Shown one piece after another: positions 1 through 37,473 of a stretch of DNA of 37,473 nt (positions are counted from its first letter, which is position 1; every line of letters begins with the position of its first letter). Source of the stretch: Acidobacterium sp. (GTDB lineage: Bacteria; Acidobacteriota; Terriglobia; Terriglobales; Acidobacteriaceae); NCBI GenBank assembly GCA_003166955.1, contig PMUI01000119.1, positions 1-37,473 on the forward strand, read 5' to 3'. The notes beneath the pieces are model-generated. The model saw nothing but the letters and a program-made list of their open reading frames with translations, was not told the DNA's origin and searched no databases. A program made the translations under genes and the position numbers.

Positions 1-531
1 ACCGAAGAGGCCGACCTCGCCGCCGAGCACGAGATGGCCAACGACGAGAAGGAACGCGCCGAGCACGTCATGCTCGTCGACCTCGGCCGCAACGACGTCG
101 GCCGGGGCAGCGAATATGGCACCGTGAAGGTGACAAATCTAATGCACGTCGAGCGCTACTCGCATGTCATGCACCTGGTCAGCGACATCGAAGGCCGCCT
201 CAAACCGGAGCTCTCCGCCGTCGACGCGCTCCGATCATGCTTCCCCGCAGGAACCCTCAGCGGCGCCCCTAAAATCCGCGCCATGCAGATCATCGAAGAG
301 CTCGAACCCACACGCCGCGGCATCTACGGTGGCACTGTCCTCTATGCCGACTACTCCGGCAACCTGACGTCGTGCATCGCCATCCGCACATTGCTGGTGG
401 AAGGAAAGAAAGGCTACATCCAGGCCGGTGCCGGCATCGTCGCCGACTCCGTCCCCGAAAACGAATACCAGGAGAGCCTCAATAAGGCCAAAGCGGTGGT
501 GCGCGCGGTGGAGAGAGCGAGAGAGGGATAG
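1..531 (+). CDS. trpE: Anthranilate synthase component I, C-terminal part
   Basis: The gene is cut by the window start; frame 1 is open from base 1 and ends at 531. Anthranilate synthase component I converts chorismate to anthranilate with ammonia from the TrpG subunit, the first step of tryptophan synthesis in the cytoplasm. The visible part is the end of the chorismate-binding fold: [11 protein letters not shown], then [24 protein letters not shown] and [14 protein letters not shown], all hallmarks of TrpE/PabB-type enzymes. The GRNDVGRG and GAGIVADS wording fits TrpE better than PabB, but without the N-terminal regulatory domain the two cannot be fully separated. The partner subunit gene (2375-2941) lies downstream but is separated by a nuclease gene and a convergent gene, so the usual trpEG operon is interrupted. 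Confidence 0.95.
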
Positions 532-554
532 GATCTGCAGAAGAGGGCAAACTT

Positions 555-1586
555 GTGACTGACGGGGTCCGAATTTGGGAGGTTGGTTCTGAAGACACGC
601 TTGCTGAAGTACCTCGGTCCAAATTGGACCGGGAGGAGCGGATCGAGAAGTGGATTACTCAAGAGATCTCGGTTCTTGATGCCAGCGAATCAGGTCTCCT
701 GATTATTGGGCGGCAGGTAAGAACAGATTTTGGTGGCGAAATAGACCTTTTATGTATTGACTCGTTGGGTGATCTGGTGATCGTAGAACTGAAGCGCGAC
801 AGGACTCCTCGCGAAGTGACCGCTCAGGCGCTCGATTACGCGGCCTGGATTGAAGGCTTGGGTAGAGAGAGGATTGAAGAAATAGCTGCTGACTATCTGA
901 AATCATCCCTTGAAGACGAGTTCCAGAAGGCCTTTCCTGGTTCCGCTTACCCAGACGTTGTCAATGCAAATCATTCAATCCAAATCGTCGCTTCTGAAAT
1001 GAGTGACAGCACCGAAAGAATCATTCGTTATCTTTCGGCAAAGGGGATAGATATCAACTTCGTACGTTTTCGGATGTTTAGATCCGCCGATGGGCGCGAG
1101 TCGCTCGTGCGGACCTTCACGGTCCCGCCCGATCAAGCCGAGCAGAATGCGCTCAGGAACCCCACCACGAAAAGGACGCTCTCAGGAAAGACTCTCGAAA
1201 CACGCCTAGCCGAATGCCACAATGAAGCTGAGCGAGAGTTTCTTACGGAGAGGCTTGAAGACCCAAAGCAATTGACTGGCCTTAAGAAACAAGCTCTTTT
1301 CTTCACGGTCGGCGGGCAAACTCGGTTCAGGGTGAGCGGACGGACAACTCACGCCAAGCTAATTCAAAAGGGTAGATTCGAGGGAGATGAAGAATTCTGG
1401 AATCAAGCTCTCTCCACAAACAAGGTGGGCTTTCCACAAGGAGGTAAGAACCTTTCTCTTCAACTCGTGAGCAAACAGGACTTCGATTTCTTTTACCAAG
1501 TTGCCACGAAGGATGCTCACTCCTTCAAGTGGTCGAGTGAGGGCACAGACGGCGCAAACGAAGAGGAAGAAGATGAAGTTAAGTGA
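555..1586 (+). CDS. NucS/DUF91-like PD-(D/E)XK endonuclease domain protein
   Basis: A 343-aa protein with a nuclease fold of the NucS (DUF91) type. The active-site pattern is readable: GGEIDLL with Asp64, VIVELKRD with Glu78 and Lys80, and TAQALDY with Gln91, matching D-ExK-Q of NucS enzymes. Real NucS/EndoMS cuts branched or mismatched DNA; this protein has only the nuclease motif, followed by about 200 residues that I do not recognise and a very acidic tail (EEEEDE). Substrate and role are therefore unknown; stand-alone relatives are often linked to defence or repair. It starts 24 bp after trpE and ends 48 bp from a convergent gene. The DNA is visibly less GC-rich and its codon choice more relaxed than the flanking trp genes, which suggests horizontal insertion between trpE and trpG. 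Confidence 0.8.
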   Translation: MTDGVRIWEVGSEDTLAEVPRSKLDREERIEKWITQEISVLDASESGLLIIGRQVRTDFGGEIDLLCIDSLGDLVIVELKRDRTPREVTAQALDYAAWIEGLGRERIEEIAADYLKSSLEDEFQKAFPGSAYPDVVNANHSIQIVASEMSDSTERIIRYLSAKGIDINFVRFRMFRSADGRESLVRTFTVPPDQAEQNALRNPTTKRTLSGKTLETRLAECHNEAEREFLTERLEDPKQLTGLKKQALFFTVGGQTRFRVSGRTTHAKLIQKGRFEGDEEFWNQALSTNKVGFPQGGKNLSLQLVSKQDFDFFYQVATKDAHSFKWSSEGTDGANEEEEDEVK

Positions 1587-1633
1587 AATCCTAGCTCGCC
1601 CGTCACTGTACCGCAGCCGCCGGACGGCCACTC

Positions 1634-2254
1634 CTACTTCACGCGCTCCGTGCTGCCCTGCACATCCAGACGACAGTTGCCGTGCCCAAACGCCGTCCAG
1701 AACGTTCCATCGGTGAGCAACACCTGCTGCAGCGACACGCGCGTCACGCCGTACGCATACATCTTCTCCGGCACGCGGATCTCACGCAGTTGCTCCGCAG
1801 CCTCGTCAGCCGTATCCACGCCGGAGAAGGTCAGCCGCAGATCGAACGCGTTCGCGTCGAGCTGATAGACGCTCTGCTTGCCCAGCAACCGCGCCGTGAT
1901 CGTGACGGATCGGATCGCCTTCCCACTCGAGTTCCTGAACCCGAGCGCCAGATTCGGCTCCGTCACCTTCTCCGCACTCGTCACCGGCAGATAGCTCGCC
2001 GGCCAGTTCAGTTGCGCGCTCGTCAGCACCACCGGACACCCGGCCTGGGAAGGCGGCGACAGCGCCCACAGTTGAAGCCTCGACTCCGCCTGCGCTTCCA
2101 TCCACCTCTTCTCCATCTCCTGGGGTGAAGCGAGGACGCCGGGATGGACCTCGACGACGGGACTCTGCGAATCGGCATCAGGCGCCGGTGCCTGACTTTG
2201 TCCAAATCCTGCCGTGGCAGCGAGCATGACAAGAGCGGAGACGAAGAGCTTCAT
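1634..2254 (-). CDS. Secreted protein of unknown function
   Basis: The frame is open further upstream, but I place the start at the ATG at 2254 because it follows a GGAGGT ribosome site by about 7 bases and begins a clear signal peptide (MKLFVSALVMLAATAGFGQS). The upstream extension would run antisense through trpG and has low-complexity composition. The mature protein of about 185 residues has no motif I recognise; it has an alternating pattern typical of beta structure, for example SVTITARLLGK and FDLRLTFSGVD. Probably exported to the periplasm or outer membrane. It is convergent with the NucS-like gene and divergent from trpG, so it is its own transcription unit. Confidence 0.7.
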   Translation of the reverse strand: MKLFVSALVMLAATAGFGQSQAPAPDADSQSPVVEVHPGVLASPQEMEKRWMEAQAESRLQLWALSPPSQAGCPVVLTSAQLNWPASYLPVTSAEKVTEPNLALGFRNSSGKAIRSVTITARLLGKQSVYQLDANAFDLRLTFSGVDTADEAAEQLREIRVPEKMYAYGVTRVSLQQVLLTDGTFWTAFGHGNCRLDVQGSTERVK

Positions 2255-2374
2255 CGCGAGCACCTCCGATGCCCCACAGCATAGCACCGCCAACGGCGAA
2301 AGAACCGCGAAACACGCGGCCCTCGATGTACTCAACAAGGCAGCACCCAACAACCCGGCGCTAAACTGAACGCA

Positions 2375-2941
2375 ATGGTCTTCGTCCTCGACAACTACGA
2401 CTCCTTCACCTTCAACCTCGTCCAGTACATGGGCGAGCTCGGCGCCGACGTGGTCGTGCGCCGCAACGACGAGTTGACGCCCGAACAGGTCGAAGCCCTG
2501 CACCCCGATCGCATCGTGCTCTCCCCGGGCCCCTGCACGCCGCAGGAAGCCGGCATCTCCATCGATCTCATCCGCCACATGGCCGGAAAGGTCCCGATTC
2601 TCGGCGTTTGTCTCGGCCATCAGGCGATCGGCGCCGCTTTCGGCGGCAACATCATCCGCGCGCCGAAGCTCATGCACGGCAAGACCAGCGCCGTCGAACA
2701 CGACGGCAAGACCATCTTCGACGGTATCTCCACTCCGATGACCTGCACCCGCTACCATTCCCTCATCGTGGAAGAGAAGGGCCTGCCGAGAGACCTCGAA
2801 GTCTCCGCCCGCACCTCCGACGGCACCATCATGGGCCTGCGCCATCGCAGCCTCCCCGTCGAAGGCGTGCAGTTCCACCCCGAATCCGTCCTTACCTCCG
2901 ACGGCAAGCGGCTCATCCAGAACTTCCTCAAGCTCGCATGA
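2375..2941 (+). CDS. trpG: Anthranilate synthase component II (glutamine amidotransferase)
   Basis: A 188-aa class I glutamine amidotransferase that frees ammonia from glutamine for TrpE; in many bacteria the same protein also serves PabB in folate synthesis. It opens with FVLDNYDSFTFNLVQY, carries the oxyanion loop LSPGPCTPQEAG, the nucleophile Cys79 in GVCLGHQAIG, and the C-terminal His-Glu pair in GVQFHPES. Length is normal for TrpG/PabA. Its stop overlaps the start of the next gene in an ATGA arrangement, suggesting translational coupling with an unrelated secreted protein. It is separated from trpE by about 1.8 kb. Confidence 0.95.
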   Translation: MVFVLDNYDSFTFNLVQYMGELGADVVVRRNDELTPEQVEALHPDRIVLSPGPCTPQEAGISIDLIRHMAGKVPILGVCLGHQAIGAAFGGNIIRAPKLMHGKTSAVEHDGKTIFDGISTPMTCTRYHSLIVEEKGLPRDLEVSARTSDGTIMGLRHRSLPVEGVQFHPESVLTSDGKRLIQNFLKLA

Positions 2942-3987
2942 AATCTGCCGCCGTCATTCTGCTGTTCGCTGCCGGCGCCGCAGCGCAGCAACCAACACCC
3001 TCCACGCCGCCGCAGCCCGCACCTGACCAACAACCCGCGTCGCTTGCCACGGTCCTCCACGAGTCCGCAACCCCGGCGCCAGCCGACGCGGCCTCGCTCG
3101 CTACCGTCTCCACCGACGGCGTTTCGCTCGGTGGTCCCATGACCGTCGCCAACGGCCTCGCCTTCATCGGCAACAACGGAGCCGTCACTGCGGACGACAA
3201 GACCGTGCACCTCAAGCTCACGCGCGGCGGCAACCTCAACGTTTGCGCCACGACCCAGGTTCATCTCTCCACCGACACAACGGTCTCCGGCGGCGGCCTT
3301 ATGATCGCGCTCAACCGTGGTGCCGTCGAAGGCCACTACATCCCCGGCCAGTTCTCCGACGTCATTCTCACGCCGGATCTGCGCATTCTCATCTCCGGTC
3401 CCGGCACGGCCGACTTCAGCCTCCGCGTCAACAATCAGGGCGACACCTGCTTCGACAATCACGGCGACCACGCTCCCTACGTGCTTGCCACCAATCTCTT
3501 CGAAGGCGGCGCCTATCGCATCCAGCCCAACCAACGCGTCCTCTTCGAGCACGGCAGCCTGCAGCAGGTCGTCGACAACGAGCCGGAGGCCTGCGGATGT
3601 CCGCCGACCCCGCCCACGCCCGAGCCCACCGCCATCGCCCGCATCGGCGCGCCCGGCTTGACTCTCCACACCAGTAACGAGACCAACACTCCCCCGCCCA
3701 GCCCTCACTCTACTGAAGCGGAGAACCCATTTCCCCTCGCCGAGAGCGAAGGGCTCAAGACTCCATCGGCACCGCCGTCGACCCCGGCCGTTCCGCCTGG
3801 GCAGGCCCAGGCTCAGATCACTGCTCCCCTGGTCTACAACGGCGAGACTCCGCCGCCGGCCAGTGAGGCCGCAACGAAACCCGCAACGCCGGGTGCAGGC
3901 CCCGCGACTGCAGCGCCGGAACCGGCCAAACCAAAAAAGCACTCCGCCTTCGTCCGCTTCTTCCGCAGGGTCTTCGGCCAGCCTTAA
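2938..3987 (+). CDS. Secreted proline-rich protein with a FecR-like beta domain
   Basis: Starts at the ATG overlapping the trpG stop (ATGA) and encodes 349 aa. It begins with a signal peptide (MKSAAVILLFAAGAAA) followed by a Pro/Ala/Gln linker. Residues about 45-220 form a beta-rich region (VHLKLTRGGNLNVCA, VHLSTDTTVSGGG, DFSLRVNNQGDTC) that resembles FecR-type domains, by resemblance only. A second Pro-rich stretch leads to a basic C-terminus, KKHSAFVRFFRRVFGQP, which could form an amphipathic helix. Function unknown; the coupling to trpG may reflect only compact packing. Confidence 0.7.
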   Translation: MKSAAVILLFAAGAAAQQPTPSTPPQPAPDQQPASLATVLHESATPAPADAASLATVSTDGVSLGGPMTVANGLAFIGNNGAVTADDKTVHLKLTRGGNLNVCATTQVHLSTDTTVSGGGLMIALNRGAVEGHYIPGQFSDVILTPDLRILISGPGTADFSLRVNNQGDTCFDNHGDHAPYVLATNLFEGGAYRIQPNQRVLFEHGSLQQVVDNEPEACGCPPTPPTPEPTAIARIGAPGLTLHTSNETNTPPPSPHSTEAENPFPLAESEGLKTPSAPPSTPAVPPGQAQAQITAPLVYNGETPPPASEAATKPATPGAGPATAAPEPAKPKKHSAFVRFFRRVFGQP

Positions 3988-4042
3988 GCCAGCCCCATCG
4001 CGCCACTGCGATAAAATCAGATCTGCCGGAGTATGCACCTGC

Positions 4043-4061
4043 GCGGACCGTTCAGGTCCGC
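4043..4061 (+). promoter_or_regulatory. Stem-loop in the efp leader
   Basis: Perfect 7-bp stem GCGGACC/GGTCCGC with a 5-nt loop, 59 bases upstream of the efp start. There is no T-run, so it is not an intrinsic terminator; it may affect leader structure. A TAAAAT box lies just upstream, near 4012, and AAGGAG at about 4103-4108 is the efp ribosome site. Confidence 0.4.
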
Positions 4062-4119
4062 CTCCCGCGGCTCTATCTGCCGCAGCATTCCGCAATAACT
4101 TCCGTAAGGAGCTTCACCC

Positions 4120-4680
4120 ATGGCGATTCCCGCCACCCAGCTGCGCCCGGGCATGATCATCAAGCACAACAACGAGCTCCACTCCGTCTTCTCCGTGGAG
4201 CATCGCACGCCCGGCAACCTGCGCGCCTTCATCCAGGCCAAACTGCGCAACCTGCGCACCGGCGCCATGTTCGAGCACCGCTTCCGCTCGCCCGACCCCA
4301 TCGAGCGCGTCGTCGTCGACGAAATCCCCATGGACTTCCTCTACAACGACGGCGACGACTACTACTTTATGAACACCGAGAACTACGAGCAGACCCACCT
4401 CAAACGCGACACCTTGGGCGATGCGGTCGAATACCTCATCCCCAACCTGCAGATCAAAGTCTCATTCCACGATGGCAAGCCCGTCGGCATCGAGCTACCA
4501 CAGACCGTTGAGCTCACCGTCGTCGAAACGGAACCGGGTCTCAAATCGGCAACCGCATCCTCGGTCACCAAGCCGGCCAAGACCGAAACCGGCCTCGTTG
4601 TCTACGTCCCGCCCTTCATCAATGAAGGCGAGAAGATTCGCGTCGACACCGCCGAAGGCGCCTACCTCAGCCGCGCCTGA
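4120..4680 (+). CDS. efp: Elongation factor P
   Basis: A 186-aa EF-P, normal length, with the KOW-like N-terminal domain, the central OB domain and the C-terminal signature VVYVPPFINEGEKIRVDT. EF-P enters the ribosomal E site and relieves stalling at proline runs, of which this window has many. The ribosome site AAGGAG precedes the ATG. The tip of domain I that reaches the peptidyl-transferase centre reads TPGNLRAF (residues 30-37): Asn33 occupies the place of the modified Lys34 of E. coli, and an arginine (Arg35) lies two positions on. Neither the lysylation nor the Arg32-rhamnosylation pattern fits by simple alignment, and no epmA/epmB or earP gene is in this window. Transcription probably ends at the hairpin at 4703-4730. 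Confidence 0.95.
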   Translation: MAIPATQLRPGMIIKHNNELHSVFSVEHRTPGNLRAFIQAKLRNLRTGAMFEHRFRSPDPIERVVVDEIPMDFLYNDGDDYYFMNTENYEQTHLKRDTLGDAVEYLIPNLQIKVSFHDGKPVGIELPQTVELTVVETEPGLKSATASSVTKPAKTETGLVVYVPPFINEGEKIRVDTAEGAYLSRA

Positions 4681-4702
4681 TCCCGCCCGACCCGCACCCC
4701 CG

Positions 4703-4730
4703 ACGGCGCACCTTCGGCTGCGCCGTTTCT
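4703..4730. terminator. Bidirectional intrinsic terminator
   Basis: Perfect 8-bp stem ACGGCGCA/TGCGCCGT with an 8-nt loop (CCTTCGGC) followed by TTTCT. It sits between the convergent ends of efp and the DUF1570-like gene, overlaps the stop codon of the latter, and can serve both. Confidence 0.7.
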
Positions 4731-6606
4731 ACTTGATCATCATGATCCCAACAATCTGCCCGTCCACTGTCTTGTCCGCCGTCGCGAAATACTCCACCTC
4801 CGCCTTCGTCCCCTCCAGATCCTCGCAGGGATGCACTTCCCCCTTCGGCGTGAAGTTTGCCGCGCTGTATTCCACCTTGTAGTAGTTGTTGCTGTAGAAC
4901 GACAGCTTCTTCGCCGACGTTTCCAGACTCAGCTCCATCACCGCCGGATAACCGCACGTCACTCCCCGAATCACCCCGCGCATCACCCGCATTTGCCCGT
5001 GCGGCGTCTCCGTCGGATGCTTCGGCTTCGCGTCTTCCTCATTCGTGACTGCCACCCCGGTTCCGCTCCCCGCAGCCGACGGTCCCTGCACGATCACCGT
5101 CGTGTGCACCTGCGCCTCCGTCTGCTGCCGCTTGAATTCCTCCATCTGCGTCCGCCGCTGATCCACCTGCTTCAGCATCCGCTCCACCACGTCCACTTCC
5201 AGCGGATTCTTCGCCATCGCTCGCGCCCCCTGCAGCACGCGTACGCTCGAGTCATAGTTATCCTGCTCCAGCAAAATGCTCGCCGTATTCAGCCGGTAAT
5301 GCAGGTTCGTCGGATCCAGGGTCACCGCCTGCAATTCCAGCATGTGCGCCTCATCCAGCTTCTCGTTCCGTCGTGCCAGTAAGTTCGCCAGCGCATCGTA
5401 AGCCGGTGCAAATCGCGGATTCAGCTCGATCGCCGCCCGCAAACTCTTCTCCGCCGCCTCCGTTGTCGACCCACCCATCACCGCCAACGCCCCGGCATAA
5501 TACTGCGCCAGATAACTCTTCGAATCCAGCGCCGCCGCCTCCTCATACCACTTCTTCGCCTCTTCGCGATGCCCCGCACGAAATTCGATCAGCCCCATCG
5601 CTTCATGCGCCTTCACGTTGTCCGGATCGGCCTTCAGCGCCTGATCCAGCAGCGCGCGCGCATCGTCCATCCGCCCCACCTGAGCCAGAAAATCGCCGCG
5701 GATCGCGTCCGCGTCCGCCAGCGTCAACGGCGTCTCAGCAAAGGCCGACTCATCCAGCGGCACCGCCTCCGTCGACTTCCGAAAATAGGTGTATTGCCCC
5801 GCCCGCGTGTAATCGTCCAGCGCCTTTTGCAGCGTTTTCAAATCGCCGAACGCCTGCTCTGCCGCCGTCACCGAATCCACGCCCTTGTTCACCAACTGCA
5901 GATACTTCCCAAGCCGATTCGCATGATCCTTGAAGTCCGCGACTTCCAGATAATGCGTCAGCGCCCACGATTCGGCGTAGAAAAGATCTCCCTTCTGCTC
6001 CTGGTGATAGTAAGGCGACGTCGCGTCCACCTTGAACAACACCGGCAGAGGAATCAGACGGTTTTGCCGCAACAGTTGCAGATCGTTATAGCTCACCTGC
6101 CCCAGCAGCACCTGCTTGTCCTGCACTTCTGTGTTCTGGAAAAACTCCGCCAGCCCCTCGTTCAGCCACAGCGGCATCCACTCCGTCGCGCTCCCCTCTG
6201 CCAGATGCGTGTACTCGTGATACACAAACGACCACGGATGCTCGCCCTCTACATCCAGGCGCACCAAAATGTAGTTCTTGTCCGTCGAGCGCGAGAATAA
6301 CCCGCCCAGGCCGATCTGCCCTTTCGCCAGGTACGCCGCCGGCTCCAGTGCCTCCATATCCTTCTGGCCCTTCACCGCAATCACGACAATCGGATTGGAA
6401 GGATCCAGATTCGCCCCCGGCAAGGTGCTCTGAAACACCCATCGCATTCGCTCGAACTGAGCGAGCACGTGTCGCCCCTGCCGATCCCCCGCGTCCGTCA
6501 CCACGGTAAAGTGCGGACTCTTCACCTCAACCCATCCGGAGCCGTTGTCCCGAGCCCAGACACTCCCCGCAACCAGCAAACATCCCACAACCATTCGCTT
6601 CAGCAT
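4729..6606 (-). CDS. HEYTH-motif (DUF1570-like) peptidase with TPR repeats
   Basis: A 625-aa secreted protein. A signal peptide (MLKRMVVGCLLVAGSVWA) precedes a peptidase-MA-like domain with the zinc motif VYHEYTHLAEGS and a downstream glutamate in LWLNEGLAEFFQ, which together make a gluzincin-type active site. From about residue 290 there are tetratricopeptide units, for example FLAQVGRMDDARALLDQALK and IEFRAGHREEAKKWYEEAA, followed by a coiled, Gln-rich segment and a C-terminal domain of about 100 residues of unknown function. The family is common in Acidobacteria; substrates are not known. The TPRs suggest protein-protein contacts in the periplasm. It is alone on its strand. Confidence 0.85.
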   Translation of the reverse strand: MLKRMVVGCLLVAGSVWARDNGSGWVEVKSPHFTVVTDAGDRQGRHVLAQFERMRWVFQSTLPGANLDPSNPIVVIAVKGQKDMEALEPAAYLAKGQIGLGGLFSRSTDKNYILVRLDVEGEHPWSFVYHEYTHLAEGSATEWMPLWLNEGLAEFFQNTEVQDKQVLLGQVSYNDLQLLRQNRLIPLPVLFKVDATSPYYHQEQKGDLFYAESWALTHYLEVADFKDHANRLGKYLQLVNKGVDSVTAAEQAFGDLKTLQKALDDYTRAGQYTYFRKSTEAVPLDESAFAETPLTLADADAIRGDFLAQVGRMDDARALLDQALKADPDNVKAHEAMGLIEFRAGHREEAKKWYEEAAALDSKSYLAQYYAGALAVMGGSTTEAAEKSLRAAIELNPRFAPAYDALANLLARRNEKLDEAHMLELQAVTLDPTNLHYRLNTASILLEQDNYDSSVRVLQGARAMAKNPLEVDVVERMLKQVDQRRTQMEEFKRQQTEAQVHTTVIVQGPSAAGSGTGVAVTNEEDAKPKHPTETPHGQMRVMRGVIRGVTCGYPAVMELSLETSAKKLSFYSNNYYKVEYSAANFTPKGEVHPCEDLEGTKAEVEYFATADKTVDGQIVGIMMIK

Positions 6607-6672
6607 CGTTTTTCGGACGGCATCCTATCACGCCTGCGCCCCGAACCAAGACTATATTCGTCAATAGACAAG

Positions 6673-6783
6673 CCCAATGGATTGATAACCTTCAACGCGC
6701 GGGACTTTTTGCCCGTTCGCACAGAATTCAATATTCGAGTCATGTTGCCTCGCGACGTGGCACGCAGACTGGAGACAAAATGA
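6673..6783 (+). pseudogene. C-terminal remnant of a PIN-family toxin
   Basis: The in-frame tail reads NGLITFNARDF then FNIRVMLPRDVARRL, which matches the end of PIN-domain toxins of the type paired with HicB-like antitoxins (usual wording: IVTFNxRDF ... GIxVLTPxEFL). Nothing recognisable as the catalytic first two thirds lies upstream: the frame runs back into the 5' part of the divergent peptidase gene. Its TGA overlaps the antitoxin ATG by four bases, the normal toxin-antitoxin junction. I read it as a toxin gene whose 5' part was deleted. Confidence 0.6.
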
Positions 6784-7028
6784 GGAAGAACAACTTTGCC
6801 CTTCGCCTGCAGAGTTCCCTCCTCGACGAGGCACGCCGCGTCGCCGAGGCCGAAGGTGTTGCCCTGAATCAGCTCATCAACGTCGCCCTCGCGGAAAAGC
6901 TCTCTGCTCTGCGCACGGCGGCCTACTTTCATGAGCGTGCTTCTCGCGCCGACCTCCGCAAAGCGCGTCGCATCGTGAAGAAGGCTGGACGCGACAATCC
7001 TCCGGTGCCAGGCGACGAACTCGATTAG
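6780..7028 (+). CDS. HicB/RHH-type antitoxin-like protein
   Basis: An 82-aa basic protein of ribbon-helix-helix character: a short strand (NNFALRLQ) then two helices (SSLLDEARRVAEAEG, LNQLINVALAEKLSAL), as in antitoxins of the HicB family partnered with PIN toxins. It overlaps the toxin remnant by ATGA. Such proteins neutralise the toxin and bind the operon promoter. Here the toxin is truncated, so it may be an orphan antitoxin, which can protect against related toxins or act as a regulator. Confidence 0.7.
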   Translation: MRKNNFALRLQSSLLDEARRVAEAEGVALNQLINVALAEKLSALRTAAYFHERASRADLRKARRIVKKAGRDNPPVPGDELD

Positions 7029-7059
7029 CTCGATCACGAGCCATGATACGGTTAGCGCC

Positions 7060-7293
7060 ATGGAGCGAGCCTTTCGCATTGTCCGCACCCTCGGCCAATG
7101 GACATTGCTCTTCGGGGTCGCCCTCGCCGCCCTCGGTCTCATCGGATGGGTGCTCTCGCTCTTTCATCTCCCATCGTCGTTCCTCATCGACCTCGGCGTC
7201 CTCTCCCTGCCGGCCTTCTTTCTCGGCATTCTGTTTCTTTTCATCGCGGCGATCTTCCAAAGGATTCTCATCCGCCGATCTTCCCAACCCTGA
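7060..7293 (+). CDS. Small two-helix membrane protein
   Basis: A 77-aa protein with two hydrophobic segments (about residues 14-34 and 43-65) and basic ends (ERAFRIVR at the N-terminus, QRILIRRSSQP at the C-terminus). No family recognised. No clear ribosome site precedes the ATG. It lies 47 bp upstream of hisS and might be co-transcribed with it. Confidence 0.5.
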   Translation: MERAFRIVRTLGQWTLLFGVALAALGLIGWVLSLFHLPSSFLIDLGVLSLPAFFLGILFLFIAAIFQRILIRRSSQP

Positions 7294-7340
7294 CCAACCG
7301 GCATCGCCGCGTTCGGTAAACTAACCGAAGATACGTTCAG

Positions 7341-8942
7341 ATGACTGTACTCAAAGCTGTGCGCGGCACCCGCGACCTCCTGCCGCCCGAAACCGAACTC
7401 TGGAACCGCGTCGAAGCTACGACCCGCCGCGTCTTCGCCCGCTACAACTTCGGCGAAATTCGCACCCCCATCTTCGAAGACACCTCGCTGTTCGCCCGCG
7501 GCGTCGGCGAGGAAACCGACATCGTCTCCAAAGAGATGTACACATGGGAAGATGGCGAGCGATTCGATCGAGATCTACTGAGAGACAAGTGGCTTCGGGA
7601 AAATATTGCAAGATTTGAAAGCTGGAGCCTCGACAGAACCGCGGCCCCTAAAGCGGATTTCGAGGGCCAGCAAATGGACGGAAGTTGGGAGTTCGTCATC
7701 TTCGCCTCCCAAACCACATCTAGTCAGTTGCTGTCGCTGGCTGACGAGGTTCGTGAGTGGAATGCAGCTTCAGGTAGATTTCGAGGAATCGGCCGCATCG
7801 TTATCCCAACCATTTCCGAGGCGGCAGTAGTAACGACCCCAGAGGGTATCCTCATAGAAAAGGTCTCCGGGGCATTTCATAAATCATCCCAGTCCCTGAC
7901 ACTGCGTCCGGAAAACACTGCCGGCGTCGTTCGCGCCTACATCGAACACAAGCTGGGCGAGTCTGGACTCCTGCAGAAGCTCTTCTACATTGGCCCGCAG
8001 TTCCGCCGCGAACGCCCGCAGAAGGGCCGCTACCGGCAGTTCTGGCAAATCGGCGCGGAAGTCATCGGACCGCCCAGCGCCGGATCCGAATCCCCCCTCC
8101 GCGATGCGGAAGTCCTCGAGATGCTCGCGAGCTTCCTCGACGAACTCAACATCACCGGCTGGACCCTGGTCCTCAACTCTGTCGGCTCCGCAACAGACCG
8201 CCCCAAATACGTCGCCGCCCTCCGCGAAGCGCTAGCGCCCGTTAAGGACCAGATGTCCCCCGACAATCAGCGCCGCGCCGAAACCAATCCTCTCCGCGTC
8301 CTCGACTCCAAGGACCCTGCCGACGAAGCCATCATCGCGACCCTTCCGAAGATCGCCGACTTCCTCGACGACGAATCGAAGGCCCACTTCGCAGCGGTCC
8401 TCGCCGCCCTCGACGCCTGCGGCGTGCAATACGAAATCAATCCCCGCCTCGTCCGCGGACTCGACTACTACACCCGCACCACCTTCGAGTTCACGCACGA
8501 TGGCCTCGGCGCGCAAAACGCCCTCCTCGGCGGCGGCCGCTACGACGGACTCTCCGAAATGCTCGGCGGACCCAAAGCTCCGGGCATCGGATTCGCCATG
8601 GGCCTCGATCGCCTCATCCTGACTTTGCAGTCCGCGGAAGCCGAGCCTGCGCCCGTGCTGGCCGACGCTTTCATCGCGCCCCTCGGCGAAGCTCTCAACG
8701 CGCCGGCGCTCGCACTGGCACGCGATCTTCGACGCCAGGGCATGCGGATCGAGCTGGGCGATGGCGCCTTCCGGATCAGGAAATCCTTCGAAATCGGGAA
8801 CAAGCTGGCCCGCAATATCATCCTCCTGGGCGAAGACGAGCACGCCTCCGGTATCCTGACCGTGAAGAACTTCGCCACCGGCGAGCAGACCAAAATCCCG
8901 CGCGGCGACCTCGCGCAGGCGCTGCGGTCGTCCGGAAACTGA
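7341..8942 (+). CDS. hisS: Histidyl-tRNA synthetase with an internal insertion
   Basis: Class II synthetase that charges tRNA-His. Visible parts: KAVRGTRDLLPPE at the N-terminus, motif 1 around EIRTPIFED, SLTLRPENTAGVVRAY, motif 2 FRRERPQKGRYRQFWQIG, the histidine signature VRGLDYYTRTTFEF, motif 3 GIGFAMGLDRL, and the C-terminal anticodon-binding domain. It has 533 aa against about 420-450 for the family. The excess is one block, about residues 72-183 (7554-7889), between EMYTWED and SLTLRPE. The block has no homology I can name, and its DNA is less GC-rich than the rest. The cysteines often seen in CxxC-QRR and LDCK are replaced (SPDNQRR, LDSK). The frame is intact, so the enzyme may be functional. 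Confidence 0.93.
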   Translation: MTVLKAVRGTRDLLPPETELWNRVEATTRRVFARYNFGEIRTPIFEDTSLFARGVGEETDIVSKEMYTWEDGERFDRDLLRDKWLRENIARFESWSLDRTAAPKADFEGQQMDGSWEFVIFASQTTSSQLLSLADEVREWNAASGRFRGIGRIVIPTISEAAVVTTPEGILIEKVSGAFHKSSQSLTLRPENTAGVVRAYIEHKLGESGLLQKLFYIGPQFRRERPQKGRYRQFWQIGAEVIGPPSAGSESPLRDAEVLEMLASFLDELNITGWTLVLNSVGSATDRPKYVAALREALAPVKDQMSPDNQRRAETNPLRVLDSKDPADEAIIATLPKIADFLDDESKAHFAAVLAALDACGVQYEINPRLVRGLDYYTRTTFEFTHDGLGAQNALLGGGRYDGLSEMLGGPKAPGIGFAMGLDRLILTLQSAEAEPAPVLADAFIAPLGEALNAPALALARDLRRQGMRIELGDGAFRIRKSFEIGNKLARNIILLGEDEHASGILTVKNFATGEQTKIPRGDLAQALRSSGN

Positions 8943-8951
8943 GGAAAACCG

Positions 8952-9389
8952 ATGCTGCAGAGATCATTTGGATTGCTGCTGCTTGTTCTTTCCAATTGCG
9001 CTCTGGCGCAACCCACCCCAGCTGCAGCACCGCACCTGATCGGTGGCGAAATCCCGTCATATCCCCCGATTGCGCGAGCCGCCAGAGTGAGCGGTACGAT
9101 AAAGGTTAGTGTCACGGTTGAATCTGGAAGAGTCACGAAACTGGACGTCCTCGAGGCGAAAGGCGTTTCGGGATCGCAGGTTCTCGAACACGGCTCACCT
9201 CTTCTGACCGATCCCACCTTGTCAAATCTGAGATCGTGGCGGTTCCAATCATCGGTCAACACTTCGTTCGATGTGATCTACACATACGCGATCGATCCCA
9301 CACTTCCCGAGGGCAACCCGAAAATTGAAATCTCTCCACTGCTCAACGTGACCATTACTACCTCGCCCCTCACTCTGGATCTGTATTGA
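8952..9389 (+). CDS. Secreted TonB C-terminal domain protein
   Basis: A 145-aa protein that begins with a signal peptide (MLQRSFGLLLLVLSNCALAQ) and carries a TonB-C-like core, YPPIARAARVSGTIKVSVTVESGRV, followed by SWRFQS. The energy-transducer TonB domain normally contacts TonB-dependent receptors, but this protein lacks the N-terminal membrane anchor and proline linker of true TonB. Such minimal versions are common in Acidobacteria and their role is unknown. GAGGA precedes the ATG by 7 bases; it starts 9 bp after hisS and its stop lies 14 bp before my aspS start, so the three genes probably form one operon. Confidence 0.75.
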   Translation: MLQRSFGLLLLVLSNCALAQPTPAAAPHLIGGEIPSYPPIARAARVSGTIKVSVTVESGRVTKLDVLEAKGVSGSQVLEHGSPLLTDPTLSNLRSWRFQSSVNTSFDVIYTYAIDPTLPEGNPKIEISPLLNVTITTSPLTLDLY

Positions 9390-9403
9390 GAGGAATCTAT
9401 TCT

Positions 9404-11239
9404 TTGCTCGACTTTCTAGGCACACGCCAACGCACCCACACTTGCGGCGAACTGCGCGCCGCCGACGCTGGCAAAACCGTCACGCTGATGGGCTGGGTCA
9501 ATCGACGCCGCGATCACGGCAACCTGATCTTTCTTGACCTGCGCGACCGCTACGGGATCACGCAGATTGTTCTCGACAAGGAGATCTCGCCGGAAGGCCA
9601 TCCTAAAGCCGAGCATGTCCGGCCCGAGTACGTCGTCGCCGCCATCGGCAAGGTGCGCCTTCGCGGAGCCGACGCCATCAACCCCAAAATGGTCACCGGC
9701 GAAATCGAAGTCGCCGCCACCGAGCTCCTCGTCCTCAACGATTCGAAGGTTCCCCCTTTCTCGCCAGCCGAAGATGCAATCCAGAACGAAGAAGTCCGCC
9801 TCAAGTATCGCTATCTCGACCTGCGCCGCCCCGAAATGCAGCACAACATTGAAACCCGCCACAAAGTCGCGCTTGCGGTTCGCGAATACCTTGCCAACCA
9901 GGGTTTCTACGAAATAGAAACGCCCTACCTCACCGGGTCGACGCCTGAGGGAGCGCGCGACTACCTCGTTCCGAGCCGCGTGAATCCCGGCACTTTCTAT
10001 GCGCTGCCGCAGTCGCCGCAACTCTTCAAACAGATCCTGATGATCTCGGGCCTCGACAAGTACTTCCAGATCGCGCGCTGCTTCCGCGACGAGGACCTCC
10101 GCGCCGATCGCCAGCCCGAATTCACGCAAATTGATTTAGAAATGTCCTTCCCCCAGCAGGAAACCGTCTTCAAGGTCGTCGAAGGTTTCCTCAAAGCGGC
10201 CTTCGAAGTCGCCGGTGAGAAAATCGACACCCCCTTTCCCCGAATGACGTACGACGAGGCGATTCGCCTCTACGGCATCGACAAGCCCGACCAGCGTCTG
10301 CCTCCCATGACCGATATTCGCGACGTGTTCAGCGCCGAAGAACTGGGTTCGCTGAAGATCGAGCCCGGTTTGCCCATCGTCGCCATCGTGATTCCCGGCA
10401 AGCAGGGGATGAGCAACACGCAGAAGAAGGTGTTCGGCCAGGAAATCAATGCAGCTGTCGGCCCCGATCTAGCGTGGCTTGATGTGGAGCGGCTCGAAAA
10501 GAGCGCGGAATATTCTGCTCTGGCCGGCCGCATCGACGCCGCCGCTGGCAAAAACTGCGGTCTTGCTCGCGTCGAACCTGAAAACCGCCTCATCGTCCTC
10601 TCGCCGCGAATCGGCACCGAGCCTCCGGCGAAAGATCGACTGTGGCTCTACAAAAAAGCCGGTCAGCTGCGGCTCGATCTGGCGAAGCGTTTTCAGGACG
10701 AGCATCGCGCCTTCGAAAAGAAAGGTAACGCAGACGATTACAAATTCCTCTGGGTGACCGATTTTCCGTTCTTCGAGTGGGACGAGGAAAAGAAAACCTG
10801 GACCTTCGCTCACCACCCCTTTACCTCGCCGCACGAAGACGATCTGATCGCCGGCCGCATGGAATCCGACCCCGAAGCGGTTCGTTCGCTCGCCTACGAC
10901 ATCGTTCTGAACGGACTCGAGCTGGGCTCGGGATCGATTCGTATTCATCGCCAGGATGTCCAGTCGCAAATCTTCCGTGCGCTGGGCATGTCAGACGAAG
11001 AAGCGAAAGCGCGCTTCGGGTTTTTTCTCGAGGCGCTGCAGTACGGCACGCCACCGCACGGCGGTATCGCGCTGGGGCTGGATCGCATCGTCATGATCCT
11101 CACCGGCACCGCGAGCCTGCGCGAAGTGATCGCGTTCCCGAAGACTGCGAAGGCCATCGACCTGATGGTCGATGCGCCGAGCGCGGTTCGCGACGAGCAG
11201 CTGAAAGAGCTGCATATTCGACCCGTAACTCGGAGTTAG
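9404..11239 (+). CDS. aspS: Aspartyl-tRNA synthetase
   Basis: Bacterial-type AspRS of 611 aa. It has the OB-fold anticodon domain (GWVNRRRDHGNLIFLDLRDR), motif 2 (CFRDEDLRADRQPEFTQIDL), the QSPQLFKQ loop, the bacterial GAD insertion in the middle, and motif 3 (GIALGLDRIVMILTG). It charges tRNA-Asp, and in genomes lacking AsnRS also tRNA-Asn; which applies here cannot be seen. There is no ATG near the start. I choose TTG at 9404 because it gives the family-like N-terminus MLDFLGTRQRTH and has GAGAGGA about 10 bases upstream; TTG at 9386 would overlap the previous gene. Confidence 0.93.
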   Translation: MLDFLGTRQRTHTCGELRAADAGKTVTLMGWVNRRRDHGNLIFLDLRDRYGITQIVLDKEISPEGHPKAEHVRPEYVVAAIGKVRLRGADAINPKMVTGEIEVAATELLVLNDSKVPPFSPAEDAIQNEEVRLKYRYLDLRRPEMQHNIETRHKVALAVREYLANQGFYEIETPYLTGSTPEGARDYLVPSRVNPGTFYALPQSPQLFKQILMISGLDKYFQIARCFRDEDLRADRQPEFTQIDLEMSFPQQETVFKVVEGFLKAAFEVAGEKIDTPFPRMTYDEAIRLYGIDKPDQRLPPMTDIRDVFSAEELGSLKIEPGLPIVAIVIPGKQGMSNTQKKVFGQEINAAVGPDLAWLDVERLEKSAEYSALAGRIDAAAGKNCGLARVEPENRLIVLSPRIGTEPPAKDRLWLYKKAGQLRLDLAKRFQDEHRAFEKKGNADDYKFLWVTDFPFFEWDEEKKTWTFAHHPFTSPHEDDLIAGRMESDPEAVRSLAYDIVLNGLELGSGSIRIHRQDVQSQIFRALGMSDEEAKARFGFFLEALQYGTPPHGGIALGLDRIVMILTGTASLREVIAFPKTAKAIDLMVDAPSAVRDEQLKELHIRPVTRS

Positions 11240-11436
11240 CCCGCAGTTAGTCCGCAACAGGTTCGCAGCCGGTTCGCGCCTCGGTCTTTATCTTTCCGCC
11301 TCATTACAGTGAGCGAAGCCCGCCCAGGCGTCATCACGCCCTATTGCTGTCTCCTCCCCGTTTTCCTACAAAAATTCTTATTCCGCCAAAAAGATTCACA
11401 GTAATTGATTAAAAATGTGTTACTTAATAATCTTTC

Positions 11437-11466
11437 TTGACAATCGTATCGATTTCGGTGTAACGT
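11437..11466 (+). promoter_or_regulatory. Probable sigma-70 promoter
   Basis: Perfect -35 box TTGACA (11437-11442) and a weak -10 TAACGT (11461-11466) with 18-bp spacing, 35 bp before the start of the TonB-like gene at 11502. The surrounding stretch is markedly AT-rich for this window. Confidence 0.5.
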
Positions 11467-11501
11467 AAAGACGGTCACTATCGACTCAACGGAGGTTACA
11501 T

Positions 11502-11888
11502 ATGCGCCGAATCCTCGTTGCCAGCCTGCTCTCATCGTTCGCTTTGACCGCAGCTGCAGCTCCCAGCAAGCCCACGAACGACGCTTCAACCCCCGCAACC
11601 CCCATGGTCACGTCCGGAGTTACAGCCGCCCAACTCCGTTACGCGGCCAAAATCGACCTTCCCTACAACGCAGAGCTGGCCACTTTCCCCAACCCAGCGA
11701 AGATGGTTCTGAAACTGAACCTCGACGAAACCGGAAGCCTGTCGCACGTTGAAGTGGTTCAGTCCCTGTCACCAACCCTGGATGCGCGCGTCGTCAAAGC
11801 CGTCCGCCAGTTCCGCTGGCGTCCCGCCGTTCTCGACAACCAGACGATTCCGATTGATGTGAATCTGATCGTCGAAGTCCAGCACTAA
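11502..11888 (+). CDS. Secreted TonB C-terminal domain protein
   Basis: A 128-aa protein with a signal peptide (MRRILVASLLSSFALTAAAA) and a TonB-C-like domain: KMVLKLNLDETGSLSHVEVV, then VVKAVRQFRWRPAVLDNQTI and a final beta strand. Like the protein at 8952-9389 it lacks an anchor and Pro-rich spacer. A strong ribosome site GGAGG lies 6 bases upstream and a TTGACA promoter ahead of it, so it is probably well expressed as a single gene, ended by the hairpins at 11934-12037. Role not known. Confidence 0.75.
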   Translation: MRRILVASLLSSFALTAAAAPSKPTNDASTPATPMVTSGVTAAQLRYAAKIDLPYNAELATFPNPAKMVLKLNLDETGSLSHVEVVQSLSPTLDARVVKAVRQFRWRPAVLDNQTIPIDVNLIVEVQH

Positions 11889-11933
11889 ACTCCACCCACA
11901 AAACGACAAGCTTCCCAGTGAGCTTCACGGCTC

Positions 11934-11966
11934 ACACAGGCGTGGTGTGTCTTCACGCGCCTGTGT
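11934..11966 (+). other. Stem-loop after the TonB-like gene
   Basis: Inverted repeat ACACAGGCG/CGCCTGTGT, 9 bp, loop about 15 nt, followed by TTCA rather than a proper T-run. It stands just before the clear terminator at 11988 and may assist termination or protect the transcript end. Confidence 0.4.
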
Positions 11967-11987
11967 TTCACCTGTCCTGATCAGGAC

Positions 11988-12037
11988 TCCTCCATTCCGG
12001 CGACGGCCAACGCCGCCGGAGTGGAGGATTTTCTTTT
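11988..12037 (+). terminator. Intrinsic terminator
   Basis: A 15-bp stem (TCCTCCATTCCGGCG at 11988-12002 with 12014-12028, one G-T pair) and an 11-nt loop, then TTTTCTTTT. It ends the transcript of the TonB-like gene and argues that the beta-barrel gene has its own promoter. Confidence 0.85.
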
Positions 12038-12161
12038 GCTAACCAAAGCTCGAAAGGCATTGTCGAAGCGAGGAGTCCGGTTGGGGCGCGGCTCGCCTGG
12101 ACGCGCGCTCCAGGTGATACCCTTGAATCTTGCCATCCCTTCGTTTGAGGTTTCGGATCGC

Positions 12162-12824
12162 GTGAAAGCCGTGATGTTTCGTCTTCTGGCCCTGGCTGCG
12201 TTTGGGGCTTGCTTCGTTCCCCAGCCTCGTCTGTGCGCTCAGGTGGTCGCCACGGCTCCGGAAACGGAAATGCCGCAATATGGGGAGCGGTGGGATTTCT
12301 ACGGCGGCGCGCAGTATTCGCACTTCAATCCAAGCCCGGGGCGCGGGGTTCAGGCCATCAACCTGCTCGGCTGGCAAGGCGATGCGACGGCGTGGATGCG
12401 CGACCACTTCGGCATCGAAGGCAGCGCGCGTGGGCTTTACGGGACGCTTGTGGTTCCGGCGAATACCGAGAAGATTCCACTGAATCCGCCGATGACGGAG
12501 CATCTTTTTCTGTTCGGTCCGAACATCCGGGTCATGCGGCGGCCCAACTTTACTTTCGGAATGCATGGGCTGATCGGCGCGGCTTACGGCGTGTTCGGCA
12601 GCGGCTTTCCGGCGGGCACGAAACCACAGGACGTGGGGATTTTCAACGACAAGCTGGCGCTTGGGTTGGGCATCGGGTCGTGGGCCGACTACAACCTGAC
12701 GCCGCGGTTATCGGTGCGGGTGATGACGGACTGGCAGCCGACGCATTACGGATTCACGTGGCAGGACGAATTCGCAGGATCGGCGGGCATCGTCTACAAG
12801 TTCGGATCGCTGCACAACAAATAG
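12162..12824 (+). CDS. Outer-membrane beta-barrel-like protein
   Basis: The frame is open from about 12021, but that region overlaps the terminator. I start at GTG 12162, giving the signal peptide VKAVMFRLLALAAFGACF with GAGG 11 bases upstream; ATG 12174 is the alternative. The mature part of about 195 aa has alternating aromatic strands and turns typical of small 8-stranded barrels (RWDFYGGAQYSHFNPSPGRG, FGIEGSARGLYGTL, LALGLGIGSWADYNLTPRLSVRVMTD), ending in SAGIVYKFGS. Compare OmpA-type membrane domains, found in many Acidobacteria. Function unknown, probably structural or adhesive. Confidence 0.7.
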   Translation: MKAVMFRLLALAAFGACFVPQPRLCAQVVATAPETEMPQYGERWDFYGGAQYSHFNPSPGRGVQAINLLGWQGDATAWMRDHFGIEGSARGLYGTLVVPANTEKIPLNPPMTEHLFLFGPNIRVMRRPNFTFGMHGLIGAAYGVFGSGFPAGTKPQDVGIFNDKLALGLGIGSWADYNLTPRLSVRVMTDWQPTHYGFTWQDEFAGSAGIVYKFGSLHNK

Positions 12825-13186
12825 GGCAGCACGGAAACAGACGCGAAGGTTGGGGCCACCGGTCCGCACGTTTCTCGGCAAGACGTTCGCTGATGGCGAC
12901 TGGAGCGGATTTCACCAAGCCGTAGATCGCGCCGCTCCGAGGTACAACCGCACACTAGTATTGCCCTTCCCGGATGAGAAGGCCGCCGCACAGGATGTAC
13001 TTGCGTGAACCTCTGGCGGCCTTACCTATCGAGGCCGCCACCACCGCAGCAACGCAGAAACAGGACACTACCACCGGCCCAAGGTTGACTTTCCACCAGC
13101 TAATTCCTACAGTAGTCTCCTGATCCAGCACAGCGCTGTCGATGCAAGAGCCACCCTGGGACCAAATTGTCGAAAGGGGTTTGACG
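12825..13186. other. Intergenic region upstream of the TonB-dependent receptor
   Basis: About 360 bp without a convincing gene. It holds one 7-bp inverted repeat GGCGGCC/GGCCGCC (13015-13039, loop 11) and, at the end, AAAGGGG as the ribosome site of the receptor gene. No clear promoter was recognised. Confidence 0.4.
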
Positions 13187-16100
13187 ATGAAATGCACGAT
13201 GCCTGGCGCCAAGTGTCCGGGATCGGTGGATGCCTCAGCCGAAACGAAATCCCACAAAATGCTGCTGGCCGGGATGGTCTGCGTTCTCGCGCTGACGATC
13301 TCTCCGGCCGTGCATGCTCAGGCCACCGGAAGCTTCTCCGGAAATGTCGTCGATAAAAGCGGATCGGCTGTCCCTGGCGCGACCGTCGTCGCTACCTCCG
13401 AGGCCACCGGCCAGTCCCGCGACGTGAAGACCGACACCCCCGGACACTATCTGCTCCCGTTGCTCCCGGTCGCTACCTACACCGTGCGTGTCGATGCGTC
13501 GGGTTTCCAAAGCACCGAGTTCAAGGACCTTCATCTCGATGTGGACCAGGCCCGCGAACTCGACTTCACGCTCGTGCCCGCCACCGTCGTCACCACCGTG
13601 GCCGTCGCCGGTAACGCCGTCGCTGTCGAAACCGCCAGTCCGTCACTCGGCCAGGTCATCACTTCGCAGGAAGTCTCCCAGCTTCCCCTGAATGGCCGCA
13701 ACTTCGTGCAGCTCGCCACGCTCACCGCCGGTGCAACGGCAGAAACGAACCCCGGCAGCTTCTTCACCTCCGGAAGCGACAGCGAGGTGGCGGCGCGCGG
13801 TTCCTACTCGCTCTCGGTCGGTGGCTCCCGCCCTAACGCCACAGACTGGTTACTCGATGGCGTCGATAACAACGAACTCACCGCAGGCGGTATCGGCATT
13901 TTCTCTTCCATCGATGACATTCAGGAATTCAAGGTTTTGACCTACACTTACTCGGCCGAGTATGGTACCCGCGCCGGGCCCACCGTCTTAGTCACCACCA
14001 AAGGTGGAGGCAATGACTTTCACGGATCGCTCTTCGAATTTGTCCGCAACACCGACCTCGACGCGAAGGCCGACTTTGACACCACAACCCCAAAGTTCAA
14101 TCTGAATCAGTTTGGCGGTTCCTTTGGTGGACCTATCCGCCGCAACAAGACCTTCTTCTTCGTGGATGCCGAGCAGAAGGATCAGCGCGAAGGAATTACT
14201 TTCACCGGCCTGGTTCCCTCGCTGGCCATGCGCACCGGTGATTTTTCCGCCGACGCTTTTGGCAGTCCTGTTTCCGGTTTGGTCATTGCGAATCCGAATA
14301 TGGTCGGCGCTGCGAATCCTTATTTTCAGTGCAACTCGTCCGGCAATCCGATTCCGGCCAATCCGGACGGAAGCCAGGCACCGGGAACCAACTGCAACAA
14401 GATTCCCTCCAATCTCATCAACAGCGTCGGTCAGGGCATGATCAATATTTATCCCGCGCCGAACGCCGACAATTCCAGCTCCGGATACAACTACGTCAAC
14501 GAGCCTGTCCGCAAGCTGAACAAAACCGCATTCGATATTCGGCTGGACGAAAACCTCAGCGCGGCAGACAACCTCTTCGGACGATTCAGCTACGATCAGG
14601 CTTTCTCTTTTGTCCCTGGAGGCGCGCCACTGCTTGCCGAAGCCAACGCCTTTGGCAGCAATGAGAACCTCATCAACCATGCGCGTAACATCGGCATCGG
14701 CTGGAGCCACGTATTCTCGCCCAAAACACTCAACCAGGCCACCGTGGGCTACGACCGTATCTTCGACTACATTGACTCGCTGGGTAACTTCGCCTGCGGC
14801 TCGGCCAAACTGGGAATTCCCGGCGCCGATCTGGGATGCTCTCCCACCGGTACTCCCCTTTCCAGTGATACATACAGCCAGGGTTTGGTCTCCACCGACA
14901 TGACCGGCGGCTATTGGTCCCTCGGCGATCGCGGCTACTCTCCGTTCCAGGGCGGAACGGACATCTATTCCTTCAAGGATGTTCTCGACCTGATCCGCGG
15001 AAAGCATGAAATCCGCACCGGCCTCGATCTCCGCGTCAATCAGATGAATGTCGGCACAGAAGAATTTCAGGACGGTTTCTGGCTCGTCGGTACCTTCGGA
15101 AACTTCAGCGGCGCCGGCGTCGCGCCCGGCAATTCCGAGGCGGATCTGCTGATGGGCATGACCGGAGGGGCCATCCACGATCAGACCTACGGTGGCCCCA
15201 TCACCGGCCGGCGCTGGAATATCTACCGGCCCTTCGTCGAGGATAACTGGCGCGCTACCCCGTCGCTCACCTTCGACCTCGGCGTGGCGTGGGATATGAC
15301 CACTCCCATCACCGAAGTCCATAACCGGATGGCGAACTACATCCCCTCGACGGGACAGCTTCTGATCGCGGGCAAGAACGGAGTCAGCGATTCGGCGGGC
15401 ATCAATATGTTCTGGGGCGCAGTGGAGCCTCGCGTCGGCCTCACCTGGAAGGTCCTCGGCAGCGACAAGACCGTCCTTCGCCTCGGCTTTGGCATCTATC
15501 ACGATTCGTCGTGGAACCAGGGCGCGCAGGGCCTGTGGCAAAATCCGCCCAACCTCGGCGAGTCCGATCAATTTCCCACTACGTTTTCCGCGGGCTGCGC
15601 CTTCGCAACTTCATACTGCGCCACCACGCTCGGACAGACACCCGAGTTGAACTTTACCCTTTCCACCGGCTTTACAGCGCTTCCCACACCGCAAAATGCG
15701 GCCACCTACGTCGGGACGTTCAATTACGAGCCCACGAACTTCCAGCCCGGCAGAGTTCACCAATATAACGTGAACGTCGAACGCCAGTTGCCCGGAAACA
15801 TTCTGCTCACCGCCGGCTACGCCGGTTCGACCGGCGGCCATCTGCTGGTGATCGGCAACGACCTCAACACCAGCAGCCCCTCGGCTTGCGGAACCGTATC
15901 CGGATATACGCTCGGCTGCCTCTCGACCGGCGCTCCCTACATCTATCCCTACCCCTACAACCCCTTCAATGCGGTCCTGCTCTTCGGCGATGTGGGCACG
16001 ACGCATTACAACTCACTTCAGATCAAAGCAGAGACCAAAACACCGAAGTACGGTCTTTACGCGCTGGTTGCATACACCTACTCGCACACCTACGACAACG

Positions 16101-16756
16101 GTCTGTCCGACGGCCTGGGCTCGGAGTTGAGCGCCCCTTATTTCCCCCTGCCCAACTGGCAAAATCTCGACTGGTCCCTGGCGCAGATCAATCTCAATCA
16201 AAGCTTCACCGCAAGCTTTCTCTATGATCTGCCTTTCGGCAAGGGCAGGAGGTTCGGGGATAGCTGGAACCCAGCAACCAATGCAGCCCTGGGCAACTGG
16301 CAGTTGACGCTTATTGAACGAATCTCTTCCGGTTTCCCGGTTCCACTGATCGACAGCTTCAACCAGTCGGGCACTGCCTTCAATACCGGCGGCGACAGCT
16401 TCAATTACAACCGGCCCAACCGGGTCTCCGGCTGCAACCCCTATGCCGCCAACCATAGCCAGCACAAGTGGATCAACCCGGCCTGCTTCGTCGCGCCGCC
16501 TCCCGGCGAGCTCGGCAATGCCGCGCGTGTTCCCGTTGTCGGACCGGATTTTGTTAACACTGACTTCTCAGTGATCAAGCAATTTCCCTTGCCCCGGGAG
16601 ATGGGTTTGAACTTCCGCGCCGAGTTCTTCAACCTCTTCAATCATCCTCAGTTTGGTGCACCGATTGCCGACATCAACCAGCCAGGATTCGGCTCGGTCA
16701 ATTCCACAGTGAACAATCCACGCCTGGTGCAACTGGCCCTGAAACTATCTTTCTGA
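13187..16756 (+). CDS. TonB-dependent receptor, Oar-like, with carboxypeptidase-regulatory-like domain
   Basis: A 1,189-aa outer-membrane protein. I start at ATG 13187, with AAAGGGG about 7 bases upstream, not at the earlier ATG 13142, which lacks a ribosome site. A long N-terminus with the signal segment KMLLAGMVCVLALTISPAVHA precedes a CarboxypepD_reg-like domain (GSFSGNVVDKSGSAVPGATV to LDFTLVPA). The plug follows (VSQLPLNGRNFVQLATLTAGA, WLLDGVDNNELT, EYGTRAGPTVLVTTKGG), then the barrel, ending in LKLSF with the C-terminal Phe of outer-membrane barrels. The PLNGRNFVQL-GGGNDFHGSLFEFVRN wording is typical of the large Acidobacterial family. Substrate unknown; polysaccharide fragments or peptides are often suggested. 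Confidence 0.92.
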   Translation: MKCTMPGAKCPGSVDASAETKSHKMLLAGMVCVLALTISPAVHAQATGSFSGNVVDKSGSAVPGATVVATSEATGQSRDVKTDTPGHYLLPLLPVATYTVRVDASGFQSTEFKDLHLDVDQARELDFTLVPATVVTTVAVAGNAVAVETASPSLGQVITSQEVSQLPLNGRNFVQLATLTAGATAETNPGSFFTSGSDSEVAARGSYSLSVGGSRPNATDWLLDGVDNNELTAGGIGIFSSIDDIQEFKVLTYTYSAEYGTRAGPTVLVTTKGGGNDFHGSLFEFVRNTDLDAKADFDTTTPKFNLNQFGGSFGGPIRRNKTFFFVDAEQKDQREGITFTGLVPSLAMRTGDFSADAFGSPVSGLVIANPNMVGAANPYFQCNSSGNPIPANPDGSQAPGTNCNKIPSNLINSVGQGMINIYPAPNADNSSSGYNYVNEPVRKLNKTAFDIRLDENLSAADNLFGRFSYDQAFSFVPGGAPLLAEANAFGSNENLINHARNIGIGWSHVFSPKTLNQATVGYDRIFDYIDSLGNFACGSAKLGIPGADLGCSPTGTPLSSDTYSQGLVSTDMTGGYWSLGDRGYSPFQGGTDIYSFKDVLDLIRGKHEIRTGLDLRVNQMNVGTEEFQDGFWLVGTFGNFSGAGVAPGNSEADLLMGMTGGAIHDQTYGGPITGRRWNIYRPFVEDNWRATPSLTFDLGVAWDMTTPITEVHNRMANYIPSTGQLLIAGKNGVSDSAGINMFWGAVEPRVGLTWKVLGSDKTVLRLGFGIYHDSSWNQGAQGLWQNPPNLGESDQFPTTFSAGCAFATSYCATTLGQTPELNFTLSTGFTALPTPQNAATYVGTFNYEPTNFQPGRVHQYNVNVERQLPGNILLTAGYAGSTGGHLLVIGNDLNTSSPSACGTVSGYTLGCLSTGAPYIYPYPYNPFNAVLLFGDVGTTHYNSLQIKAETKTPKYGLYALVAYTYSHTYDNGLSDGLGSELSAPYFPLPNWQNLDWSLAQINLNQSFTASFLYDLPFGKGRRFGDSWNPATNAALGNWQLTLIERISSGFPVPLIDSFNQSGTAFNTGGDSFNYNRPNRVSGCNPYAANHSQHKWINPACFVAPPPGELGNAARVPVVGPDFVNTDFSVIKQFPLPREMGLNFRAEFFNLFNHPQFGAPIADINQPGFGSVNSTVNNPRLVQLALKLSF

Positions 16757-16874
16757 AGCTCCGGGCGCACTCAAGCCGAAAGAAGCTTGAAGGGGCCACC
16801 GCGCCGGCCCGCGCAGTCAGGGCAGGGACCCTGATGCGGGCGCATCTCGCCCAATCGGGGATTTCCCGTTATGC

Positions 16875-17840
16875 TTGCTGATACCTGTGCGCAAGCTTCT
16901 TGCCTACGCGGCCATCTACATTATTTGGGGCGGCTCGTTCCTCGCTATCCGCGAGGTGGTGGGGGTGATTCCGCCTTTGTTCGCGGCGGGATTCCGGTTC
17001 ACGGTGGCGGGACTGATTCTGATTTTGTGGAGCCGGTTCGCGGGGCCGGTGGAGTTCACGGCGCGGCAGATGCTGCGGGCGACGTTGCTCGGGTTCATCA
17101 TGTTCGCCTGCCTGTATGCGGGGCTGTTCTGGGCCGAGACGCAAATTTCGTCGGGGCTGGCGGCGATCATCTCGGCGATGATTCCGATGTGGATTTACGC
17201 GGGCGAGGTGATTCTGCTGCGGACGCAGCGGGGGAGCCTGCTATCGTTCGGCGGCATAGCGGCGGGTTTTGCCGGGGTGGTGCTGCTGGCGCTGCGGCAT
17301 CGCGGGCACCACGCGCAGGGGCAGGCAGCGGTGGTGGCGATCGTGGTGACGATCTGCGGGACGCTGTGCTGGGCGGTGGGAACACTGATGTCGCGGTACC
17401 TGGACCTGCCGAAGCCGCAAAAGATGAATGCGGGTTGGCAGATGTATTCGGGCGGATTTTTTCTGATGGCGGCGGCGTTCGCGAGCGGCGAATACGACGA
17501 CCTGCCGCAGACGGCGGTGATGCTGCAGCCGCGGGTGCTGATCAGCATGGCGTACCTGATCGTGGCGGCGTCGATCATTGCGTACACGGCGTATGTGTGG
17601 ATCATCGCGCACGACTCGCCGACGCGGGTTTCGAGCTATGCGTATGTGAATCCGGTAATCGCGCTGGCGTTGGGGATGACGATTGTGGGCGAGCGGCTGA
17701 CGCACCGGCAGATGGTGGGCGCGGCGCTGGTGATCGGGGGGGTGGTGGCGACGCTGATGGGCAAAGGGGCGAAGATGAAGGAGCCGTCGGACGACGATCC
17801 GAGACCGCAGCGGGTGGTGTCCAAGGTGCAGCTCAGGTAG
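16875..17840 (+). CDS. EamA/DMT-family transporter
   Basis: A 321-aa inner-membrane protein with about ten hydrophobic helices in two EamA halves; hallmarks are YIIWGGSFLAIR in helix 1, AAIISAMIPMW in the first half and SSYAYVNPVIALALGM-VGERLT in the second. Members export metabolites such as amino acids; the substrate cannot be read from the sequence. The start is uncertain: TTG 16875 gives MLIPVRKLLAYA, GTG 16887 gives MRKLLAYA; neither has a clear ribosome site. Codon use is strongly G-ending (gcg, ctg, ggg), unlike the C-ending genes upstream. The 118 bp before it hold an imperfect hairpin around 16812-16842 without a T-run. Confidence 0.88.
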   Translation: MLIPVRKLLAYAAIYIIWGGSFLAIREVVGVIPPLFAAGFRFTVAGLILILWSRFAGPVEFTARQMLRATLLGFIMFACLYAGLFWAETQISSGLAAIISAMIPMWIYAGEVILLRTQRGSLLSFGGIAAGFAGVVLLALRHRGHHAQGQAAVVAIVVTICGTLCWAVGTLMSRYLDLPKPQKMNAGWQMYSGGFFLMAAAFASGEYDDLPQTAVMLQPRVLISMAYLIVAASIIAYTAYVWIIAHDSPTRVSSYAYVNPVIALALGMTIVGERLTHRQMVGAALVIGGVVATLMGKGAKMKEPSDDDPRPQRVVSKVQLR

Positions 17841-17898
17841 CGGCTGTACGTCTGTTTCCGGCAGCGTGCGCGAGCTCTTTATGGCGCCCGCAGCGCGG

Positions 17899-19164
<1,266 letters not shown>

Positions 19165-19515
19165 CGGGGAATCTTCTCCACAACTGATCCTGAACGGCCG
19201 AGCGGGAAAACCGTAAAAAACGGTTCGCCAAGGCAGAAACCCGCATCCGGGCCAAACGGTCCGAGTATAGGCTTTGGGAGCACCGCGCCGCAAGCCACGT
19301 GGGGGACTCCGACGTAACCATTGTGGGGCATATTCACGGGGGTATGCGAGGTGCAAATGCAGAGCTAGAGCTCGACCGCCAAACCCATCCCCGCCTTAGG
19401 AGCGAAAATCGTGGACCTTCGATCCAGTCGGGTCGCGTGGATCGGGTCGCGTGGAAACAGGGGGCGGTCTCCGGACGAACTGACCTTTATACTCGACTTC
19501 CGGAGGGTTCCCGGC
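19165..19515. other. Divergent intergenic region between gdh and the VOC gene
   Basis: About 350 bp carrying the promoters of two divergent genes. A 14-bp direct tandem duplication (TCGGGTCGCGTGGA twice, 19428-19455) and a TATACT box near 19490 precede the VOC gene. Nothing else is recognisable. Confidence 0.4.
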
Positions 19516-19917
19516 ATGCTCAACAGCGTCACTCCATTCTTTATTGTTGATGATTTGAAGGCGACGCTTGCGTTCTACCAGCGGCTGGGGTTCAGCGTGT
19601 TGCACAAGGGCGGCGGCGACGGAGAAGGCGACGATTTCTGGGCGATCGTGTGTCGAGACCAGGTGATGCTGATGTTCAAGGCCATTACTCCGGACGTCCA
19701 TCCGCAGCCGAACCGCTCGCGGCACGAATGGGCGGCCTGGGACGCGTATCTGCTCACCAGCGATCCCGACTCGCTGTACGCGGAATTTGTTGCGAAGGGC
19801 ATCGCGATGCAGCGGGAGCTGGCGAACACCAATGATGGACTGCGGGCCTTCGAGATCGCCGATAACAACGGATATGTGCTGTGCTTTGGGCGGCCGGTGG
19901 AGCAGGGCTCGGCGTGA
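19516..19917 (+). CDS. VOC-superfamily (glyoxalase/bleomycin-resistance-like) protein
   Basis: A 133-aa single-module VOC protein: VTPFFIVDDLKATLAFYQRLGF is the classic first strand and helix, and FEIADNNGYVLCFGRPV the last metal-ligand strand. Family members bind a divalent metal and act as isomerases, dioxygenases or drug-binding proteins; this sequence does not show which. The frame opens at 19411, but ATG 19516 has CGGAGGG 8 bases upstream and matches the domain start. It converges with the secreted-protein gene at 19930. Confidence 0.85.
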   Translation: MLNSVTPFFIVDDLKATLAFYQRLGFSVLHKGGGDGEGDDFWAIVCRDQVMLMFKAITPDVHPQPNRSRHEWAAWDAYLLTSDPDSLYAEFVAKGIAMQRELANTNDGLRAFEIADNNGYVLCFGRPVEQGSA

Positions 19918-19929
19918 GGCGATTTCGTC

Positions 19930-20325
19930 TTACTGGGACGGAGCTGCGCTGCACATCGCGTGGGCCTTTTCCAGTTGTTCCGGGGTGTACTTCTTCGGGA
20001 TCTTGACGTACTTCAGGTGGTCCTTCATCGATAATTCCTGCAGCGCGTCGAGATCCTCCTTCGTCTCGCTGTATTTCTTTCTGGGCAGGTTGGCCTTCAC
20101 CGTGTCCAGGACCTCGAGGTGGTTTACCGTGTGGGTCTTGTACGTTCCGCCCTCGTTCTCGGTGGTCACCTCCTGCGACTCGCGGAAGATCACGCAGCCA
20201 TCGTTGCCCGACTGCATGCCCCAGACGACCGGCTCCTGATCCGCCGTCTTGTCCTTCGCAAAGCTCACGGCGCCCATCGCCGTTGCCACAGTCAATGCCG
20301 CCGTCAGCCAAGCCGCACGCCTCAC
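19930..20325 (-). CDS. Small secreted protein of unknown function
   Basis: A 131-aa protein with a signal peptide (MRRAAWLTAALTVATAMGAVSFA). I choose GTG at 20325 because GGAGGG lies 6 bases ahead; the ATG at 20331 sits directly on the ribosome site. The mature part has a possible disulphide pair (Cys in GNDGCVIF and in HAMCSAAPSQ) and a charged, helical middle (KYSETKEDLDALQELSMKDHLKYV). No family recognised. Confidence 0.65.
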   Translation of the reverse strand: MRRAAWLTAALTVATAMGAVSFAKDKTADQEPVVWGMQSGNDGCVIFRESQEVTTENEGGTYKTHTVNHLEVLDTVKANLPRKKYSETKEDLDALQELSMKDHLKYVKIPKKYTPEQLEKAHAMCSAAPSQ

Positions 20326-20450
20326 AACCATCCCTCCGTCCGCAGTGAATTTTGTTTCGAGTTTAACAACTGTCCCGTGACTCGGCCCGGGCGAGCGAAT
20401 CTACCGGCGCATCGGGAATAATGGTGCAGGATAATCGCATTGGCATCGCC

Positions 20451-20903
20451 ATGACCAAACGTTCTGCTGGAATTTTGCTCTATCGCCGCTCTCAGACCGG
20501 GCCGGAGGTTTTTCTGATCCATCCTGGGGGGCCGTTTTGGGCGAAGAAGGACGCGTGGTCGATTCCGAAGGGCGAATATCAGGAGGGGGAGCCGGCGCTG
20601 GAGGCGGCGCGGCGCGAGTTCGAGGAGGAGACCGGGGCGGCGATCGGGGGGGAGTTCACGCCGCTGGGGGTCATTCATCAGCCAAGCGGGAAGGAAGTGA
20701 CGGCGTGGGCGGTGGAGGGGGACTTCGATCCGGAGAAGCTGGTGAGCAACAAATGCTGGGTGGAGTGGCCGCCCAGGACGGGGCGGCAGATCGAGATTCC
20801 GGAGGCGGATCGGGGAGCGTGGTTTGACCTGGAGACGGCGCGGAAGAAGATTTTCCGGGGGCAGGAGTTGCTTCTGGACCGGCTGGTGGATGCGCTGGGG
20901 TGA
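20451..20903 (+). CDS. Nudix hydrolase
   Basis: A 150-aa protein with a complete Nudix box: Gly and Glu in GEYQEGE, then ARREFEEETGA, matching GX5EX7REUXEEXGU. It opens with SAGILLYRR and has IHPGGPFWAKKDAWSIPKGE, the wording of the stand-alone family related to diadenosine-polyphosphate and (d)NTP pyrophosphatases. It hydrolyses a nucleoside diphosphate linked to another moiety; the substrate is unknown. ATG 20451 gives the family start MTKRSAG; ATG 20421 in the same frame is possible but poorly spaced from GGGA. Heptamer repeats begin 5 bp after the stop. Confidence 0.9.
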   Translation: MTKRSAGILLYRRSQTGPEVFLIHPGGPFWAKKDAWSIPKGEYQEGEPALEAARREFEEETGAAIGGEFTPLGVIHQPSGKEVTAWAVEGDFDPEKLVSNKCWVEWPPRTGRQIEIPEADRGAWFDLETARKKIFRGQELLLDRLVDALG

Positions 20904-20907
20904 AGCC

Positions 20908-20932
20908 AGGTTACAGGTTGCAGGTTGCAGGT
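20908..20932. repeat. Heptanucleotide tandem repeat
   Basis: Three units of AGGTTRC (AGGTTAC, AGGTTGC, AGGTTGC) plus a partial fourth, right after the Nudix stop. One of seven arrays in the window with exactly 7-bp periodicity. Confidence 0.75.
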
Positions 20933-20975
20933 GGTTAGCGTTCAGTCGCCGCGTTCAGAAAATGCAAACACAAGG

Positions 20976-21023
20976 TCCCTTCGACAAGCTCAGGGCAGGC
21001 TCTTCGCTGCGGCTCAGGATGGC
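20976..21023. repeat. Dispersed repeat of the CTTCGACAAGCTCAGG type
   Basis: Contains CTTCGACAAGCTCAGG followed by GCGGCTCAGGATGGCA. From memory, this short sequence recurs as an intergenic element in many unrelated bacterial genomes, often giving spurious FDKLRAG peptides when translated. Together with the heptamer array it fills the 225 bp between the Nudix gene and the convergent response-regulator gene. Confidence 0.6.
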
Positions 21024-21128
21024 AGATTTTCTTCTTCCCGCAAAATTTCGGTTCGCTTCCTTCCTCGAGCGGCTGCACGGGAGTGGTGGAACGAATGAAA
21101 CCCGTGCAAATCCTGGCGGGCGCGCATC

Positions 21129-21719
21129 TCAGGCAGCCAGGGCGGACTGGACAATCGCGTAATTAATCGGACTGTGGCACCAGGCGCAGGTGGTTTCGAG
21201 GGTTGTGGGGGCGCTCTGGTCGAGGAGCTGGGGGAAGGCCCGGAGACATTCAGGACAGGAAATGGTGATGAATGAATCTCCGCGAGCATTGTGGCCGTTG
21301 GTTGGAATCCAGATGGGTGCCGATGAACGGGGGCGATGAAGAAGCGGCGATTGCCCCGGGCGTGAAATGTCTTCCAGCATCCGGAGGAGGGAACTCGGAT
21401 GGGTTGCCTTTTCATAGAAAGCGTCGGCGGCAACGCCGCGGGGCAGGTCCAGACCTCGAAATCCGCTGCTCATGGCGACGACGCGAATGGAGGGAAAGCG
21501 GCGCCGGACGACCGAGAGCAGCTCAAAGCCAGACATGCCGGGCATGTTGAGGTCGGAGAGAATGAGGTCCGGAATCCGCTGACGGATCGCGGCCAGTGCG
21601 GAGAAGCCGTCGGAGGCGGTCCGTACCGCGTAGCCCGATTCGACGAGGATTCCCAACAGACACATGCGAACCGGCGCTTCATCATCCACTACAAGAAGAT
21701 TTGCTTTGAGACTGGGCAT
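21129..21719 (-). CDS. Response-regulator receiver protein with C-terminal zinc ribbon
   Basis: A 196-aa protein. Residues 6-120 form a CheY-like receiver: LLVVDDEAP (Asp12, Asp13), the phospho-acceptor Asp56 in LSDLNMPGMSGFELL, Ser84-Ser85 in VAMSSGF, and Lys104 in YEKAT. After a linker with arginines and prolines, a small ribbon has four cysteines, CPEC (155, 158) and CAWC (178, 181), a likely zinc site. There is no ordinary DNA-binding helix-turn-helix, so output may run through protein or nucleic-acid contacts of the ribbon. No histidine kinase is adjacent. The unusual part is the receiver plus CxxC...CxxC pairing. Confidence 0.85.
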   Translation of the reverse strand: MPSLKANLLVVDDEAPVRMCLLGILVESGYAVRTASDGFSALAAIRQRIPDLILSDLNMPGMSGFELLSVVRRRFPSIRVVAMSSGFRGLDLPRGVAADAFYEKATHPSSLLRMLEDISRPGQSPLLHRPRSSAPIWIPTNGHNARGDSFITISCPECLRAFPQLLDQSAPTTLETTCAWCHSPINYAIVQSALAA

Positions 21720-21857
21720 CGTTCACCTCTGGAGAGGCATATAAGTGCCGTCAAGACCCAAAGGTCGCATTGCACCACTTTCAGGGCTGTTCACTATTGC
21801 ATACCCGCAGTCCCACGAAGGTGTCAGCAGGCAACGATGAAATTAGTAACGACATAT

Positions 21858-22310
21858 TTAACAAGTCATTGGAACTGAGCTGCTCCATGTCGAAAAGATA
21901 GCCGCAAATGGTGGGGGATGAAGAGAGCGGAGGTCTACCAGAGGGCGCGTGGGCAGGCTTCGCGGCGAGGGATGAAGAGGGGAAGATGTGGAGGAGTTGA
22001 GCCACCCCAGGGTGATGCTTTTCGGAGACCAGGACGCCGCAGCCCCCTCTTGGGCGCCATTTCCTCTAAACGTTTCATTCTGATGGGATTGCCCCTTCTC
22101 CTTGTAGTGTAAGTCATTAATTTCAGTCGATTTAGATCTCATGTGGCTGAGCTGGCTGGATTTAGGGGCTATTTTGGCCTGCTGATGCTGTATCTGTTGG
22201 ACTCTGCGACGTTTGGGTCGCCTCTCATTGATTTCATGGGGCGGAGGGACCCGGTCGAGGGAGCGGCGTTCGGTGCACGGGGCTGGCTGGGGGGCTGACT
22301 GGGACGACAT
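21858..22310 (-). CDS. Doubtful ORF behind the interrupted leader
   Basis: A possible 150-aa protein starting MSSQSAPQPAPCTERR. Its start is well marked (AAGGAG 7 bases upstream, 22318-22323), and the leader before it, once the IS is removed, matches the leader of the zinc-motif gene at 36471. The first 40 residues are polar and Arg/Gln-rich; the rest is low complexity and unlike a folded protein, and the C-x9-C-x10-C-x2-H motif is absent in this frame and in the one other frame I read. It may be a decayed member of that family or a short gene with a wrong end. The 138 bp from 21720 to 21857 hold nothing I recognise. Confidence 0.35.
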   Translation of the reverse strand: MSSQSAPQPAPCTERRSLDRVPPPHEINERRPKRRRVQQIQHQQAKIAPKSSQLSHMRSKSTEINDLHYKEKGQSHQNETFRGNGAQEGAAASWSPKSITLGWLNSSTSSPLHPSPRSLPTRPLVDLRSLHPPPFAAIFSTWSSSVPMTC

Positions 22311-22333
22311 GGGTTCTCTCCTTTCTGAAACAG

Positions 22334-22360
22334 AAAAGCCTGCCGGGATGGCAGGCTTTT
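22334..22360 (-). terminator. Hairpin terminator or attenuator, leader copy B
   Basis: Perfect 11-bp stem AAAAGCCTGCC/GGCAGGCTTTT with a 5-nt loop. Read on the minus strand it lies 17 bp outside the left end of the IS and 24 bp before the start at 22310. It can end the passenger transcript coming from the IS, and before the insertion it occupied the leader of the 22310 ORF. The stem with its flanking A and T tracts could work in both directions. Confidence 0.75.
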
Positions 22361-22376
22361 TCTCGTTTTCCACTTA

Positions 22377-22384
22377 AGTTCAGT
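22377..22384. repeat. Target-site duplication, left copy
   Basis: AGTTCAGT directly abuts the left inverted repeat; the identical 8 bp follow the right inverted repeat at 25152-25159. An 8-bp duplication is the usual length for the IS1595 family. Confidence 0.9.
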
Positions 22385-22408
22385 GGTAATTATCCCCTCA
22401 GAACAAGT
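22385..22408 (+). repeat. Left terminal inverted repeat of the IS
   Basis: Begins GGTAATTATCCCCTC and matches the inward-read right end at 21 of 24 positions (differences at 13, 15 and 17). The stop codon of the two-TM gene lies 4 bp inside it. Confidence 0.9.
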
Positions 22409-22411
22409 GCG

Positions 22412-22606
22412 TCAATTCTTAAAGTGGAAGAGCAGCACCGTGACGCCTCCGCTCAATAGGCAGGCCAAGATCAATCGCTGTGTAAGATTTTCGAGATAGG
22501 CTCCGATGGATGGCAAAGGCCACCAGAGGTCAAGTTGGAAGATGTAGAGGATCGCGAGAAACATTCCCGCGAGAGCGACGAAGGTGACGGTACGTTTATG
22601 TTTCAT
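22412..22606 (-). CDS. Small two-TM membrane protein, IS passenger
   Basis: A 64-aa protein with a basic N-terminus (MKHKR), two hydrophobic helices (about residues 7-24 and 45-60) joined by a Trp/Pro-rich loop (DLWWPLPSIGAY), and an HFKN tail. No family recognised. It is the last gene of the minus-strand passenger operon, starting 4 bp after the PIN stop and ending 4 bp from the left inverted repeat. The two-helix hairpin shape recalls small toxins and holin-like peptides, but that is only an analogy. Confidence 0.6.
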   Translation of the reverse strand: MKHKRTVTFVALAGMFLAILYIFQLDLWWPLPSIGAYLENLTQRLILACLLSGGVTVLLFHFKN

Positions 22607-22610
22607 CCCG

Positions 22611-23126
22611 TTATTGAATTAGGCCGGATCGTGTTCCTTCTGGGAACAATTCGGCGCGTTTTGGCTGTGGCGGCAGGAATTCAAGAAACGTTAGGTTAAG
22701 GTGCTTTTTGCGGTTTAGCATCTGATCGTCTAGCGCATATAGGTATTGGCAGTTTAGTTCCAGCGCCGTCGCGATGTGGAAACAGTCCCATTTGCGTCGT
22801 CGATTCTGCCCAATTCTTTCCTCTTCGGTAAGATCGTCTGGCTTCATCTTTTGGATCAACTCAGCCTCCAATTTGGCCGCCATCAGCGAAATCTCGCGCG
22901 TGATCGTCTGAATCCTAGCCAATTTACTAATCTCAGCGCAAAGAGCATCGGCCCTCCCGCCTCCACGAAACGCCTGAACAGAAACTTCTTGGACGGTGAT
23001 TATGGAGGTGTAGATTTTGGCCCTGTCATGCTTCAGTTCGCGGAGAAGGGCGCGTATTGATGCAGCACTTGGTTCCCCATTGAGAATCGCGAGAAAGATC
23101 GAAGTGTCAAAGTAGCAGTCAGCCAT
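22611..23126 (-). CDS. PIN-domain nuclease, IS passenger
   Basis: A 171-aa PIN-domain protein with the acidic set Asp7 (CYFDTSIFLAIL), Glu47 (SIITVQEVSV), Asp114 (KWDCFHIATALEL) and Asp134 (YALDDQML), which binds Mg for RNA cleavage. VapC-type PIN proteins are toxins that cut tRNA or rRNA and are silenced by a small antitoxin encoded just upstream. Here the upstream neighbour, ending one base before, is a 293-aa protein instead. The insert between Glu47 and Asp114 (KMKPDDLTEEERIGQNRRR) makes it longer than ordinary VapC proteins of about 130-140 aa. It probably acts as an addiction module of the element or as an RNase of unknown role. Confidence 0.85.
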   Translation of the reverse strand: MADCYFDTSIFLAILNGEPSAASIRALLRELKHDRAKIYTSIITVQEVSVQAFRGGGRADALCAEISKLARIQTITREISLMAAKLEAELIQKMKPDDLTEEERIGQNRRRKWDCFHIATALELNCQYLYALDDQMLNRKKHLNLTFLEFLPPQPKRAELFPEGTRSGLIQ

Positions 23127-24008
23127 CTAATCTTCCTCGCGTACCTGCCTAATAAGGGTATTAAGGTCAGCGTTGAATACGTTTTTATAACTGCCGAACA
23201 GTTCGTCAAAGGCTGCCTCGTAATCGCGGTCAGTGTCCGCGACTATGGATTCCACAACGATCTTCGGACGAGCTACGCGATAGTGAACAGCGCGACCAAT
23301 AATGTGTACCTGTTTGCGAAATAGGCTGGTTGCGATCTCTATGTCGGACGGTTTGAATTGGACCCTCCATGCATCAAGATCGCTGAGAATCAGTTCTCCC
23401 CAGAAGCCCTTCTCTTGTTCGTCGTATGGATCATAGTCAACCAACTGAACAAGTTTTCCGTAAAGAGAAACACCCTCAACCTGAAATGTAGGCACTTGCA
23501 ATGCTCTCAGCGTTTCCATGCCTGCGCTGCCGAACGTAGCGGACAGTGGTTGGGGGATTCCAGGCCGATTGATTTGTACCTGAAGCTCCATCCGGTCCCG
23601 ACGTTGCACTTTCGCCACTCTAGAAATGCGCCTAAGAATACCTGGGTCCAGGTTGCGATCCGGCTCTGGCACGCCCTGTTCAGCCTCCAGCACTACAAGA
23701 GTCCGGAGTACCTCTTCGGCTGCCATCAGGCCGATGGGAATATTGGAGGTCATGGCAATCGGCATTTCCACGCTGCCCTTGCGAAAGATGGATTCCCCCG
23801 TAGCGACAGCCTCTAAGCCAAAGTCTCCCGTGGGAACCATTACCCCGCGCTCCCGCTGGATGCGCTTTCCGGCCTCTGCGATCATTTGACGCACTTCTTC
23901 GAGAACGCTGAGGACGTCTGCCAGTGGGAGTCGATGGCGATCAGCCAAGCCTTTGGTCAGCTTGACGGTGATAATCGGATCGTCGTTAAAGTTCAGTTCG
24001 TCAGCCAT
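23127..24008 (-). CDS. Unknown protein, likely partner of the PIN protein
   Basis: A 293-aa protein. The frame opens at GTG 24074, but I start at ATG 24008 (MADELNFNDD) because AGGAG lies 9 bases ahead. Domains are not recognised. An N-terminal helical part (LADRHRLPLADVLSVLEEVRQMIAEAG) is followed by a beta-rich middle with paired strands (FQVEGVSLYGKLVQLVDYDP, GFWGELILSDLDAWRVQF) and an acidic, helical C-terminus (YEAAFDELFGSYKNVFNADL). It ends directly before the PIN start, so the two are translationally linked; it may be an oversized antitoxin, or both may belong to one RNA-acting system. No catalytic motif is seen. Confidence 0.75.
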   Translation of the reverse strand: MADELNFNDDPIITVKLTKGLADRHRLPLADVLSVLEEVRQMIAEAGKRIQRERGVMVPTGDFGLEAVATGESIFRKGSVEMPIAMTSNIPIGLMAAEEVLRTLVVLEAEQGVPEPDRNLDPGILRRISRVAKVQRRDRMELQVQINRPGIPQPLSATFGSAGMETLRALQVPTFQVEGVSLYGKLVQLVDYDPYDEQEKGFWGELILSDLDAWRVQFKPSDIEIATSLFRKQVHIIGRAVHYRVARPKIVVESIVADTDRDYEAAFDELFGSYKNVFNADLNTLIRQVREED

Positions 24009-24078
24009 GGGCTGCCACTCCTGATACACTGAGAGTGGATCGTTTGACACTGGCGTTGCGAGCGCCAAGGACACACGA

Positions 24079-24219
24079 TGAAGAAGTCGCCATCAAATCC
24101 GGTTCAACCAAAGTCACACCCGTTTACGCGGGATGACTACCATACCCTTTTGCAGCGGGCGATCAATTCGCCCGCTCAGAAACCTGTCCCAAAAGCGAAA
24201 CGAACATCGGCTCGTTAGA
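24079..24219 (+). CDS. 46-aa basic protein convergent with the transposase
   Basis: A short ORF starting MKKSPSNPVQ and ending KAKRTSAR, with AAGGA 6 bases before its ATG. It has a basic N-terminus, a short acidic/aromatic helix (TRDDYHTLLQRAIN) and a basic, Pro-rich tail. It lies inside the element on the strand opposite all its other genes, and its last 57 bases overlap the 3' end of the transposase gene. It resembles nothing I can name. Its RBS and ordered composition favour a real gene, but antisense overlap with a coding sequence could mimic one. Confidence 0.5.
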
Positions 24220-25101
24220 GTCGCGCCGATTGTACCGGAAAGCATATTCGTCCAGATAGCTCTGGAGATATTTCCGGGAAACCGAGTGGTAGACTCCGCC
24301 GATCCCTCTCTTCACCAAACTCCAGAATCCCTCAATCGAATTCGTGTGTGCATCACCCATGACGTACACGTTCTGCTGATGCTGCACGCGCCGATGGACG
24401 TATCCGTGAGTCTCCAGTTTCATCCAGCCGTAGACCGGGAACTCATCGGTGTAGACCGTGCTCGATGGCAGGACACGCTCCTTGATGATTGGGAACAGCG
24501 TCTTCGCTTTCACGTCTGGCGTAACGCGAGCAATGACGCGCCCGCCGCGTTCAACCATACCGAACACTGGAGTCTTCGGGGAATCCTTCCCAGGGCGTCC
24601 GCTGTCCACGCGCTTGTGGAAGTGCTTGTTCTTGTCCTTGCCGCCAACGTACATCTCATCCGCTTCAACTGACGATCCCTCCAGTCTGATGTCTTCCGAC
24701 ATCAGGGTTCGAATCTGCTTAAACATGCGCCACGCAGTTTTGTACGTGACGCCGGTTTCGCGCTGAATCTGTTTTGCAGAGATTCCACAGCGCGTCTGGC
24801 CCATCAGATACATCGCGTGGAACCACGTCCGCAGAGACGTGCTGGACTTCTCGAAGATCGATCCCGCCATCGGGTAGATGTGATTTCCGCAGTGGTCACA
24901 GGCGAAGGCTTTCCGCCCGGTAACGGGGTAGTGCTTGCGCTCTGCCTTGCACTTGCCGCACATGGTCCGGCAGTCGGGCCAGCGCTGCTCTGCGATAAAA
25001 CGAAGGCAAGCTTCGTCGTTCGGGAACTCCGTGTCGAAATCCTTGAACGTGTATTTTTGGTATCCGGGGACGCTCTGACGCTGCTTCTTGCGTTCTTTCA
25101 T
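24163..25101 (-). CDS. IS1595-family (ISXO2-like) transposase
   Basis: A 312-aa transposase. The N-terminus has a zinc ribbon (C48, C51, C68, C71: CGKC...CDHC) as in Zn_Tnp_IS1595. A helix-turn-helix-like stretch follows (ISAKQIQRETGVTYKTAWRMF), then the ISXO2-like catalytic domain with Asp148 (VEADEMYVGG), Asp219 (VYTDEF) and Asn254-x2-Glu257 (TNSIEGFWSLVKRG), the DDNE form of the RNase-H fold. It cuts the element ends and leaves 8-bp duplications. The ATG at 25101 lies only 50 bp inside the right inverted repeat, with the promoter overlapping that repeat and almost no leader. Frame and motifs are intact. Confidence 0.95.
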   Translation of the reverse strand: MKERKKQRQSVPGYQKYTFKDFDTEFPNDEACLRFIAEQRWPDCRTMCGKCKAERKHYPVTGRKAFACDHCGNHIYPMAGSIFEKSSTSLRTWFHAMYLMGQTRCGISAKQIQRETGVTYKTAWRMFKQIRTLMSEDIRLEGSSVEADEMYVGGKDKNKHFHKRVDSGRPGKDSPKTPVFGMVERGGRVIARVTPDVKAKTLFPIIKERVLPSSTVYTDEFPVYGWMKLETHGYVHRRVQHQQNVYVMGDAHTNSIEGFWSLVKRGIGGVYHSVSRKYLQSYLDEYAFRYNRRDSNEPMFVSLLGQVSERAN

Positions 25102-25110
25102 GGCAAAAAC

Positions 25111-25139
25111 AGTATGCCATTTGTTCTACTTGTTGTCAA
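25111..25139 (-). promoter_or_regulatory. Transposase promoter overlapping the right inverted repeat
   Basis: On the minus strand TTGACA (25139-25134) is separated by 17 bp from CATACT (25116-25111), followed by ATG at 25101. The -35 lies inside the terminal inverted repeat, so transposase binding to its own end would block its promoter. The left repeat reads CTCAGA at the same place and lacks the box. Confidence 0.65.
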
Positions 25140-25151
25140 GGGATAATTACC
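25128..25151 (-). repeat. Right terminal inverted repeat of the IS
   Basis: Read inward on the minus strand it begins GGTAATTATCCCTTGAC and pairs with the left end. The direct repeat AGTTCAGT follows at 25152-25159. Confidence 0.9.
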
Positions 25152-25212
25152 AGTTCAGTATATCAGGCTGGAGGGGGTAAAACTGCCAAATATCTTTGGT
25201 GGTTTTGGCGTG
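25152..25212 (-). promoter_or_regulatory. Conserved leader/promoter element, copy B (cut by the IS)
   Basis: Read on the minus strand: CACGCCAAAACCACC, AAAGATATTTGGCAG, a C-rich spacer, CCTGATATACTGAACT, where the IS is inserted. The continuation lies at 22376 and below. The core matches 36346-36407 nearly base for base in the same order. TGATATACT has the shape of an extended -10 (TGn plus TATACT). The TSD overlaps it, so the insertion broke the promoter. Confidence 0.7.
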
Positions 25213-25336
25213 GAAGTTGTTTGGAATCAGGGGGCGTTACTTCGGTTTTTGGGGCTGGGGCTTGACAGTTTTTCGGGATTTCGGGATTTCGGGGAAGGCG
25301 GGGAGTTTTGGGAGGGACGGCGAACGTTTGAGGGGG

Positions 25337-28300
25337 TCATTCGAATCGTTCGTTTTGACGGCGTTCCGCTGCTTCCTCTTCGCGACGCATTTCGCTTAGT
25401 GCTGAATTCAGGCGAGTTCGCTCCCCGGCCACAAAGGCTGCCAAGGCCGGATCGTTGAATTCTGGGAGGCAATCGAGTAACTTTGCGTGGGCTTCCCATG
25501 CGGAAGCTTGAGATCCTGACCAGCCCGATGGCCAGAGGTGCTCTATGTAGTTCTTCATAATCGCGATTCGATCGGGGGCGCGGTCCAGCAACGCGAGCGA
25601 GATATCTTTCCATCGGGGAGCGGCTCTCTGGCGGTCTGTGGTGAACGGCACCGTGATGGAGGCGATTCGCGGATAACGGCGGGCGCTATCGACATCGCAC
25701 CACGCCAACAGAATCTCCTGTGGGATGCAATCGAGAGGCGAACCGCTGAGCTCGTCACGATCAAACAGGAAGTTGGCGTGCTCGGGTGGGGGATCGGCGA
25801 ACACAGTATTGAGAGCCACCAAAGGTTGAGCGGCAAAGAGGGCCCGGATGAGACCCCGGCCCTCGGACAGGCCGATGGCATCAAGCGTTCGCCAATCGCG
25901 AAGCCGCCCCAGCATCTCGCGGACTATATTCGCGCCTTCGGGTCCAGACAGGCAGGTTCGTGTCACCTCTTCGAGGTGGTACGACTGAACGCGGCAGCGG
26001 GCGCTGAAGTCGAAGTTTTCAAGAAGTTGCCTTCCCGCAGTTAGTAACTCTGGTGAAGCTGTGCCACCGTCGCGCCGGTTGCCTGCGAGTCTCACCCAAA
26101 CGATTTCGAAGGCGACGTCTTGGCCGCCTGGCAGCAGGGCGATCGAAGGAATCAGTCCGCAGATCATTTGATCGGTGACGGTGTCCGGCACATACGCCAG
26201 GGAACGATACTCGTCCGCGGGTGCAGAGCCGCGCTTGATTGATTGCTTCAGCCGTTCGACGCCGGCCACGTCCACGCCAGCTCGAACCTGGATGAATGGG
26301 AACCATTTATCGAAACGGGAATCCGCAAGAAGCTCATCAAGAATTCGCTCGACGAGCGCGTCGTCTGACTGCTTCAGGTTGAAGAGGTAGGAGGTAGCGA
26401 ATTGGGGCGAGCGAGTCTTTGGGTCGGCCGTGACGAACGCCGAGAGGATTTGTCTCCACAGGCCTCTATGATCTGTTGCACCTTCTACGACGCCTTTGGC
26501 GAACGAGCCGAGCGTCATCCCCTCCGATGAGTGGATCAATTCGGGCAAAAGCTCATCAAAGAGGGCATTGTCCTTTACGACAGTATTGCCCAACTCAATA
26601 CATTCCGCTTGTAATCGATCAAGTTGACTTTGAACGTCGAGGGAGCCGACGTCGTCCCAAAAATCCCGGGCGCCCCGTAGAACCAAGGCGCGGACTCGTT
26701 CTGCAAAAGATGAGGGCTGCAGTATCCGCTCAATCTCCAGAAGTCTCGCCTCCTGTTCCTGTGGCAGCGGCTCGTGGCGGAGCCTTCGGATGCTCCTGAT
26801 CGCTGTCCAGGCTTCGGGCCAGAATCGGCGCGAATGGAATTCCTGACAGATCTGTTTGATCGCGTCGAGCATGCCGACGTTAAAGAGGCCGCGTAGGTGT
26901 TCTGCTACGATCTTCCGCATGCGTGCGGATTCGTTTACCCCAAGTTTGTCGAGCTCGTTGCACGCCTGGAGCACGGAGTTGAGCCAGTGCTGGGTTTCCG
27001 CACCCGACTTCGGGTAGAAGCCATAATCGCGGGGCCTCCCACCAAAATCGAACCGTTGGGAGGAGGAGAAAGCGGAAGTCTTCAGCATTGCACCGAGGGC
27101 GCTGAACCCGAGTTCGCGCCGTTCCCGGCTGGAAGACCGCACGAGGGACTCAGCAATCGCGAGACGTTGTTCCACTGTCGCGTGAGTGCCCGAGAGAACC
27201 AAATGAAACAGGTGGGGAAAGCTGTTCTTTACATAATTTGCATAGACGGGCGACTTTTCATCTTCAATCAGATCGACGATTGCTTTGACGGCTCTGTCGA
27301 ATGTCTCGGGTTCGTACGCCAGGGATACCAACAGGCTGCGGAACTCCTCCCCTTCCAGCTGCTTGTCATTCGTTTTCAGTCGCACGATGGCTCGCTCAAT
27401 CGCGTCGAGCACCGCGAGGGGGTCCACGGGAGCAACATTCGTGAGCATCGCTCTACCGAGTTCATCCAACTGCTCCAGGTAGCGTAGCGGACCCTCTGGC
27501 GATAACCATTCAGCGACGATTCTTTGAGCCTCTAAGCTCGTGTGAAGGTAGCCCAGCCGCCTGGAGAACGACCTGAGAAGCCGGGGCGGCGCAACGGACC
27601 AGAAAGCTCGAAGGCCCGGAGGGGTGATTTCTTCAAGGGCGCGAGATGCCAGAGTATTCGCGATTGCATGTGGGAGAATCGCGCGCCAGACCCCTCGTTG
27701 CTGTAAAAGGTCCCTGCGTTTCAGTTCGGCCAAGTCGCTATTTATCGCGCGGGCATCAGCTCCGATCAGCTCCGCAAGTCTCCAGAGCTCGTCGTTCCCC
27801 TCGCCGGTTATGTCTTCGCCCTGAAACGAATAGGCCAGCGAACAGACCTGTGCTGTTCGTAAGAGAGAACTGTTCGGAGTGTGGCGCTGGTGGAAGAGTC
27901 GTTCAAAGAGTTCGACGTGCCTGAGTGCCGCAATAGATTCACCTGCCCGGACGGTGACCGCCAACGCGATGGCAACTCGGGCATTTCCTCCTGAGAATTT
28001 AGCGATCGTCTGAGCGTCGACTTGCGAGACCGTGCCAAACCGGCGCTGTAACAATTTCTCGATCAGGTCGTCGGAGGAGGGCTGCAGTTCGAAGACATCG
28101 GTGCCCTCCGGTTGATCGTCGCGTACGTCGTATTCAATGGTCAGCAGGCTCAACTTGCTCTCAGGTTGGAGACATACCGCGGAGAGGCTGTTGTGCAATT
28201 CTGGGGGACAATTGTCTACGATGAGTATGTTACGTCGACTCTGGGTGACTAGCTCAGAGGCGAGAGCGATAGGTTGAGGGGTAGGGTTATCAGATAGGTT

Positions 28301-29113
28301 TGTGTAGATCGCGAGATCGGGAGCGAGGCTGCAGTCTCCGATGCGGGCGTCGAATAGTGCTTCTGCCAGTCTCGTTTTACCCGTGCCGGAAAGGCCAACC
28401 AGGCGTACAACGCCCCCAGGGACATCAAGGGTTTTGCGGATTTCTTGAATGCCCTGAAGTGCCGAAGAGCTTCCTTGCTGACTGGCTGCCCGCTGGATGC
28501 GGAGCGAATCATCCGTCAGATACTCTGTGTTAGCAGCCTCGTTGGATGTGGACCAGTCGCCGCAGGGCTTCCAACCAGTGAACGCCCTGCCGATTTTCTT
28601 CTGGGTCCATATCGCTACGCCTGGGTGGTCCCGCACCCATGTCGCAATTCGGTTTCGGTCGTAGAAATCGAGATGGAGTCGTTCCGCGCCGGCAACGCCG
28701 TCCACAGCTTCCACCATTGCCGAGCGGCGGTCTGAAAGAAATGGGTCCGCGACTGATCCCTTCGAGCTGACGATGATGTAGGAGCCGGAGACTTTGGCAA
28801 GTTCCGATATTGCCTCCCTCAGAATCCCCTTCGGTTTCATCTCGGTAAGGATTCTTGCTCGATGCATATCCTCGGCCTTCACCTGGAATATGCAGTTCGA
28901 GCGGGCAATTGCGCCCCCGACTGTGGCACCGTCAGGAAGTGCTACGCGCACGTCTACGCCGCCGTCGGTTGCGGTCTGATTTCCGCCCCAAGTCACCGCC
29001 GAAACTGGAGATTGCCCCATGCGGCGTACTTCGGCTTCACAGAGCCGCGCGACGAGCTCCCGAAGGTCCTCGTCGTTAAGGCGCGAGATATCTTCCCCAT
29101 CGACATCGAACAT
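25337..29113 (-). CDS. Nuclease-STAND NTPase, probable Avs-like antiviral protein
   Basis: A 1,258-aa protein. Residues 1-170 look like an Mrr-type PD-(D/E)XK nuclease: Asp50-Gly-Gly-Val-Asp54, then CIFQVKA with Gln77 and Lys79. A P-loop NTPase follows, with Walker A GLSGTGKT (240-247), Walker B NILIVDN (295-301, Asp300) and FSGGNARVAIALA (372-385), typical of STAND ATPases. The remaining 800 residues are helical repeats rich in Leu, Arg and Glu, the usual sensor part. Nuclease, STAND core and long repeat sensor is the layout of Avs proteins, which recognise phage portal or terminase and then cut DNA. No sequence match to a named Avs group can be made by eye. The ATG has AAGGTG about 7 bases upstream. 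Codon use is mixed and less GC-rich, suggesting transfer; it sits alone next to the IS. Confidence 0.8.
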   Translation of the reverse strand: MFDVDGEDISRLNDEDLRELVARLCEAEVRRMGQSPVSAVTWGGNQTATDGGVDVRVALPDGATVGGAIARSNCIFQVKAEDMHRARILTEMKPKGILREAISELAKVSGSYIIVSSKGSVADPFLSDRRSAMVEAVDGVAGAERLHLDFYDRNRIATWVRDHPGVAIWTQKKIGRAFTGWKPCGDWSTSNEAANTEYLTDDSLRIQRAASQQGSSSALQGIQEIRKTLDVPGGVVRLVGLSGTGKTRLAEALFDARIGDCSLAPDLAIYTNLSDNPTPQPIALASELVTQSRRNILIVDNCPPELHNSLSAVCLQPESKLSLLTIEYDVRDDQPEGTDVFELQPSSDDLIEKLLQRRFGTVSQVDAQTIAKFSGGNARVAIALAVTVRAGESIAALRHVELFERLFHQRHTPNSSLLRTAQVCSLAYSFQGEDITGEGNDELWRLAELIGADARAINSDLAELKRRDLLQQRGVWRAILPHAIANTLASRALEEITPPGLRAFWSVAPPRLLRSFSRRLGYLHTSLEAQRIVAEWLSPEGPLRYLEQLDELGRAMLTNVAPVDPLAVLDAIERAIVRLKTNDKQLEGEEFRSLLVSLAYEPETFDRAVKAIVDLIEDEKSPVYANYVKNSFPHLFHLVLSGTHATVEQRLAIAESLVRSSSRERRELGFSALGAMLKTSAFSSSQRFDFGGRPRDYGFYPKSGAETQHWLNSVLQACNELDKLGVNESARMRKIVAEHLRGLFNVGMLDAIKQICQEFHSRRFWPEAWTAIRSIRRLRHEPLPQEQEARLLEIERILQPSSFAERVRALVLRGARDFWDDVGSLDVQSQLDRLQAECIELGNTVVKDNALFDELLPELIHSSEGMTLGSFAKGVVEGATDHRGLWRQILSAFVTADPKTRSPQFATSYLFNLKQSDDALVERILDELLADSRFDKWFPFIQVRAGVDVAGVERLKQSIKRGSAPADEYRSLAYVPDTVTDQMICGLIPSIALLPGGQDVAFEIVWVRLAGNRRDGGTASPELLTAGRQLLENFDFSARCRVQSYHLEEVTRTCLSGPEGANIVREMLGRLRDWRTLDAIGLSEGRGLIRALFAAQPLVALNTVFADPPPEHANFLFDRDELSGSPLDCIPQEILLAWCDVDSARRYPRIASITVPFTTDRQRAAPRWKDISLALLDRAPDRIAIMKNYIEHLWPSGWSGSQASAWEAHAKLLDCLPEFNDPALAAFVAGERTRLNSALSEMRREEEAAERRQNERFE

Positions 29114-29261
29114 CTCGACGCACCTTACTATCGAAGATACGCTCCTACCTGCGTACTTGGAGGTCGGGGGCTTACGTTGGGACGAGTCGTACTCTATTAG
29201 CTAAGTGAGTGCAATTGCGGGCCTACGGCAGTGCGGAAGGGCCCTGCGGGCCTGTCTTTGC

Positions 29262-29281
29262 GGCACGACTGAAGTCGTGCC
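29262..29281. repeat. REP-like palindrome
   Basis: Perfect 9-bp stem GGCACGACT/AGTCGTGCC with loop GA. Same design as the palindromes at 29373 and 36157. Confidence 0.75.
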
Positions 29282-29333
29282 CTGACACGGGGTCCGGTGC
29301 CGGAGCCGGGAGCGTGACGGGGGAAGAACCATC

Positions 29334-29394
29334 CCTCAGCGGCTAAAGCCGGATTGGCTTTGGCGTAGGCATGGCACGGCTGAAGCCGTGCCCC
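29334..29394. repeat. REP-like composite repeat
   Basis: CCTCAGCGGCTAAAGCC, a spacer, then the perfect palindrome GGCACGGCT-GA-AGCCGTGCC (29373-29392). The inverted copy at 36150-36214 has the same two parts in the same relative order. The 390 bp between the STAND gene and the sigma gene hold this unit, the lone palindrome at 29262 and the terminator at 29442. Confidence 0.75.
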
Positions 29395-29441
29395 TTCAAA
29401 GCCGGCGAGTTTTCCGCAAGCTGTGAAGCCGTGTTTAGAGG

Positions 29442-29465
29442 GGCTCGCATTCGCGAGCCGTTTTT
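29442..29465 (+). terminator. Intrinsic terminator
   Basis: 7-bp stem GGCTCGC/GCGAGCC, loop ATTC, then GTTTTT, 36 bp before the sigma-factor ATG. There is no plus-strand gene directly upstream, so it may insulate the operon from read-through or end a small transcript from the repeat region. Confidence 0.6.
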
Positions 29466-29501
29466 CGGAACTGCGCGGCTTTCAGATGCGTATCATTGCC
29501 C

Positions 29502-30314
29502 ATGAGCGCTGGAACCATCACGTGGGGGCCTTCCTGGAAGCTGGGATCGATGGGATTCCCGGGGCGTCCCGCGGATCGGGCGGCAGCTCGGACGGATGTG
29601 ATTGCTCCGGGGCAGGATGCTGGTCTGCGAGGCCGGTACCGGACTCCTGGGGCTGATGAGCGGAAGCCGTCGGAGCGGTGGCAACGGCGGGATCAGGCTG
29701 GGGAACGAGTTGGGGAGAGGCCGTTGGAAGCGGAATGGCAGGTCCTGGTGGAGCGGTGCCTGAGGGGCGACAGCTTTGCCTGGACGGAACTCGTGAAGGC
29801 GCACCACCGGCGGGTGTATGGTTTGTGTTTCCGGTTCACGGGGTCGTCGACCGATGCCGAGGATCTGACCCAGGAAGTATTTCTGAAGGTGTACGGGAAT
29901 CTGGCGGCATTCGACCTGGCGCGCGGGACGTTTCAGACGTGGCTGACGACGATGACGCGGAACCTGCTGGTGGATCATTTCCGGCGGTCGCGGGCGCAGC
30001 GGGTGACGGATTCGATGGACGCGGGCTGGGACGGCGATGAGGAGATGCCGCTGCTGCAGAGGCTGGCGGATAAAGGGCCGACGCAGCACGATCGTGCGGT
30101 ACAGAAGGAAATCGAAAAGATGGTGCAGGAGGCGCTGACCAGGATTTCTCCTGAGTTGCGGGAGGCGGTGATTCTGCGCGATCTGCAGGACATGGATTAC
30201 AAGGAAATCGCGGCGGTTTTGCGGATACCCGAAGGTACCGTGAAGTCGCGGATCAGCCGTGGACGGGCGGAACTGGCTCGTTTACTGGAGCGTAGTAAAG
30301 GACAGGTGGTTTAG
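29502..30314 (+). CDS. ECF-type RNA polymerase sigma factor
   Basis: Region 2 is clear (LVKAHHRRVYGLCFRFTGS, DAEDLTQEVFLKVYGNL, FQTWLTTMTRNLLVDHFRR), as is region 4 (ELREAVILRDLQDMDYKEIA, IPEGTVKSRISRGRAELARLL). With ATG 29502 the protein has 270 aa, but the first 75 are a low-complexity Arg/Gly/Pro stretch and no ribosome site precedes. TTG 29724, with GGGGAG 6 bases ahead, gives a 196-aa protein of typical ECF length and may be the true start. It directs polymerase to a small regulon, probably including its own operon. Its stop is immediately followed by the anti-sigma GTG start. Confidence 0.92.
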   Translation: MSAGTITWGPSWKLGSMGFPGRPADRAAARTDVIAPGQDAGLRGRYRTPGADERKPSERWQRRDQAGERVGERPLEAEWQVLVERCLRGDSFAWTELVKAHHRRVYGLCFRFTGSSTDAEDLTQEVFLKVYGNLAAFDLARGTFQTWLTTMTRNLLVDHFRRSRAQRVTDSMDAGWDGDEEMPLLQRLADKGPTQHDRAVQKEIEKMVQEALTRISPELREAVILRDLQDMDYKEIAAVLRIPEGTVKSRISRGRAELARLLERSKGQVV

Positions 30315-31241
30315 GTGGCGGACGAGAGCAAATTCGGGTTGCAGCCGGGCTCGGCTTCTGGTGGCGCGATGCGCTGCGAGGAGTGGGAAGCTCAGCTGAC
30401 GGATGCGCTGGACGGTCTGCTGCCGGCGTCGCAGGCGGCGGCGTTCCATCTGCACGGCGAGACGTGCCCGAAGTGCAGCGATCTGCTGGCGCATGTGAAG
30501 CAGGGGCAGGAGTGGCTGGGGTATCTGCACGACGAGCCGGAGATTCCGTGGGACCTGGTGGGGCGGATTCTGGAGAAGACGGTGGGCGCGGGCGGCGTGC
30601 CGGTGCCGCTGGTTGCTGCAGGCGCAGGCGTTGGCGCGGGCGGCGGCGCGGTGGCGATGGCGACGCCCTGGCGGCGGAGCTTCCACGAGACGCGGCTGCT
30701 GATGACGGTGGCGATGGCGTTCTTCTCGATTGCGATGACGCTGAATCTGATGGGCGTGAAGCCTGGGAATCTGCGGCTGTCGGATCTGAAGCCTTCGCAG
30801 ATTGGGAACACGATCTCGCGGCAGTTCTACGGAGCGCGGAGCTCGGTGGTGCGGTACTACGATCATCTGCGGTTTGTATATGAGCTGGAGTCGCGGACGC
30901 GGGAGCTGCGGAGGGATATTGAGACGCAGCCTCAGCCGCAGCCTCAGCAACAGAATCAGCAGAAGCAGCAGCAGACGAAGCCGGGCGATGGGAGTGCGGA
31001 AAAGCAGGGCACCGGGCACCGGGCACCGGGCTCTGAACGGGGCGCGGTGCTGAGGGCTGGAAGCTGGAAGCTGGAAGCTGGAAGCTTAGAACAAAGCACA
31101 GACAAATACGAAGAAGCAGCGGTGGTGTTGGAGTCGGTGGAAACTGGCACGTGGATTTCCCTGGGTTACTCAAGAACCGGGCTGCAGGAAGCGGTTGAAC
31201 CCGCTGGGTACGTGGAAGGAGCCTGGTATGAACTGCGTTAA
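30315..31241 (+). CDS. Zinc-finger (zf-HC2) anti-sigma factor with one TM helix
   Basis: A 308-aa protein. The N-terminal ZAS/zf-HC2 motif is visible: Cys21, then H47-x3-C51-x2-C54 (HGETCPKC). A Gly/Ala-rich linker and one TM helix (about 127-148, LLMTVAMAFFSIAMTLNLMG) put the remainder in the periplasm, where a Gln-rich coiled segment follows. It should hold the sigma factor at the membrane until a signal frees it. It starts on the GTG right after the sigma stop and overlaps the next gene by 14 bases. Residues about 231-257 are encoded by two 7-bp tandem arrays (GTGHRAPG and AGSWKLEAGS), inserted without loss of frame. Confidence 0.85.
   Translation: MADESKFGLQPGSASGGAMRCEEWEAQLTDALDGLLPASQAAAFHLHGETCPKCSDLLAHVKQGQEWLGYLHDEPEIPWDLVGRILEKTVGAGGVPVPLVAAGAGVGAGGGAVAMATPWRRSFHETRLLMTVAMAFFSIAMTLNLMGVKPGNLRLSDLKPSQIGNTISRQFYGARSSVVRYYDHLRFVYELESRTRELRRDIETQPQPQPQQQNQQKQQQTKPGDGSAEKQGTGHRAPGSERGAVLRAGSWKLEAGSLEQSTDKYEEAAVVLESVETGTWISLGYSRTGLQEAVEPAGYVEGAWYELR
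31007..31031. repeat. Heptanucleotide tandem repeat inside the anti-sigma gene
   Basis: Three units of GGGCACC plus a partial fourth, in frame, translated as GTGHRAPGS. Confidence 0.8.
31057..31084. repeat. Heptanucleotide tandem repeat inside the anti-sigma gene
   Basis: Four perfect units of CTGGAAG, translated as AGSWKLEAGS. 28 bases is not a multiple of three, so flanking changes must keep the frame. Confidence 0.8.
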
Positions 31242-32409
31242 TCATCCCGAGGCGGCGGTAACCGCCTTTTGTCAGCATTGTGGGAAAGGGTTGTGCGCGC
31301 AGTGCACGCGGGAGGTGCAGGGCAACGTGTTCTGTGAGCCTTGTCTTGCGGCGCGTGTGACGGGAGGGCCGGGAGCGGGAGTGCCCGGTGGGCCTGGAGC
31401 TTATCCAGGTTCGTATCCTGCGCCGCCGATGGGCGTGCCGAATCCTGGTACGGCGACGATTCTTGGATTTATTCCGGGTGTGGGCGCGATGTACAACGGC
31501 CAGTACATCAAGGCCATCGTGCACGTGCTGGTGTTCGTGGTGCTGATCTCGATCAGCGAGCACTACGGGCTATTTGGGATTTTTGTGGCGGCGTGGGTGC
31601 TGTATCAGGTGTTCGATGCGCACCAGACGGCGAAGGCGCGGCGGGATGGATTGCCGCTGCCGGATCCTTTTGGGCTGAACGAGCTGGGGAATGCATTCGG
31701 AGGGCATACGAGCCGGCCTTATGTGCCGCCGGTTCCTCCGGCTGGAGTGGCGCCGGGGACGCCTCCGGGATCTGGTCCTGGAGCGCCGGCCGGATTTGCG
31801 CCTGGGACGGGACCTGCTTCGGGTCAGGCGTATTCGGACTGGGCTGAGCAGGTTCGGCAGCAGGCGCATCAGTTTGGGCAGCAGAGTGCGGAGTGGGGCG
31901 AACAGCTGCGGCAGCGGATTGTGGCGGAGGCTCAGGCAGGGCGGCCTTATCAGCCATGGTCCGGCAATCCGCCGAGTTACGGACAGCCTGGGACGCCACC
32001 GCCTCCACCGGGATTTGTTCCTCCTGGATTTCCTCCGGGATTTGCAGCGGGCGCGGTTCCGCCGCCGGGGTATGTGCCGCCGAATGCGCCTCCGGGGTGG
32101 GTGCCTCCGCCGATCGAGCTGGAGCGGGCGCGCCGGGAGCCGATTGGGGCGATTGTCCTGATCCTGCTGGGCATGCTGTTTTTGTTCAACACGCTGGGAT
32201 TTTTTAACTTCGGCTGGGTGCATCACGGGTGGCCGCTGATTATTGTGGGCATTGCGGTGTACCTGCTGATGCGGAACACTGGAGGACGATTTGGGTTCGG
32301 TGGGCGGATGGGACCGCCTCCGCCGATGGGTGGCGGGCCGGGAACTCCTCCTCCGCCGGCGCCGGGGAGCGGGAATCCGCAGGAACCGCAGGCAGGAGGC
32401 GGGCGATGA
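31228..32409 (+). CDS. B-box-type zinc-finger protein with TM2-like and DUF5668-like membrane parts
   Basis: A 393-aa protein starting at ATG 31228 inside the end of the anti-sigma gene, with AAGGAG about 6 bases ahead. The first 40 residues are a B-box-like zinc finger (C3, H6, C15, C18, C23, C26, C36, C39). A hydrophobic segment (TATILGFIPGVGAMYNGQYI, then AIVHVLVFVVLISI) resembles TM2-type domains. A long Pro/Gly-rich linker follows, then a C-terminal pair of helices (GAIVLILLGMLFLFNTLGFF, WPLIIVGIAVYLL) like DUF5668 proteins. Probably anchored in the inner membrane and part of the response controlled by the sigma factor; exact role unknown. Confidence 0.8.
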   Translation: MNCVNHPEAAVTAFCQHCGKGLCAQCTREVQGNVFCEPCLAARVTGGPGAGVPGGPGAYPGSYPAPPMGVPNPGTATILGFIPGVGAMYNGQYIKAIVHVLVFVVLISISEHYGLFGIFVAAWVLYQVFDAHQTAKARRDGLPLPDPFGLNELGNAFGGHTSRPYVPPVPPAGVAPGTPPGSGPGAPAGFAPGTGPASGQAYSDWAEQVRQQAHQFGQQSAEWGEQLRQRIVAEAQAGRPYQPWSGNPPSYGQPGTPPPPPGFVPPGFPPGFAAGAVPPPGYVPPNAPPGWVPPPIELERARREPIGAIVLILLGMLFLFNTLGFFNFGWVHHGWPLIIVGIAVYLLMRNTGGRFGFGGRMGPPPPMGGGPGTPPPPAPGSGNPQEPQAGGGR

Positions 32410-32738
32410 ACCAGTACCTGTTTTTGCGGCGGATGCGGGGACCGATCATGCTGCTGACGTTCGGGATCACGGCGATTCTGGATGAGTACGCGGGGATTTC
32501 TTATTCGCACAGCTGGCCGCTGTACATCATCGTGTGGGGCCTGCTGAAGCTGGCGGAGAACGCGATTCTGGTGCAAAATCCGCCGGCGCCGGGGATGGGC
32601 TATCCGGGATATCCGAACCCGGGATATCCGGCGCCGGACGCTACGACATACACGGGCGCTATGCCAGGGGATACTACGAGTTCGACAGGGACAGTGCCGG
32701 CGCAGGATACACCGGTGCAGGACGAGGAGAGGAGGTAG
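32406..32738 (+). CDS. Small DUF5668-like membrane protein
   Basis: A 110-aa protein overlapping the previous stop (ATGA). It has two hydrophobic segments (GPIMLLTFGITAIL and WPLYIIVWGLLKL) as in DUF5668/LiaF-type membrane modules, then a repeated Gly/Tyr/Pro tail (GYPGYPNPGYPAP) and an acidic end. It is similar to the C-terminal part of the upstream protein, so the two may share an origin. Co-transcribed with the sigma operon. Confidence 0.7.
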   Translation: MNQYLFLRRMRGPIMLLTFGITAILDEYAGISYSHSWPLYIIVWGLLKLAENAILVQNPPAPGMGYPGYPNPGYPAPDATTYTGAMPGDTTSSTGTVPAQDTPVQDEERR

Positions 32739-32742
32739 AGAG

Positions 32743-34329
32743 ATGGGGACAACACCTCCATCCTGGACATCGCGGGAAGCGCGGTGGCAGGCAAAACAGG
32801 CGGCGCGGGCGCAACGGCAACAGTGGAAGGCGCAGATGCGCGCGCAGAAGGACTACTACAGGAGCTACTGGCGGGGGTGGCATCGGCCGACGTTTGTGGG
32901 GCCGCTGATCCTGCTGTCGTTTGGCGTAATCGCGCTGCTGATGTCGACGAGCAAGATGGACCCGGTGGAGTTCTGGGCGTGGTACGCGCGGTGGTGGCCG
33001 ATGCTGCTGATTGTGATGGGCGGGCTGCTGCTGGGGGAGCATTTTCTGGACTGGAACCGTCCGTGGGGCGGGCGGCGGTCGATGGGCGGGATCGTGTGGC
33101 TGGTGATCCTGATGATCGGCCTCGGGTGGGTTTCGCGGAACGGGCACCTGATGGGGCCGTTCTCGTGGGAGTTTTCCGGGGATGAGGGCGACAATTTCTG
33201 GAACTGGATGGGGGCCGAGCACGACAACGACGTGCAGATCGATCAAGTGCTGACGGCGGCCAGGCCTGCGGTGACGATCAACGATCCTGCGGGCGATGTG
33301 ACGATTACCGCGTCGTCGGATAACACGATGCATGTGCGGGCGCACGAGATGGTGCATCGCGATTCGGATACCGAGGCGCAGAAGATTTTCAATCTGTTGA
33401 AGCCGAAGGTGGACGCGAGCGGCGGCGGTGCGGTGATCACGGTGCCGGAGAAACAGGGCGCACGCGTGGACCTGACGCTGGAGCTGCCGGCGGCGGCCTT
33501 CGCGACGGTGACGGCGGGGCACGGGGATGTGACGGCGGATGGGCTGAATGGCGGCGTGCAGGTGAATGCAACGCACGGCGAGGTGAAGCTCGAGGATATT
33601 CACGGCGACGCGCAGGGGCACATCGATCACGGGGACTTCTCCGCGCATAACGTGCAGGGGCGTGTGCTGGTGGATGGGCATGGCGACGATGTGACGCTGT
33701 CGGAGATTACGGGACAGGTGACGATCAACGGGGATTTCTTCGGGGATATTCATCTGGAGCAGATCGGGTCGGACATTCACTACCACTCGAGCCAGACGAC
33801 GCTGGATATACCGCGGCTGATGGGCGCGCTGACGTTGGACAAGAGCGATCTGAGCATCGGTCAGGCGATGGGGCCGCTGCGGGTGATTGCGAAGTCGAAG
33901 GACATCGACCTGACGCAGATTGCGGGCGACGCGCACATTGAGGATTCGAACGGCGACGTGAATGTGGTGGCGACGAATCCGCTGGGCAACGTGCAGATCA
34001 CGGACCACACGGGGAACGTGATTGTGACGATGCCGGAGAATGCGAGCTTCAGCGTGACGGGCAGCACGAGCGCGGACGAAGCGGTGAGAACAGACTTTCC
34101 GCTGAAGATGTCGACCGACGGCGGGCGGCAGACGCTGGAGGGTTCGGTGGGGCACGGCGGCGTGCAGCTGCAGCTGGAGACCGAACATGGGAACCTGGAG
34201 TTGCGGAAGGGCGACAACGCTACGCTGTCGCTGACTCCGCCGAAGCCGCCGGTTCCGCCTGAGGCGCCGGGGGCGGCGAAGCACTTCAAGGCGCCGGCGG
34301 GTGCTAAGGCTGCGGAGCAGGAGCAGTAG
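32743..34329 (+). CDS. DUF4097-type beta-helix protein with membrane N-terminus
   Basis: A 528-aa protein, the last of the operon, starting 4 bp after the previous stop with GGAGG upstream. A basic, Gln-rich cytoplasmic start (ARAQRQQWKAQMRAQ) is followed by three hydrophobic helices (about 52-68, 85-98 and 113-130). From residue 170 it is a regular beta solenoid: VTINDPAGDVTITASSDN, FATVTAGHGDVTADGLNGG, VQVNATHGEVKLEDIHGD, repeating a G-D-V / A-x-V pattern as in DUF4097 (putative adhesin) domains. The tail is Pro/Ala-rich. DUF4097 proteins linked to sigma/anti-sigma pairs are thought to act in envelope stress; the ligand is unknown. Confidence 0.85.
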   Translation: MGTTPPSWTSREARWQAKQAARAQRQQWKAQMRAQKDYYRSYWRGWHRPTFVGPLILLSFGVIALLMSTSKMDPVEFWAWYARWWPMLLIVMGGLLLGEHFLDWNRPWGGRRSMGGIVWLVILMIGLGWVSRNGHLMGPFSWEFSGDEGDNFWNWMGAEHDNDVQIDQVLTAARPAVTINDPAGDVTITASSDNTMHVRAHEMVHRDSDTEAQKIFNLLKPKVDASGGGAVITVPEKQGARVDLTLELPAAAFATVTAGHGDVTADGLNGGVQVNATHGEVKLEDIHGDAQGHIDHGDFSAHNVQGRVLVDGHGDDVTLSEITGQVTINGDFFGDIHLEQIGSDIHYHSSQTTLDIPRLMGALTLDKSDLSIGQAMGPLRVIAKSKDIDLTQIAGDAHIEDSNGDVNVVATNPLGNVQITDHTGNVIVTMPENASFSVTGSTSADEAVRTDFPLKMSTDGGRQTLEGSVGHGGVQLQLETEHGNLELRKGDNATLSLTPPKPPVPPEAPGAAKHFKAPAGAKAAEQEQ

Positions 34330-34336
34330 CCTCTAG

Positions 34337-34378
34337 CTGGGAACTGGGAACTGGGAACTGGGAACTGGGAGCTGGGAG
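34337..34378. repeat. Heptanucleotide tandem repeat
   Basis: Six units of CTGGGAR (four CTGGGAA, two CTGGGAG), beginning 8 bp after the DUF4097 stop. Confidence 0.85.
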
Positions 34379-34390
34379 CAGAAGCCTGTG

Positions 34391-34407
34391 GCCGGTAGCC
34401 GGTAGCG
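34391..34407. repeat. Short heptanucleotide repeat
   Basis: Two units of GCCGGTA and a partial third, next to the larger array at 34337. Confidence 0.6.
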
Positions 34408-34476
34408 AAAAGCGGTCGGCGGCCGGCAGGCGACTCCCCCATCCGTGGTTTCAGGAACCGCGCCGAGAACAGCGTT

Positions 34477-35006
34477 ATGCTGAAAGCCATCATGTTCCGG
34501 CGACTCTCAGCCGCGCTCGTTTTTGCTCTCCTGGCTGCTTCTCCGCTCCTGGCTCAGCACCCTCCGCTGTCTCTCTGCCTCGTGCAAACTAAGCCCGATG
34601 CGGCGACACAGTACGACCCCTCTGCCGGTAGCTGGGCCATTGAGCTGGACAAGCTGCTCTCTGCACAAAAACTGAGGAGTGGTGTGCCGCTGCGGATTAC
34701 GGTCCTCGCTGCTTCGGTCGAGAAGGACGTGCTGCCTGGGTCCGCCGCCTGCAGTGTCCCTACGTTGTTCAGCTGTCGTACCAGGGCAGGCTTTCCTCCA
34801 GGGGGCGTAAGGTGGACTATGACTACGAAGACAGCCTCCTCTTCTCCCTGTGGAACGGCCCCACCGGGAAGGTCATCGCCCGCGGCGCATCGCTTATCCG
34901 CCCAATCCGCGGGCAGGACCGCCTGCCTCCCAGCCTGGTCTCAGAGCCGTTCCCCTGCACCGCCCTCACTCAACAAATCATGAAGCGCCTGAACAAACTC
35001 CCGTGA
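34477..35006 (+). pseudogene. Secreted protein gene with a single frameshift
   Basis: Frame 1 gives a signal peptide (MFRRLSAALVFALLAASPLLA) and a sensible start (LCLVQTKPDAATQYDPSAGS) up to KDVLP near 34737, then turns into Pro/Ser/Arg-rich nonsense. Frame 3 from 34737 continues coherently: WVRRLQCPYVVQLSYQG, then VDYDYEDSLLFSLWNGPTGK and a stop at 35006. Joined, the two halves give about 176 aa. One base appears to be lost near 34735-34737 (or a sequencing error). The protein family is not recognised. If translated as it stands, the product would be 168 aa with an aberrant C-terminus. Confidence 0.7.
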
Positions 35007-35099
35007 TTGATTCGGACGAACCGCACCCGACCAACAACTCACTCTTCGCCCAGACGCATTCAGCACGAGTGCGAGGGCGGGTCCGCTTCAGTGGCTGGC

Positions 35100-35792
35100 T
35101 TACGGTTTTGTGACGGGGACGGTTGTGACGTCAACGCCGTTGAGGCGGACTTTGGTGAAGGTGACGGTGGCGAGTCCGGTGGCATCGTGGGCGCAGACGC
35201 CGATGCCGAGGTAGACGGGATCACGCAGGGCGATGTCGATGTGGGCGAAGGGATGGAGCTGCCCGGTGCGGTCCGAGGCATGCGCTGTGAAGCGATTGCC
35301 CTGGCGCACGATGCTGATGGTCCCGAGGGATGGGGGCGCGGTGGCGTCTTGGGTGATGGCGCCCTGGGAGGCTCGCCACTGCAGCGTGACATGGCCGTCG
35401 GCGTGGATGGCGACGTCGGCGTAGGGTGAGTCGGGGTCGAGGGACTGGCGGAAGATGAGGACGGCCTTTTCGTTGGGCGGATGGGTGCCGGGCGGGAAGA
35501 CGATGGTGGCGGTGAGAGAAGCGTCGCCGGTGTAGGGGCGCCATGCGAAGTGGAAGGCGTCGGCGGCGCCCCACATGTCGGCTCCGCCGCCGGCGAGCTC
35601 GTAGGTTTGGGTTGCGGGGTTGTAAGTGGTAGAGCCTGGTTGGGTGATGCCGATGTCGGTGGATTGGGTGAAGAGGCCGATCGGGGGCGGGGCTTCGTGC
35701 GGGGCGCCGGATTGCGCCGCGACGGCAACGGCTGCTGCGATGACTGCGGCGGCGAGTGTGAGAGTCGCGAAGAACGAGGAAGATTTCGACAT
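35100..35792 (-). CDS. Secreted beta-sandwich (DUF1349-like) protein
   Basis: A 230-aa protein with a signal peptide (MSKSSSFFATLTLAAAVIAAAVAVAAQ). The mature part reads as a concanavalin-like sandwich: IGITQPGSTTYNPATQTYELAGGG, FHFAWRPYTGDASLTATIVF, EKAVLIFRQSLDPDSPYADV, GHVTLQWRASQG, YLGIGVCAHD, VTFTKVRLN. This is the wording of DUF1349-like domains, here found alone; in relatives the domain precedes TolB-type propellers. It could bind carbohydrate; no catalytic residues can be assigned. ATG 35792 starts the signal peptide; GTG 35801 or TTG 35807 are alternatives. Confidence 0.75.
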   Translation of the reverse strand: MSKSSSFFATLTLAAAVIAAAVAVAAQSGAPHEAPPPIGLFTQSTDIGITQPGSTTYNPATQTYELAGGGADMWGAADAFHFAWRPYTGDASLTATIVFPPGTHPPNEKAVLIFRQSLDPDSPYADVAIHADGHVTLQWRASQGAITQDATAPPSLGTISIVRQGNRFTAHASDRTGQLHPFAHIDIALRDPVYLGIGVCAHDATGLATVTFTKVRLNGVDVTTVPVTKP

Positions 35793-36149
35793 GGCGATCA
35801 CACGCAACGATACTCTGTCGGGCTCCGATAGGACTGATCTCTTTCAAAGTGGGAAAAGGCAGTACTTTCGGGTTGAGCACTCCGTCCTCATTTTCGCCCT
35901 ACACGGAATAACCGCGGAAGCCCTCAGTCCAGCAGCCGTCTCCCTTTCCCCCGCCTCGACGTAGGCCCGGGTAGTCAAAAAACGCCATCTGATCAGAGGT
36001 TTCTTGGCAAGTGTGTCAGCTTATTAATCGACTAGTTAACATGCATGGCTTTGCCCCACCGCCGCCCCGGTCGAATCAACCACTTGCTGAGGGCTTGACC
36101 CGCTCTTTCGCCACCCGTCCAGCTTCAGGATGAGCACGGTAAGGCCGTT

Positions 36150-36214
36150 GTATCAGGGCACGAGTTCACTCGTGCCGTAACCCCGCGAACTCAATCCGGG
36201 CTTTAGCCCCTGAG
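36150..36214. repeat. REP-like composite repeat, inverted copy
   Basis: Palindrome GGCACGAGT-TC-ACTCGTGCC (36157-36176) and GGGCTTTAGCCCCTGA (36198-36213); read on the minus strand they give the same two parts as at 29334-29394. The rest of the gene-free stretch 35793-36345 is AT-rich near its end and holds a small imperfect inverted repeat, AGTCCAAAG/CTTTGACT (about 36311-36334). Confidence 0.7.
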
Positions 36215-36345
36215 TACCGAAGGCCTCGGCGGCTTAACTACAGCCACTTCCCGATGAAAAACGTACGATATCTGCCGAGTGTCCAGAATTTGTCAAGCTT
36301 TTGTGGAAAAGTCCAAAGTAATGACCTTTGACTTAGCATGACTTA

Positions 36346-36407
36346 CACGCCAAAACCACAAAAGATATTTGGCAGTTTAATTCTCTCAACCTGATATTCT
36401 GAACTTA
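36346..36407 (+). promoter_or_regulatory. Conserved leader/promoter element, copy A
   Basis: CACGCCAAAACCACA, AAAGATATTTGGCAG, a spacer, CCTGATATTCTGAACTTA. It matches copy B (25212-25152 minus strand) nearly throughout. TGATATTCT (36392-36400) looks like an extended -10, placing the transcript start near 36407. The conserved upstream box may bind a regulator or alternative sigma factor. Confidence 0.65.
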
Positions 36408-36424
36408 TAGAGTAGAGAAAGAAG

Positions 36425-36459
36425 AAAGCTCCGTCCTCACCGGCGGGGCTTTTGCTTTT
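36425..36459 (+). terminator. Terminator-like hairpin in the leader, copy A
   Basis: 9-bp stem AAAGCTCCG/CGGGGCTTT (one G-T pair), loop 10 nt, then TGCTTTT. It lies between the predicted promoter and the ribosome site of the zinc-motif gene, so it would either make a short RNA of about 50 nt or act as an attenuator. Confidence 0.65.
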
Positions 36460-36470
36460 GGAGAGTCATG

Positions 36471-37001
36471 ATGCAGCAGCACGAAAGCCAGCAAGCGAAT
36501 TTCGAAGGCGAGCAGACCAACCGCGGCGGGGCGGCGCCGGAGCACCGGCGCTGCCAGTACATCAAAGCCGACGGGAAGGGGTGCCGCGACTGGGCCGTTC
36601 GCGGCCAGGAGTTTTGTTACCGGCACGGCGTCTTCCTGCACGCCGGGCGGGGAATCGATGTGCCGCTGCTCGAGGACGAGGCCTCCATCGTGCTGGTGCT
36701 GTCGGAAACGCTGCGCGCCGTGGCCCAGGGGACCATTGCGTTGAAGAGCGGAAGCCTGCTGCTGGAGGGCTGCCGCCTCGCGCACACCATGCAGATGGAG
36801 AGGGTTAGGGCGGCGAACGCCGAACGCAGCCGCAAGCGGACGCGCGTCCGCGAGGACGAGGTTGTTGAGGAAAGGCAGGAGCCGGAAGCAGGAAGCCGGA
36901 AGCAGGAAGCTCGGGGGAGAATCGGGAGTGCGGTGCCCGGTGCCCGGAACCCGGTGCCCAATCTTTCCGCGATTTGGAAAAGAACTGGGCCAGGGACCTA
37001 A
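36471..37001 (+). CDS. Zinc-motif protein (C-x9-C-x10-C-x2-H), frame altered by repeats
   Basis: A 176-aa protein starting at ATG 36471 (GGAG 7 bases ahead; ATG 36468 is too close). After a Gln-rich start, residues 28-52 carry Cys28-x9-Cys38-x10-Cys49-x2-His52 (RRCQYIKADGKGC, then CYRHG), the same spacing as the plant WRC zinc motif and similar to small motifs in phage proteins. A helical region follows (LVLSETLRAVAQGTIALKSG). From memory, Acidobacteria carry many paralogs of such genes. After about residue 135 two 7-bp arrays replace the original sequence and the frame ends at 37001, while frame 2 stays coherent (RDLEKNWARDLSNVE, NRFDPRYEETGEGVLAAQ) to a stop at 37129. The ancestral protein was probably about 190-210 aa. 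Confidence 0.7.
   Translation: MQQHESQQANFEGEQTNRGGAAPEHRRCQYIKADGKGCRDWAVRGQEFCYRHGVFLHAGRGIDVPLLEDEASIVLVLSETLRAVAQGTIALKSGSLLLEGCRLAHTMQMERVRAANAERSRKRTRVREDEVVEERQEPEAGSRKQEARGRIGSAVPGARNPVPNLSAIWKRTGPGT
36876..36910. repeat. Heptanucleotide tandem repeat inside the zinc-motif gene
   Basis: Five units of the type MGGAAGC (CAGGAGC, CGGAAGC, AGGAAGC, CGGAAGC, AGGAAGC), 35 bases, not a multiple of three. Confidence 0.8.
36931..36958. repeat. Heptanucleotide tandem repeat inside the zinc-motif gene
   Basis: Four units of CGGTGCC (one variant CGGAACC), 28 bases. Together with the array at 36876 it marks the point where the coding frame changes. Confidence 0.8.
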
Positions 37002-37129
37002 GCAACGTGGAGAGCGAGACGAACAGGTTCGACCCGCGCTACGAAGAGACCGGGGAGGGGGTCCTCGCCGCACAGGCTGCGCCGTTGAATGAACGAATGG
37101 AGGAGGAGCTCGCGGTTGGGGTGCGGTGA

Positions 37130-37473
37130 CACGTCATACTCGCAGAATGGCCCGAAACTTCCGTATTGCCGGTCACACGCTACAAATCTCGACCACCCAC
37201 CGACGCTGTCATCCTGAGGAGCGCAGCGACGAAGGATCTGCGGTTGCTCTTCTCCTCGGATGGATTCGCCCACTAACTTCCGGAAAGCCGGTGATACGGC
37301 AAGAATGTTCCTCACTCCGGCCGAAATGTCGAAGTCAGCTCGATCAGACTTGCTCGGTACTGCTCAAGGTCAAATCTGAACGGTCCGAAAGAGGAGTAGT
37401 CTCTTTGAGGCCGGAAGGGCTGCTTGAAGTCCTCCCATGAGATCAGTCGGTCGCTAGAACCAGTCTCATAAAT
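37130..37473. other. Gene-free end of the window with a dispersed repeat
   Basis: No convincing gene. 37207-37240 contains TGTCATCCTGAGGAGCGCAG and GACGAAGGATCTG, a sequence type that from memory is dispersed in many genomes; in translation it gives HPEERSDEGS-like peptides. The open frames here depend on that repeat and are not believed. A gene may begin beyond the window. Confidence 0.5.

Follow-up and report, generated by a model that had tools for sequence, protein, structure and literature searches.

A dispersed promoter-like leader with a terminator-like hairpin in an Acidobacterium genome and its congeners

Two leaders in one contig

The window, by which we mean the whole stretch of 37,473 nucleotides that was analysed, is contig 14 of a 142-contig, 5.41-Mb Acidobacterium genome and carries two copies of a leader, one intact and one interrupted by an insertion (Table 1). 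The insertion is flanked by the 8-bp duplication AGTTCAGT (22377–22384 and 25152–25159). Its transposase (24163–25101, minus strand) matches the Pfam family DDE_Tnp_IS1595 (E = 2.1e-44), Zn_ribbon_IS1595 is matched as well (E = 1.8e-8), and passenger frames inside the element include one for a PIN-domain protein (22611–23126, minus strand). Target duplications of 8 bp and inverted ends are features of IS1595 elements; the insertion has both and is an IS1595-type element.

The insertion sits in the −10/start region of the interrupted leader. Joining the flanks in silico gives a leader that aligns with a sister copy elsewhere in the genome (C16:44333) through promoter, hairpin, ribosome-binding site and ATG, and whose boxes recur in the same order at 36287–36459. 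This bears out the initial annotation, which had proposed that healing the insertion recreates a leader and whose coordinates and boxes were correct. The interrupted copy has TTGGCA at 25189–25184 and TATACT at 25162–25157, with a spacer of 21, and its hairpin (GCCTGCC-ATCCC-GGCAGGC, 22356–22338) has a T-run. In the intact copy, TGTCAAG lies at 36291–36297, TTGGCA at 36369–36374, TG at 36392–36393 and TATTCT at 36395–36400, with a spacer of 20. The predicted ends of the short RNA agree with those given earlier, and over 33 copies the predicted length ranges from 41 to 76 (median, 44).

A small gene had been assigned to each of the two leaders, an assignment that stands for one of them. The Cys/His frame is the only protein gene behind either leader of the window, and the C-terminal part of its product is out of frame relative to three paralogues. 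The minus-strand frame from 22310 (21858–22373) was rejected as a gene: the sister copy has in-frame stops, and the differences between the two fall 8/7/6 over the codon positions (57 codons).

Table 1 Features of the two leaders and the insertion in the window
Feature	Position	Strand	Basis or detail
IS1595-type insertion	22385–25151		2,767 bp; ends GGTAATTATCCC
Interrupted leader, promoter block from TGTCAAG box to extended −10	25153–25271	−	R1 match, 91.0 bits, E = 1.6e-25
Rest of interrupted leader, purine-rich stretch and terminator-like hairpin	22337–22376	−	Alignment to sister C16:44333, itself with a detected hairpin
Non-coding body behind interrupted leader	22040–22310	−	Comparison with sister C16:44333; far limit approximate, where likeness to the sister fades
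Intact leader, promoter block	36287–36405	+	R1 match, 99.8 bits, E = 2.9e-28
Terminator-like hairpin	36428–36459	+	Stem GCTCCGTC/GGCGGGGC at 36428–36449, loop CTCACC, T-run TTTTGCTTTT to 36459
Predicted short RNA	36407–36459	+	Putative start 7 bases past −10, putative end in T-run
Gene for small Cys/His protein (C-x9-C-x10-C-x2-H)	36468–37001	+	RBS-like GGAG at 36460

Spread and architecture of the leader

A 30-base pattern of two boxes occurs 12 times in the genome at up to 3 mismatches, and its reversed control does not occur. We built a sequence-only model, R1, from 24 copies of this genome; it yields 44 matches there at E 0.01 (43 of at least 50 bits and one partial), among which the 24 seeds match by construction. 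Each of 11 other genomes of the genus, none of which supplied seeds, has 6–75 matches, and the leader is present in all 12 genus genomes searched, this one included. Outside the genus, a single weak match (E = 0.008) was found in one of 29 relatives. This search of 40 relatives used stricter filters and scored 88 candidates per genome, with which the high counts may be underestimates. We also scored 12 candidates in each of 299 genomes sampled evenly over the class; five besides our own have weak R1 matches, most of which (six, the best of 31 bits) fall in one genome. Eleven of these weaker places were read by eye and have promoter text of a similar kind, three of them preceding Cys/His genes. 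The repeated unit of promoter and terminator that had been proposed from the two window copies is thus found many times over, in this genome and in its congeners. Searches with the exact promoter pattern returned ten stretches of named genomes, of which R1 recognizes two as full copies, both from Acidobacterium sp. isolate palsa records, and three others as partial (about 15 bits). The same pattern has no matches in viral contigs, which is a weak test of a phage origin.

Four of the 43 leaders in this genome are cut by insertions, all in the −10/start region. The leader on contig C30 is cut at the same octamer position by an element that sequence comparison, without a Pfam scan, relates to the IS1595-type element of the window, and those on C108 and C123 by two other elements, for which 8-bp duplications were likewise read by eye. 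Given that the survey covered insertions in the −10/start region only, the leader is not yet a proven insertion hot spot.

Text conserved over 80 distinct copies includes TGTCAAG, CCaAAgTAat, TgAtTnca, ACTTaCacgcCA, AAgAtATTTGGCAG and TGgTATtCT. The spacer between TTGGCA and TATNCT is 20 bp in 75 of 82 copies and 21 bp in six, with one unmatched; a spacer of 20 is long for the −35 and −10 elements of an ordinary promoter. Within the 20-bp spacer, a dyad CAGGTT-N9-AACCTG is 65% complementary over 78 copies (6–36% at shifted positions), a figure that follows from the consensus and carries no covariation test. Among the 79 copies with a TGTCAA box match, the distance from TGTCAA to TTGGC is 77–79 bp in 71 and 67–69 bp in eight, with none between, so that the two spacing classes differ by one turn of DNA. 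The shorter class comprises eight copies, some of them related, and the bases absent from it are missing in at least two different places as read by eye. Because the spacing of the boxes steps by 10 bp, we infer that a protein binds the upstream boxes, from TGTCAAG to ACTTACACGCC, on one face of the helix.

Downstream of the promoter, a terminator-like hairpin lies within 140 bases in 36 of the 39 uninterrupted copies of this genome (43 minus the four cut by insertions) and within 60 bases in 33, as compared with 11 of 780 dinucleotide shuffles and 15 of 716 random windows. The detector used for these counts lets the stem stop at A/T runs, and the controls were rerun with it; an earlier version gave 26 of 39, 10 of 780 shuffles and 20 of 690 random windows. 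In relatives, 32 of the 39 copies examined have the hairpin and 7 are without it by the same rule, with controls from our own genome only. The 33 copies of this genome with a hairpin within 60 bases have 18 distinct 5′ arms. All 198 of 198 pairs are formed by construction, as the hairpins were selected, and the evidence lies in their presence relative to the controls together with the distinct arms; on these grounds the earlier observation that the arms change and the pairing is kept holds for the family. The hairpin begins 18–22 bases past the end of the leader in 28 of 36 copies here and in 21 of 32 from relatives, and the 5′ segment of the predicted RNA is about 90% purine (29 copies of this genome measured).

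In gene-bearing copies, the terminator-like hairpin stands between promoter and gene, an arrangement that would also suit an attenuator or riboswitch of the classical type, whose growing transcript folds into either a terminator or an antiterminator. The initial annotation had offered attenuation as one reading, and it is not supported where it depends on alternative RNA structures: the longest pairing between the 5′ segment and the 5′ arm averages 3.3 bases (2.9 when shuffled) and reaches at least five in only 1 of 33 copies, in none of which is an RNA antiterminator visible by this pairing. Rfam gives no match in the window at curated thresholds, and at E up to 1 over 14 loci the hairpins have only sub-threshold matches, to istR, AgrB, BASRCI153 and BSnc120 (E = 0.1–0.75). 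We therefore regard a classical attenuator or riboswitch as highly improbable. With pairing so close to that of shuffled sequence, the RNA would seem to terminate by default and to extend past the hairpin only with the help of a protein or by simple leakage.

Genes and bodies behind the leaders

With genes called by a custom gene finder, 9 of the 43 leaders of this genome precede a gene for a Cys/His, zinc-finger-like protein and two precede predicted genes of another sort that share the leader's strand (on C61 a long gene at +149, at C23:79849 a short gene at +130). Behind another 24, the first 365 bases or more are free of predicted genes; the remainder are the four cut by insertions, three that reach the contig end without a gene and one with a convergent gene at +111. 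The proposal that the unit is attached to different small genes consequently applies to a minority of copies and not to the gene-less 24.

Conversely, nine of the 11 Cys/His loci of this genome lie behind a leader, and one of the two exceptions starts at base 39 of its contig. From 56 Cys/His matches in genus relatives, 19 loci were fetched; a leader is matched, in full or in part, no more than 1.5 kb away from 14 of them, and the other five have no such match. In six pairs of four paralogues, dN/dS is 0.15–0.30 and differences fall mostly in third positions; judged by these substitutions, the gene is under purifying selection. At E 1e-6 the family is found in 22 of 297 genomes across the phylum, 21 of which belong to the same taxonomic family as ours. 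Its cysteines and histidine are invariant by construction, as members were picked by the motif and 5 of 44 were omitted from the alignment. Among 39 proteins, there are weak Pfam matches to zf-primase (six), DUF5763 (four), WRC (three) and zf-C3Hc3H (one), all of which we take to be fingers of C-C-C-H type. The best E-values are 0.0012 for DUF5763, 0.011 for zf-C3Hc3H and 0.043 for zf-primase, and the window protein scores 13 bits against zf-primase, below the cut-off of 28.8. Structure gives no significant match: the AlphaFold model (mean pLDDT, 88.7) has no Foldseek match at E ≤ 0.001 in the PDB or in viral models, and the best PDB sequence match has an E of 0.64. PADLOC gives no defence-system match at E 0.01 among the 39 proteins.

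The near-constant position of the hairpin, the purine-rich 5′ segment and the 24 copies without a predicted gene nearby would fit a multicopy family of small-RNA genes, in which the constant 5′ end acts in trans, the hairpin is a mere terminator and the genes are incidental. A small RNA is a possible product of these loci. As an account of the whole family we think this somewhat unlikely, because nine of 11 Cys/His loci behind a leader are too many to be incidental and because conservation is about as high in the upstream DNA boxes as in the part that would be transcribed.

Gene-less bodies are of several kinds. In class B bodies, the palindromic unit GTCAAACTCGGCCGAGT repeats every 21 bp; its first 16 bases have 45 matches in the genome at up to 2 mismatches (control, five). 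One frame stays open through these bodies, and they were considered as protein genes and rejected: dN/dS in that frame is 0.93–1.03 in three pairs, with differences of 21/21/19, 13/13/6 and 24/20/17 over the codon positions. In one of the three pairs, other frames have dN/dS down to 0.56–0.58. Another kind of body has a 25-base box that occurs 22 times in the genome, 15 times within 620 bases downstream of a same-strand leader and seven times elsewhere, and the interrupted copy in the window, with its close sister, represents a third; the coding tests took in two kinds. Several bodies finish near a G-run such as GGGGGGAGGGGG as read by eye; in other genera the run directly precedes the ATG of the Cys/His gene or stands close to a convergent stop. 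In this genome, 24 copies were listed as having a convergent stop, and only 10 of them show a run, at irregular distance. Some of the gene-less copies may be decayed remains.

The leader is, by the custom gene finder, a dispersed multicopy intergenic repeat, as are MITE and Correia-type repeats. In the neighbourhoods of trxB and gatB, some congeners have the unit and others lack it. Over 22 loci scanned, several of which end early at contig ends, R1 matches at gatB in our genome and G011 and at trxB in our genome and G010; by eye, remains of body or hairpin are visible at gatB in G005 and G006 and at trxB in G006 and G009. At trxB and gatB, alignment of the flanks outside the genes is too poor to show exactly where the unit ends. 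From this dispersal and locus-specific presence and absence, mobility of the unit can be inferred.

A selfish non-autonomous element, carrying a promoter and a terminator by chance in its left end and conserved through recent copying and the needs of transposition rather than host regulation, would explain several of these observations. Besides the presence and absence at single loci, copy number varies from 6 to 75 between congeners, and for most of the 28 loci that were compared the likeness between copies ends close to where the leader starts. Two copies differ by the presence of a gene: C86 consists of leader, hairpin, Cys/His gene and class B array and C39:12527 of leader, hairpin and array, with 73% identity over 180 columns of leader, 82% over 304 columns of array, and 531 as against 37 bases between. 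Nevertheless, a purely selfish origin appears doubtful to us. Neither terminal inverted repeats nor a target duplication of the unit was seen by eye (there was no formal search), and no transposase of its own was found. That the hairpin arms change and that the box spacing steps by 10 bp both suggest selection on function, and the bodies at the 3′ end of trxB in G000 and G010 are 68% alike across 203 bases, too little for every copy to be recent.

A proposed gene-optional transcription unit

The reading that we favour, and to which we give about an even chance, is that of a dispersed, gene-optional transcription unit of one genus of Acidobacteriota, with a protein-bound promoter and a terminator that throttles read-through. 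A regulator would sit on the fixed upstream boxes, which take up about 80 bp, and control a family of like promoters. Each strong-looking promoter would start a purine-rich RNA of about 45 nt that an intrinsic terminator ends. In gene-bearing copies a fraction of transcription would read through the hairpin and give the small Cys/His protein, and in gene-less copies transcription would stop before the array. The terminator would shield host neighbours from a dispersed strong promoter, and the units would spread by copying. Promoter activity, binding of the upstream boxes, throttling or insulation by the terminator and spread by copying are all proposed here from sequence.

Each part of such a unit has known counterparts, namely dispersed repeats that bear promoters, multicopy small RNAs and promoter-proximal terminators. 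Correia/NEMIS and similar small bacterial repeats are described as dispersed non-autonomous units of less than 200 bp that do not code for protein, the Correia elements having terminal inverted repeats and a target duplication (PMC2229807). They share with the leader unit dispersed copies, putative promoters inside and the lack of a transposase of their own, and they contain a site for a host factor (IHF) where the leader has putative protein-bound boxes; by contrast, the leader has no terminal repeats that we could see, a conserved terminator-like hairpin after the promoter and, in some copies, a selected gene (PMC2229807). Multicopy small-RNA families such as LhrC of Listeria are likewise described as several copies of one small-RNA gene in a genome, whereas the leader unit reaches 75 copies, has no conserved hairpin sequence and is linked to a protein gene family, and its RNA is a prediction (PMC4132741). 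Premature terminators and transcription attenuators also place a terminator between promoter and gene, and the leader departs from them in having no visible alternative RNA structure and many copies without a gene to control (PMC2965389). Among the matches listed in the literature searched, which lay largely outside subscription journals, we found no description of this leader family. What appears to be new is that such parts are combined, on this scale, and linked to a protein family that occurs for the most part in a single bacterial family.

For a genus of the little-studied Acidobacteriota, these leaders supply several dozen natural promoters that resemble one another closely and have terminators downstream, so that the architecture of promoters, their helical phasing and the evolution of terminators can be studied side by side inside one genome. 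They also link a zinc-finger-like family that is uncharacterised, and that in the sample searched was found almost only in one bacterial family, to defined DNA sites, and its function can thereby be put to a direct test.

We can extend the favoured reading to a self-propagating regulon, a speculative and distinctly improbable step, in which the Cys/His family and the DNA on which it acts would travel as one unit. The protein would bind either the fixed upstream boxes or the 21-bp palindromic arrays, both in its own copy and in gene-less ones, and different genera of the bacterial family would carry their own versions. If so, each unit that lands would bring one and the same network a further promoter and binding array and, at times, a further regulator.

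Insertions at the −10/start region of leaders

Four leaders of the genome, those in the window and on contigs C30, C108 and C123, are interrupted no more than a few bases from the −10/start region; each of the inserted elements is accompanied by 8-bp duplications. The same octamer position was hit in two of the four (the window and C30), and the elements possibly have a target preference at this region. The IS1595-type element in the window carries passenger frames: one encodes a protein with a PIN domain (PIN, E = 5.2e-13), and another, of 315 amino acids, matched no family above the cut-off.

Coordinates of leaders, genes and elements discussed here (C, contigs of the genome; L, a locus from another genus)
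Feature	Position	Detail
IS1595-type element	window 22385-25151	interrupts leader
Passenger frames	window 22611-24074	
Cys/His gene	window 36468-37001	
Partial leader match	C34:121340-121407	model 4-72, 21.7 bits
Leader	C39:46647-46765	enlarged hairpin
Leader	C61:181781-181899	long frame at +149
Leader	C23:79849-79957	short frame at +130
Acido-Lenti-1 RNA	L198:1372-1419	RF01687, 50.4 bits

Unusual leaders and the Cys/His gene of the window

A full copy follows approximately 0.9 kb downstream of the partial match on C34, which is perhaps another broken leader. Downstream of the C39 leader, the hairpin is enlarged because a longer inverted repeat is nested within it. The leaders on C61 and C23 are each followed by a predicted gene that is not of the Cys/His kind. 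The Cys/His gene of the window, a small zinc-finger-like protein gene, stops early; compared with three paralogues that have a conserved C terminus in common, its 3′ portion lies in a different reading frame.

Regions near Cys/His genes in other genera

By eye, a recurring text, CTAAgT..TTGA.., was found in other genera ahead of Cys/His genes or close to convergent gene ends, frequently closed by a G-run (for example, GGGGGGAGGGGG). The loci concerned are L185, L186, L192, L193, L195, L197, L198, L222-L225, L227, L230 and L231. At L198, an Acido-Lenti-1 RNA (Rfam) lies immediately 3′ of the Cys/His gene.
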